From NCBI GenBank assembly GCA_032358255.1, contig JAULBX010031481.1:104561-168560 (forward strand): DNA of 64,000 bases. The letters are read 5' to 3'. Numbering within the stretch: position 1 is the first letter of the stretch; every line of letters begins with the position of its first letter. This DNA is from Heterotrichella gracilis (lineage: Eukaryota; Sar; Xanthophyceae; Tribonematales; Xanthonemataceae). Of the stretch, positions 1 through 64,000 are shown piece after piece. The notes under the pieces were generated by a model. The model searched no databases. It was not told the origin of the DNA and was given only the letters and a program-made list of their open reading frames with translations. A program made the translations under genes and the position numbers.

Positions 1-469
1 CCTAAAACCTAAGCGCAGCGCCACAGGGACAGAAGTGAGAAATACATGAAGTGAGGGTACATTGGTACATTGACTGAAGCAAATGATTGATGGATTGATT
101 GATGCACTACATGCAGTAAATGTGAAAGTTAGTATTTTATCACAATGACCCCTGTTGCCACAAGCACCACACTTGCCACACTGCCCTGGCTCTCTTCACA
201 CCCCGCTCAACAGCCTGCAATGATTTAGACTCTAAATCACCGATATTCATAAAAAAATCACTTGATATCAAGTCAGAGTACAGCACATGCAATATGGCTT
301 GCGCCTATTAACGGTCCAGGGCGCATTCACAACCCTGCTTCACTCGCTGTAAAAGGAAGGCGGCGGCATCTTCCAGTGCATGTAGGTCACTATGTTCCAT
401 GGCACTTTAAAACCATGCATCCATGTGACACACATTTCATATGATTTAAAACGCCCCCTTGCCCCGCAG

Positions 470-1132
470 CCCGTCGACCTCAAGGTTGGTGACAGCATCG
501 CCTTTGGCTACCACTCCTCCACACACAACCTGTACCTGGACTCCGCTGCCTGCGCGTTCACCAAGGAGATCTGTCCATCCGCACCATCGTCCCAGATCAA
601 CACCAACTCTCCTTGCACTTACACCTTCAACACCCCAGGTGCGCAAAGCAATAATTGATGTCAAACTTTACTTGTAGCCATGGTGTCAGTCTACTTGCAG
701 GTTGTTTCTGGACACTCAGTACGCTTATCCTAGGCATTGCCTCAGTATGCTATTCAGCAGGCCACAAAAATACGCTTGCAATCCGCGAATGTTTAGCTGA
801 GCACTCCAATGTGGTTGCAAATCACCACAGCAGCGCTGCCACGTCATGCAGGGGTAGGGTTCTGTTGTGGGCCCCTAAGGGTTGGCAAGGGTGGATGTTA
901 TGGTCTATTTATGTACGGTGCATTACTAAAACAAAGCTCCATTGGCGCTGCGTCTTATTGCAACGACCAGGGTGATGGATCAATGAAATAAGAATACTTT
1001 TCAATCAACTGATTCTAACATCATGCTTTTGCAACCACAGGCACCTACTATGTGAGTGACAAGGCTGGCCCCCCGGCCCCCGATGACTACTGCCAGACCT
1101 TTGCTTCGTACCTCCAGGTCAATGTGTCTTGA
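470..1132 (+). CDS. Cupredoxin-like secreted protein, upstream copy, 5' part outside window
   Basis: Two exons are visible, 470-638 and 1041-1132. They match exons 3 and 4 of the complete copy at 2544-6248 almost codon for codon. The first follows a CCCCGCAG acceptor and contains VDLKVGDSIAFGYHSSTHNL, a typical plastocyanin/phytocyanin strand with a candidate copper-ligand His. Splicing at CCCCAG|GTGCGC to CCACAG|GCACC restores one Gly codon and leads to TYYVSDKAG, DYCQTF and a TGA at 1130-1132. The signal-peptide exon and exon 2 would lie left of position 1. The position where blue-copper proteins carry their Cys ligand, just after the TYYV strand, holds Ser/Asp, so a type-1 copper centre is doubtful. 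Family assignment is by fold pattern; function is unknown. Confidence 0.72.
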
Positions 1133-2020
1133 AGCAAACTCGCAGTTGTGGGATGTCGCGTCAGAGAATCTCTGGCATGTGGTATGCAGCTGTAGGACAA
1201 GTGTGAAAAGAGTTTTTCCAACTTGGTTGAACTGGCACAGTGTGCCATAGCCTCTGCTCCTTTGTTCCTGTTTGCTTATCGCAAGGCTGGGCTAGCAGAC
1301 TGTTTGACCAGCATTTGCCTGGGATGCCAGACGTATTATGGTCATTTTGTTCAACTTGCAAAATGCATTTAGATTAATCTGCAATTATCTCAACACCTTA
1401 CACAGCTTGTGATTGGCCCAACCACACTGTGGACCATGTGGCAATGTGGTCACTGAATCAGATGATTGTTGCTATTGGCCATGGACTATCCTTAGATGTG
1501 ATCGTCGCTGGCAAACAAGCTCAGCCTGACAGTGTGCTCGTTGGGTGTGTGGTGACGAGTTGAATCTGGTTGTGGCGCAAATGTCTGTGGTAATTTTGCA
1601 TCTAATTGCATTGCCGTGAGGAAAGAAATCCTCTCTTTTGTAAAGGAGTGTGTGACAAAATGTGAAAGACACCTTTCAGTGTACCTTGAGAGTGCACTAA
1701 ATTGAACATCAAAATTGTGATAACTGGGCAATACTGTAATGAGTAGTTTTGCAATCCGAAAAAAGCAACGGCACAGCGAGCACATGGTTTGTGCGTTCGA
1801 GCATGGACAACCCGTGCAGCACAACACTACCTGGCCCAGATTCTGAATGCTAAAGCTTCGACGCATATGCAAGGCTTTTATAGCATTCCCGAAAACCTGC
1901 ACTTAATCGATTTTTGATAACTTTGCCATCCCAGGGGTTACGATCATAAGGGAAGGGATGTGCAGATGTTCGTCATACCCCTTTCAGGAGCCCCCATGGA
2001 TCACACGCAAAATTCACGGC
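1133..2020. repeat. 3' flank of cupredoxin copy 1, paralogous to 6249-6880
   Basis: I see no gene here. Stretches such as the one around 1190-1330 (CTGTAGGACAAG, then GGCTGGGCTAGCA) recur in the same order at 6355-6500, and the part around 1690-1750 (AACTGGGCAATACTGTAATG) recurs at 6842-6865. The duplication therefore includes a few hundred bases of 3' flank. Open frames on the minus strand in both copies are not conserved as protein. Confidence 0.6.
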
Positions 2021-2024
2021 CTGG

Positions 2025-2300
2025 ACGATAGGGGCTTTGCCTCCGCCCAATTCGGAAAATTGAATGCGGATCGTCGTATTGGCCGCCCACCGCCCTCGCG
2101 AAGCGAAGCGAGGCCGGCCCCCGGCACCCCACCCTTAGGGTGACCCTACAGATATGATACGCAAATCGTGAGGTGCAACGCTGGGAGCTTCGCCCCTCTG
2201 AGAAAAGTGGATGGGAGCTTCGCCCCTGCGCCCCACCGCCGCCCCTGCCCGATCAAATATTACTGTATTATGTACCTCCTGTCCAAGGGGCATGCTTCCT
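2025..2300. repeat. Organelle-style GC-rich repeat island
   Basis: The island contains CGCGAAGCGAAGCGAGGCCG around 2096-2115 and two copies of GGGAGCTTCGCCCCT at 2183-2197 and 2213-2227, in a tract unlike its AT-richer surroundings. Short palindromic repeats built on CTTCGCCCC and CGAAGCGAAG are known from inflated plastid and mitochondrial genomes of volvocine and related green algae. The match is by style only; no coding region is seen. Confidence 0.4.
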
Positions 2301-2543
2301 AAACGGGAATTAAGTGATGCGCTGTAAGACCCCCGCAACGTACCCTTGCTCATGGTATTAAAGCTCATGGCAAAGAGAGACAACACCATTTGCAACTCTG
2401 AGAAGTTCTACCCTGCAATTCTGTAACAAGAGCAGGCAGTGCTGCCAGGTTTGCATAGAGTTTTTAGGTCTCCCAACCTCTTGGGTCCACCTTCACTGAC
2501 AACAACATCACTCCTGTTTGATTCTCAACCTGAAAACGTCGAC

Positions 2544-5500
2544 ATGAAGTCCCAGACCATGCTTATCGTCGCTCTATTGGCCCTGGTGGGCTGCGCCTCT
2601 GCTGGTGGGTCAAACAATTAGGATTGGGTCTACTGTAACCAAGCGTTTGATGCGTTGACGCCCTTTGTGTGTGTGTGTTGTGCCTGGCTGTCATCTGTGG
2701 ACGTTCTTTACCCACCCCTCTACCACTCGACCCAGCCCATCTTTGACGCCAATTTTGCCAGTCCAGTACTGGTGATACCTAGGTCACTAGTGCTTTGTTC
2801 AATGGTCTTCCACAATGCGCACATACATACACACCAAGTGGAGCCTCCCACCCCCCCCCCACCCTCCTCCCCACCTACCCTATTAAGATGGGCAGGGCCA
2901 TGCATGCCACGTTTGGGTCCCTGCGTACCCGTTTGCAGTGCGCTTGCTGCAGGCATAAATTTCCATGCACCCTATAGGGTATATATGGCACAAAGCTTTG
3001 TGCCACAGACTTGAACCCTAACCCTAACCCTATCAACCCTACCCCTCCCATTAACATCCTAGTATCATCTCCACTGTGGGGTGGCAGAGCGTACGCTCTC
3101 TTTCTTAGACTCTTGATGAAGTTTGTGTTGTAGGTAAACCCGCTTTAGCTACGTCCTGGGCACCATGCATCAATGTGCCCATGGTGCCCATCTGCGCCAA
3201 CATGGCATGCAGCACATGTGCCTTTCTGTCTTTTCTTTCCAAACACTGCCGCATTACGCATGCGCTGCTACGCTGGTTTGTGGTGTTGGCATCACGTTTC
3301 TGTGGTTTGAGCCGGAGGACTGATATATCATTAATATATTAAAGTCCTCCTGATTTAAGGCATGAGGCATGTTCTCATGACATGGCGCATGATGGCGCAT
3401 GAGGCGACTGGGAGGGTGCATGCATCAACTTATAGGCTTCCGCTTGGTAATGCACTAGCACAATTCAGAATGTCAGCAATATTCTATAAAAGACCTGAAG
3501 CCGGCATAATGCTGAATTGTCCTGTCGCATGCCGCAGACCTGACCAGATTCTGCACTTCTTGTCTTGACCTAAATGCAAGCAGCAAGTAGGCAACTAGCA
3601 ACTAGGCTCATGCGTCTGTTTTATTTAATGGCAGGAATCGCCAACACCACACACAGTGCACCTCATCAGGCTGGAATTGCAACCAGTTTGCACAAGTACT
3701 AGCACTATTCCCTCCCCGCTCAAGGCTTAGCCCCCTATACTACCGCTTTGCACTAAAGTCAATAATATCGATGTTACACTTGTGTCCAATCAGCTCTTAT
3801 TTCTTATGGAAGGTGCCTTATGGTAGGGGAACCAGTGGACAGATGGGCAATGCCCTTCTCTTCGCTAAATCCTCTTTCTCAACAAACGCCCCTGTTCAAG
3901 GACAGGCTGCGTAGATATTTATTCATATACTTATTTATTTGTGAAAGGTGCCTACCGCTATAATAATTAATGAATTGCTACCACAAACTACCAACCTTGT
4001 CCCCTTGACCTTGCAGCCACAACCGTCCCCTTCGACTTTGGCCGCCCCTGCGCCCTCTTTGGCAGTCCCTCAGCCAGTGAGACTGTGTCAAGCAGCGGTG
4101 GGGAGTGCGCGTCATGTGGGACGGGGGCCAACGCGGTGCCATCAGGCAAGGCGTGCGTCTTCAAGGTGAGGGCAGATTGTTAATTGTAAACCCTAAACCC
4201 TTAACCTTTAACGCAGCACCGGTGGGATAGGGCTGCCTGTTCAAGGCGAGGGAACCATGTTAGCTGTAACCCTAAACCCAAAACCCTAAAGCTTTAAGGC
4301 AGCGCCCGTTGGGATAGGACTGCCTGCTCAAGGTGAGGGACCATTGGGGCATTCCATTGGGTGTTCGCTTCAATGCATTATAATGCCATGCTTCAGGTAA
4401 TCAGGGAAAATCACTCTGTTGTCACAATGACCCACACATATGACCTCTGTAACCACATGCAGGCGCCACAGAGCACTAATTTAATTAATTAACCCGCGTT
4501 GTGCGTAGTGCCACATGGTTGCAGCCTGATTCATTGACCGCACCTCAAATTTAACGCCCTGGATTGCGCACGTGTGTGAGCTATAAATGTGCTACGCGTG
4601 ATGCAGCAGTGCTTAAAAATATAATATAGAAAAATCAATTATCACTGCTGCATCACGCGTAACGCATTAATAGCTCAACACACGTGTGCAATCCAGGGCG
4701 CTGCCTGAGCACAGATATGCTTATCATATACCATGTAAGGAAAATGTCTAATTTCAGAGCCAATGAAATGGAATAGACACTTATAAAGAATGATGTTGTA
4801 TCAGATATGTGCTTGTATTATCAGCATGGCATTGTCAATCTGCCCACTCCCTTGGCTCCTGCATACCTTGCTGCAATCTACATCACATCCATCAATATTT
4901 TTGAAAAATTATGTGATCATTTCACAGCCCAGCACATGCAATATGGCTTGCGCTCACTGACTGGTTCAGGGCGCATCTCCAACCCTGCTTTTAGGGTTTA
5001 GGGTTTAAGAGATCATCAACTGGCCCAGGGCGCATTCACAACGTTGCTTCACTGGCGGTAAAAGGAAGGCGGTGGCACCTTCCAGTGCATGTAGGTCACT
5101 GTGTTCCTTGGGCACTTTAATGCGGTAAATACAGGCTGCGTAGCTATTTATTTATTTATTTATTTAACGCGGTGAAAGGAAAGGCATGTGCACCTTCCAG
5201 TGGCAATGTGTTCCATGGGCACTTGAAAGCCACGCATCCATGTGACGCACCCTTTCATATGAAATACACCGCTCCCCTGTGCATTCCAGTGTGCTGCATG
5301 GGGACTCGCACATCCAAGTCACGCACAATCCATGTGAACAACAATCCATGTGAATAACTATTCCTTTTAAGCTCTTGCCCCGTAGCCCGTCGACCTCAAG
5401 GTCGGTGACAGCATCGCCTTTGGCTACCACTCCTCCGCGCACAACCTGTACCTGGACTCCGCTGCCTGCGCATTCACAAAGGAGATCTGCCCCTTGGCCC

Positions 5501-6248
5501 CATCGTCCCAGATCAACGCCAAATCTCCTTGCACATACACCTTCAACACCCCTGGTGCGCAAAGCAATGACCCATGTCTGGCAACAATGAATTAAATACC
5601 CTGCGGCTGCAGGATGAACAAAGCATACTGCGTTGTTTCACCTGTTCAACCAGACACCAAAGGTCCAGCCGTGCTTGAAATCATGGTGTTAGTCTATTTG
5701 TAGGTTGTTGCTGAACATACAATACCTGCCTTACCTATGCATTGCCTTATTAGGCTGTTCAGCAGGCCACTAAAAGATTTCAGGAGTCTTTGGTTGGTTG
5801 CAACCACAACAACTGGTGTCTAGTTTTGCCAAAGCCCTAGCAATCCACTAGTGCTAGCAAAGCACTCCAACGTGGTTGCAATCCACTAGTTTTTACCTGA
5901 GCACTAGTAATGTGGTTGCAAACGTGCGCACGCTTCTTTGCACCAGCTTGACGTCATTATGGGTTTAACCTAACTTAAGGTTCTGTTGTGGTCTCTTAGG
6001 GTTGGCAAGGATGGATGTTATGGCCTATTACGGTACATGCCAAAAACAAAGTCCAATTGGTGTTGCATCTCATAGCATTGGCCAGGGATCCATATATCAG
6101 CGAAATAAAAAGCTTTGCAATCAACTGATTTCAACATGATGTCTTTGCAACCACAGGTACCTACTATGTGAGCGACAAGGCTGGTCCTGCACCACCCAAC
6201 GACTACTGCCAGACCTTCGCTGCGAACCTCCTGGTCAATGTGTCCTGA
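2544..6248 (+). CDS. Cupredoxin-like secreted protein, complete copy
   Basis: Four exons join in phase: 2544-2604, 4017-4165, 5386-5554 and 6157-6248, giving 156 residues. Exon 1 encodes a signal peptide (MKSQTMLIVALLALVGCASA), so the product should be secreted or lumenal. Exon 2 gives a Cys-rich segment (GGECASCGTG). Exon 3 gives VDLKVGDSIAFGYHSSAHNL, the plastocyanin-like strand with a potential His ligand. Exon 4 gives TYYVSDKAG and DYCQTF before TGA. In phytocyanins and plastocyanin a Cys-His-Met/Gln cluster follows the TYY strand; here it is absent, so this is probably a copper-free, disulfide-stabilised cupredoxin like the early-nodulin-like proteins (inference). Intron 2 contains two degenerate copies of the exon 2 end and a 146-bp inverted repeat. 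Physiological role unknown. Confidence 0.8.
4131..4346 (+). repeat. Tandem duplication of the exon 2 3' edge with telomere-like heptamers
   Basis: The true exon end and donor (TCTTCAAG|GTGAGGGCA, 4160-4174) is followed by two degenerate copies ending TGTTCAAG|GCGAGGG (about 4249-4257) and TGCTCAAG|GTGAGGG (about 4328-4336). CCCTAAA-type heptamers lie between the copies (4190-4200, 4272-4290). Confidence 0.75.
4555..4700. repeat. 146-bp imperfect inverted repeat (foldback/MITE-like)
   Basis: The left arm 4555-4611 starts CGCCCTGGATTGC, and its near-perfect reverse complement is at 4643-4700. The arms are about 57 nt and flank an AT-rich loop of about 31 nt. It lies in intron 2 of the cupredoxin gene. 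No clear target-site duplication is seen, so transposon origin is an inference. Confidence 0.75.
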
Positions 6249-7466
6249 AGCAAACTTGTCAGTGCCAAGACATATTTGCAATTGAGGCACATGTTCACAG
6301 TGTTGGCATGTCGCTTCAGGCTTCTCGGAGAATCTCAGGCACATGGTATGCACCTGTAGGACAAGAGTAAAGAGTTCTGCCAACTTGATCATCGGTCAAA
6401 ACCCAGTTTGGCACAAATGTGCCATAGTCATTGTCGTTTGATCGGTTTGCTAGCAAAGCTTTGCGCTTATTGTAAGGCTGGGCTAGCAACTTGTTTGACC
6501 AACAGTTGCCTAGGGATGCCAGACATAAAATCATTTTATTGCAAATTGTTGCAATACCTCTCAATGCTTATGGTTGGGCCAACCACACTGCCACAGTGGC
6601 TATATGGCGCATGGTCATGATGATTGTTGTAATTGGCGATGGACGATAATTGGTAGATATGATCGTCGGTGTCAAACAAGCTGCTGTGTGCTCATTGTGA
6701 TGAGCGGTGACTAGTTGTGAGCGATGTGTTTACATGGCCATTAGAATTACCATGAGGAAAGGAGCTCTCGGCTTAGCAGCTCTTCAGCATCTGAAGGTCA
6801 CCTTTTAGTGTACACAACATGTTTATCAACATTATATTTTGGTAATTGGGCAGTACTGTAGTGAGTAGTTTTGCAATCACATCATGTGATGGTGACATGA
6901 CTGATTGGAGGCAGTATTTTGTCACAGCACCATACTTTCTGTAACAATTGACAATTTGCATCTGAATCAATCTAATTGTACTCTCCACAAGTTTGTTTCT
7001 ATTGATCCTAAGCCATGTCATGCAGCTGGCAGCATGCCCTACCATAAATAAGTTACACGTCATCAATAAAAAACCATTACGGTAACCGCTTGAAAGCAAA
7101 ATAATAAAACTGCGCAGCCATTGCTGCAAGAGATACACTGTCATATTAGCTTTCAAATGATAACAGTTTCCAAAATAAAACATTTGAAAGATTGTCACCT
7201 TCCTGATGATGTTCCAAGCATTGCAAGGCCCCACAGTGCCACAGCCGAAGGCAAAGATTGCACTTAGGACCATAAATTTCGATTTCCCCCCAAACCAAAA
7301 ACATTAAATACTGTAGGGAGGTTCAGGCTATTGTGAAGTATCCTTCACTCAATACTCACTGCAATTCCCAATTCAATCGCGCAATTTGACAGACACATGG
7401 GTTCCATGGGTACCGCTGAGGACACATGTGGCAAATCACCTGTTTGATTATCACCGTGGCTGCTGT
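6249..7466. other. Spacer between cupredoxin and F-box/LRR genes
   Basis: The first 600 bases are paralogous to the 3' flank of cupredoxin copy 1. A 166-codon minus-strand open frame (6773-7273) overlaps that duplicated flank, is AT-rich and is not kept open in the sister copy. I do not regard it as a gene. Confidence 0.5.
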
Positions 7467-10400
7467 CTACAGATCAATTCTGCATGCCATATTATTATAT
7501 ACTCGGATGCTTTGATCCGCAACCTCGAACAACACGTGCATCAAGTTCAAATCTGTGGCGGCTACAATCCCCTGCCCAGCGTTGCCGCAGCAGCCACCAT
7601 CACCCACCCTGGCTGAACTGGGCGTGCCCTCCCTATCAAAGGTGAATGTGAAAGTGTCGTCCATGTCGCAGAAGAGCTCCAAAGTACAATCATCTATATA
7701 GCAGCATTCAAGATCTGAGTCTTCGAAGCACGGATCTTCGTACCATTGGGGCCCCAGCGTGACACACCTTGTCGCCTTCACCCATCCCAACACGAGTGAT
7801 GTTTGCTCCAACATGAATGTAAGCTTGGTGCCAAGCGGCAGAGTCAGCTCCAAACACCTGCTGCCTTGGCCCTCAATCGCGCCCGCGCCCTCTGGGGCCA
7901 ACGGCACCCAATGTTCACTCGACACGAGTACCAGGGTGTGCAGCCTCGGGAGGAGCGCAGGCTCAAGCGGCTCTGCGCCGAACGCCACACTGCCGCCGCA
8001 GTACCGAGGGCCCAAGTGCAGTTTGAGCCACTCTAGGCGGTCCAATCGGCGCAATTCCGCCATGCCCATGCCGGGGTGCCAAGGGATGTTGAGGCGCTTG
8101 AGTGAGGTTGGCAGGTAGTGCACTGTGCTGGGCTCCCCAGCCCAGCTGTCCAGGTGCAAGTTGGTCAGTGAGGTGAGGTGGGCCAGCGAGGGCAGCTGCG
8201 CCGGGTTGTTGCCATACTGCCTGAAAGCGGAAAAGATCAAATGTGTAAGTGCAAAGGATGTTAGAAAGAAAGAAAGAAAGAAACAAAACGCCCCCACACA
8301 CGGCAGCACACCACAACCAGCAATGTAGAAAAACACAGACAGGTCGGGCAGCAACCAGTGGAACACGGCGTGGGTAACAAGGGCACAGCACCTAAGCATA
8401 GCCCCGATAAATATCTGCCAGTTTAAGCATCGCGGTATGTAGTACACAACATGACAACATATTGGCCACACGCAATAGCTAGATGTATTTGGCTACTACC
8501 ATAGGGAGGAGGGCAGAACCCCTCAGCCCAGCTGCGCCGGGATGTCGCATCGAAAGTGCTGGCACTTTTGCGCCTTCTTGCAACATGACAAACTCACAAA
8601 TGAGCAGAGACACTGGGGTTGAATATGAGCCCACGGTGGGGTGGGGAGCCGCAAAACGTGCCTCAGGTGAAGCTCCTGCAGACGTTCCATCCCGGACAGG
8701 GCCAGCCCTAGGTCCAGCTGGCCATCACAGGGGATGGCCAACACAATCAGCTGGGTCAGCGGCGCAAGCAAGGCCGCAGCCTCGCCAGACTGGGGGTAAA
8801 TGCCTAAGATTTTGCTACACACCCTCAGCTCCCTGAGGCCTGTTGGGAGGCCGCTGAGAGGGATGCGCGGGGTGGTATAGTAGCACATGTCAAGCGACGT
8901 GAGCGCGGTGAGGCTGCACAGGTCCCACAGCCGGGTGGCTGGAAGCGCTCCAACTAGTTTATCATTGGGGCCATTGATCACCAGCTCCCGCAGTCGAGGG
9001 ACCCGCTCCCCATTGAACGCCGCCATCGTCCCCGCCTGCAAAAAGACATCACAAACCCTAAAGGGTGTGGAGAATAAGAACAAAAGAGAATAATATAAAT
9101 ATAAAAAACATTTAGAAAACAACGAGAAACAACCATTAACCAGCTCAAGAGAAAAATCTATAATGTGCGCAATAATATAAAAAGTTTAATACGCGCGATG
9201 CTGATTTCCAACTGGTGCCGGCTGTACTGCTGGTATGCAGGCAATAATTGTCCCCACCTCGTTGTCCCAGTCCAGGCTGGTGATTTTGGCCTTGCAGACC
9301 TCCAGGTACGGCAGGTGCGGCAGGGGGAAGGTCACATGCTCAGCCTGGCCTTCATCATTGTATTCATCATGGTCGACCTATGAAGGGTGATAAAATGAGT
9401 AGCCATGTATGGTTATCTTGACATATTTATGCTTATATTCTTACTTGATGTGGGATATACTCTTAATTTGACATTAATTCTTACGCTCATTGTTTCTTTT
9501 CTCCTTGGCCATGAAAGCAATCATTGTTATTCTTTAAGCTTTTATCATGATATGGTATGTTGATTTTATTCCTACGTTTATGAGCCCATTTATTTTTATG
9601 CTTATCATCCTTCATAGGTTGATCATCGCCGACGCTATCAATGCGCACCTGCAGGAGCGTCGGATTGGATTGGTATTGGATTGTAACTCAATGAGGTTTG
9701 GAATGCCTATTGCTGGCGTTGGAATGTGTTGTATTAGGCCCTGAACGGCACTCACCTGACGCAATATTGGATTGGTAATAGTATTGGGTTGGATTTGGTG
9801 GGTTATTAACATTGGGTTCGATTCGACTTACTGGTGGGGTGCACGCCTCTATGCGCACCTGCAGGGTGTGTGTGCAACGGTTGGCACTAGCTGAGACTTT
9901 TCAGGGAACGTTCTTGTCACCGATCAACAAGCGTGGTGGTGGATTTTGTAGGATTTGTTGGAGTGGACACGTATATATTTGGATTGGGTCCATGATCATT
10001 TTGATCCGGCCACGATGTTCAGTAGTGCACGCACTAAATATTCCCCCCCACAGTGTACACCCTCCACATAACCCCGCACCTTCACATGGCCCAGCTTCAA
10101 GCAGGTGAGCAGCGTGAGGGTGGCAAGGGCGGCAACCACCGCCGCCACCGACGCCCGGGTAGTGCCCTCCACGCCCTCAAGCTGCAGGCAACGCAGGTTT
10201 GGGAGCTTGGGCAGCGCCATGGCCAGCGCAGCGAGCGAGGCGCTGCCATTCAACCCACTGTAGTATTCGTCCTCGTGCTCCAGGCTCTGGAGGTTGGTGA
10301 GAGTGGCCACCGCTGCCAGGATGTGCGGCATGTGCCGGTTCCCGCAAGCCAGTCTAAGCCGTGTCAGGCCTGTCAAGGCGGTCAGGCCACCAACAGCCTG

Positions 10401-10975
10401 CTCGACATCGACCAAGTCACGGGAGTTGCAATACCACCGCATGTCCAGGCTTTGCAGCCCGGTCAGCGTCGCCAAGGTCCACAACATTGACAGCCCCTCC
10501 ATGCAGCGTTCGTTGTCTAACAACACCCCCCGCAGGTGGCGTACTTGCGCCTGGTCGCGCGTGAGGGCCTGCAGCAGCCACAAACGGGTGCCCATGTCCC
10601 CCTTCATGTGCACCTCAGGCAGGCATGTTGTATGCGCCAGCCGGTGCTGGGGCCAGCCAGATGTGAGGAAAGGGATTGCACACGCTATCCACGCGTCCTC
10701 CCCATCCTGGCCAACGTCCGGAACATGCACGGTCAGGTTTTCCCACGCGGGGCTGGGGCCATGTAGGGCGGCCCGCCAGCGCTTGCACACCAGCTGGAGC
10801 CCCACGCGGTCCGCCAGGGTGAGGCCGGGGGCGCCCAGCACCATTTGCAGGAGGTCCGTGGAGAGGGTGTCAAAGTAGGCAGTGGGCGCTCGGATGCCGC
10901 CCACGGGTGGTGGGTGGGGGCTGGTGGGCTGGGAAGGCAGTGGAGCTAGTGCAGCTCCAATTGCGGGTGACCCTC
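7467..10975 (-). CDS. F-box / leucine-rich-repeat protein (5' end unresolved)
   Basis: Minus-strand exons join in phase: 10975-10080, 9377-9258, 9035-8598 and 8216-7467, about 734 residues. An F-box lies near the N-terminus (FDTLSTDLLQMVLGAP, then DRVGLQLVCKRWRAAL), after a Pro/Ala-rich linker. The rest is leucine-rich repeats, such as LTALTGLTRLRLA, LTNLQSLEHE, LPNLRCLQLEG, LTALTSLDM and LTSLTNLHLDS. F-box proteins normally bind SKP1 and present substrates to SCF ubiquitin ligases, with the LRRs as substrate receptor; that role here is inferred. The exon carrying the start codon was not found. Exon 10975-10080 begins with two bases of a split codon, the same phase as the two paralogs at 15106 and 19525. 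The exon 3 donor (TTT|GTGAGT) and exon 4 acceptor (GGCAG|TATGG) are best guesses consistent with frame. Confidence 0.8.
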
Positions 10976-11040
10976 CTGCACAGGCGCCCAGTTTGGTGAA
11001 CCAGGGGCGAGACTCCAGGTTCAACTTAGTAGGGTTTACG

Positions 11041-13140
11041 AATTAGGGTTTAGAGTTTGGGGTTTGGGTGACAGACAATGGGTTTGCATCTACATACTAC
11101 AACCCCAATCGCATGCTGCGACAGTAGGCTTGCCAGATGCGAACATCACCAGGTGTGCTTGAGTAGCCAGGCAGGGGCCGAGTAATAATATTATATATAT
11201 GTAGGCACACACCGGCAATGACGTCACCAGGCATGCTAGCCGCCAGCTCCCCCTGAGACTTGATGATGTCAAGTGGTTACCACCCCTTGAGACTTGATGA
11301 TGTCAAGTGGTTGCCATCCCCATCCAGGGCCACATTGCATAAAGTTACCCCCCTTGGCATCACCACACAAGTACCCATCGACACCCACCTGGCTGTGGGG
11401 CAGCACTCGAAGCGGCTGTGCGTGTGGTGGCACTGCTGGGGCTGGGAAGAGGCGCCCCACCCCCGCCCACCACTTGGCGCGATGACATGACTGGTGGTGG
11501 TGGCGCTGGTGGCGGAGCTGCAGGGCACAGGGAGGGGTGTCAGTAGCCAAGGATAGGGTTTTACAACCCTCCACTCAAAACCCTAAACAAACCCTACACA
11601 ATCGTGCAAGGTGTCAATGGCTGCAGTCACATCCACTCTGAGTTTGCAAGGGGTTACCACAATTAAAGACAGTATCCATAGTGAGATGCACTCCAAGGTT
11701 GCATTGTTAGTGGGCGGCGTCCTATCAGGGTGTAGGTATACTATCCCTATTAGGGTATAGGGAGTGGGCTGAGGGTTTAGGCTGCCTGCCCCACAGGTTG
11801 GCAGTGGTGGAAAAGAAGCAGCTCCTCCTAGACCTTATGGGCATATCTGCAAGCTTGTACCGCCACCAGGATACCAAGGAAGGGACCAAAAGCACATACC
11901 CTGAGGCCCTGTGGAGGTGGTGGCTGAGCAGCTGTGGCTTGGGCGGCGGTGCTTGGGAGTTGGTAATGAGGGGACAGTGGTTTGGAGGTGGTGGTTGGTA
12001 GGTGCCGTCAAACCCTTGGCTGGGGTTGGGGGGGTGGCGGTGGCAGTAAAACCCTTCGCTGGGGTTGGAGGGAGGGTGGCCTGGAAGGGGAAAAAGGTGT
12101 GAGCCAAGGGGTCCATACACCAGCGGCTATGCAGAAAGAGAGGGGGAGGAGTCTCCCCCTGTATACTCGTTCCCTTACGTCCGTGGGGTGACCTTCAAAC
12201 CAGTGCCTGCCCTGCACCTGGCAAGCATGATCCTAAATGTGCAGTGTGTGCTTGCGGGTGCTGCTGTTTGGAAGACATGAGGTGGAGTACACAGCCAGCC
12301 ACCTGCTAGTTTGCACGTACCAGGAAAGTCAGAGTAGGTGGTGTGACGGTGTACAGCCAAGGTGGGCACACGGGAAAGACAGGCTGTTGTCATGATGTGT
12401 GGGGCACCCCCTGCTAGTGCCAGCTCGCCACCTAGACCAGCGGGCTTTGAACTAGGTCTACAGAAAGAAGGCAAAGCCAGGCTTCTTGCAATCGCACTTT
12501 GCAGGTTCGCAGTACAAGCATAGCCACTGTGATTGAACCCAACCCTGGAGTGCATCGACAACTGGAGGCCTGCCCACTTGTGATCCCCACTGCAGGGGAG
12601 GGGATGAGGGGTTCCAGGGGCCCGTGTTGGGGAAGGCCAGTCAAATACAACACACCTGAAGCTGGACGTTGGTCCTGCAACGGCTGGGCGCTGTGGGTGC
12701 GTGATGTCAACAGGCTTTGTTGAGATTCAAGCAATGGAGGGAGCGTTCCGTATCAAGTCCTCCTTGTGCTCCCTTCGACCCACCAGCTGCAAAGACACTC
12801 CCTGCCACGCCACCACCACATATAGCGTCCGAAAAGTTGGTGAGTGGGAAACAGAATAGGCGACCGTCGCCCAGTCAGAAGGCGGACCTACGCAGGGCAC
12901 CTCCTGGGCTGCAGGGCTGGGTTCTATACATACTTTGGTATGCTCAAGGGGGGAAATGGGTGAATCACTCTTGCCAGCACCACGGCTGTTATGTTTGTCG
13001 GGCGTTCAAGCCTGCAAGTGCTCTTTTAAGACTCCTCACCCGTGAAAATCAGGGTAATAACAACAGGGTACCCTTGTTTAGGGTATTCATGGCAGTTGGG
13101 TTATCACTGGCAGAGCTATCGTGCAATCTGAAGTGACCTG
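11041..13140. repeat. Repeat family, copy 1 of 3 (Pro/Gly-rich, RQVV motif)
   Basis: This stretch matches 15380-17480 and 20000-22200 in the same order. It has a GGCGCCAAGTGGTGG-like motif (minus, near 11475), the string GGAGCTGCAGGGCACAGGGA (11513-11532), a GGCTGGGGTTGG repeat (near 12007-12068), a segment ending CCAACGTCCAGCTTCAG|GT on the minus strand (near 12675) and CACCTCCTGGGCTGCAGGGC (near 12898). In the minus NVQ frame, differences among the copies at GTT/GTA/GTC are synonymous, which hints at a once-coding ancestor. No intact gene could be assembled in this copy. Confidence 0.5.
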
Positions 13141-14011
13141 CGTTGCCAAGTGATCAGTGAAACCAACCAGTGCCTAGCATTGGGGACTGCCCATCCATCA
13201 CCTGCAAGCGACACACCTACTGAGTTGTGAGCACATGCCTTAACTGGCCGCCATTTGGGCAAGTCTATAGGAGAGTGTATTCTGGACAATGGACGGTGTA
13301 ATTGAGCCAAGCATTGTGGCTGTGGCAAGATATCGTAACACCTGATCTTATCTCTGTTTGAAGTGACACAAATTGCCCCTGGTGGTGCAGACCCCAGTCG
13401 GCATAACAGACATTATCTTGAGTCGCTCTGTGGCCGTACGTGGCACAGACTGTGAGTTACAGTGCGCATGAGCGCAGAGCAATTGAGTGTGCATCCCATC
13501 AGCAGTGCGCAGCATCATTGAGGATGGCAGCATAGCTGGCTGAACCCGCACACAAATCAGCAAAGAGCAAGCGCATCAGCAGCAATAAGTGCCCTGTGCT
13601 GCACAGGCTGTGCAAAACAGCTTGGTTCCCAAGGTTAACTGTGATAATCATAAGCGAAATAAGGTGGGGCAGGAGGCCCCTAATTACCCTAATAAACCCT
13701 GCAGTTCAACCCTAAATGTCTAAGGCGAAACTCCTGGGATGGCGTAACTTATACACCGTGACAGTGCCACATTTCTCGATCCAGAATAATGCATAAAATT
13801 ATCTACTAGGACGGCGGCGCTACCAATTGCTTGTCAAGTTGCTATTTGATACAAATGAGCTTCCTCGCTGCAAATGTACCTCCACCCTGGATAAAAGTCT
13901 CCAGTAAAGGACAAACTTCTATACCAGGCAGGTCCTAATCCAACAACATTGAGTGTTTCTCAAAAGTTGAATACATTGATCAGAAAAATGTTCAACTAAT
14001 ACTTGTCCAGC
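13141..14011. other. Spacer; right end duplicated downstream of the third F-box copy
   Basis: Nothing coding is seen. The stretch near 13868-13965 (TGTACCTCCACCCTGGATAA, then CCAACAACATTG) recurs near 18368-18436, so it is the shared 3' flank of the two F-box-family copies that start at 15106 and 19525. Confidence 0.5.
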
Positions 14012-15106
14012 TCAAGCTTCAGGCTCTATCACAACATGCTTGGTGCGGTGGCCACACTCACGAAGGATGTCATGGATGGAAGGATCGGTCACTGTTTCAC
14101 ATTTTGTAGGCATCGACTTGTATGCCCACCATTCTGCCCCATCATACTCGGCTCTTTCTAGCCTCCAATTTTCTCCTACAATATAGATGCACCTGACGTA
14201 GTGTGTACCGTAAGCAGGGTAATAATTGATACGGTTGGCAACCTTCATGAACTTCTCAAATGTTGTGCAGGACTTGCCAATCTTGACAAAGTTGACATCA
14301 GTGGGCGTGAGTTTGCACCGCTTCAAATCTTTAAGGGTCTCCTTTCCCAGGTTTCGCAAATGTCGGCCCGAGACTCGGGTAATACCAGCATCAGTATCAA
14401 TAAGATAGTAATCATCATCAGTGTCATCTTCAGTATCATCACCAGTGTCATCATCACTTTGCCTGCCGTCAGCGCATGGAGCCACCTCAGGTGCCTGCTG
14501 GGCATCCACACCCAAGTTCATCCCTGGGACTGCAGCGGGGACAGCATATTCAGCACATGATTATTTAAATCATTTGGTTCAGCGCTTATAACAATTGTGA
14601 AAAGGGCAGCAGTCCTACATCTGATAGCTATGATCACTGGTAACATTTGCAGGCTGTTATCAGCGCCAGTGGCTAACACAAAGTAAACAGTGACAATGCT
14701 GTGGCATTTCATGTCCCCACCCCTCTGATGCCTGGTAACTGGGTGCCACGTCGGCAATGACGAGGCCCATTTGGACCAATGCATGCCCAAGATGTGCGAT
14801 GTACCAGCTAAGGTTTAAACAACAGCAAAGCAGCTCCCGAGTGACACCCACCTGCACCTGCCTCTCCCCTTGAGGCACCAAGGGACATCCGTTCACACGC
14901 CAACTGCTCGCCCTCACCCCCCCACGCCTGCCAAGGGGGAGAAACCCCTGCGCTGGTGTCATGTGCCCCCGTTTGGGTGCTGTGATGCGCCATATGGGCC
15001 CCAGCGGGTGCCCGGCTGCCGCCTACGGCAATTGGCTGGCCACCAGCACCGGAGGTGGTGGGTGGGTGGGGGATTGTGGGCTGGGCGAGCCCTGCCGATG
15101 ATCCTC
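14012..15106 (-). CDS. F-box-family paralog with novel C-terminal domain, F-box replaced
   Basis: Two minus-strand exons, 15106-14852 and 14529-14012, join in phase through a GTC codon (donor GCAG|GTGGGT, acceptor CTGCAG|TCCCAGG). The N-terminal exon starts with the same GGSxA-Pro-rich sequence as the F-box/LRR gene (GGSSAGLAQPTIPHPP against GGSPAIGAALAPLP), but then diverges and shows no F-box. The second exon encodes an acidic Asp-rich linker, then about 120 residues of an unrecognised domain (LRNLGKETLKDL, TFEKFMKVANRINYYP, YIVGENWRLERAEYDG, EWWAYKSMPT). The paralog at 18531-19525 carries the same domain behind a genuine F-box. The start codon exon upstream is not identified. Function unknown. 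Confidence 0.6.
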
Positions 15107-15379
15107 CTGCGCAGGCGCCCGTTAGGTGAATTGGAGCAGACGTGAAGTTCACAGGTAAGGGGTCGGGGGTTGTGCAGTAGGGGTTTGGGGTTAGAGTCCC
15201 AACCTGCATGTTTGGGGCCATCGGCAGGGCATGCTTGTATGCTGCTCCAGTGGCCAATCAAAAAAGGTACGTTGATACCATTCCAGATCTGTCGACGGGT
15301 GCACTGAAGTAGCCAGCAGGGGGCGAGTAACACACATGTTACTCATACAATTTAAAGGCAACTTCCGTGACTAAGATAG

Positions 15380-17480
15380 TCAGTACAAGGAATTTGCTTG
15401 AACTCCCGGTGATGGAGAATTATTGTTCACCCCCTGGGCGACACCGACATGTACCCACCTGGCTGCGCGGCAGCACTTGGGGCGCCTGTGGGGGTGGTGG
15501 CATCGCTGGGCCTGGGATGGGGGGCCCCACCCTCGGCCACCACTTGGCGCCAGGACATAACCAGTGGTGGTGGTGGTAGTGGCGGTGCCAGCACTGGAGC
15601 TGCAGTGCACAGGGAGGGATGTCAGTGGCCAATGGTTAGGGTGTAGGCTGCTAACCTAAACCCTAAACAGGGTGACAGGTGAGGGTGTGTGTGCAGGGCA
15701 CCGGGAGGGGTGCCAGTGGGCAAGGCAGGGTTTACAACCCTCCACTCAAAAGCCTAAGCAGGACGTCAATGGCTGCAGTCAAATCTTCTGTGAGAGATTG
15801 CAAGGCTTCCATAGCCATGAACTACAGGGGATTACCCTGTAGGTGGGCAGTGTTGTATCAGGGTATGAATTCTAGGGTACAGAGAATGGGTGTAGGGTTT
15901 ATGATGCCTGTCGCACACGCACCTAGCAGGGGAGGAAAGGAGGCAGCTGCGCTTGGATAGCATGCGCGTAATCGGTAGGTTTATACCACCATCAGGCATA
16001 TGCCAAAATATCATGCAGCAAGAGATACAGGAAGGGACCAGCAGCACGTACCCTGTGGCGCTGTGGATCTGGTGGCTGCGGGGTGTTGGGTGGGTGGTGT
16101 TACCCGGGTGGTGGTGGCTGGGAGATGTTGGTTTGGAGGTGGTGGTTGGGAGGTGCTGCGAAACTCTTGGCTGGGGTTGGGGGCACAGCGCTGGCTGCGG
16201 AACCCTTGGCTGGGGTTGGAGTTGCGGTGGCCTGGGAAGGGGGAGGGGAGTGTGTGATTTGTGCTGAATCTAGGGTTTCTACACCCTGCGCCCAATCCCA
16301 ATCATGTGCAGGGTCAAGCAGGTGGCGTTGTCTCAGACCCTGTGCTCATTTCGGAAATCAGCACAGGGTTGCACACTACCGTAAATCGAGTAAATGATTA
16401 TTCAAGTAGATTTTCTTTTAATACTCATAGTTCAATGAATTAGAAAAGCATACATGAAGGTCAGATTTAAGAAATAATTTATAGAGAGCGATATTTTTTT
16501 ATTTGAAAAAATACAGGTAAAGGTGGCCTGCGCTGTGGGTCACGGCGCCTGCACTGCCACTCTCTGCAAGCCTAAGTACAAGGGGCAGTTGGCTTGGAAG
16601 CGGGGGCGGTGGTAGGTGGAGGAGTTTAGGGGCCAGCGGCAGGAGTGGTGGTGGTGGTGGTGCCTGGGGGTATCCCGCCAGAGGAGTTTAAGTTTGCCAC
16701 CACTTGGTGACTTGACCTGGCCATTTAAGGGGTGCGGCTGCAAGGTGGCACAAAGGGGGTTGAGGAGTAGTACTTTAGTTAGGTAAAGGAACTTGCCTAC
16801 ATCTTCTAAATTTATGCTTTAAAGCAAAAAGGTCTAGAGTTCTAACCAAACCAGAAGGAGGGGTGACCCGAAAGGGTGGCCAGTGCCTGTCCTGCACCTG
16901 GACAATATCATCATCAAGATGATCTTGCAGTGTGCATTTGCTGGTGCCAACCTTGCATGGCAGGTGCACTACGTATACCCAGCTGTGACCCAGTTTGGAG
17001 GTGAGAGGGACAGGGGGTACAGCGACCAAATGAGGCGGTAGGCAGACATAAACACACCTGAAGCTGTACGTTGACCCTCCATGGGCAGGTGGTGGGCGGC
17101 GAAGAGTGTGTATTCAGCTCTGTAAGGTACACCTATGAGGTTAAACGTTGCCCCGTCTCAACTCTCTCCTTGCGCTCCCTTCAACCACTAACATGAAAGA
17201 CCCACCCTTCTTTCCACCAAAGAAGCGTTCGTACCACTTCTGAAAAGCTTCTTGGCAAGCAATTTAGCTCCCGGTCGGGCCTATATAGGCGCCGTCGTCC
17301 AGCCAAAGGGACCTAGGCACCTCCTGGGGTGCAGGGCCTGCGAGGCTGGTTCCGGTGGGTTCGGAACCTCACAGCCTGAATCTGGAGAGGCCTGAGCGGT
17401 GAAAAGTGGGCCTTGCGACGGCTGATATCTTTGACGAAGGCAACAGGCCGGGTTTGAAGCTGCCTTTGTGGTCAAAAGGT
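15380..17480. repeat. Repeat family, copy 2 of 3
   Basis: This is collinear with the copies at 11041-13140 and 20000-22200. Hallmarks are GGAGCTGCAGTGCACAGGGA (15597-15616), a GGCTGGGGTTGG repeat near 16172 and 16211, the minus-strand CAACGTACAGCTTCAG|GT end near 17060, and CACCTCCTGGGGTGCAGGGC near 17320. A minus-strand open frame near 16914-17132 keeps the NVQ-type end (PWRVNVQLQ). I could not assemble a credible full gene; this may be a decaying gene family. Confidence 0.5.
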
Positions 17481-18031
17481 TTAAGGGTAACAGCTTACCC
17501 TTGCGTAGGGTTTAGGGAACCCCTCCCCGGCATGGCATCAAGCCTTGCTTCATCAAATGGCATCAAGGTATTTGCTTCTTTAGCCTTTTCCGTGTCGCCC
17601 ACAAAGTTTTGCTCCACAAACCTTGCCCAAAGTCCGAGTCACTAGTTAGAATTGATAGCTTGACCACAACACCAGTGTTCACCAATGCACTCCAATGTGG
17701 CTGCAATCCATCGCAACAGCGCTGGAAAAACATGATGGGTTAGGATTGTATTGTGGGCCCCCTGAAAAGGGTGGATGTTGTAGCCTATCTATATACTGAT
17801 TCTTTTTGGTGGAGGCTATGTGTAATTGCTATGCTGCCTTGTGCATGCCTTGAGCATGCCTTGTGCATGCCTTTGGCGTTGATTCTTTTCTTTTTGTTCT
17901 TTTTACAGTTTACGAAGAACAAATCCCATTAATTTTCTCTCTCTTACAGTGGCCGTGATGATCCCTGGAGAATCAGAACAGAGCCTTCCTTATCAACTCA
18001 TCCCAACACATGATGTCCTTGCAACCCACAG

Positions 18032-18115
18032 ACATCTACTACCGTATGTGAGCGACAAGGCTGGCCCCGTCCCCCCCATGACTACTGCCAGACCTGTGCT
18101 TCGAATGTGTCCTAA
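18032..18115 (+). pseudogene. Fossil last exon of a cupredoxin-like gene
   Basis: After a GCAACCCACAG acceptor-like end, the sequence matches exon 4 of the cupredoxin genes (TATGTGAGCGACAAGGCTGG, then ACTACTGCCAGACC, then AATGTGTCCTAA). An extra CCG sits near the start, a base is missing near GTCCCCCCCATGAC, and part of the end is deleted, so the frame is broken. Bases 17645-17790 resemble the intron of copy 1 (CACTCCAATGTGG). No exon 3 is recognisable nearby. Confidence 0.8.
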
Positions 18116-18530
18116 AAAAACATAACTGAAGCCAGGACACATCTCAAGGCGCATGCCATTAATGAATATTGGTCAGTGGTGCATTAGGTGTATGTTGATG
18201 TCAAGCAGACACGTAGTTTGCACCTGTGGAACATGAGTAGAAACTTTGCGACAGTGTGCCATAGTCGTTGCCTCTGCCATTGATGGATGCCAAACATAAG
18301 CTCTTTTGCTGTTACAGTAGTTCATTTTTTTGTTGCAGCACCTCACAGGGCTTACACACGTGCAAGTGTACCTCCATACTGGATAAGAAAATATTAAGTA
18401 ACAAACTAATTCTTGTACCTATTCCAACAACATTGTGTGTGTTTAACTTGTTGCAAAAAAATATTCAAGTGGAATGTGCTCAATTCAAGGAAATCCCGGG
18501 GGAAATCCCCCTTGCACCTGTCTTAGCTGC

Positions 18531-19525
18531 TCAAGTGACAGGCTCTATTTTCACATATTTGGTGCGGCATTCCCTTCGATCAACGATGTTATAAACACAA
18601 ATATCGGTCACAAATCCAGGATTTGTAGGCATCGTATTGTATTCCCACCATTCTGACCCATCATACTCCCCTCTTTCTAGCCACCAATCTTCTCCTACGA
18701 TGTAGATGGTGATAACCGAACCGAACATATGCTCCACCATAACTAGGGTAATAATAGACTCGGTTGGCAATGCTCATAAACTTCTCAAATGTTGTGGAAT
18801 ATGATGTGGGATAGCCCCAAAACTTGACAAACTTGACATCTGCCGATGTGAGTCTGCGCCGCTCCAAGGTTTCCAGAGTTTCCTTTCCCAGGTTTCGCAA
18901 TTCTGGGGTACCCGAGGTATACGATCGTGGGGTATCATCATCAGATTTAAAAAAGTCATCATCACTATCATCAGTTGGCCTCCACTCAGGGTATGGAGCC
19001 GCCTCCTGCCTCATCCATGGCACTGCAACAGGGGTAGCATCCTCAGCAAATAACGCGTTTGCTTCAGCATTTTCAACCAGTGTGAACAGGGTGGCAGTTC
19101 AATACTTTAGAATAGCTTTACCCACTGGTCCGCACTGGTACCATTGGTATGCCACTTTCAGCACCATTGGCTAACACAATGTAAACAGTGACAACGCCAC
19201 GGCATTTCATTTCCCCACCCCTCTAAGACTGGGAACTGGGTGCCACATCAGCATTAGTGACGTAACGCTTTCGAACCAAGGCAAGCGGTGTACCAACTAC
19301 GGTCTTAAACACAGAAACAACGTCACTTGTCATTAACAGACCCACCTGTAGTGCGCTGTACATCCCGCCAGCGCTTGCACACCAGCTGCATCGTCATGCG
19401 GTCTTCCAGGGTGAGGTTGGGGGCGCTCAGCACCTTTTGCAGGAGGTCGGTGGGGAGGGTGTCAAAGTAAGCCACGGGGTCCGGGGCTGGGCTGGGAGTG
19501 GGGGCGGGAGGGGGAGTAGAGGGGC
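18531..19525 (-). pseudogene. F-box protein with novel C-terminal domain, frameshifted
   Basis: Minus-strand exon 19525-19346 encodes a Pro-rich linker and an intact F-box (FDTLPTDLLQKVLSAPNL, then MQLVCKRWRDV). Donor CTACAG|GTGGGT and acceptor GTTGCAG|TGCC join in phase (Val) to 19022. That exon gives an Asp-rich linker and the same unrecognised domain as the copy at 14012-15106 (LRNLGKETLETL, TTFEKFMSIANRVYYYP). At about 18708-18726 a 10-base insertion (TTCGGTTATCACC in place of TGC in the paralog) shifts the frame; the domain resumes as IYIVGEDWWLERGEYDG. Unless a micro-intron or sequencing error explains this, the C-terminus is broken. The start-codon exon is not identified. Confidence 0.7.
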
Positions 19526-19999
19526 CTGCATTGGAGCAAAAGCGATGTCAGGCCTCATGAGCCAGACAACTAAATGCCATGTTGCTGTCTCGTACTGTTT
19601 TTGATTTATAATATGTCCTTGGGGAGAACAGTGAAGTAGGTTCCGGGGGCGGGCTGGGGGTGGGGGTGGCCGGAGGTGGGGTCTAAAATGCACCAAGATT
19701 AATTCCAGCCCACACAATGCAGGGACAACGACTTCAAACTAATATCGTAAAAACCCTTTATTTGATCAAGAATTGAGAATAATTCTCGGTCAATTAGTGA
19801 TGAGGGAGAATTATAGTGATGAATAATATGATGAAATGAAAACAGCCTGCCGCAACGCGCCATATAGAACTCTTGGGCGGGGTAAATTCCCGATCCTGGG
19901 GAAGCTTGCAAAGAGCAAACTTGCGCAAAAGTTTAAAGACATTTAAACTGAAAAAAGGCATAATATTCAAAATGGCATAGTAATTTTACTCCTCTGCTT

Positions 20000-22200
20000 G
20001 TAGTTGATGATGGATACTTTCACCCCCCTTGGCAACACCGCACAAGTACCCACCTGGCTGCGCGGCAGCACTTGGGGCGCCTGTGGGGGTGGTGCCACTG
20101 CTGGGCCTGGGAGGGGGGGCCCCACCCTCGGCCACCACTTGGCGCCAGGACATGACTAGTGGTGGCGGTGGTAGTGGCGGTGCCAGCACTGGAGCTGCAG
20201 GGCACAGGGAGGGTGTCAGTGGCCAATGGGTGGGGTGTAGGCTGGGAACCCTAAACCCTAAACAGGGTGTCAGGTGAGGGGGGGGGTGCAGGGCGCCGGG
20301 AGGGGTGTCAGTGGGCAAGGCAGGGTTTACACCCCCCCACTCAAAACCCTAAAAGGGTGTCGATGAGCTGCAGTAAGATCCACTCTGAAAGTTGCAAGGG
20401 AATAGCTTCTAATGCCATTAACTACAGTGGAGTACACTGTAGGTGGGCAGTGTCGCATCATGGTATGAATTGTAGGGTACAGAGAATGGGTGTAGGGTTT
20501 ATGCTACCTGTCTCACGCGGCAGTAGAAATAGGAAACAGATGCAATTGGACACATCCGCATAAGGCAGGCATGAATGACCACGAGGCATATGTCAAGCAG
20601 CAATGAGATACATGAAGGGACCGGCAGCACGTACCCTGAGGCGCTGTGGAGGTGGTGGCTGCCGGGTGCTGGGTGGGTGGTGTTACCCGGGTGGTGGTGG
20701 CCGGGAGGGGCTGATTTGGAGGTGGTGGTCGGGAGGTGCTGTCGAACCCTTGGCTGGGGTTTGGAGCACGGCGCTGGCTGTGAAACCCTTGGCTGGGGTT
20801 GGAGTTGCGGTGGCCTGGGAAGGGGGAGGGGTGTGTGTGATATGTGCTAGACCTAGGGTTTCTACACCTGCACCCTGCAGCCTATCCCCATGGCGTGCAG
20901 GGCTTAGGCGGAGGCGTTGTCTGGATATCAACATAGGGTTGCGGCGCTGGTTGGTAAACCCTTGCCTAGGGTTGGGCTTACGGCGCTGGATGGTTGACCA
21001 TTGGTCGGGGTCGTCCTCTTGGCTGGGAGTAGCATTGCGGTGCTGGCTGCGAAACCCTTGGTCGGGGTTGGGGTTGCGGCGCTGGTTGGGAAACCCTTGG
21101 GTAGGGCTGGGGTTGCGGTAGCCAGCAGGCGGCTTGGATGTGGTGGCGGTGGTAGGTGGGGGAGGAGAGGGGCCGGTGGCGGAGCCGTTGTCTCCAGATG
21201 GGTTTGGGTTTGCCACCACTTGGCGCCTTCCTTTGGCCATCTGGGGAGGTGCGACTGCAAGGTGCACAAAGGGGTTGAGGACCACTTCAAAGGTGAAGGA
21301 TTTGCCTTGTCTTCTGAAAACTAAGGTAATTCTGTGTATAAATATACGTAGCATATCAGGCGTTGCGTGTCACAGGGTGATGGGAGGAGGCAACCTAGTT
21401 GAGCCAGCGCAGTCACAGCTGTATATATACGCATACGCAACTGCTAGGGGGAAACCCGGTATGCCTTCAACGGTTTAAAGGTCTTGACTAGAGTCCTAAA
21501 CCCTGACCCGAGGGGGGTGACCCGAAAGGGGTGGCCAGTGCCTGTCCTGCACCTAGCCAGCACCATCTTGCAGTGTGCTTTGCAAAGCACAATTGGCTGG
21601 TGGCTATGGCACTGCTCAGCTGTCAATAACTTTTAAGGAGAGTGGATCCGGAGCAGGGCTTCCAGGGACCAAAGGAGGCGGTGGGCAGACACAAACGCAC
21701 CTGAAACTGAACGTTGGCCCTTCATTGGCAGGTAGTGGGCGGCGAAGAGTGTAGCAAGCTTTGCGAGGAACAACCTGTGAGCGGTATACGTATATGTATA
21801 GTATACTGACTGGTCCGTCTCAACTCGCTTGCGACCCAATAACGTGAAAGACACTCCCTTCCTGCCACCTCGGAAACGCACGCATCACTTTCAAAGAGTT
21901 GTTGCTTGGCAAGCCGTATAGTCACGGCCGGGCCTGTAGGCGTCGCTTAGCCAGGGGGACCTAAGCACCTCCTGGGTTGCAGGGCCTGCAGGGCTGGTTC
22001 CGGCTGGTTCGGAACCTCCACACCTGGAACTGGAGAGGCCTTCGACGTGCAGAAATGGACCTTGCCACGGCTGAAACTTCGAGAAGACAGTGTAGCTCGC
22101 TTTCAACTGTCTTTGAATGGGAAAGTTTTAGGGTAACAGGTTACCCTCGCTTAGGGTTTAAGGAACGCCGCCCAATCACCACACTTGGCAAGGTTGCTTG
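20000..22200. repeat. Repeat family, copy 3 of 3
   Basis: The most complete copy: GGAGCTGCAGGGCACAGGGA near 20193, GGCTGGGGTTGG repeats near 20750-21110, the minus-strand CAACGTTCAGTTTCAG|GT end near 21706, CACCTCCTGGGTTGCAGGGC near 21967. The NVQ frame carries a stop just upstream in this copy. Confidence 0.5.
20683..21240 (-). CDS. Possible low-complexity repeat protein exon (NPNPxQGFxxQRR)
   Basis: A minus-strand frame opens at ATG 21240 (MAKGRRQVVANPNPSGDN), runs through a Pro/Thr-rich stretch, then shows an imperfect repeat of about 13 residues: NPSPTQGFPNQRR, NPNPDQGFRSQHR, KPNPRQGFTNQRR. The repeat periodicity is visible in DNA as AACCCTTGG..GGGGTTG units, and weaker units recur at 16140-16230 and 11998-12090. 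No known family is recognised. It may be a real exon of the triplicated family or only open because of low complexity. Confidence 0.3.
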   Translation of the reverse strand: MAKGRRQVVANPNPSGDNGSATGPSPPPPTTATTSKPPAGYRNPSPTQGFPNQRRNPNPDQGFRSQHRNATPSQEDDPDQWSTIQRRKPNPRQGFTNQRRNPMLISRQRLRLSPARHGDRLQGAGVETLGLAHITHTPPPSQATATPTPAKGFTASAVLQTPAKGSTAPPDHHLQISPSRPPPPG

Positions 22201-22442
22201 CTTCTAGCTTTTAGCCTTTTCCGTGTCGCCCCGAAAGGTCTTGCACTACAGAACTTGCGCATCCCGGCAGCCGTTTGCAGCTACAAGCCAGCTACAGCTC
22301 TAGTGTGCTGGCACTCTGATCAACTTAGTTGTAACTACTGCACTCGAAACTTGTGTCAGTCTTGTGTACGGTGAACTTCGCCAAGGCTGCCTGGTAACGT
22401 CTAACGCCTTTCTGCACGCAATGCGTTGACGCTGCACTGGGC

Positions 22443-25400
22443 ATGATGGCTGGCGTTGCGTGCTTTCCGAGGGCACTGGGTGCGCACCGTCCAAGCCTCG
22501 GCCACCGCCCTATCGGCGGTCCGGTTGTCACCAGTAAAACTAGGCGTGATGGGTTCAACGTGTCCTGTGGTGCATCTTACCGTTGGAGCAAAGGTGCGGC
22601 GAAGAACCGTGTGCATGCATATGCAAGTGGCATGCACACCATATGCATGCATTATGCATGCACACACGCTGCAAAGCCAACACTCGCCCAGCTTTAGTGA
22701 GAATGGAACCCGTGTATTTACCCATTTTTCACATGTTTTGCCACGCACATTGCCAAGCACTGTAATGTTTAGCAGCAAACCCAGAGTGCGCCAACTTTGG
22801 GACCTGGGGGCCATCCCCCATTCCTGTGTTGTCGATGCACAGTACCCTTTTTAGGTTACCTTGTTAACCCACCCCAACCACCTGCAGCCAAAAGTTGTGG
22901 CGACCCCAACAAGGTTGAACCGATCTTGGACAATGTAGACACCCGGGATCCCCGCTTCTCACCACAGTCCCCAGCAGATGCCCGCCGCAACGGGTCCCCG
23001 CCCTCCACCTCAGCACCATCCCGGGATCCCCCCCAGGACAGGCAAGAGGGAGGAAAACCCCGTGGTGGGGAAACCTGGGGAGGAAACCAAGGGGGAAACC
23101 CTGGGGAGGGGGCAGGGGCGGGGGAGGACGCCGATGGCTGGGGCAAGGTTTCGCCTCCTGAGGACTGGGGCTGGGAGAGGGGCTCTACCAGACAATCATC
23201 CAATGCCAGAGCTGGTACCTCCGCCCCCTCTGCCCCTGACAGCGATCCCAGCGCTGGGTATGATGCCCCCCCTGCCGGTCAAGGGGGTGATGGGGAGGTG
23301 TGGGAGGAGGAGGGGGGTGACAGGGGAGCGGGGGGTGCAGAGGGGAGGGGAGAGGTGGCGCTCCCAGAGATCACGCTGCTGTCTCCCGCTGAGAAGGATA
23401 AGCTGCTGCCTGTGGCGCCCTTCGCTGACCAGGTCAAGTACCTACAGGTACGCGAAGTCGGAATTGTTTTTGGTACTTCACGTCTGGTAAATATGATGTA
23501 TATAACTACGCCTCTGTGCGTTCCCTTTCTTTCTTTCTTCTATGAGGTCCGTTCCGCATTGTGTTTTGCATAGAAAGTAAAGGAGTAAATAGTAATACTA
23601 ATAAATTGATAATGAGGCGCACTTTCCATGTATGGTTCATGGGCTTGGGCGTTCATGCCAGGCCTCTTGCTCCTGGGCAGCGCATGGGCGTGCATGCCAG
23701 GCCTCCTGTTCTTGGTGGTGGGTGGGCCCATTTACACCTTGACTGGGTGGCCTGGGTTGCGCACGGCACGGCAGAGCACACAGTGCATTGCTTGGCATCC
23801 GCAGTTTAGGGTTTAGGGTTTAGGGTTTGGCATGGCACAGCGGAGCACACAGTGCATTGCGTGGCATCCGCTGCTGTTGGATCCATGCCATGTGCGCCTG
23901 AACGATTCCCATGGCATGCCCTATGCACCACCACCACCGCAAACCCTGTACCCTAGAAGTCCTACCCGCCACCCACCCTTCCGTGGCTGCAGGGCGACTT
24001 CGTGGAAACCATCCAGCGCTTCTCCGCCTTCCCCCTGGAGGCCATCCTCCTTTACCCCCCACCCACCCACCCACACATACACACAACACCCTGCAAACAC
24101 CAGCACCGCAAACTCTACCCTAAAACCCTAGAGCGCCCTAGACCCCAGACACTAGACCTTGAACCCTAAATCCAAGAAACCCTAGCAACCCTATAATGCG
24201 CCCGATATATCCCCTGCAGGGCGACTTTCTGCAGACCATCCAGCGTTTCTCCGCCTCCCTCCTGGTTACTCTACTGGCAAGCAAGGTGGTGGTGGTGGCT
24301 GCGACTGCGCTCACCTACCCCTTCTGGTGGCCGTGGGCGCAGGCGGCAACCAAGAACTCCTCGCTGCGGTCAAGGTGGGCGCAGCATAGGGTTTAGGGGA
24401 TGGGCTTTAGGACCAGTGTAGGGTTTACAAGGATTGGTCGCTGGGTGGGTGGTGGTGGTGTGTTAGGGTTCAAGGCTTGCGCTGCAACCGCCCTGACATA
24501 TCATCCCGATGAATAATAATTAAGAAATTTAAAATAACCCCCTGTGAATAAAGATACTTCTCCAGTAAATAAATACTTAAAAACATTCCCCACCCGCAGG
24601 TACCGGTACGCTGGCCTGTGGCACGCGCAGGTACTTGAGGTGGAGGTGGTGCAGCAGCAGTGGGGGGCTCTGGGGGGTGCCAAGGGGGGCAAGGGGGGGT
24701 CGCTGCTGGTGATGGGGGTGGGGGATGTGGCGGGGGCGCGCACGCAGGTGGCGGTGCCCTACAACCCCAGGTGAGCGCTGTTGGGTGGGTTGCATAATCA
24801 TGGTTTTCAAGAGGGCATGATTCATGCACAACCTGTGCTTAGTGATGCAACCGGGGCTCTAATCTGGGCAAGATGTGGGTCTGGTGGTGCTTTACTGTTG
24901 TATGATCAGCTGTTACTGATGCAAGCATTTCATTGGGGACGAAGCCAATGTCCAATGGGCTGGTTTGGGTGTTGTGCCTGCGTGCGTACTCATTGTTTTG
25001 TTGCCAAAAAAAGCGAAAATGCATCGGGCGTAACAGCAAAACCTCCCCCTCTCCTGCCCACATAAGTACGGCCGCGTCAAGGTGGGATGCAGAACCCATA
25101 TTTATATCAATTCAAAAGTAATCAAAGCCCTAAATACTCCTGCTGGTGCTAGGGAGTGTAGGCCAGTACCTGGGTAGCCGTGCGGCCATGGCACCAATAC
25201 CCACCTCTAGCACAGACCCCGGTGGCAGTGTAGCATGTCCAAGACCCTAACGCACAAGTCCCCGAGCCTTGCCTGAAACCGTAACGGTATACTGTAGTCC
25301 CAAACTCCATCTGCTATTTTCCGATTGTTTCCCTCCCCTGCCTGCCCAGGTACAGCCGCATTGAGGTAGGGGAGCCTGCTGAGCTGCTGGTGCTGTCCAA

Positions 25401-26093
25401 TGATGAGCAGTTCACGCAGTTCAAGGTGAGCGGGTGCAGTGGCTGGACCCTAAACCCTTATGGCCTAGTCCAAACCCTGAATACCGGAAAGTCCACGCAG
25501 TTTATGGTGGGCGGGTGCATTGGCATAAATAAAAAACATACTTCTGAGTATGCATTGGTCAATGCATGGTTACCGTATTAGACAACAGCGCGTGGCTGGC
25601 GGTTGACATGGTCTTGCTCATTAATTCCGGGCATGCCAGTGGACCCACTAACAAGCATAACAACCGGCTAAAACCTCATCTAGAAAGGTTGCAGTGGGCT
25701 GGGCACGCCTGTACCTACGCTGCATGACCTCGTAGCGATGCTGCAGGATCTCAATATGTCATGCCAATCCATAACATGCACATGGGACATTCATTTCGCA
25801 GGATGGAGTTGCAACTCCAACCCCAACCTGGAAAACATACCTCTAACCCTCAAACCCTACATCCGCACCATGACATACCATGCAATCCTGCCCCATTCGT
25901 CGCATGCAACTCTTACCCAGGGTTCATTTTTCAACCAACCCTTGAAACCCTTGCGCAGGGTTTGAAGGAGGTGTACCTACCCGAGAGCGGCCTGTGGGTT
26001 GCTGACTACCCCTACGTGGACCGCCGCCAGTTTGTGGATATCAGCATTGCGGTGGAGAGGGAGAGGCGGGCACAGGAGGCGGCGCAGTACTGA
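22443..26093 (+). CDS. Conserved-looking protein of unknown function, probable plastid targeting
   Basis: Six exons join in phase: 22443-22593, 22888-23447, 24220-24374, 24600-24770, 25350-25425 and 25959-26093, 415 residues. Exon 1 (MMAGVACFPRALGAHRPSLG) is Arg/Ser/Gly-rich with no acidic residues at the start, like a plastid transit peptide. Exon 2 is a Gly/Pro/Glu-rich low-complexity linker. Exon 3 begins GDFLQTIQRFSA and contains a hydrophobic stretch (LLVTLLASKVVVVAATALTY), a likely membrane segment. Exons 4-6 are compact and well conserved in style: YAGLWHAQVLEVEVVQQQ, VAVPYNPRYSRIEVGEPAEL, GLWVADYPYVDRRQFVDIS. The ending ERERRAQEAAQY precedes TGA. I do not recognise the family. A duplicated start of exon 3 lies at 23993 in intron 2. 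Confidence 0.7.
23993..24053 (+). repeat. Decoy copy of the start of exon 3
   Basis: CTGCAG|GGCGACTTCGTGG at 23987-24005 duplicates the acceptor and start of the exon at 24220 (CTGCAG|GGCGACTTTCTGC), giving GDFVETIQRFSAFPLEAILL before the similarity stops. No good donor follows. Between the copies are several CCCTAAA-like heptamers (24118-24175). Confidence 0.7.
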
Positions 26094-27129
26094 GTGTGTC
26101 GCACAGCGTTGGATCGGGGTACTGAGTGGAACCTGGAAGTCGGCCCATGCGCGCAAGCATTGAGTTTTGATGCACTGCCAGCCTGGAATCAGAGTACTGA
26201 GTATAGAGTAGAGGATGGACGGTCACCGGGGTAGTGAGTCGTAGAGCAGGATGGGAGTGGAAGACTTATCCGTACATTGACAGGCGCCTGTTTGTGAATG
26301 TGAGCACGCCAGACAGCATAAAGCATTTGATTGAGCTTCTGCGGTTTACAACTTTTACCACTACCCGCGGCATATGTTACTAACTGAACCCACTGTAACA
26401 TTTGCTCTGGAATCCATCTGACATGTACCTCAGACATGCTATCCCTGAGGCTATCCCCAGGAGCCGCTGGCATGATGCACTCAACTGATTTCGGTTTGGG
26501 AACCTGCCATATGCTAGTTGACACGCCGTAAACTGCTCATGTCTATTAAAATATGAATTTCAATCAATTGTCATTCAAAAGCAAATGACTAAATGAAGCC
26601 ACCCTGTGCGCGGTCCTGTCCACGTGCAGCACCAACCTCCCCCCAAAACCTACAGTGAGCTCACGCCTGAGGACCCTGCAATGGGAAATCATGGAGGGGG
26701 GGCTAAAGCACCAGCTGCCTCATTAATGCCCCAATTGTCCCGAGCTAGCGCCCAAATGTTGCAGCAAGCCATGTGCCTCCCATGGCGCGTGTATAGCTTC
26801 CATGGCGTACATTTGGGCCCCACGAGGTTGGCATGCACACAGTGCTGGTGGTGTCACATGACATCAAATAAAGCTCCAGGCGCCTCCTATGAGCAGGACG
26901 GTGGGGGTTACAGACTGGGGAGTTTTGGGTGTAGCAAGCGGGTGGGTAACGTGCGCGAGTCCTCAGACAGGAAAATAACAAAGACAAGGCGTTGCAAGGG
27001 TGGCAAGACATGCACACGCCTGTTTGTACATGATACTGTGAGAGAATGGTATGCGTGTATGTTCAATAATAGACAAGTTATCATATATCTTGCAAGAAGG
27101 TTCCTTCCTCCTACCCGCGTGTTTACCTT
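26094..27129. other. Convergent 3' spacer
   Basis: The region lies between the ends of the unknown gene (+) and the CBM20 gene (-). Open frames on both strands overlap each other and show no domain or codon signal. I see nothing else. Confidence 0.5.
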
Positions 27130-29538
27130 TTAGATGAAAAACACGTAGTAGAGTACGAGGGGAATGCAGATTGAAGAAGCCACCAATCCAAACTTGGCAA
27201 AGGACCCCTCTTGCCAGCCAGGCATGCCCTGCGGAGCACCTTCAGCCACAACCACCTCCCTGTTGGCTGCAGTCTCCACCTGAAAGACAGCGGGGGACCA
27301 TGAGCATCCCCAGAGCATTCTGTTCAGAGTTTGAAACCCTAAACCTACACGCTAACGGAGGACCATGAGCCTACCCAGGGCAGTCTGTGTAGAGATTGCA
27401 ACCTTAAACCTAAAGCCAGGAAGGCAGTGGCTAAAATCCTCCATTTGCAGCAAGAACCAGACATGCAGAACGCAGATGGATTAATTGGCAAGTGGATGCA
27501 GAAGGATGTTAAACCCTGCCTTGCAGAAAGTACAGTACTGTGCTGGTTCTGGTAAACCACGTACTTCAACCTTATGGCAGCATGGGACCACTCACCTTGC
27601 TAGAAGCCCTTCCTTTGGAGGTTGGTTTCAAAATGCTGTTTTCTGTTTGGCCCCACTCCATCGTCACCTCCACCGCTTTGCTGGGCACCTGTGACACAGA
27701 AAACATCATACGCGGGAGTTTCAGGACTGCTACACTGGTGTTTCTGCAACAGAATAATGCACTGTAGATGTTTACCACGGGTACAGAGTCCCTAAACCCT
27801 AAACCACGGGTACAGTGTCTCCACCATTGCTGTACCCAAGAAGAGCATGCGTACGACATCACAAGATTGCAAATGCCGGTGTAAGCCATGGAGGCACCAA
27901 ATCTCCCCCAAAACAGGTACTGGAGCGAGCAACAGGCTTGCATAGATTTCCATGCTGCAGGTGTAATCACACCATTGGCATGAGATGCACAGGTAGAAAG
28001 TAGCTATCAACTTCCCGTAAGCTGCTTAGGATTTAGGGATTGGAGCTGAAGGCAGGTAAGCCTACCGTTGGCCTGTGTGAATATTTAGGGTTTAGGGTTG
28101 ACGGCAGGTAATACAACCTTGAAGCTGCTTAGGGTTTACGGTTAGGGTTTAGGGTTGAGAGCAGGTCCCCCTACCTTTAGGCTCCGGTTGCTCCCATCCT
28201 CCCACCATCCCCCCTCCTCGTGCTCTCGAACCAGCACAACCTGCAACAGCAAAGCAGTCGGCAACCACACAGGCGTGGGCACCAGTGGAACGTGGGTGTG
28301 TATGTACTGTCCTGGTGTGGGGTATTTGTGTCTAGACAAGTGCACGCTGCTGATGGGTGGCCAAGGTTTGCCGCATACAACCAGTCACATTCAGGGACCA
28401 CCCCTGGCCCACAAGGGCAGCAATTGATGAATCAAGGTTTTCTTTGTAACAAAGTTTCAAGTCCTTAGCAAGTGTGGGCTACCAAGCATAAGTGACAAAC
28501 TCAGGGACATTAGGCTACGCTGCTTGGGACATTTAGGACGTTTATCAGACGATAGGGTTCCTAAATGTATGGTGTTTGGTAGGGTAGAGGGGGCAAAGGG
28601 GGTAGGTAAGCCAAGGGCCACGTGGGCTGACTTACTCCAGCAGGACCTCAAGTCGCGTGGGATCAATAAGTGGTTCAAACAGTGCCAGGAAAGAGCTGTG
28701 TGGCGCCGCATATGCAAGACCGACTGTTAATCTGGCTGTGTTGCTGGAATGCATGTAACTAAAGTTTTTAGTTGAGAACTGACATTCCTTGCTTGAGAAA
28801 CACTGAGCCCGTGCTTGCTGCAGACACCCATGCGATTAAATTTGTAGGGTAGTGACCATACCTTGAACTCTAGGTCTTGGCCAGCAGGACAAACCCTAAA
28901 CCCTAAACGGTAGGTGATATACCTTGAACTCCAGGTCTTGGCCAGCAGGACAAACCCTAAACCCAAACTATAAACGGTGGGTGATGTACCTTGAACTCTA
29001 GGTCTTGGCCTGCAGGCAGCGCCAGTTGGGTGGTCCAGGTGTGGCCCTCGCCCCATGACAAGCTGGGGCCGTCGTTGACCCTCCAGTCGCCCAGCTTTGG
29101 GTGATTGCCGACCAACTTGAAGCTCTCCCCAAAGCTTGCCTAGACATGCGAGTGGTGCTTGTTCAATAGCTACTCAAAGGAGGTATCATCAAGGCAAGAC
29201 CTGCTACAACAACCTCAGGTGGAGGGGTGCAGTCTGAAAACATATGTACGTATTTCTTATTTATTAACGTACCTCCTTGGTGATGGAGAAGGTGACGGGG
29301 ACATCTGCCGCCAGGCACTGCAAAAACACAGCAAGTATTGGCTCGGTTAGTTGTTCAGCAGGCAATCGCCATTGGGCAATGCTACTTCTGCTACAGTAGA
29401 GAGCTACTACTTAGCAGTCCATACATTTACCAGGCTTCTAACTTATCCGCAGGTACAGTTTGCAATATAGCAGGTAGCGACTCAACACATTACCTTGGGG
29501 GGGGGGGGGGGGGGGGTAAGGTGTGTGGNNNNNNNNNN

Positions 29539-29578
<40 letters not shown>

Positions 29579-29844
29579 GCGGTCTGGTGAATTACCCATT
29601 GCAATGCAACAAAAACCCTAGTACCATATGGAGGCCATACCCTGACAGCACGAGCAGATCGCGAGGTAGGCTGCAACTGCGTGCGGGTAGCTGGTCCAAA
29701 CGTCCTTCGCACACCAAGCTGTGCGTGAGGGTGTCTTGACCGCGTGAAGCTGCTGCTGCAACGTGCGCTGGGCATGGCTTGTTTTGGCACTGGCCTGGCA
29801 GCATCGCAGGTGGCCACAGGAACCGCGACAGCGGTGGCAACCAT
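27130..29844 (-). CDS. Plastid CBM20 starch-binding protein with C-terminal membrane anchor
   Basis: Six minus-strand exons join in phase: 29844-29641, 29317-29273, 29139-28990, 28240-28175, 27688-27596 and 27279-27130, 235 residues. Exon 1 (MVATAVAVPVATCDAARPVP, Ser/Arg-rich, no acidic cluster) looks like a plastid transit peptide. Exons 2-5 form one CBM20 domain: VPVTFSITKE, FGESFKLVGNHPKLGDW, WTTQLALPAGQDLEFK, VVLVREHEEG, WWEDGSNRSL. The Trp and Asn-Arg positions typical of CBM20 starch contacts are present. The last exon ends in a hydrophobic segment (FGLVASSICIPLVLYYVFFI) right before the stop, a C-terminal anchor. It could tether starch granules or pyrenoid starch to a membrane (inference). 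Intron 1 holds an assembly gap, intron 3 a LINE remnant and two copies of the exon 3 end. Confidence 0.85.
28482..28730 (+). mobile_element. Non-LTR retrotransposon (LINE) ORF2 C-terminal remnant
   Basis: The plus-strand frame reads ISDKLRDIRLRCLGHLGRL, then DDRVPKCMVFGR and ATWADLLQQDLKSRGINKW, ending CKTDC and TAA. The pattern RLRWLGH..R..DDR.PK...FG...G.R..G.P...W.D....DL is the usual C-terminal tail after the reverse transcriptase in LINE ORF2 proteins. It sits antisense in intron 3 of the CBM20 gene. No reverse transcriptase is visible upstream, so the copy is 5'-truncated, as is common for LINEs. Confidence 0.75.
28855..28990 (-). repeat. Two extra copies of the CBM20 exon 3 end and donor
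   Basis: CCTTGAACTCTAGGTCTTGG, the reverse complement of exon end plus donor, occurs at the true site (28989-29008). Near-identical forms recur near 28921-28940 and 28860-28879. Each is followed by CAGCAGGACAAACCCTAAAC or similar, so telomere-like heptamers lie between units. Confidence 0.85.
29498..29576. other. Assembly gap between G and C homopolymers
   Basis: A run of G (29499-29516) is followed by a short spacer, ten N (29529-29538), then an uninterrupted C run to 29576. Probably an assembly failure at a homopolymer; true length unknown. It is intronic. Confidence 0.9.
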
Positions 29845-30096
29845 CGAAGGGAACGGATTTATCAGCTGATCAACTGATGAAAGGACTCACTGATCAACGT
29901 TGTCCGGTGCGTTTGGCTAAGTAAGTGGTAGCGAGGGTCAAGCCATCTGATCACCGTGTTTGCAACACTTTGCTCATGGCGCTAAAAGCGGCACTGTATA
30001 CCGACATCCACGAACAGTAATAAAAAGGGACTCTGCGGGTGCTGATATCGGGGTGCTTTGGCGTGTTATTTGGCGTGGAACTGCAGATAAGCGCAG

Positions 30097-30114
30097 CATA
30101 TGCATGCATGCATG
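30097..30114. promoter_or_regulatory. RY-like CATGCATG cluster upstream of the CBM20 gene
   Basis: CATATGCATGCATGCATG lies about 250 bases upstream of the CBM20 start codon. Similar clusters precede several other genes here. CATGCATG is the RY element bound by plant B3 factors; function in this alga is inferred. Confidence 0.35.
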
Positions 30115-30803
30115 TGCGGAGTGTCGTTCTAACCGTACTTGGTGTCACGCGTATACCACCACTGGCGCAATATTCAATCAGTGCTAAACGCATGCCGTAC
30201 AGGCGGTTGCAACAGGCGGTATTGAGGCAGGGCCCTGCAGGGGCAGTTCTGGATGGGTTCTAAGCGTAGTATGATGTTTGAGCGTAGTATGCCCTGAGTT
30301 TTGGCGCCAAATTGGAAGTTATCCATTACCCTAGGGTGTGCGCGATTTTGGGAATGAGGGCTCGGGACCCTGCCTATCCCCAGTTTTGGTCACTCCCAAT
30401 TTCCCGGGATTCTGACCAGTTTTGGTACCCCCGTCCGCCACGACTGCATGCCCACCATCAAGCATGTACGGTATATACCCCGCAGCTGCCTGGCTTGGCC
30501 GTCGGCAGGTGCCATGCATGATGCTGGGCCATCACGTGCGCCACACCCTCATGACACTGCAGCATGACTGCAGGATCAGGGTGTGCCCCTTTCAAAATTT
30601 CAATCTTACTTCAATTCCATGATAGCGCACCATCCTGCTGCTCCCGGAGAACATGGCATAAACCCTCACCAGCTGGCGTACGACACTGAGCAACACCCTG
30701 CAAGGTACGGTAAGTAAAGGAGTGTACACACCGTGTTCGCCATGCAACATCGCTAGCCGGACAACACAAAAAAATCGCTGGAAGGAATGTCTTAATCAAC
30801 CGC

Positions 30804-31099
30804 CTATCGAGCAGCATCAGCAGATCCACTGGACCCTGCCCCACCCCTCTTCTTTACGCCTGCGCACTCCCCCTTGTGGTGCTTCCAGTGCGCCTGCTGG
30901 CACAGCCTGCCGCAGTAGCGCACCCCCCCGCACCCTCTGCAGCTCATCAGCTTGGCCCCCTGGGGCATCTCCCAGGGCCTGAGGCCACACATGCGGCACT
31001 CCTTGGGGGGTGGCTTGGTTGGGTCTAGATTAGCAAGGGTGCCATTTCCGCCCCCAATTTGTGCGGGGTCTGATGCACCCCCTGTCGCCCCCTGCTCCC
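30804..31099 (-). CDS. MYND-type zinc-finger protein, terminal exon
   Basis: A single minus-strand exon (31099-30804) starts after a TATGCAG acceptor with a split codon and ends in TAG. After a Gly-rich stretch (GGGNGTLANLDPTKPPP) it encodes a MYND finger: CRMCGLRP, then MSCRGCGGVRYCGRLCQQAH, then WKHHKGEC, with the C-C, C-C, C-C, H-C zinc ligands in order. MYND domains mediate protein-protein contacts. The upstream exons and the rest of the protein were not found between 31100 and 31997, so the protein class (SET-MYND, ankyrin-MYND or other) is undetermined. Confidence 0.75.
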
Positions 31100-31449
31100 C
31101 TGCATATCAGGCAAAGCATTCAAGTACAGTTAGACTCAAATTCAATCAGATTAAAGTTTCAATTTGATTAAAGTTTAACTAGAATAAGAATGTATAATTA
31201 TACGGCACAAATATTAAAAAAATGGCAAGATATTGGGAAGAAAATGGCAAAAAAATGGCAATCGCACTCACATCCCATGCTCCACAGCGCAACATGCAAA
31301 GATTGCAGGCAATACCCACCATGCTTGCCAGATCGCAGCACCTCACCCACAGCAGGGGGTTTCCAGGCGCACACACATAGACAGCATGAGAGGCACAAAA
31401 CGCAACATGCCTGCCACCACACACCCTCACCTTGCTGACTCTCCCCCAG

Positions 31450-31518
31450 CACGGCTTCAACGTCACCAAGCAGGGCGAGTTTGACCTGTTTCCAAAAGTG
31501 GGCACCACGGCGTCATGA
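31450..31518 (+). other. Possible orphan exon
   Basis: After CCCCCAG, a GC-biased frame reads HGFNVTKQGEFDLFPK and reaches TGA at 31516-31518. Codon choice looks like the real exons here, but I found no partner exon on this strand. Confidence 0.2.
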
Positions 31519-31997
31519 CCCCGTGGGTGACGTCTGGCAGATGGTGGGCATTGTCCTTGTTACTGTGTCCGATACTGGTGTGCACTTCAGGGGCCAGTGG
31601 ATGGGTGCGAACCCATACATGCACCGTCGTGCATTGTCGAAGTGCTTTCTGGGGAGAAGTTTTCTTTAATTGCTGCTTACAAGTTTGTTGTGATCTTCGA
31701 CGGGACATGAGAACCCTACCAGAAAGTAGAATCCCAACGCAGGGATTCCTGGTGACATATTACACTGCATCAATGGATTCAACCCTACAGGGCTGTAACA
31801 CCAAGTAGGGGAATAAAGCTTGCAACACTGCCACTGCAGGTGGAGCAGCTGCATGCCATGGCTGCTCAATCATACGCCATGCCATGCCATCACACGCCAT
31901 GCCATTGGCTGCAATGTCATACTCCATGTTGCCAATTGCCATGGCTGACCCCCGAGTGGGTTGCATCCACCACCATTCCCGCTGTCAGCGCCTCGAG

Positions 31998-34900
31998 CTA
32001 TGCCTTTTTGGGCTGTGCATACCCCACCCGTATCTTCCTCCCGTGGACCTCCGCCCCGTCCAGGCTGATGGCCCTGCAAGTGCGAGCCAAGTATTTAGGG
32101 CTTAGGGCATTGGGTTTAGGGTTTTGAGTCTCCATCGCCTCTGCCCGGGGGCTCATGGCCCTGCAGTTAAAAACCCCTGGATGGTGCAACCCCTCCACAC
32201 ACAAATGCACCACCAACACACACCCACTCTCCACCCTTCCCAAACCTATCAACCCCACCCACCTGCCCACGTGCAAGTGCGCGTAGCCCTTTGAAGCGGC
32301 CAGTGTCCATGCCTGTGTGCAGCCGACCTGGCTGACTATCCACCCCTCCACAAACATACGCCACCACCATCACCACCACCACCACCACCACCACCACCAC
32401 CACCACCACCACCACCACCACCACCGTCATGCACACCACTCCCCACTCCTCCTGACCATGCTCCACCCACCTGTCTAGCGACGCCTCGTCCTCAAAGTGC
32501 ACATGCGCATAGCCCTTGAAGCGCCCGGTGTCCTTGTCCGTGTGCAGGCGCACCAGGCTGACGCTGCACCCCTCCACAAATCCACACCACCACCACCACC
32601 ACCACCACCACCACGACCACCACTTTTACCCACACCACTCCCCACCCGTCCTGACCATGCTCCACCCACCTGTCCAGTGACGCCTCGTCCTCAAAGTGCA
32701 CATGCGCATAGCCCTTGAAGCGCCCAGTGTCCTTGTCCGTGTGCAGGCGCACCAGGCTGACGCTGCACCCCTCCAGTGCGGCCTTGAGGTCGATTTCATC
32801 AGCCTCAAAGGCGATGTTGCCGATGTAGGCCACGTTGTAGCCGGGGGTCTGGGGCGAGGGGGGAGGAAAAAGGTTGAGGGTTGAGGGTTTAGGGCTCAGC
32901 GCCGAGGTCAGGAGGCGCGTTGCTTCCATGCTGTGTGCAGCTGATGAGCGTTACAATGAATGGGGATGCCGCATGCCTCATACCACCGAGACAATGCCGC
33001 CCTGGGCGCCACCTGGCAATCCTTCACACTCTTCACACTTCATATCATAAAATACCTCATTGTGCAGACATGCTATGTACGCTGATCAAACGCCACACCA
33101 GTTGGAACCGACCCCACCCCCACAACCCCACACCCACCTTGGGAGCCTTGTTGGCGCTGTTGCCGCCGCCTCCCCCCTTCGGCACCGCCTGCACTTTGTT
33201 ATTTGACCGGTCGTTCTTGTTGGTGGATGCCTTGCAGGTCTTGACCTTGAGGGTTTGGCCATCCAGGTCCGCCCCGTCGCACTTGAGGGCTTCTTGGAAA
33301 CCCTCCTCCTGCAAGGGTTTAGAATTTAGGGTTTAAGGGTCGGAGCGGTGCGCAGTAAGGCAGCGGGATTAGGGTTTGTGATTAGGGTTTGGCTGTCCCA
33401 GAAACACAGAAAACCCGTCGACCCCCGTGCACTTTGAAGATGAGGCGTCGCTAAAAAATACACCAGTAACCCATCTGTCCTGACAACCATCCCCCAGAAC
33501 CCCCACCCACCGTTGCAAATGTGATGAACACAATCCCCTTGAACCTGCCGGTGTCAGGGAATGTGAGGATGTCCATGCTCTCAATCTCCCCGCAGTACTC
33601 CCAGTATGCGCGCACATCCTCTTCGGCATAGCCAAAGGGCATGCCGCCCACGTACACTCGCCGGGGCACATCTTGGCCCAGCACACGAGCCAGGCGGGTG
33701 GACATATCTTGCTGCACCGCCCTGCAAGGGGAAGAAAGAGATATGGGTGTGATGAAGGGGAGGTGATCTTGGCATTCCCCAATTTGGACTACCGAGCTAG
33801 ACGCGATGTGATGCGCGGTTTGATTGCAGACGACCCGCTCCTCCAATACGCTCGCCAAAGCACCATGCCCTGATCTGGTGGTGTCTTCAGGCATGTAACC
33901 CTAAAACCTAGTCGCTTGACACCTGGTGGTTCTTCAAAGGTCTGCCCCAAACCCATAACCCTAGCTCCTATTTATAAACACCTTAACCCTAGCCCGCAAC
34001 CCTAAACACCTGTCCTTACCTGGTGGTCTCCTCTGGTATAAACCCAAACGCGCGCCCGCTGCTCGACGCCTGCTGTGGGGGTGGTGGGGGGGGGAGCACC
34101 TTCGCCACCTTCTCCGGCTGGGGCTCCGGCTGGGGCTGCGGCTGTGGTTCGGGCTGTGCCGCTGCTACATCATCTGAATCGCTGTCATCATCAGATGAGC
34201 TCGAATCAGAAGATTCCGAGTCCAATGAAGATTTTGAATCGGAGTCTGATGAAGATTCCGAGTCTGAAGAATCGGAGTTTGAGGAATCGCTTGCCTCTGT
34301 GGCGGCTGCATTGATGGCTGAGATCTCTGACAGGGCATTTGGCGCTGCTGGTTCTGGGGTGGCGGTTGGGGCTGGGGCTGCTGGCGCGGGGGCAGAGGGG
34401 TTGAATTTGAATGCAAAGGGCTGCTGCTTGACGGGGGGAGCAACCGTCTCACTGGCGGGGGGTGCCACATATCCTGCAGCCACCCAATCAGGTAAAAGTC
34501 TGTAAAACAACTTTTAATTTATTTTATTTTAAAGAAAACTGTGAATGCTCCACATGAGGTCGTACATACAATGGATGGTGGAATGCCAGGGTAAGCACAG
34601 CATGTGAGGCGAAAATTGCCATGGTTTGGAGTGCAATTTGACAGCATGGCTGGTTCTTGGCAGGGGGAATGGGCTGCTGACTGAGAGGGTGCCTCCAACA
34701 CACCCTGGGCACGGGTGGTAAAGCAATGTATAGTCCAGAATAGCTGAAGAAAAACCCTGGCAATTCAGCAGGATCCTCCTGAACCACATTCTTGAGCGAC
34801 CCCATCACAGCGGGCAAAGTAAGCAACAGTGCCCTGTGGAATGCCATGGCCTCCGCTAACACAGGCGGCAAAGCCCTGACAATACATAAGGCCCAATCCC

Positions 34901-36793
34901 TTACTGTGTAGACTGCAATCGTGGTCCCCAACGGTGTGGCTCTTAGTGAGTGTTGTGAATGGCACAGCATGTGAAACACGTTTGGCACATGAAACAAGGC
35001 GTGCTCAATAACATTAGGCACATGATGTGGGTACAGTACCATTCTATACTCTAGGATGCCTCATACAGTTTGTAATATCCACAACAGGGGCAGAGTACAG
35101 ATTCTACACCCCACCCCTAACCTAAACCCTTAACCTAGCCCTAAACCCTACCCCACCCAGCCAAATGCGTATCTCCAGCGCCTCATCAGCATTGTCAGGC
35201 CCAGAAATTTTCTTGGCCTTAAATTTACCCTATTCCTGACCCTAATTCAGACGATGAACATACCCTGAACCCTGAACCCTAGCGCACCTAGCCGGACGCG
35301 CATCTCCAGCGCCTCGTCAGCATTGCCAGGCCCAGAGGTCTTCTTGGCCTCTGGCCGCACCCCCCCCCCCTTTTTCTCCTTCCTCTTCTTCTTCGCAGGC
35401 CCATCCTCGCTGTGCGCATAGATACATTAAATCTATTTTTTGTCAAACATATATATATCACACCCCATTAATTATATTAACACACCCAGTGTTACCTACA
35501 AATGTCCAACGCCAACGACATATTTTTCGATTATCACCACATGGCGACACCAGCCACTGTGCATGCCATGCCACTGCGCGCTTGTGCAAGCTTGTTCTAC
35601 AACCACAATCCTGTAACCCATGTGCTTTTGTAGGTAGAAGAACCGTACCTTGCTGCAGCAACCGTTTCCTCCTTCTGAGGGGGTGGAGCCTGGGCCACCC
35701 CTGTGGCGACCTCCCCAGCGCCAGCAGCGGGTGCTTCCTCCCCACGCTCCGCCGCCTTGCGCTTTTTCTTGGCCTCCTTTTTCTCTACCTTGCTGAGCGC
35801 CTTGGCACTGGGGGCAAGGGGCTCAACGGGCTGGGGCTGTGCCTTTGCGGCTGGTGGGGCGGTTGCAGTGGGGGGCTTGGGTGCGTTCTGTGCCACAAGG
35901 AGGCTGTCACCGGTGCACCTTTTGGGTTTGGGATTGCTCAACCAAAACCACCTTCAAAGGGTTTTGGGTCTGATATGGGTGAAGCAGCACCTTTGCAACG
36001 TGCGCTGCTTGCAGTTGTGGACTTGGGTGCGCTCCACAGCGGGTATCACAGGTGCGCCATGGCATGGGTCCGATCATATGGAACAGGTAACTCACCATAC
36101 CTCCAAAATACGCATCCGCAGCTACCCCAAGGGTGTCGCGACACCCTTGGGGTAGCTGCGGGCGAGCCAAGTCCACAGGGCTGCTTTGTGCAGATGCACC
36201 GACTGCCATGCTGATACAGACGGCACTAGCGAGCTTAAGCCATGCCTCAAGTCAAGGCTTTGGAGACAAAATTTCGTGGGCTGTACAACTTATGTGTGCA
36301 AACAAGGGCAGTGTGCAGGGTACTCCGTGTATGCAGGGGTCACCTACCAGCAGGATCTCCTCCACGTGCGTGTACCTCTTGTACAGTATGGGCACTCCGT
36401 TGTTCACCAGGGGCACTCTGTGACCGATGAACGGGGACTGCAAATACACACACGGACAAATAGTTGGCAGTCTGCTACTTGTGCAACGACGGCTGTTCCG
36501 CATGTTTTAAGAACGGGCCGTCATAGACACAGCCACACAGTCAGGGATGTGCGTGTGGAAAACTCGTAGGACTTTGCAGGTGTCAGTGGGTAGCTAAAAC
36601 CGCACCTGGGCGAGTTGCGCGTTGGGCGTTTATGCATGCATGCATCTGCAGCCGCCAGACCATATGCATGCATACAGGAACTGAGAACCGTGCTGCGATT
36701 CTGGTGCTGCAAGTTGCAGTGCATGTTCTTTGGGTGTGAAGGATTACAGCCACCTACCGATTTCTTGCCCTTGGGTGCGGTGAACTTCCCCAT
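31998..36793 (-). CDS. Nucleolin/GAR2-like protein with two RRM domains
   Basis: Nine minus-strand exons join in phase: 36793-36758, 36437-36348, 35887-35649, 35409-35288, 34473-34020, 33721-33511, 33308-33138, 32848-32670 and 32073-31998, 525 residues. The start is MGKFTAPKGKKS. A Lys-rich segment (KKEAKKKRKAAERG, AKKKRKEKKGGG) suggests nuclear/nucleolar import. An acidic Ser/Asp/Glu tract (SDSSSSDDDSDSDD) precedes RRM1 (RRVYVGGMPFGYAEEDVRAY, FKGIVFITFAT) and RRM2 (YNVAYIGNIAFEADE, GRFKGYAHVHFEDEASLDR, then GRKIRVGYAQPKKA). Lys-rich/acidic/two-RRM is the nucleolin and Gar2 plan, which acts in pre-rRNA processing. The second exon (SPFIGHRVPLVNNGVPILYK) is included because phases fit; its membership and the third exon's start are the least sure parts. 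Copies of RRM2 and exon 4 edges lie in introns. Confidence 0.75.
32265..32577 (-). repeat. Two decayed copies of the RRM2 exon end, with (CAC)n microsatellites
   Basis: Bases 32474-32577 repeat the second half of the RRM2 exon (minus reading GCSVSLVRLHTDKDTGRFKG to SLDR) with its GTGGGT donor, but without a proper acceptor. A poorer third copy lies near 32265-32345. A long (CAC)n run at about 32360-32425 and a shorter one at 32585-32615 separate the copies. Confidence 0.85.
35160..35230 (-). repeat. Diverged copy of the exon 4 end of the nucleolin-like gene
   Basis: The minus strand reads AKKISGPDNADEALEIRIWL, matching AKKTSGPGNADEALEMRVRL at 35288-35350, in the intron just downstream. CCCTAA-type heptamers lie between the two copies (35265-35282) and flank the decoy (35118-35150). 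Confidence 0.75.
36116..36161. repeat. 46-bp perfect palindrome
   Basis: CCGCAGCTACCCCAAGGGTG at 36116-36135 begins a 23-base arm whose exact reverse complement follows without a loop (centre between 36138 and 36139). It is in intron 2 of the nucleolin-like gene. Confidence 0.95.
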
Positions 36794-37425
36794 CGCTGCA
36801 CACGGATTGCCGCCACGCACAAGTATTTCGTTGCAGTCCCTAGAGTAGAGAGGTTGACAAGAGAAAAGGACCCTCTCCAAACCACTGATCCCTCCAATTA
36901 GGAAAGTATCGCTATTGATAGTGGGGAGGCAAACGTGCAATGAATGTGTATATGTCTGTTAGTTGCGGACAGGGTAACATCTAGGATTTGTGTGCCGATA
37001 AAAAGCGCGCCAAAACGGTACAGCTCGACTGCTGACTGTGCTTTCGCAACAACCAATGCCCATCCCGTGTCTCGACTATACACACTCTTTTTAGACCAGA
37101 GCTCTACAACAGTCCTCTACAGTCCTTGAAGTGTTTGTACCTGGTTGCGGAACAACTGAATGCCTTGCCTACAGTCTGTTTCTGTGGCCTAGGTAAAACG
37201 GCCTGTCTTACTGCACCCACCGCACAAGGGCACAGGGACGTCGCCTCGCTGCCTCAGGAAGGGGGGTAGTGTCTACCTGGTGTCGTGTCAGGTTCGACAG
37301 TTGACATCTCACCTGCTGGTGGCTGCATTGACATGTGCTGGCATCAATCCCAAGGCCAAGGTGGCAGCATGAACCTGCTTTGATCTTTGATCTGACTCCA
37401 TCAAACAATCTCCCTGGAGGGCTCC
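36794..37425. other. Divergent spacer between nucleolin-like and oxygenase genes
   Basis: No credible gene is seen. Both neighbours are transcribed away from this stretch, so it should hold both promoters. No TATA or other element can be assigned safely. Confidence 0.5.
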
Positions 37426-40400
37426 ATGGCGAGTCTGATCGGCTACTTCACACACAAGGGCATGGCATGCGTGCGGCACACCCGGCAAGCGCTCCACAGC
37501 GCTAGGCATCCAGGGGGTGCTGCTGCCACCCATACCCTGAACCCTCCCCAGAGGGGAATACACTTCAGTGAGGCGCACAGGCAGGCCCGGAGGTCCACGA
37601 GGCCACCGCCCAGGGCTACCAAGACAGACGAGCTTGAAGGTAGGGCCAAGGGTGGAGGCTGAGGGTGAGCATCCAAGCACCCACTTGGTGGGGAAGTAAC
37701 CCAGGCCTGTGTCTATCCAGCTCATCGATGTTTGCCTGCGTAGCGGTGCTAAAATATTGCTAGAGACGAGGAGTGGCCCGTTACTGCATTGGTTGTTGGG
37801 GCGAGTTGCATTGGTTGTTGGCGCAACAAACAGCGCTTGGGGTGGGGAGGCCTGAGGAAACGGCCACCGGTCACCACCACATTGATGGAGCCAATACGCA
37901 ATCAACCAAGTTTTTATCACCCCTTGTCCCTGCAGAGGTTCAGGAGCTGCCTGAGCAGGTGACCAGCTGGACGGAGCCCCTGCACCTCAAGGTGCACGAC
38001 ACCTTCCTCACCAACGCGGCAGAGCTACGGGAGCACTTTACTCACAGGCGAGTGGCACAGCGCCTTTCCTGAACCCTACACCCTTAAACATTGCCCTTAA
38101 AGAGGTTCAGGGTGGCATAGTAGCTTCTCATCTGCGCTCCCTAAACCCTAAACCGTTTACCCTAAACCCTAAAGAATTGCTGCTATGGCTGTCACTGGCG
38201 GGTAAAAGCGCACGACACCTTTCTCGCCAACGCGGCGGAGCTACGGGAGCCACTTTACCCACAGGCAAGTGGCTCGATCACTACCATCCCCATCCCCAGC
38301 CTAGCCAGACACACTTTTCTACACCCGCGCGCAACCATCCAGCTCTTGACCAGTTCTCCTGGCACGCCCACACCCATCTTGGAATTTTTCAAAACCCTAA
38401 AACCCTAAACCCTACCCATCATCGCCACCAGGTTCAGCACGCCTCGGGAGACGCGCTCCGACCGCTTTGTGTGGGACTACTGGTGCCAGCACATCCCCGG
38501 CCAGTACACGCTGATGGACACCTTAACCCCGATCACAAGCAGCCCATGTGCACACGCTAACCACACCTCGCCACCACCACCACATACCCTCATAAATCCA
38601 AATAACCGCTCCCTAAACCTTCATCACCACCCCTACTGCAATCCCAGGTTCAGCACGCCGCGGGAGACGCGCGCCGACCGCTTTGTGTGGGACTACTGGC
38701 ACATCCCCGGCCAGTACACGCTGCTGCGCACCCCTGCCGACCAGTTCTTCCCTCCCAAGCTGTACCAGGAGCTTGAGGATCAGCTGATCGAGTATGGCGA
38801 GCGTAGCCTTGGGTGCCGCGCGCTCACGCCCATCTGGCTGTCATACTATGTGGATGGGTGCCACCAGGTGAGGAAATGCATCTGCATCAGAGATTGGAGG
38901 AGGGAAAGGGCAGTCTGGTTGATAATATTGCGATATTTTTGAGGCGCTGCATGCATGCCATGAGAATTGAGCAGGCGATTGAGGGCCGGTGGTGGGGAAT
39001 GGCGAGCGCAGGCTGGGGTGCCACGCGCTCACACGCATCTGGCTGTCATACTATGTGGATGGATGCCACAAGGTGGGGAGACGATTGTCATCAGGGTTTA
39101 GGACGAGGGATCGGGGCGGTCCTGTTGACAATCATGTTGTTTTTCAAGGAGGGAAGCGCGATTGTCGGCTTTTGAAGCCCTTATTGCAATGCATGTGACT
39201 GTGTACCCCACATATGCTAACTGCTAATGTGGCTGTGTTACAACCCATTTGCCCGCTGAAACCCTACATGCATACATGTGAACTTGAATTCCACCGTGTC
39301 TCATGTGCGATACGTGTACCCTCATATACGGCCCCTCAATACCCTTGTTTAGGGTCTGCACGCCGACAACCCCCACGGCCCCTGGGCATTCGTCCTCTCC
39401 CTCACCGACTGGGAGCAGCGGTCCTTCAGTGGAGGGGAGACCATGATCCTACAGCCTCAGGTGCTGGATTACTGGAGGACGTTCGACGCAGCTAAAGGGA
39501 CCGAAACCCCTGATTTGGTAAGGGTTTCCTGGTTGGTTGCTTACAGGTATTCCACCCACAGTAGCAAGATATCAGCATGGCGACCAGTACAACAGCATCA
39601 ATGCATCCATCCCCCCTGGGCCTGATGGAGGGCAAAACCTTTGAGCTCTTTAGTTAAAAGGAAAAAAAGAATATAATATCACCTTTGCAACCAGTACTGT
39701 AGCATCACCCCTCCCTTGGCCCTGCTCCCCCCACAGGTTCAACTGGTGGAGGCCCGCTTCAACCGCCTGACGGTGTTTGACCCTCGCTTCCCCCACGGGG
39801 TGCGGGCGGTGGAGGGCACTCGAGACCCGCTCAAGGCACGCATCGTGCTGCACGGCTGGTTCACAGACCCCTCGCCCTTCTTCGTGGGAGGGCTATCTGA
39901 GGAGGAGGCCACACCTGCACTGAACGACGTGCTGGATGACCTGTACCAGGTGCCAACTATTGGACTCCCGTACCCTAAAAACCAAACCCTAAACCCTAAA
40001 CCTAAGCGCTGAATGCTGGTTGACATGTACCAGGTGCCAGCTGCTGTGCAGCCTAAACGCTACTGCGAATCCATTACAATGTTACTTGGCTGCACTGATG
40101 CAATTAGCTGCGGTGTGCAAAACCATGCACATGCTTCCTGCATATCTGCAGGAGCTTTGGCAACCTGCCGCGTAGCATAGTGACTGCCAAGGTTTGCATT
40201 TAGGGTTTGCAACCTGTTAGAAATCCTAACTGTGGTTCCTACACCTGCAGGAGCTCGGCCAGCTGCCACGTGGCACCGGCACAGTCACCGTGCGCCTGAC
40301 CATCTCGGGGTCCACAGGGGGTGTGAGCAAGCTGGACTGGCTCACAGACACCCTCATCCCCGTGCCTGGCGAGATCGACCCCACCGATGCCCGGGATGCC

Positions 40401-40601
40401 ATCCTGTCCGCCATCGTTGAGTACCTGCTGGGGGCGGCCTTCCCTGTGTGCAAGAACGGTGCGTTGCAGGGTTTGTACTTGAGGCTTTATTTGTGGGGTT
40501 ACAGCCATTTGATGCCAATGCCAGTGCAGCAGATGGCATTGCACCTCGCGCTGCGTAGGTGCGTTCTTGGCACCATCTCATCAGCGTTGAAGTGTAGCTA
40601 A
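37426..40601 (+). CDS. 2-oxoglutarate/Fe(II)-dependent oxygenase-like protein, 3' end uncertain
   Basis: Exons join in phase: 37426-37639, 37936-38047, 38648-38867, 39353-39517, 39737-39949 and 40251 onward. Exon 1 (MASLIGYFTHKGMACVRHTR) is basic and may be an organelle transit peptide. The core shows FVWDYWHIPGQYTLLR, IWLSYYVDGCHQGLHADNP (His-x-Asp iron ligands in HAD), WAFVLSLTDWEQRSFSGGET, then FDPRFPHGVRAVEG (distal His) and ARIVLHGWF with the Arg expected to bind 2-oxoglutarate. Such enzymes hydroxylate proteins or small molecules; the substrate is unknown. The exon 2 donor is GC (CACAG|GCGAGT). Exon 6 either ends at donor 40458 (AACG|GTGCGT) or reads on to TGA at 40599-40601; the last exon could not be decided. 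Introns 2 and 3 carry copies of exon 2 and 3 edges. Confidence 0.75.
38205..39080 (+). repeat. Copies of oxygenase exon 2 and exon 3 edges
   Basis: Bases 38208-38270 repeat the end of exon 2 with its GC donor (CCACAG|GCAAGT). Bases 38432-38520 repeat the start of exon 3 (GGTTCAGCACGCCTCGGGAG). Bases 38990-39073 repeat the end of exon 3 with donor (ATGCCACAAG|GTGGGG). CCCTAAA heptamers lie at 38140-38175 and 38394-38412. Confidence 0.9.
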
Positions 40602-41906
40602 AATTGGTTCCCCGTGTTTACCATGTGGCGCAGGCAACACTGAAGTCACCCTGCCATTTATATTCGGGTAGCCTACCACTGGATGCCCAGGGCAGGGCAA
40701 CGCAGTATTCCCCCGATATGATGCATGCAGCTCTTGAAGAGCCGAGTGCTCTACCGGAGATGCCACGGCGATTTTTATACAGCTTGAAAAATCCTGGCTG
40801 GTAGCCTAGGCTGGGGACGCCTAGGCATACACCTGGTGGCAATATACCAGGGACGGTGACCTGAATGCCCACCATGGACCGACTCGGTCACGTGAGGGCG
40901 CTTCAATGTTCCATTCCATTCTCTCTTCTTTCCGAGCCTCAGGCATTCAATGCAATTTGCGAAAAGCTGTTTGCACAGGCATGTGCCATATCATATGATG
41001 CCATATCATCAGTGATGCTGCCAGGCCATGATGAGGTCCTCTGAATGTATCTCAGCTGCCCAGGCATACTCCCTACTAGGCCTAGGGAGCACCACCAACT
41101 TGGTACTGGGCAACCACGGTGGACAATGCTTTGTGGTATCAAGCTTGGACAATTTTGACTCAACGTTTTTGCTGGCAACCAGTTGGTAAGCGCCATTGTA
41201 ACTGGAGTTGTCTTACACTAGTTACATGGATACCTCATACAATATTGTATGCCCATCAGCTTCATGCAAGTCCTGCAACTTCCCGTCGTACAATGAGTTC
41301 ATTGAGCTCAATAACTTAATTAGCCAAGTGTCAGTGTCCAATAAAATGCTCTCCAAGTGAACAGGTGTCAGTCCTTATTTGCGCACTGTAGGACAGCAGC
41401 TTACCAACGCAAACTCAAGGCCTGGCGCAACCATGAAAGTGGAACTATGGACGTGGACCCCACTGAAATTGCAATTCATGGGCAACACCACCCCGTGGAT
41501 CTGTATGCCCAGGCTTGCATGCCCGGAAGCAGGCCATGCTGTCACCAACTGCTGCACCACACCACTCAAGCTGTCATGGTGGTTTGGTGACCTCAGCTGC
41601 TGCATATTGGCTTGTGTACCGCCTGGTTGGAAAGTGCGCTCTGTGGGCGCAGTGACATGGCAACAGCTTTGCTCCCACGGCAGCGGCACCATCCAACTGA
41701 TCAACTGCACCTTCCTGGTTAATAAAAGGTTATGGTAGGGCTGGGAGCACTGCCACTATCCTCTGCCAGCACATACTGCCCACTGAACACATCATCCCAC
41801 GGTTCCAGCAGCTACTTTTTGGGTAGCTCGTAGGCAATGTATGGCTTGAGCTGCAGCCACACAACCCCCAGTCAGTTTTTTCTTGTAGCCACACAACGCA
41901 CAGAAG
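40602..41906. other. Spacer downstream of the oxygenase gene
   Basis: A 119-codon plus-strand frame at 41379-41738 is paired with an equally long antisense frame and shows no domain. A last oxygenase exon may hide here but could not be identified. Confidence 0.4.
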
Positions 41907-42252
41907 TCAAAGACGCACAGAGGTATAAACTCCACTCACCGTGAAGCCTGTCAAGTCTGGTACAACGTAGTTTGGGAGCTTTTCCGGCTGTATCTTGTAG
42001 CCACCTGCCCAAAGCACGGTAGTCTTTTTCAAGAGCAAAGCCACAAGAGGTTTCTCAAAGGAACAGCAAACAGCTTGGTTGAAGCAGAGGATGCAATGCA
42101 TGCATATCACCTTTGGCAGTATGGCGGCCAGTTGGGTGCGCGCCCTTCCCTTTGTAGAAGTTCCTGTTGCCTCGCTTGGACGTCAACTGCGCAAAGCCTT
42201 TCGCAGGGACCTTCCTGCCTCTTGCAAAGGCCACCAAGAGCTTGCTAAACAT
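41907..42252 (-). CDS. Mitochondrial ribosomal protein mL41 (L41/L27 family)
   Basis: Minus-strand exon 42252 to about 42110 encodes MFSKLLVAFARGRKVPAKGF, then LTSKRGNRNFYKGKGAHPTGRH. Donor CCAAAG|GTGATA and acceptor TTGGGCAG|GTGGC join in phase to GYKIQPEKLPNYVVPDLTGF. The pattern TxKRxxRxFYKG...G.H..KGGY.I.PEKLPNYVVPDL is the mL41 (MRPL41, yeast MRPL27) signature, a large-subunit mitoribosome protein. The frame ends at TGA 41907-41909 after VSGVYTSVRL. A good donor (TTCACG|GTGAGT) at about 41941 suggests a further short exon in the spacer could replace those last residues. A CATGCATGCA cluster lies about 19 bases upstream of the start codon. Confidence 0.8.
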
Positions 42253-42270
42253 CGCTCACAGCGATCGGGT

Positions 42271-42281
42271 CATGCATGCAT
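42271..42281. promoter_or_regulatory. RY-like CATGCATGCAT just upstream of mL41 start
   Basis: CATGCATGCAT is 19 bases upstream of the ATG at 42252 (minus strand). The similar motif 177 bases upstream of the neighbouring TrmH gene suggests a shared element; function inferred. Confidence 0.3.
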
Positions 42282-42810
42282 CTAGCTGGCGTGAGTTCAG
42301 CGTTGAGTTCGTGTACAATTTACAACCCAAGGCAAGCACCTTCTTTATCCCGTTCTACAGTGTGTCTGGACAAAAAACATCCACCTGAGGCTCTGAGCAC
42401 TGCTAATAACACCAAAAAATGTGGGGCATTAAATTCAGCATAAACTCTAAAATACCAGCACATTTAAGTCACACAGTTGGGCAAGCCTGTTTGCTATTCC
42501 AACTTTACGTTCCAAAATGGCCTGAGACTGGCGGGCATTGCTATGTCACACTGTGCTGGCTGACACCACTGTGTTCAGCCCTCAATTGGCCAATTCATAT
42601 AGTACAGCTGTACGTTTCACCTCTGCCCCGCTCATCATTAGCAGTGGTCTTAACACATGATCAGGTCTCGCGCCCAGTCTGACCGGAAAGCGCCCAGTCT
42701 GACCGGTAAGAGGCTGGGCGCTTTCATCCTGCTGAAGACCCAAACAATGACCAAGAAGGCAACAACAACACCAAGGTGGCAGTCAATTGACATCCAACAG
42801 CTGTGCTTAT

Positions 42811-44028
42811 TCACTGCTCTACGCCTATTTCTAGGCAACCCAGACCATTTGCTGTTTCTTCTCCCTCCATCATCCAGTCACTTTCCCGCTGCGCCGCTCT
42901 TCTTTGCCGCTCAACGTCAAGCTCATCCGCAGTTAGTGGCACAACGCCTGCAGCCACAATAAAAGCAATCGCTGTCCGAACCCAAGCTTAAGTTTTAAAT
43001 GCAAACAATGGCAAAGCATGCCGCAGCGCCATTGCACACTAGAAACCTGAAGTAGTACACCCTCCGTGCCATATACTAGTGAAACAACTCTGCATAGTGT
43101 GCAGTTAAATGTTCACTGCTATATGCCGAGGAATTTTAAAATGCCTTTTTCTGTAACTGGATGCACTTTGTGACCTCACCCACCTCTAGCTGTGCTCCGG
43201 GGCTCAAGTACCTCCTCCACCACAAACTTCTGGCCCTGTCGGTCATTCTCAGGGTAGCCTGCCCATATGGCAAACTGGTGCAGAATGATGGAGGCAGCTA
43301 CCGTGACGTTGAGGGACGCGGTTCCTCCGCCATACTGGGGGATGTAGACAAAGGAATCGCACAGCGCCAGCTGCTTTTCTGAAAGCCCAGTACCCTGTGA
43401 AGATAATAACCTGTGTTAATTGCCGCTACCCATCATGTCCATAAATGCAGGACCAAAACCACCACCGTTTCTGCCGGCAGGACTTGCCTCGTTTCCAAGC
43501 ATGAAAGCTGTGGGTCCCGAGAAGGGGTGGGTGTGCACAGCCTTGGCTCCCTCTACAATCTCCACCCCAATAATCTCGCAGCCTGTAGTACATAATTGCA
43601 ATAGTTATTTCCTTTTGCAGCAAAACTAAACTTTGGTCAGCATGAAAACCAATCCCAATGGTCGTGGTCAACTGTTACCTGGCTCAGCCTTCAACCAGTG
43701 GCAGCACTGTTCTATAGTGGGGAAGTGGCGGAACTTGACGTGCTTGTCGGACCCATGGCTACCAAAGGTGTTGAAGTTTCTTGAGCCAACCAAGCACACC
43801 TGGGACAACACTTGCTGTCTAGTACTGGTGTGCCACATGTCCCCCATGCCACAGCTAATGCAATGCAAAATGCAACAATTCAACGGGCTTGGCAGCAGCA
43901 GGACCCAACAAACCGGGGTTAAATCATACCTCTTCAACTCCAAAAGCTGTTGCTGATCGGACAAGCGTGCCAATGTTGTGTTTCTTGGCGACGTTGTGGA
44001 CTATCAGGTAGCATGGCGTGGGTGGCAT
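42811..44028 (-). CDS. SpoU/TrmH-family RNA 2'-O-methyltransferase
   Basis: Five minus-strand exons join in phase: 44028-43930, 43799-43679, 43582-43488, 43394-43184 and 42947-42811, 220 residues. All three SPOUT motifs are present: motif 1 YLIVHNVAKKHNIGTLVRSA (Asn and Arg), motif 2 AFMLGNEGTGLSE, motif 3 YIPQYGGGTASLNVTVAASI. The knotted fold binds S-adenosylmethionine and methylates ribose in tRNA or rRNA. No extra RNA-binding N-terminal domain is seen; the start MPPTPCYLIV puts motif 1 almost at the N-terminus, short for the family, and a TGA lies upstream in frame. The intron after exon 3 uses a GC donor (AACGAG|GCAAGT). The C-terminal exon is a charged helix-like tail (ADELDVERQRRAAQRESDWM). 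Head-to-head with the cryptochrome gene. Confidence 0.85.
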
Positions 44029-44737
44029 CCCAACGGGGAGCCTTTTAAACGCTTCAGAGAGCCTTAGTCACATGCACGCATATACAATCTGGCAAGTAAA
44101 CAAGGGGCCCTGGTTCAAGGCTTGCGATATTCAGCCTTCGGAGAGGTGGCATCCAAGTGTTTCTTTGTTAGTGCGCATGTATAGACCTGCGTTTCCGGTG
44201 AAAGGTGCATGCATGCGTCCTGACGTTTGCTATATTTATGCAGTCCTTATTGACCGACTGCTCCTAAACAACAGGCAAACAGCCCGTGTCAAGTCTGCTT
44301 TTGAAACAGCAAATGCCTGGCATATGCATGCATTGTCGCTGTGATATGTACGAATAGTCAGGAGGGGAGGGAAGCAAGAGGCCAGTTGGGCGGAAAAAGT
44401 GGCAAACACGCGTGCACTTTTCAGACGCCTCTTTCGCAAGCAAGCTCATAACCTGCCAGCTTAACTGGTAACTTCTGTTCCACTTTGTTTTGAAAGGCAG
44501 CAGGCTGTGAACGAACGTGTTAGCTAACACGCCCATCCTGACGACGTGGATTGACGTGGCCTTCGTGGCAGGGTGCATCGTTCGTACACTGTCAGCCAAA
44601 TTAGAGGCAAAACTTTAAACGCTCCTCGAGGCAGTTTCTTCAAAGGCGCCAGCACCTTACCTCGCTTGCCACACTCGATGATTTGACCGGTGTTTGCCAG
44701 CCGTCCTTGGCTCCTCACATCGCCTGGAGAGACAGCC
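44029..44737. promoter_or_regulatory. Shared divergent promoter region of TrmH and cryptochrome genes
   Basis: The 709-base spacer separates start codons on opposite strands. It contains two CATGCATG-type clusters, GTGCATGCATGC near 44205 and CATATGCATGCA at 44321-44332. No open frame is credible. Confidence 0.4.
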
Positions 44738-47700
44738 ATGGCGATGCCACCAGGGCCGATGGGACCCCAACCCGTCATGCTGGACACAGTCATCGTGTGG
44801 TTTCGGAGAGACCTCCGGGTAGCCGACAACCCCGCGCTGACAGCAGCCCTGCACTGCGCCAAGACCGTGGTGAGTTGGCAGAGATTTATTGGCGCCCATA
44901 TCAAGGGCCCATTTAGAATATCTGAGCGTATCGGGGCCGAAAATTCGCAATATAGGACGCGTGCTCGCTTTGGGGTGGCAGCTCTTGCCAGCAATGGCAA
45001 GATGCAGTCCTGTTCGTGGCTGGTGGCACGCAGTTTGGTGACCTGTGTATGATGAACCAGTGTCCCATAACACCTCTGCCTTGGCCCCACCTATGATTCA
45101 CGCCTGGGCGTCCCTGGGTGCAGATCCCTGTCTACATATGGGCACCGGAGGAAGAGGGCCAGTTTCAGCCAGGCAGATGCTCCAGGTGGTGGCTCAAGTG
45201 CAGCTTGCAGGCCCTGGAACGTGATTTAAAGGTCCTGGGTAGCAAGCTGTTGTACTTTGCAGCCAACGAGACCAGGCAGGCCCTGCTGCGCCTGGTGGCA
45301 GAAACGCAAGCCAGCGCAGTGTGCTTTAACCACCTGTACGACCCCATCTCCATGGTGCGGGACAACGAGGTGAAGCTGGCCCTTACCAGCGTGGGGGTGC
45401 AGTGCAGAAGCTTCAACTCTGACCTGCTGTACGAGCCCTGGGAGGTGATGGGCAGCAACGGCAAGGCGCTCACGTGCTTTGAGGACTTTTGGGCAAGGTG
45501 AGGGCCAGATACATATGGCACAGTATGTCACCGACCGGAATGGCGGTTACTTCCCATTATCCAGGCAATAAACTGTGTGCAAGGGGGTCACCGCGCCTGG
45601 TTGCAACTCAAGCAGCGGAACAACAGTCTCTTGATCCTTGCATGGGATTGGCTCTTGCTGGGTCACCCACGGTGTCACTCCCCATAGCCATCTCTCTCTC
45701 TTGTGCACTAGTATTAGGCTGAACTTCAGCCACATAATTTGCGCTCTAGTTGACAGCCACGGCAGTGCCAAGGGTTACAAAACCACAGTTTTCAGCGCAG
45801 CGCAAGCAGCTGAGCAGATCCCCCGCGTCTCGCCTCGCAGGGTGGTGGCGCTGCCAGGCTCACCCGCTGTCCCCCTCCCCATTCCGGCGGCCATCTCCCC
45901 TCCCCCTGCCCACCTTGTCGCCCTTGAGCTGAAGGACATTGGCATCATGACAGCGGAGGAGGAGCTGTCCAACCAGCAGCTGGAGCACTCGGTACGCAGG
46001 CTGTTGTCAAACCCTAAACCCTAAAGAAGAAGCAGTTGGGAGCACTCGATAAGCAGGCTGTTGTCGACCCTAAACCCTAGACAACCAGCAGGTGGACCGC
46101 TTGGTACGCACTCTTGTTAACCCTGGCCCTGCACCTGAAGCAGCTGGAGCACTCTGTATGCACCTCTGTCAACCCTGAACCCAAAATATTTAGCAGTTGG
46201 GAGCACTCGGTACACAGGCTGTTGCCCTAGTGCCTGCCGCGCCCATTGCTACCTCCTCTCCTTGTACCTGGTGTTGGTCGCGTTTCAAACGTGGTCCACA
46301 TCACTGTTGGGGCGCACATTTGGTTGGGCCAAGCAAAGCAAGTCATAGGGGGATCCTCACTATCGACATACAGTCCAGAACTAAGGTAAGAAGGACCGCA
46401 AGTGTCTTCTATCAGTTTTCTGGTAGTCAGGTATGCCTTACGAAAGGCTGGTCAAGGACCTACTGCTTTTTGTAAAGCATACAAGGCTACCTTGAAACTG
46501 ATCAAGGACACTTGCAGTTGCTTTACACATAGTTTTGGACCGTGTTCGATAGTGGAAACTCACCTGACTTCCGAACTGTCCCCTCGAGTTGTGTGCCTCC
46601 TGCGCTTCCTGGCGCCTGCCCAGGTTCTGCGACTGTTGCACGCTTTGCCCACTGCTACCTCCTCTGGCGCTGATTCTAATTGTTTTCTTTTTTTTTTGCA
46701 GTGGAGCCCAGGGAGCGCCGGGGCGCACAAGCTGCTGATGAGCTTTGTGATGAAGGGCCTGCACAGCTTTGACCAGGACCGCGCCAAGACTGACCGCGAG
46801 AGCACCTCCAAGCTGTCGCCGCACATACACTATGGGGAGGTCAGCGTGCGACACATATACTACGTGGTGAGTGGGGCGAATTACAGCTATCACCTGGATG
46901 TGAATATCGTCTTTTATGTATTATTACTTGCACGTGGAAGTGATGCTGTGGTTAGAGGGGTTGAATAAGGGTTGGCAGGGTTTGCAAGCTGCAAGGGCGG
47001 ACGCTTTTGATGGGGGCTACGCTGCACAGGCCACCAGCGTCATGCCATGCCCCTGTGCCCTACAAATTACACACTGTCATCACTGCTCCACCTGGCTAGC
47101 TCCAGCTGTATGGAGCTAGCCTCCATAGCCACACCTGCATAGCCCAGCCACTGCTCGTCCACACAGCTGCTTAGCAATGAGCGCAAGCCAGGGTCGCGCA
47201 CCAACAGTATGAGTAGTTTTAGTACTATAAATGGCTGTATAGTTTTATTCTGATATGGTTTTGTGCTGGAATGAACATAATAAAATAACAATAATATAAT
47301 GTGCTCCTTCCGCTCACGCTGCTGTGCCCCCCGCCAGGTGAAGCAAAAGGAGTGGGAGTGGCAGCAGCAGGGCCGCCCCTCCGCCTCAGCCGCCGGCTTC
47401 CTGAAGCAGCTGGGGTACCGCGAGTACTCCCGCTACCTCAGCTTCCACTTCCCATTCACACACGAGCGATCGCTGCTGGAGCACCTGCGCGCATGCCCCT
47501 TCAAGTTCGACATGGGACTCTTCAAGGTGCGCCCTGCTGGTTGTAAAGCAGTAGTAATTCTGTGTGCATTAATCGCGCTTGTGCGAGCCCTTTTGTTTGC
47601 CGGCCAGTGTTTGAACTGGCAACCCTGAATCGTAGACCCTCTAGGGTTTTTAGACTTTAATTCCTAGCTCCTCAACCCTCCCCGCCCACCCTCCAGGCCT

Positions 47701-50020
47701 GCCGCCAGGGCCACACCGGCTACTGTTGTTTTCCGCGACTTTAGTTCTCGCCCCTGATTCAAGCTCCTAAACCCTTCCTTCCACCCGCAGGCCTGGCGCC
47801 AGGGCCGCACGGGGTACCCGCTGGTCGACGCCGGCATGCGCCAGCTGTGGAGCACCGGGTGGATGCACAACCGGCTGCGCGTGGTGTGCGCCTCCTTCCT
47901 GGTCAAGAACCTGCTGCTGCCCTGGCAGTGGGGGCTGAAGCACTACTGGGACGCGCTGCTGGATGCTGACCTGGAGTGCGACGCGCTGGGCTGGCAGTAT
48001 GTGGCGGGCTGCCTGGCAGGTGGGTATGGGGTCTGGGATTGCTGTTTAGGGTTTGGATATGGGGGTTGGGATTGGAAATGGGGTGGGAATGGGGGTGGAA
48101 TGGGATTAGCATGTGTGTGGTGTGCGCCCCTTTTTTCCTGGTCGAATTGCTGCTGCTGCTGTTCTGGTGGTGAGGGCTGAAGCATCTGTGGATGCTGGCC
48201 TGGAGTGCGGCGCGGAGGGCTGGCAACAGCGGGGGAGGGGGTATACGAGTGGGTGGGAATTGGTAGGCATGCGGTGATCAGCACATCCTTCCCATATAAG
48301 AACCTGCTGCTGCACTGCAGTGGGTGCAGCCCCCATTCACCATGTTCTCCCAACCGCTCACCCTCCCCACCTGCCTGCAGATGCGCACCCCTTCAGCTAC
48401 ATGCTTGACCCCGTTGACAAGGAGGCCAAGGTGTTTGACCCCGACGGCAACTTTGTGCGCCGCTGGCTGCCCACGCTGTCCCGCGTGCCCACAAAGTACA
48501 TCCACGCGCCATGGAACGCGCCGGAGCACGTGCTGGACGACGCAGGTGAGAATATGAGACTATAAGAAAATTATCGGTGTGGAGACGCCTCTTTTGTGGA
48601 ATTCAGGACAACATAACCCCGATGCAGTGTTGTATTGGATTTTTTTACCATTTTTGGGTGAGCACATGGGTGCCGAGGTAAATTTCGGGGCCTATGTTGC
48701 GTTTTGCCTGCTAGTGGAATGGTGTGCTTGGTTGTTGTGGGGTCCATACTGGATGCTAGATCATGCTGCATGCGTGTCCTGCTAGGTGTAACAACCCAGC
48801 ATCTCACCCATTGGGCGCAACTGATCTACCTACGCCAAACTGATGTAACTAACCACATATTTTACACATTTCTCCTGCAGGCGTTGTGCTGGGCGACACC
48901 TACCCGCTGCCCATCATATCGCCAGACGAGTCGCGCAACCAGGTGCAGTTTGCCTGCTCGGTCATCGAGCAGTCGCTGTCATCCAAGGCGGCAGACAGGC
49001 TGCCATTCAGGCCCGCATCCAAGGCGGGAGCCAGCTCTGTATGGACCCCCGGGAGCAGCAACCAGATGTACGTCCTGTGGTGCTTGGTGGGATGGGGTGG
49101 CTTGGTGTGGTGTGGGTGATGGTTGCAATGGGCGCAAGGTGTCATCCTAGTTGCGGCTGTGCTTTAATAATTGCCGCTGGGGTAGTTTAAGATGCATGTG
49201 GCGCGCAGCAGCAATATGATGCAGCTGCGCCTGCTGGGTCTTTGCTTCTGATTGACGATGTTTGCGCCATCAACTACAGCGCCTCCCAGGCGTGGCCTGC
49301 CCTGACCCCCCCGTCCAATTTTTTTGCAGGGACGGCCCGCAGCTCCGCCCCTGGACCAACGGCGACGCCTACACCGGGCACCGACTCCAGGAGGTCATCT
49401 GTGGCACCGCTGCGGCAGCGGCCGCCGCCGCCGGGCACGCCGCGGAGGACGGCGCCTCTGGCAACGACAGCGACGAGGAGGTGGTGAGCAACACAGTGGG
49501 CAACAGCATGTGGCCCGAGGACCGCAAGGCGCGCGTGCTGGATTCGAAGCGGCATGCGCGGCCGCCGCCCAGCAACCCTGCTGGTATGTGGGCGTTTGGC
49601 GCATCGCTAGTGACTCGTGGTTGTTGGGTACCAAAGTAGAATCTAAACAGTGGGATGTAATTTGCAATTCAGAAAGTTGCATTTGAAATTCAAACATTAA
49701 CAGTGGCAGGGTGCTCGTGGTTTCATATCTGTAGTGCTTGGCGAGTGCCAACTGTTTCTTGAACTGCAAAACTTTGAAGACCCTGCCTACAGTGCTTGTG
49801 GTTACAAAATCCTGAAAGGCCATTTTAACGTGGATGTGAATGGTTGGGCCTGTCCATTTGTGCAGGTGCGCAGTCCTGCGCCACATTTGCAGTGCCCCGG
49901 TTCTCTTCGGACCGCATGCAGACCTCCAGTCAGGAAGAGGGCAATCAGATGCTGGTACCGGATTGCAATGCGGAGCATTCGACGTGTGAGCCAAACCTGA
50001 AGCGGCCGCGTATGGACTAG
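44738..50020 (+). CDS. CRY: Plant-type cryptochrome blue-light receptor
   Basis: Ten exons join in phase: 44738-44869, 45124-45497, 45841-45991, 46702-46866, 47338-47526, 47791-48019, 48381-48545, 48881-49067, 49330-49583 and 49866-50020, 666 residues. The photolyase-homology region starts TVIVWFRRDLRVADNPAL; NHLYDPISMVRDNEVK and FNSDLLYEPWEV are diagnostic of plant cryptochromes rather than photolyases. The FAD-binding part shows DAGMRQLWSTGWMHNRLRVV, LPWQWGLKHYWDALLDADLE and DALGWQYVAG, including the Asp next to the flavin. After the core, a tail of about 135 residues is Ala-rich, has an acidic patch (NDSDEEVV) and ends KRPRMD, a likely nuclear signal. The tail is far shorter than in Chlamydomonas CPH1 (family knowledge). 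Introns 3, 5 and 6 contain repeated copies of exon edges. Confidence 0.93.
45970..46225 (+). repeat. Array of cryptochrome exon 3 end copies
   Basis: The true exon end and donor, CAGCTGGAGCACTCG|GTACGC (45976-45996), recurs in degenerate form near 46030, 46092, 46140 and 46195 (GGGAGCACTCGATAAGCAGG, GGAGCACTCTGTATGCA, GGGAGCACTCGGTACACAGG). CCCTAAA heptamers separate the first units. Confidence 0.85.
47690..48330 (+). repeat. Copies of parts of cryptochrome exon 6 in both flanking introns
   Basis: Bases 47694-47722 repeat the start of exon 6 (CAGGCCTGCCGCCAGGGCCA). Bases 48117-48225 repeat its middle (GTGTGCGCCCCTTTTTTCCT, then GGATGCTGGCCTGGAGTGCG). A third piece at 48275-48330 repeats CTTCCCATATAAGAACCTGC-type sequence. 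Frames are broken. Confidence 0.8.
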
Positions 50021-51379
50021 CCTGACACCCACAGGGAGTTGGTGGTTGAGCGGGAATGATGCACATGTGCTGCGTTGGGCGGGTTGGCAGCACAGGGGGT
50101 TGCTTTGTAGGGTACTGGCAGCCACTGTCGGGCTGCCTGGTGCTTGTGTGGCTGTGGATTTTGACGATGAATGTTGGTGATGTATGTTTAAACGGTGTGA
50201 ATGCCAGGAAAAGCCTTTTACGGCCAGCTGGTTGAAATGCATGTCATAGCTGGGCTGCGTTGGAAGTTTTGTCTCTATGTTCTTTTTTTTCCGTTGGAGT
50301 GCAGGGTGGTGTTGTCAGCTGGCTGCCAAATGTATGCGCGTCATGAGGGCAGGTGGTTGGAGTTGTTGTTGTGCGAGTTGTGCTCCTTACTGGCACCAGC
50401 ACCCTTTGACATTGTTCAACGGACCAGCCCCTGTTTGCCAGGTTGATAATGTCTTTGATTTTATGGTAGCCCGTATGATCATGGGTGTTTGAAGGTCCCA
50501 ATGTCCTGGATCAAATAAAAATTCCTGTTACAGTGCCCTTGTACATAGGATGTGGAACAGGTCATAGATGGGGTGGACGTCAAGTAGCCTAGGGCAGTCT
50601 AATCTACTCAATGCGTCCACGTGATAAGGAGGTCTGTTTGGACAATTCCCGTTTTGATCATAGAATTTATGCAATTTTACCGCAATTTTTGGAAGATGTA
50701 TACGGAAAGTCTGACGTGTATACAAGGCTTAGGCCTATATCTGGATGCATGTTGGCTGGTTTGGATAATGGATGCAACGCTTTGCAGCTTTTCATGCGTA
50801 AGATTTATAAACCTGAAGCTTTCGATTGACATCATTGCTTTGTGCACTGTTTTTTCTGTTTCCCCTAGGATAAGCCTTAGCCAGCTGATCACGTCTGGCA
50901 GTTGCAGTTGGACTTACTGCATATCCTCTTATCGCACTGCAATATGCGCATTGTGGTGTGTGTTTTCTTCATGGATTGTACTAGGCCCCTGGGTCACCCA
51001 TCGGCAATATATTTTCTCATGGGATCGGATCCTTGTGATGTTTGAATTTATCAACCTTTGGGGCCTTCACAGCTGATTCACGCTAGGTCAGTTTACAATC
51101 CAGGCTTGTAAGCTCTGAGCCCCTGGTGGCACCCATCATGGCAACAAACCAAGAGCCTTTTATTGTCAGTCTGAGAATGATTCTTGCACGGTGTGCCACG
51201 TGATAAAATGTTCCAACAATCCCCCAGCCCTCTGTACATTGCTGGCTTGTGGTGTGCCGCTGTGTGTGCTGGCATTTGTGTTTATCTTTCTACAGCTGCT
51301 TGCGTCAGGACTGCCGCAGGTTGAACCCTCCTGCTGTCCCTCACCAGCACACCCCCAGCAAGCTGGCACATCAGGCTCC
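50021..51379. other. 3' flank of cryptochrome and spacer
   Basis: Probable 3' UTR followed by AT-rich spacer. Plus-strand open frames near 50611-51076 overlap each other in different phases and show no domain. Nothing else recognised. Confidence 0.5.
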
Positions 51380-51720
51380 ATTCAATGACACAGGATCCCC
51401 ATTAGGCGCTGCCGCAGCAGCAGCAGCGGATACCCCATGCATGTGGTTCAACAGCAGCTGCTTGATCAGGTTTCCCTGGGCACAGGGTCCCTACCAGGCG
51501 CTGCAGCAGCAGCAGCGGGCGCCCCATGCGCCAGCTTGTCGTTGAACAGCAGCTGCTTCATCAGGTCTCCATTGGCGTAGGGTCCCCATTAGGCCCAGCA
51601 GCGTGGCCCCAGCGTGATCAGGTTTCCATGGGCACTGGGTCCCCATTAGGCCCAGCAGCAGCAGGTCCCGGCGCCCTCTGCGCCAGCTTGTGGTTGAACA
51701 GCAGCTCCTTGATGACCTGG
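51380..51720 (-). repeat. Tandem copies of the CSN5 C-terminal coding end
   Basis: The last 100 bases of the CSN5 gene and stop (51600-51720) are repeated in degenerate form just downstream: units near 51480-51600 and 51395-51480 share CAGCAGCTGCTTxATCAGG, GGGTCCCCATTAGGC or GATCCCCATTAGGC and CAGCAGCAGCAG. Confidence 0.8.
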
Positions 51721-53383
51721 CTGGACATGCCCTTCACCTGCTCCACCGCCAGCTTGGAGCTGTCCTTGCACACCTTGAGCAGCTGCTGCTCGTCCCTCTT
51801 TTTGTCACCTGGGGCAGGGAGTGGAATGCTGGGGATGACGCACATGGCAAAATTAAACTCGTGTCCCCAGTTAGGGATGGCACATGGCACAATTACATGC
51901 CTGCCCCCGATGGTCATGCATTCAGCTGTTTAAATACTGTTAGTGAATGCACCCCACATGTCGTCATGAAATTACAAGCGTTAGAGTCACATTTGCACAG
52001 CTTGCACCACCCCCTGTCTGACAGGCCCTCCACCATTTTTTGAAAGTGTTAAGGCCTAGCAATAAGCCGGTGGCGGCTGCAATGCCATTTACTGCATTGG
52101 TTGTAGTAACCAGGGCAGCCAAAGATCATTGCATTGCCCTCTCCATACATTATACACAGGTACATATTTACCACATTTACCTGAGGCAGTGAAGCGCCCC
52201 ATTCGGCCTGTGCTGGCCAGGCTCGACTCTGCATTCTCCAGCTTCTCTGCAACGTCCGCAGTCTGATCCGCCACCAGGTCCTTGATCCCCAGCAACGGGG
52301 AGGAGGACAGCGTGTTGACCCAGTACTTGTTCCACAGCAGGTCCAGCATGTGGGAGTCTAAGGAGGACTTGAAGTAGGTGATCTCCAGGGAGTAGTAGGA
52401 CTTGCAGTGCACCCCAAAGTCCTCGATCTTGCTCAGCGGGATGGTTTGGTACTCGGAGGGGCCCTCGTCTGGAGGCTTGTAGCCCTGGGCAGCCGCACCG
52501 TGTCGAGTCGTTTGTCATGCTTTGCAACAGCACTTCAAGATTCAATATTGAATATAAACTAATATAGCAGCTGACAGTTGTGCAACAAGATAGGTGGTGG
52601 TAATGGAATGTTTGCAGTCAAAAATGCTCCATTTACCTCTGGGTACGTCCTGAAAGCCCCAATCTCCACCTTGCCTGCTGCAATGGTTCGGTGTGGGTCC
52701 ACCACAATGGCCAGGAAGGGCTCCTGGTACTGCTGCTGGATCATCTGTGTGGAACAGTCAATCCCAGACAGCCAGCACCCGTACCCAGGGTGACTGTGGT
52801 ACCAGCCCACCATGTTCTCGGGGCGAGACGCAAGCTGCAAGAAATGTCATGGCATCTGAGACCAGAGCAGGAGATGCTGGGGAGGTTTACAGGAGAGCAA
52901 AAGAGGTTGTACTCACTTTGTTGGTTTCTGCGAAGTCCACAATGTACTCGTAGGCCTCTGCCTGGGCGTTCACACGTGTCTCTGTGCCTTCCACAGGCAG
53001 GGCAAAGGCGTCTATGACGATGAAGGTGTCGCCCTGCACCTTGCCTTGGAGCATGCCCATCACCTCCAGGTTGTCCCCAGATTTGGCATGCATCGCCATC
53101 TTCAGCAAAGCCAGCGCAGAGATACGGACACTGCAATACCAATAAGACAGGTCTTAGCAGTTCCTTTGCCTAGTGGATAAAGTAGTGGGTGGTTGCAAAG
53201 CATGACTTACTGCTTGAAGTAGTGGGGATCCTTGCTCCACGGCTTTTGTTGCTGTATGGCTTGCTGCTCCTGGAGGTCGTATTTGAAAAACCCATCAACG
53301 TCACCCTGGGTTCGCTGGATGTTGTTCTCGAGCTCCCAGCGCGCTTGGCTTGCGGATGTTGACGGGCCACCGCCTGATGCCAT
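51618..53383 (-). CDS. CSN5: COP9 signalosome subunit 5 (deneddylase)
   Basis: Five minus-strand exons join in phase: 53383-53211, 53130-52917, 52834-52637, 52484-52181 and 51808-51618, 359 residues, the usual CSN5 length. The MPN domain is complete: [60 protein letters not shown]. The JAMM zinc motif is [16 protein letters not shown] with upstream Glu in LEVMG. CSN5 is the metalloprotease that removes NEDD8 from cullins and so controls SCF ligases, which could include the F-box proteins in this window. The C-terminal helices ([20 protein letters not shown]) anchor it in the complex. The last 20 residues are Ala/Gly/Pro-rich. A CATGCA cluster lies about 130 bases upstream. Confidence 0.95.
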
Positions 53384-54284
53384 TGTTGCGTGCACACCAG
53401 CGACACGGCTGTGTATTGACTATGTGAATTCAGTTATATAAGGAAAGAATACAACCTCGCTGTGAAGAACGCCTCGTTGCCCAATCCCAACAAGCGGGGA
53501 TATGCGTGAGAGCTATATGCATGCAATGCGATGTTCGTGGAAAGTCAGGTGGAAAGCACTGAACCCTATGAAAAGGCGCCACAGTCCAAAAATACAGTTA
53601 CGCAAAACCCATCAAATGAAACAAGTACAGCGAGAGTAAGTCGTGTTCGCTTTGAAGGTTCAAGCCTGCAGGTTTCACTCACCATTGCACGCTGGTGACC
53701 CTAAGGGCGTTTGATCACATTGGCAACTTCAGTAAAATCGGTGTGGGCAGGAACATTTCTGCCATGAGCAGACTGAAGCTGTGGTGCAAGGTGGTTTTGC
53801 ATTCTATGTGAAGCACGCCCACTAGCAACTGCGGTAATGGTGATGGGTGTGGCATCAGCCATGGCCGTTTTTCTAACCGACTCATTTTGTGTGTGGCACC
53901 CTTCACTGTGACCCAACTGGTGTCGCACTGACTGACTGCCACCTGCCACATGGCTGCTGCCGTTCTTGCAAGCAAACTGGTTGCCATCGGATGGGCCCTG
54001 CAGAGTATCAAGCCACAATACACTTGCGTGGCATGTGCATGCGGGGCCACCATGCCACACGGGCGGGTGCAAATGCAGGTGGTGCGACGCGCCAGCACAT
54101 TCCATTCCAACCACCTTACACCACACACACAGCAATGGGAGCTGAGAGCCTGACTCCAACGCGGCATGAAGTCACGTTTGGATAACAATATGTCCAACAC
54201 TGGGGAACACTGAACAAGTCAATTTGCTGTATTGCAAACCCTGCACCTAAAAGTTCTGAGCATAAATTGAGAGGAAAATTCTAA
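53384..54284. other. Spacer between CSN5 and the WNK-like kinase gene
   Basis: The 5' region of CSN5 contains TATATGCATGCAATGC at 53514-53529. Overlapping minus-strand frames at 53701-54200 show no domain and are probably chance. Confidence 0.5.
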
Positions 54285-55541
54285 CTACTGTGAGGAGTTT
54301 GCCAACTTCTCCTTCAGCGCTGCGGCACAAATATCCCGGTCCGTGGAGCTAAGGTCAAACTCGCTGCCGATCTCAGACGCAATGGCATCTGCAGTATCCA
54401 CCTCCGGGTCATAGATAAAGTCAATGGTGCGCGACGCATGGGTGTCCCCATCCTCCGGCTCCTCCCCATCGTACTGCATCTGCAGCCTAAAGTGCAGCTT
54501 GCCATCGTCCTTGGAGCTCCCAGAGAACATGAAGGAATAGTCCTCCCCCCGCACAGTCCCCACCTCACAACTGATATCAGTGGGTGGGGGCTCAAGCTCC
54601 TCAGTGCTCAGGGCCATCTCTCTGGTGGAGGTGACCCGCCCCGACTCAAGCCCGCCCTTGCCCCCCGCCCGGGGCACCACCAGGAAAAAGTCATTGAGCA
54701 GCTCCTCCACCGCAGGCCGGTCCACCTCCGCCGCCAGGCACTTGCCGATGAACTCCTGGGCTGAGTCGTCGTCCACCGATCCCACCAGCTGCTGCCACTC
54801 GTGGTGCAGGGCAGAGTGCTCGATCTGCTTGTTGCAGACAAGCTCCAGGAGGCACAGCCCCAGGGCGAAGACGTCCACCGCCTCGGTGTATTGGTTCTGC
54901 TGCGCCTCCTGCTCGGTGGGCAGTACCCCTGGGGGGAAGCGCTTGGGGATGAGGGTGGCCAGGCCCAGATCCCCAATCTTGATCTCCCCGCTGTGGCCGT
55001 TGATGTAGATCTTGTCTGCCCGCAGGTCCCCATGGATGACCACGGGGGTGCGCTGGTGGAGGTAGAGCAGGCCCATGAGGATCTGCTTGGCCCACTTCTT
55101 GACCGCCTTGATGCCCAGGTGCTTGTGCTTTTGCCGGTAGTCCCGCAGGTTGCCAGAGGTGAAGTACTCGGTGATGAGGTTTATGCACTGCTGCTCAGGG
55201 TCCTCCCAGCACATGTAGCACTTGATGATGTTGGGGTGGTCCAGAGACAGGCCCAGGGACATCTCCTCGCATATCCTGTGCATCTGCTCCTCGCTGAGGT
55301 GGTTCCGTTCCGCAAGGATCTTGCTCCAGGCCACGTCGATGCCCTGCTTCTCATCAAAGCCCTTGAACACAAACTTGAACCTGCCCTGGCCCACCTCCTG
55401 CCTGTATCTGCAGAACCGCCCAGAGGGGTCCAACTCCACTATCTCGTCATCCTCGTCCACGTCAGGCTTCTTTGACGAGCTGTTCTCGGCAAAGGAGCCA
55501 GTGGGTTGGAGGCTGCTGCGCTGCGTATCCTCCATCGGCAT
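54285..55541 (-). CDS. WNK/NRBP-like kinase with degenerate catalytic loop
   Basis: An uninterrupted minus-strand frame of 418 residues from ATG 55541 (MPMEDTQRSS) to TAG; ATG 55535 is an alternative. WNK features: the subdomain I lysine in GQGRFKFVFKGFD, no lysine in the usual subdomain II place (GIDVAWSKI), CINLITEYFTSGNLRDY, KKWAKQILMGLLYLH and GEIKIGDLGLATL. The catalytic loop reads HGDLRADKI instead of HRDLKCDNI, so the HRD Arg, the DLK Lys and the metal-binding Asn are all changed. The activation segment lacks a recognisable GTPEFMAPE. It may be a pseudokinase, as in the animal NRBP relatives. The C-terminus (TIDFIYDPEVDTADAIASEI) resembles the PF2 domain of WNKs. WNKs regulate ion balance and osmotic responses; the role here is unknown. 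Upstream exons are possible. Confidence 0.85.
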   Translation of the reverse strand: MPMEDTQRSSLQPTGSFAENSSSKKPDVDEDDEIVELDPSGRFCRYRQEVGQGRFKFVFKGFDEKQGIDVAWSKILAERNHLSEEQMHRICEEMSLGLSLDHPNIIKCYMCWEDPEQQCINLITEYFTSGNLRDYRQKHKHLGIKAVKKWAKQILMGLLYLHQRTPVVIHGDLRADKIYINGHSGEIKIGDLGLATLIPKRFPPGVLPTEQEAQQNQYTEAVDVFALGLCLLELVCNKQIEHSALHHEWQQLVGSVDDDSAQEFIGKCLAAEVDRPAVEELLNDFFLVVPRAGGKGGLESGRVTSTREMALSTEELEPPPTDISCEVGTVRGEDYSFMFSGSSKDDGKLHFRLQMQYDGEEPEDGDTHASRTIDFIYDPEVDTADAIASEIGSEFDLSSTDRDICAAALKEKLANSSQ

Positions 55542-56971
55542 TGGGGACAGTGGGGCGAGGGGGGCCTCACACCAGTAGCAACCTCCGTATCGTGCGAAGC
55601 TGCCAACAGCGAGAAGCTGAAACACAGGAACCAACCATTCTAACCCTTGCCAGATCAAGTGTACGAGCTCAATAAAATATGCTGGTCAGACACCCCCATG
55701 ACTCAGCGCAAGGCGGTGTGTTGGGCACTGAGCCGCAGCCCCACGGAGTGGGGTGCTCAAAAGTACAAAGCGGCAGGGGGCCTGGAGGAGTCAAAACGGC
55801 GAGCTTGGTACGAACACGGTGACCCTGCTCTAACGCAGCATCAACCTGAGCAGGCCCGACGGGGCAAGGCACAAAATGCGCAGCCTTTCCCAGGTCTGAC
55901 CGAAGTTGCCAGCGGTGCTTGGAGGGTATGGAGTTCAAGAGGCGACAAGGACTGGCTCAGAGTGGACCAAGGCTCGGCAAGGAGGCAGGATCGGGGCATG
56001 GACCGCATCAGGATGAACTGACATCGTTTACAGCTTGCAAACGAGCCTTTTCAAAGTGGAAAAAAGCTGTTCTGGCGGTTTTGCCGGCTGTGGGCGCTCA
56101 TCATATGATCAGTGCCACGGGCTGGAAATGTGGCAGAAAATGTCGGACTTGGCCAACTGGCAGGTGCACCCAGGCCACAAATGAAAGCCCCCACTTCAAA
56201 ATATGACGAGAAACAAGAGTAGGGCCTGGCCACAACCTGAATTTTGTCCGCAGGTTTGCAGGTTGGTTGCAAACCCATGTCCAGTGTTGCAAACATTCCG
56301 TTACAAAACACATGCGGTAATGGGAAAATTCACCAGTGTGCATTCAGTGGGCCAGGTTCAGCATGAAATTAGCAGTATCAAATACAGAATGGTGTGTTAC
56401 CCAAAGTGGTGCTTGGCAACTCAACGCAAGTGGCGTGTGGTTGCCAGGTGTAAAGCGCCGCAGCGCAGTCCTTCTCGTGAACGGTTTCATCGACTGACTG
56501 ATGCTACAACGTCATGGTCGGGTGCCCTCGTATTAGCCTATTTGCTTGCGCTTTGCACTCCCTGATATGTGCTACTATTTCTTCTCTTCCGCACCATGGT
56601 GTTGGGCACCAATGGTCCCGGGCCAACATCTACAGCTGTGCTACCAACTGAGCACCCCGCTCAACACTCCAGTGCCGAGTTTGCAGTAAAATGGTACGCC
56701 ATGGTGGCAATTGGCAGCTGCTGGAGGGTGACAGCTGCAGCAGCTCCAGTGTGAACGTGCCACTGACCCGGGAGGTAGCTTAAGGGCCACCGCCTTGTCA
56801 AGCAAACATTGTTGCTGCGCCGTAGTGCCTGGCACTACCAACCTTGGCACTTATGAGCATCTCTGCAGACCTGCGCAGCCCATCCCCGCCCAGCTGCTGT
56901 AGAGTGACAGCTGCCGCCAGTTCAAGGATAATGCGCCACTGGGCGTGGACATGGCCTGATTCTCCCCATTG
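55542..56971. other. Spacer with decayed terminal-exon copy
   Basis: Mostly non-coding. Bases 56798-56905 are a degenerate copy of the last exon of the next gene (minus reading QLGGDGLRRSAEMLISAKVG, then RHYGA and a stop), matching 56972-57096. Confidence 0.6.
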
Positions 56972-58126
56972 TCAAGCAAACACCGCTGGTGCGCCGTAGT
57001 GCCGGGCACCTCCAACCTTGGCGCTTGTCAGCATTTCAGCAGACCTGCGCAGCCGGTCCCCGCCCAGCTGCTCTTGCCGGAACGCCACAGCGGCACCTGC
57101 AGCACCAGCCACCACACCAAGGTTAGCAGTGAGTAAGGAACACCACCACCCCCTGACGCACACAATTCATACGCACACCCTCGGCGGTTGTGGGCCGTCA
57201 CCAGTGACATGCTTGGCTAGCAGAAAGGGCGGGGCATATCAATACACTGCTGCATTGGTCTGTGCACTACAGATGGAAAGTGCGCGCATGAGCACCCTGC
57301 CAGGCTACACATTGGTGGCCAGAAAGTGAACGTGTGTGTCCCACCTGAGGGTTTGTGGAGCATCTCTGGTGGCTGCAGCACCTGCACCGTGACAGGCCCT
57401 ACTTTGCGTGCAAGCTTGTCCTTCTTGCGTCTGGGTTTGGCAGCGGCTGCCGCCACCAGCGCCTGCTCCCTCGCCTGCTCCGTCTGCACCTGACTGCTCC
57501 TGCGCCACACCAACCAGAAGTGCAAAAAGTGAAGTGAAGTGAATTTCAGTCTGGTCTTTTTTGATGCAACTGGTTGAACAGCCATGTGGAGAGAACCCAG
57601 TATGCGGTTGCAGTGCATTCAATGTGCAGGCGAAGTAGTAAGGACTTGCAAGGCGACGAGCAAGGGGGTGTGTTGGCTGGACGGCATGCCAGGGCAGGAG
57701 TGGCCCATGTGGCAAGAGTTCCTATGGGGCATGTGTGGTGCATTGGCATGATACGATAGCATTACCACCCTGTGTGCTGCAAGGTCCTTACCTCTGGCGC
57801 TGGGATACCATAGCCACCACTGACTCTGGCAGCAAGTCCAAGTCCATGTCTTCATCCCTTGCCAAGGGTTGTTCGTTGCCGGCTGCCTCCTCCTCCTCCT
57901 CGTCTTCCTGGACGTCTGCAACAACCTGTTGTTTGCTTTTCTTGCTCTGCCCCTTTTGCTTCCGTTGCTTTGCCGCTGCTTGCGCGGCTTGGGCTGCGGT
58001 CCGTTCTGTTGCTCTCCGGTCGGCAGCGGCCGCCTTGCTCACCGCAGCTGGGACCTCCTCTGGAGCCTCGTCATCGTCACCGTCCGATGGCTCTTCGGTG
58101 TCTTTCCGCTTGCTCCTGGTCCTCAT
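56972..58126 (-). CDS. Small basic/acidic, probably nuclear protein of unknown function
   Basis: Three minus-strand exons join in phase: 58126-57792, 57499-57345 and 57096-56972, 204 residues. The N-terminus is MRTRSKRKDTEEPSDGDDDE, then an Ala-rich helix, a Lys-rich nuclear-signal-like patch (KQRKQKGQSKKSKQQ), an acidic run (EDEEEEEAAGNE), a second basic patch (KPRRKKDKLARKVGPVTVQV) and the conserved-looking end FRQEQLGGDRLRRSAEML, ARHYGAPAVFA. The layout recalls small nucleolar ribosome-biogenesis factors, but I do not recognise a family. A degenerate copy of the last exon lies downstream. The start codon faces the HMA gene across a spacer with CATGCATG clusters. Confidence 0.65.
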
Positions 58127-58824
58127 CTTGGGGTGAAGAGCGAGCTAGTGGTGGCGGCAGTAGCTAGTGTTGTTCTTGCCACTTGCGGTGGTGTCCACAG
58201 GCAACAGCCGGCTGTCCGGGTCTAAACGTTTGCTCGGAAAGTATTACTGCAAGACGTGTAGACGTTGAGCCAAAGAAAGGTTTGTTGCTGTCAACTGCGC
58301 GAAATTAGCTGCATATGCATGCGTTCAATGCATGCATGCAAAAACCAATGGGGCAAAATAATAAGTGTCTGGCACATTTGCGGCGTCGACCGTGCGTATT
58401 TCCACTAGGGCAAGCTTGTTTCTGCTCAAGAATAACTCCAAAGCCTATACTTCACGCCCGGCACTGTGTGTTGGGCGACCCCAAAGTTGGGCTCTCGAGG
58501 ATAAGGGGGATAACAGCACGAGGACAAAACGCATGGCCCCCAACAAAACTACGAGCTTGTCACGCTACATCACCTATTTTTAGGCCAAAACTTCTCTTTG
58601 TGGGTACGTACAGCTGGCGTGTTCGCGAGGGTGAAGCGCTTTTCAACGCCCCGCTGGCATCCCCCACCCCACCCTCGGCATGCGCTAAATCAAGTGCCGA
58701 TTGCACTGCCCTGCTTTGCTGAACCCGTGACACCAATGTTCCGTCGCTATCTGTGAAATGCTTTCCTGCAGTCTTCGTGTGAAAGCCGCTATGCAAGCTC
58801 ACAAAGTCGCAGCAATCGGGAACG
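58127..58824. promoter_or_regulatory. Divergent promoter region with RY-like clusters
   Basis: CATATGCATGCG at 58312-58323 and CAATGCATGCATGC at 58326-58339 lie 185-215 bases upstream of the minus-strand start at 58126. The plus-strand HMA gene starts at 58825. No coding region is seen between. Confidence 0.4.
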
Positions 58825-59700
58825 ATGGAGCCCTTTTCCGGAAGAGTCACCACCACCAAAAAACAAGTTTACGTACACGCAGACCACCAGTGCGGACTTT
58901 GCGTGCTACTCGGAAGGTATGGGCGCTTGCACGTTTCTAGGGTTTAGAAAGTCAGCGTTTTGGTTATGCATGCATATTGGTGTGTCCAAGTAAGGCGCTT
59001 GGCACCCCAAGTAAGGCTGGTGCCCTACCCTTTGTTCTCTCCCACCTGTGCTTCTGGCAAATACTTGTGGCAGCTGTGCATAATTTGAAGTTGATTGATA
59101 AAGGCACACAGGGATGGCATCACATAGTTGACCCTTGGGCACAGGCCCCCTAGGCAACATGCCAGCTAACCAGCACATGTGTTGCAGGCGCCTATTGCTC
59201 AGGCAAATAGCGGCACCCAGACAAGGATGGTAGAGCTAAGGTGCGGCCAACGCACGACGCTGTGGATGATTTGTTGCTTCTGCAGTGCGTGGTATATTCG
59301 CCGGTGGGGCCAAGAATACCAACAGGTGCTTGTGTGGTGTGCCAGGCTTGTCGGGACTTCACAACCACTCAACGCTGAGCGGCTGAGGAGTGGATTGCAA
59401 CAGGTGGGGGCATTCACACTTTCATACTGCCACTGTCATCCGACCTGGCATTCAGGGTGCAAGCCTGTACCCTTACCTGCACTAGTCCTGATGAAAAAAT
59501 AACACAGTGATTCGCCCACTGGCGCCCTATTGCAATGGTTGGTCATAGAAATATCATTTTTGCGCTGCATCCAGGTTGCTGGAGTGCAAGAGGTCAACAT
59601 AGATGAGCAGCAGCGCCGGGTCACAGTCCAAGCTCCCCCCAGCGTGTCACCCAGAGCGCTCATGGAAGAAGTCCGGAAGCTGGTACTGGCCCTGCCCTGA
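58825..59700 (+). CDS. Small HMA-domain protein (possible metallochaperone)
   Basis: Three exons fit in phase: 58825-58916, 59346-59403 and 59575-59700, 91 residues. Exon 1 gives MEPFSGRVTTTKKQVYVHAD followed by HQCGLCVLLG, a CxxC after a beta strand as in heavy-metal-associated domains. Exons 2-3 give AERLRSGLQQVAGVQEVNID, EQQRRVTVQAP and a last helix LMEEVRKLVLALP. The helix-GV-strand-strand order matches HMA. HMA domains bind Cu(I) or Zn. Between CxxC and the GV motif there are several more residues than usual, so the exon 2 start may be misplaced. Exon 3 is the surest part. Confidence 0.5.
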
Positions 59701-60023
59701 CCCTTGTGTTCAATTAGCACACATGCATTTGCGTTGGCACTGATCTTGACCCTGACACCATGCATGCAGCTCGGTGCAGCTCGGTGCAAGTCATTCCAGC
59801 AAAATGACTGCATTGACAGCCGTTCTTTGCACTACTCAAGTCAAATGCCTGTCTGCTTTGGCAAGCCTTGCACTGTTTTGGGCCTGATGCATCAAAACGC
59901 ACAGCACACTGTTAAAAATGGGTATGGTGAAAAAAGGAGTTATGAACAGCTGGCACGGCTGCCCAAATATGCCCCACCCGGAGACGCGCCATGTCTACCT
60001 AGCATCAATTTGTTTGTCCGCAG

Positions 60024-63000
60024 GGCTGCGGGTGCAGGGCTGTGCCGTATGTTGAGCAGCAGTGGGAGTGGGAGGGGTTCAAGGTGAACTACTGCGAGGG
60101 GAAGGCTGGCGTGGGCCCGCCGGTGGTACTGGTGCACGGATTTGGTGGAAATGTGGGCCACTACAGGTATGCGCGTGGATCGGCAAGAAATAATAATGGC
60201 TAAAATTTCCGGGTTTAGGGCAAAAGTGGTAGTGCTTGAAGTGGGCCTGACAGCGGTACTGGTGGGAGGCTTTGGTGGGCCTGTGGGCCAACACAGATGT
60301 GTACAATGCAAGAACGTGAATGCGAATGGATGTCCAAAGTTCTGGGAGAATCTCGTAAATGTTTATGAAGTCAACCAAATGCAACGGCCCCTCCGTACTG
60401 TTTATACTTTGTACAACATGTGCCCCCGGTACGGTAATGAGCATACTGGACTGTGCTGCAGGAAGCTTGCTACTGAACTGTGTGGGCAGTAACATGTGTA
60501 CTGGGTGGGACATGGGTGTAATGCAATGCATGCAATGCATTGCAATGCAACGCAATGCAACTCAACGTAACATACGTCCTGCATATCCCTGCAGGAAGCT
60601 AGCTGCTGAGCTGTGCGAGCAGTACCACGTGTATGGGGTGGACCTGCTGGGATTTGGCGCCTCGGAAAAGCCCACGCACGTGGCCTACGACCCGCACCTG
60701 TGGCAGCGCCAGGTGTCGGCATTTCTCAGGGAGGTGGTCAAGGAGCCTGCTGTGCTGGTGGGCAACTCAATTGGGTCACAGGTGAATAATCACCCAATCA
60801 TTATCATCATCGTCGATACGGTGGCATCATCATCGATCCGGTGCATCATCATCAGTACGGTGGCATCATCATCAGTACAGTAATGCCATGAACCAAAATC
60901 ACCCTTTTGGTTCCAGGTTGCATGCCACAAGATTTGTTACGGGGTAAGCTAGCAGCAGAAATCTTGCAGCTGTTGACCAGTTGTGTCATTTACCCACGTG
61001 CAGGTGTGCCTATACGTGGCATCCGAGACACCTGAGCTGGTGAAAGGGGTGTGCGTGCTCAACTGCAGCGGGGCCATGAACCAAAAGGGGCTGTATGGCG
61101 ATGAGCCGGTGCTGCAGCTGCTGCGCCCTGTGTTCTGGCTGCTGGAGCTGGCGCTCAAGCAGCGGCCGCTAGCCAGGTAAGGCACAGAAATCACTGGTTG
61201 AAACTATAACATAATGAATGATGGTAGGAACGTTTCTCATTCAATTTCTGGCTAGTCGAGCTGGCGCTGAAGCAGCGGCCGCTAGCCAGGTAACGCACTA
61301 GCAACATGGTACAATGAAAGAAGGAAACGAAATAAAAATAGAACTGATAAGGTTCGACATTTGGAATTTATGCTTACCAGGTTGTTACCGTATCCACTTG
61401 AGTCGCGAGTTTCTAATCATTCTGATGGCTTTCTTTGTGCTGCCTGCTCTTCGTTATCAAACATGCATGTGCATGGGCAGGCTGCACAATTGTAGCAGTT
61501 CTTTTTCATGTACCAAGCCCCTGGGATGTGCCAATGTGGCCATTTCATTTACTGAGCCGCTGGGATTGGTGGACCTGCAGCTGGCTTTTTGAGAAGTTCC
61601 GGGACCGCAAGCGCGTGGCTAACCTGCTAGTGACAGCGGCCAGGGCGGGTGTGCCGCCGGTGTACGGCAATGCAGAGGCTGTGCATGACGAGCTGATAGA
61701 CATCCTGTATGCGCCCTCGGAGGACCCGGGCGCGTTGGATGTGTTTGTCAGGTGGGTGGGGCCATATGACATGAGCACATGCAGCCCAGCAACTGACACA
61801 CCTTGTTCTGGAACACCATGAGCTGCATATGATTTAGTTAGTCACGTGAACTCCACCAATATAGCTATGATCAGCAGGTAGGATTGTACATCATGATCTA
61901 TAGCTACTACATCACGATCATAGATATGCCATAGATATCTACCGGTATGATCATAGATCATGATGTAGCTATGATCAGCAGGTAGGTTTGTACATGCAGC
62001 GCCAAGCAGTTCAATCCTGGCACTCCTGATACCATTTGTTGACCTTGCGCGATTTGAAAGCCCTGCTGGGTGAGGTCAGCCCATGGTGTGTTGGAAGCGT
62101 GTTGACCGTAGCTGTCTCTACTTGGACCATGCATGTGCGTGAACTGTCTGGGATATGAATGAAGCGCAATCCGCGCCGCGGTGCCTTCCTTTTCATTGTA
62201 ATGTTAGCCATTCTTCATTTTTATGTATTTATCTTGGCAGTGTCTTCACTGGCGACCCTGGGCCCCGGCCCCAGAAGCTGATGGCCGTTGTTTATTTCAT
62301 TTTTCAATCTTAGTCTAATGCATTTTCTTTTCTTTTCCCAGTGTCTTCACGGGGGACCCTGGGCCTCGGCTCCAGAAGCTGATGGCCGTTGTTTATTTCA
62401 TTTTTCAATCTTAGTCTAATGCATTTTCTTTTCTTTTCCCAGTGTCTTCACGGGGGACCCTGGGCCTCGGCTCCAGAAGCTGATGGCCGTTGTTTATTTC
62501 ATTTTTCAATCTTAGTCTGATGCATTTTCTTTTCTTTTCCCAGTGTCTTCACGGGGGACCCTGGGCCTCGGCTTTAGAAGCTGATGGCCATTGTTTATTT
62601 CATTTTTCCATCTTAGTCTAATGCATTTTCTTTTCTTTTCCCAGTGTCTTCACGGGGGACCCTGGGCCCCGGCCCCAGCAGCTGATGGAGCGCATTGAGT
62701 GCCCTGTGCTGGCAGCCTGGGGCGAGGCCGACCCCTGGACGCCCCTCACAGGCAGCCTGGGCAAGCACTTTGTGAAGCTGTCACAGGAAAAGCCCCACCA
62801 GGTGAGCGTGCGGTGATGCCTCTTACCTAGTAGGAAGTTAGTATCTGCCTTCCAGATTTGCAACATAGTAGCAAGTAGGGGCCGGGTCAAACCCGAAGTT
62901 GATAAAAAACCTAGCACACACCTCAATGGGTTCACTGCCCAGCATTCTGCTACCCCTGTTCTGTAACGGGTTGTCATTGGAGGCTCTTGTGTGGTGTACA

Positions 63001-63351
63001 TGTACCTGTTTGCACCTGATGCTGGCACTAATGGAAAAAACTAATTAGCTACCACGACAGCTTGACTGATCATTTGGCAATGGCTTCTCTTCATTTGGCA
63101 ATGCCTTCCTCATCCTTAACCAATGAGCCTGTATCAGGCTATTACAGTTCGAAATACAGGCTGCACAGCTCTACCCGAGTTACTTTACTTTGGCTGTGCC
63201 CCAGGTGACTGTGGTTGGGCTGCCCAACACAGGCCACTGCCCTCAGGACGACCGACCAGACTTGGTGGCAGCTGCGCTGATTCCGTGGTTGAGGCAGGTG
63301 TATGGGAGTGAGGGCAATGGGGCTGGCGATAACGGAGCGCACCAGCATTAA
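60024..63351 (+). CDS. Plastid-type alpha/beta hydrolase (5' exon unresolved)
   Basis: Exons join in phase: about 60024-60166, 60595-60781, 61004-61176, 61581-61751, 62645-62801 and 63205-63351. The sequence opens with VPYVEQQWEWEGFKVNYCEG and PPVVLVHGFGGNVGHYR (oxyanion HGFG), then YGVDLLGFGASEKP. The nucleophile is Ser in VLVGNSIGSQ, the acid Asp in AAWGEADPWTP, and the His in GLPNTGHCPQDDRP, a complete triad. YVASETPELVKGVCVLNCSG and the cap region resemble the plant plastid hydrolase group that includes pheophytinase and CLD1-like enzymes; the substrate is not determined. The N-terminal exon with the start codon was not resolved; an ATG near 59848 with donor at 59923 is one in-phase option. 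Introns carry copies of four different exon edges. Confidence 0.85.
60220..60520 (+). repeat. Copies of hydrolase exon 1 end and exon 2 start in the intron
   Basis: Bases 60253-60297 (GCGGTACTGGTGGGAGGCTT) repeat the end of exon 1. Bases 60458-60500 (CTGCAGGAAGCTTGCTACTG) repeat the acceptor and start of exon 2 (true site 60588-60612). Confidence 0.85.
61250..61294 (+). repeat. Copy of hydrolase exon 3 end with donor
   Basis: GAGCTGGCGCTGAAGCAGCG to GCTAGCCAG|GTAACG repeats the true end at 61145-61181 with one substitution in the coding part. If spliced from here, an extra segment would be included. Confidence 0.9.
62011..62110 (-). mobile_element. Second LINE tail remnant, frameshifted
   Basis: The minus strand reads NTPWADLTQQG in one frame and FKSRKVNKWYQECQD in another, matching WADLLQQDLKSRGINKWFKQ of the element at 28482-28730. 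A decayed, 5'-truncated fragment. Confidence 0.6.
62239..62644 (+). repeat. Four tandem decoy acceptor-plus-exon-start units of about 101 bp
   Basis: Each unit starts with a (C)CAG acceptor and TGTCTTCAC(G/T)GG, continues about 47 bases into the exon 5 sequence (TCCAGAAGCTGATGGCCGTT), then has GTTTATTTCATTTTTC and a pyrimidine-rich ending. Starts are near 62239, 62340, 62442 and 62543; the authentic exon follows at 62645. Confidence 0.95.
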
Positions 63352-64000
63352 TGATCACAGCTTGCACTACAGACTCGGTCCACGGGCTGCTGCGTGCATG
63401 AAGAGAGGCTGCCGCTCAAGCGGTTTTGTAGGCAATGCGTCGTGCTTGACTTGGGTGCGTCAGAGCTCAAGTGCAGCAGGCAGCCTAGGTGGGGATATGT
63501 TGGAGTTTCTGTGGAACAGGAATTTGTACTTTGCAGCTTCAGCTTCGTTGTACTCCGCTTTGAGGTGCACATTGGCAAAATCACACTGTTGAATGCAGAT
63601 GCTGAGTTTGAACTTCTGAAAATCTTGGCAATAAATCGTAAATGAAGGAAGATTGCACAGTTCTTGGCACCTGAGTATCAGTGATAAAGCTTGAATTGAT
63701 GAATTCAGAACAAATTGCTTTGCCAAATTTTGTTGTCAGATTGAAAATTGTTGATTGCTGAGCAAACTTTATAGTGACCCAGCGGCAGCAGCTGGGTTAA
63801 ACTGGACAGGTCACATTCCTTTTTGTAAGGTGAAATCACTCGGTTTTGACGGGCATCATGTGTGACAATCGCAGACTGTACTTTGTAAACATGTAAAGTA
63901 CCTTTTTCAGCTGTCAATGTCAAGAAGAAAGAAAGAAAGAAAGAAAGGGAACGCACAGAGGCGTAGTTAGGGGGCCACTGGCTCGCACCAGGGCACCACA
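63352..64000. other. 3' flank of the hydrolase gene
   Basis: No convincing gene is seen. A short (GAAA)n run lies at about 63930-63949. Confidence 0.5.

Follow-up and report, generated by a model that had tools for sequence, protein, structure and literature searches.

Duplicated coding-sequence edges and telomere-type repeats in the introns and flanks of genes in a 64-kb window of Heterotrichella gracilis

Results

The window (the whole stretch analysed, 64,000 nucleotides of Heterotrichella gracilis DNA) was annotated by region-wise gene prediction, and a set of nine genes was used for the statistics. The Pfam search revealed CBM20 and MYND, RRM, 2OG-Fe(II) oxygenase, photolyase/cryptochrome, JAB and CSN5_C, and alpha/beta hydrolase domains in the window genes; the submitted fragments of the genes that an earlier note on this DNA had labelled "cupredoxin" and "plastid gene" had no match. 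A multi-exon model at 7349-10844, in or near which two low-scoring blastn pairs (8193 and 9638) are located, was excluded from the nine-gene set, as were a kinase model without introns and a weak model of two exons at 19323-20153. The gene models were further curated by hand. Modelled exons 38451-38482, 32365-32563 and 48218-48319 were discarded as copies of real exons, and the cryptochrome protein lacking the last of these is gap-free at that junction when compared with known cryptochromes. Doubtful or small exons were dropped from the CBM20 gene (30536-30567 and 27668-27688), the oxygenase (37728-37745 and 40530-40558), the nucleolin-like gene (34453-34470 and 32263-32312), the cryptochrome (49866-50020) and the hydrolase (59603-59682), and two exon ends were shifted (38051 to 38047, 35247 to 35288). 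Exons in the window are GC-richer (0.633 vs 0.518).

Self-comparison of the window by blastn yielded 50 nearby direct-repeat pairs with a spacing of up to 800, while no such pair appeared in any of three block-wise dinucleotide shuffles. The nearby copies were thus confirmed as genuine duplications. Since the identity of the listed pairs ranges from 71% to 97%, the duplications differ in age, which agrees with the former description of copies from near-identical to decayed. The 24 clusters include four outside the nine genes (4154, 5055, 15601 and 20741); the remaining 20, in or touching the nine gene spans, together with a blastn pair at 47666 outside the cluster list, gave 21 classified duplications, with six low-scoring blastn pairs excluded. 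Sixteen of them cross an edge of the coding sequence, three are intron-only and two lie within an exon. We counted ten genes with a copied coding-sequence edge (cupredoxin-like, plastid-type, CBM20, nucleolin-like, lysine-rich at 35-37 kb, oxygenase, cryptochrome, CSN5, the 56972 gene and hydrolase). Contrary to the tandem copying described in the earlier note, most duplications are not strictly tandem: 8-175 bases separate the copies in 18 of 21 aligned pairs, and four of these 18 fillers measure 100-175 bases. The multi-exon model 7349-10844 has no cluster in the cluster list, which indicates that the habit is absent from some genes.

The duplications are described below in order of position, on the + strand unless marked otherwise. 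In the cupredoxin-like gene, an exon end with its donor and a telomeric tract is repeated at a spacing of 80 (4154-4344); the gene model stops short of this region, and the edge was judged by eye. At 23754-23871, (TTTAGGG)n sits immediately between the two copies of an intron-only duplication. The plastid-type gene contains an acceptor edge copy separated by a 175-base filler from the real edge at exon start 24220 (23987-24265), and a donor edge at exon end 25425 with its copy (25409-25524). The CBM20 gene, itself on the - strand, shows an intron-only duplication with CCCTAAA (27291-27412) and a donor edge (exon 28990-29139) within a 61-base array with CCCTAAA (28858-29016, - strand). A 199-base tandem duplication (94%, TRF) covers an exon end plus intron of the nucleolin-like gene (32386-32775, - strand), and the lysine-rich gene has a copied donor edge (exon 35288-35409, end hand-set; 35139-35350, - strand).

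Four edges are copied in the oxygenase: a GC-type donor edge after 38047 (hand-set), followed by a 153-base filler with CCCTAAA and the copy (37994-38273); an acceptor edge copy, a 121-base filler and the real edge at 38648 (38428-38732); the donor edge 38867 plus 59 intron bases, with an older copy (78%; 38766-39132); and the donor edge 39949, with a CCCTAAA-bearing filler before the copy (39930-40042). In the cryptochrome, the donor edge 45991 has several copies with CCCTAAA (45970-46224), the acceptor edge at exon start 47791 has one (47666-47817), and a portion of exon 47791-48019 is copied into the following intron (71%; 47881-48225). The copied edge is a stop-codon end rather than a splice site in the gene models of CSN5 (last exon 51618-51808, copy downstream; 51389-51713, - strand) and of the 56972 gene (last modelled exon, copy downstream; 56715-57072, - strand). 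The hydrolase carries the exon end 60166 with an old copy (77%) whose intron part is unaligned (60111-60296), an acceptor edge copy with the real edge 60595 (60456-60641), the donor edge 61176 with a 60-base filler and a copy (91%; 61133-61298), an intron-only duplication (94%; 61859-61995), and a 101-base array of 4.5 copies (95%), the last of which runs into the exon at 62645 (62238-62688). Eleven decoy sites were hand-selected, with a single copy taken from each duplication.

Telomere-type heptamers (CCCTAAA/TTTAGGG) occur 58 times in the window (36 + 22), compared with 8, 4 and 5 times in the shuffles. The frequent CCCTAAA between copies reported earlier was borne out by the enrichment check: 11 of 28 intronic tracts lie between copies, in 8.9% of the intron sequence (rotation p 0.0014), and a tract is present in 13 of the 21 duplications (rotation p 0.003). 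CCCTAAA is on the coding strand in 15 of the 28 intronic tracts, and the presence of tracts on both gene strands fits a DNA-level origin. Added repeats would be expected to place TTTAGGG closer to the first copy and CCCTAAA closer to the second; this order was seen in 6/10 cases, which gives no support to that expectation. Tracts of 9 bases number 28 in 16.6 kb of introns and one in six stretches, 11.3 kb in all, that our own gene models leave as intergenic; the gene ends are likewise model-based. Over the same sequence, three intron-only duplications were counted in introns and none in intergenic DNA, numbers too small for comparison. Introner-type mobile introns would have like fillers at different loci; among the matches listed by the general whole-window self-comparison (E 1e-4), none joined fillers from different genes.

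Paralogous genes provided three clean empty sites, with a single copy there and copy-filler-copy here, two of the fillers being telomeric; a fourth site is weaker. At 4961-5049, an intronic stretch X (4961-4990) is followed by a 29-base filler with TTTAGGG repeats and by X again (5020-5049), and the paralogue has a single X near 312. At 5055-5230, the two copies of an intronic X flank a 45-base non-telomeric filler, with a single X near 345-410 in the paralogue. At 15601-15723, a 59-base filler with a telomeric tract lies between the copies, the same event is found at 20196/20287, and a single copy is found at 11519. Thus the flank is duplicated around the insertion and the empty site is single-copy without filler, as in staggered-break (fill-in) duplications, and at two loci repeats are present in the filled locus and none in the empty one, as in telomeric insertions at breaks. 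We infer, rather than observe, which paralogue state is older. A significant copy of the insertion's own flank was found in only 4 of 12 listed paralogue insertions and not in the other eight, after gaps with poor flanks had been filtered out, uncounted.

The proportion of edge-crossing duplications was 16/19 (84%, omitting the two exon-only ones), compared with 30% by random placement and 37-40% predicted after two decay simulations, whose settings (exon rate 0.4, indel rates) were rough choices. Among pairs of at least 85% identity it was 9/11 vs 0.33 simulated. Adding 4154 (edge) and 5055 (intron-only) gave 17/21, and with the six low-scoring pairs included the tally was 17 edge and 7 intron-only events plus one further exon-only event (p 0.0007-0.002). 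These results support that duplications cross exon edges beyond what placement and decay produce, in 64 kb and by a test devised after the pattern was seen.

The earlier note had further claimed that endpoints gather near exon-intron borders beyond chance, which the data do not support. Among 14 splice-edge duplications, six have an endpoint at most 9 bases from the splice site on the intron side, vs 23% and 38% in the two simulations (p 0.08 and 0.44), no closer than decay can produce; the count fell from 7 to 6 when the intron part of 62238 was hand-corrected from 3 to 57. With alternative endpoint counts, p was 0.017-0.038 under the milder decay simulation and 0.22-0.32 under the harsher one. 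Donor and acceptor edges are indeed copied, as claimed (14/80 splice edges), but so are stop-codon edges (2/9; Fisher p 0.66), in CSN5 and the 56972 gene; as the two kinds are copied about as often, a splice-site mechanism is not needed. Of the border-linked mechanism formerly suggested, the edge-crossing excess and the telomeric tracts at junctions therefore stand, and the closeness to splice sites does not.

Discussion

We consider it probable that the duplications arose by repeated repair of staggered double-strand breaks within genes, through fill-in and end joining, sometimes with telomeric addition, while selection purged exon events. Overhanging ends would result from a nick in each strand, the two set tens to about 200 bases apart; filling in the overhangs would place the stretch X between the nicks on both ends, and joining the filled ends would give X-X or X-filler-X. 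Before joining, an end would sometimes receive telomeric repeats, presumably from telomerase, and CCCTAAA/TTTAGGG would remain within the filler. Selection would remove duplications that arise within coding sequence. Those crossing an edge would be retained, because the outermost copy still supplies the correct exon together with its splice site or stop, and the inner copy would become a decaying decoy in the intron or flank. The copy-filler-copy anatomy of 18/21 aligned pairs supports such repair, as do the empty sites in paralogues and the association of telomeric tracts with the duplications, and the similar copying of stop-codon and splice edges fits a process whose survivors are determined by selection rather than by splicing.

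Several observations count against this repair model. Fillers of 100-175 bases are long for simple end joining, the paralogue insertions with a copied flank are a minority, and the presence of only one 9-base tract in the six intergenic stretches is not what random breaks predict. Given 84% edge-crossing where 37-40% is predicted, random breaks in genes are insufficient and an exon bias must be added, itself assumed rather than directly observed. Such a bias is the core of a tentative alternative, to which we give clearly less credence, in which breaks or template switches preferentially hit exon DNA that is transcribed or GC-rich, and the survivors of selection are chiefly edge-crossing events. 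It overlaps our preferred explanation, as it can use the same staggered-break chemistry, and it draws on the edge-crossing excess, which persists at 85% identity and above, on the dense intronic and near-absent intergenic tracts, and on the higher GC content of exons. Against it, testing for within-exon duplication needs orthologues, the gene ends and intergenic stretches are model-based, the intron-only events are too few to compare, and the edge test was post hoc on 64 kb.

Copying linked to splice sites, in line with the border-linked mechanism of the earlier note and steered for example by splicing factors or pre-mRNA, is improbable. Three donor-type pairs do stop 9 bases past the splice point (one donor hand-set) and three acceptor-type pairs start 4-6 bases ahead of it, but the endpoints as a whole lie within decay, stop-codon edges are also copied, and intron-only duplications exist, namely three catalogued events and the paralogue events at 4961 and 5055. 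Assemblies are known to fail at local repeats, but an artefact of this kind is scarcely credible: the copies differ by about 3-29%, most carry unrelated filler, and two paralogues share the same event at different positions. Very improbable, too, is intron birth, in which exon sequence containing AG|GT is duplicated in tandem and the new intron lies between the copies. The mechanism is known (PMC4974935, in the part available), and copies here do flank intron sequence on both sides; but its hallmark, a whole intron between two exon-restoring copies, was not found, the inner copies lying within longer introns rather than at the far splice site, and the cryptochrome protein is gap-free at junctions with copied edges.

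The ingredients of staggered-break repair have been published, and to call the mechanism undescribed was too strong for them (PMC4202315, PMC7215372, in the portions available). In the accessible text on Daphnia, repeated staggered breaks are given as the cause of internal direct repeats in introns, the introns lengthen, and the terminal bases of the adjacent exon are repeated at the far end of new introns (PMC4202315). Those internal repeats were found in 55/90 newly gained but only 100/617 established introns, and the parallel therefore holds best for newly gained ones; exon-shared repeats there measure 4-12 bp, whereas here about 20-200 bases are copied in apparently established introns, with telomeric filler. 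In mammals, telomeric repeats are inserted at break repair, sometimes with target duplication (staggered) or random sequence, as filled and empty loci demonstrate, duplication being the minority outcome (6/130 rodent and 4/25 primate loci; available portions of PMC2246262 and PMC7215372). The tracts here differ in being mostly intronic and in having been examined because they lie near duplications. Fill-in by CST-Pol alpha and end joining turns filled 3' overhangs into small tandem duplications, and CST is also the telomere fill-in complex, but that system concerns induced nicks in mouse and human cells, and the telomeric filler present here was not seen there (PMC8355091, as far as available). 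Direct repeats interpreted as insertion scars (mean 11.4 bp) lie at the borders of whole introns in the excerpt of PMC11782384, whereas each copy described here involves a single edge and a single intron. Among the matches listed from open-access titles and abstract beginnings, none reports that exon edges are copied into introns and accompanied by telomeric filler, nor do the available parts of the Coccomyxa and Asterochloris genome papers mention it; scans of viral contigs found no relatives. The exon-edge excess and the scarcity of intergenic tracts are not accounted for by the proposed mechanism.

A bolder and rather doubtful proposal is that a gene-directed process, with exon- or transcription-coupled breaks repaired by the telomere machinery, continually copies coding edges outwards, grows introns and leaves decoy splice sites and telomeric tracts while sparing intergenic DNA. 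If the pattern is genome-wide, it would link intron growth to the repair of breaks and the addition of telomere repeats, subjects usually pursued separately, and would provide an age-orderable record of intragenic repair events. It would also offer a natural set of decoy splice sites for asking how the spliceosome picks the right one, and the exon-edge excess would be a footprint of break positions relative to transcription.

Gene content of the window

Gene content was assessed with a self-trained gene model together with Pfam and PDB sequence comparison, and the window proved to be eukaryotic DNA with multi-exon genes. The recognised proteins comprise CBM20 plus MYND, RRM, 2OG-Fe(II) oxygenase, cryptochrome, CSN5 and alpha/beta hydrolase, while a U3-snoRNA-associated match was weak and under its cut-off. 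The best matches of the cryptochrome among solved structures were cryptochrome 1 and 2 chains (e.g. 1u3c), which are plant proteins. The protein kinase gene at 54285-55541 (Pfam Pkinase), presumably WNK-like, has an intronless model between intron-rich neighbours and holds no duplication cluster. The window also carries a perfect palindrome of 46 bases (36116-36161), an imperfect inverted repeat of about 146 bases (4555-4700), and an exact inverted match of 37 bases between 23503-23539 and 63933-63969, with 40 kb between.

Exon edges are copied into neighbouring introns

An earlier note had seen exon edges, together with their splice sites, copied into neighbouring introns in at least ten genes, and the copying itself was borne out. 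A chunked blastn self-comparison yielded 50 direct-repeat pairs at most 800 bases apart, versus 0 in each of three block-wise dinucleotide shuffles of the window, and among 21 duplications classified in nine genes, 16 cross a coding edge (donor, acceptor or stop codon), three are intron-only and two lie within an exon. The usual layout of the 21 aligned pairs is X, spacer, X, where X is the duplicated stretch and the spacer spans 8-175 bases in 18; the few plain arrays include those at 28858 and 62238. Donor-edge duplications have the genuine exon end in their first copy, acceptor-edge duplications have the genuine exon start in their last, and 10 of 11 hand-picked inner copies, those in the intron or flank, retain the splice dinucleotide. 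Introns with a copy are longer than those without (median 533, n = 13, vs 289, n = 27; p = 0.0016), and this greater length could be either cause or effect of copying. In the oxygenase gene, the modelled acceptor of the exon from 39353 reads TTTAG/GG (39348-39354), a telomere-type heptamer thus being the splice site in the model, and the intron after 38047 has an apparent GC donor, CACAG/GCGAGT (site at 38042-38056), whose duplicate copy reads GCAAGT.

The excess at coding edges was tested in nine genes, which comprise 7.3 kb of exon and 16.6 kb of intron and have 80 splice borders at 40 introns, as a post hoc test of an already noticed pattern in a single 64 kb window. Random placement, with exon-only events excluded, gave an expected crossing share of 0.30. 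Since pairs lying wholly in introns lose their similarity sooner than those with one side in constrained exon sequence, we simulated events, decay and detection by the same search as for the real data (6000 events each); the crossing share among detected events was 0.37 when exons evolved at 0.4 times the neutral rate and 0.40 with frozen exons and more indels. The observed 16 of 19 exceeds both (p = 3e-5 and 9e-5), and keeps p < 0.05 for a true expectation of up to 0.60. The excess was also found among pairs of at least 85% identity (9/11 vs 0.33 simulated, p = 0.001) and after removal of the two stop-codon events (14/17, p = 1.6e-4 and 4e-4).

The further claim that endpoints lie close to exon-intron borders was not accepted because of the p-values against both simulations: the intron-side end fell within 9 bases of the border in 6 of 14 splice-edge events, versus simulated shares of 23% and 38% (p = 0.08 and 0.44), and for alternative counts p was 0.017-0.038 and 0.22-0.32, respectively. 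In the gene models, the copied edge of CSN5 and of the gene at 56972 is the stop-codon edge. Splice edges were copied in 14 of 80 cases and stop-codon edges in 2 of 9 (Fisher p = 0.66), and the pattern does not require a mechanism that recognises splice sites.

Telomeric tracts lie between the copies

The window contains 58 heptamers (36 CCCTAAA and 22 TTTAGGG), compared with 8, 4 and 5 in the shuffles. That such heptamers sit between copies, as had been noticed before, was upheld: 11 of 28 intronic 9-base tracts lie in the between-copy zone, which makes up 8.9% of intron sequence, and rotating the tracts along the introns matched this number in 0.14% of trials. A tract is held by 13 of the 21 duplications (rotation p = 0.003). 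CCCTAAA is on the coding strand in 15 of the 28 tracts, so both strands are used and a role in RNA is therefore unlikely. Six putative intergenic stretches (11.3 kb in total), which may include untranslated or unmodelled gene parts, contained one 9-base tract and zero heptamers, versus 28 such tracts in the 16.6 kb of intron sequence; the 16 heptamers from the poorly modelled first 23 kb stand outside this comparison. No duplication cluster lies wholly inside these six stretches, which is uninformative given just three intron-only events in 16.6 kb of introns. The strand order predicted for telomeric repeats (TTTAGGG nearer the first copy, CCCTAAA nearer the second) was followed in 6 of 10 cases, which gives the prediction no support.

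Paralogues with and without the filler

Several insertions distinguish the copies of tandem paralogous sequences (267-1756 and 4916-6878), and likewise those of a three-copy family within the first 23 kb (11347-12090, 15426-17629 and 20019-22261). At three sites one paralogue has a single X and the other X-filler-X: 4961-5049, with a 29-base filler containing TTTAGGG repeats; 5055-5230, with an ATTT-rich filler of 45 bases; and 15601-15723, with a 59-base filler carrying a telomeric tract, the same event being present at 20196/20287. After computational removal of the filler and one copy, 119/139, 100/125 and 123/145 aligned bases, respectively, were identical to the paralogue; a fourth site (5858/5899) was weaker (45/59). 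The direction of change is unproven, because deletion between copies could likewise restore a single X. Among 12 listed paralogue insertions of at least 20 bases, four had a significant flank copy and eight had none.

Origin of the duplications

The X-filler-X anatomy is the product that would be expected of staggered-break fill-in and joining: a staggered break would be filled in and its ends joined, duplicating X around the filler. Events inside exons would then be purged and edge-crossing events would survive with the outer copy remaining in use, so that the copies would resemble exon edges placed in introns. Parallels have been published. Staggered breaks were invoked in Daphnia for the internal direct repeats of introns, which were present in 55 of 90 new introns versus 100 of 617 established ones (PMC4202315); mammalian genomes have gained telomeric repeats at break sites, a minority of which also show a direct duplication (PMC2246262, PMC7215372); and the CST-Pol alpha complex, which is linked to telomeres, produces small tandem duplications by fill-in (PMC8355091). 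Staggered-break repair with purging does not explain the majority of edge-crossing over intron-only events, nor the near-absence of telomeric tracts between genes; the simplest added assumption, as yet unproven, is that exon or transcribed DNA is preferred. The undescribed border-linked mechanism proposed in the earlier note is supported in part: the coding-edge excess (16/19) and the association of telomeric tracts with the junctions speak for it, the endpoint distances and the copying of stop-codon edges do not, and its ingredients are already in print. The duplication phenomenon is real, dense and explained in part. Its ingredients are known, and what is new in this H. gracilis window is the combination of telomeric filler at gene-internal duplications with the excess at coding edges.
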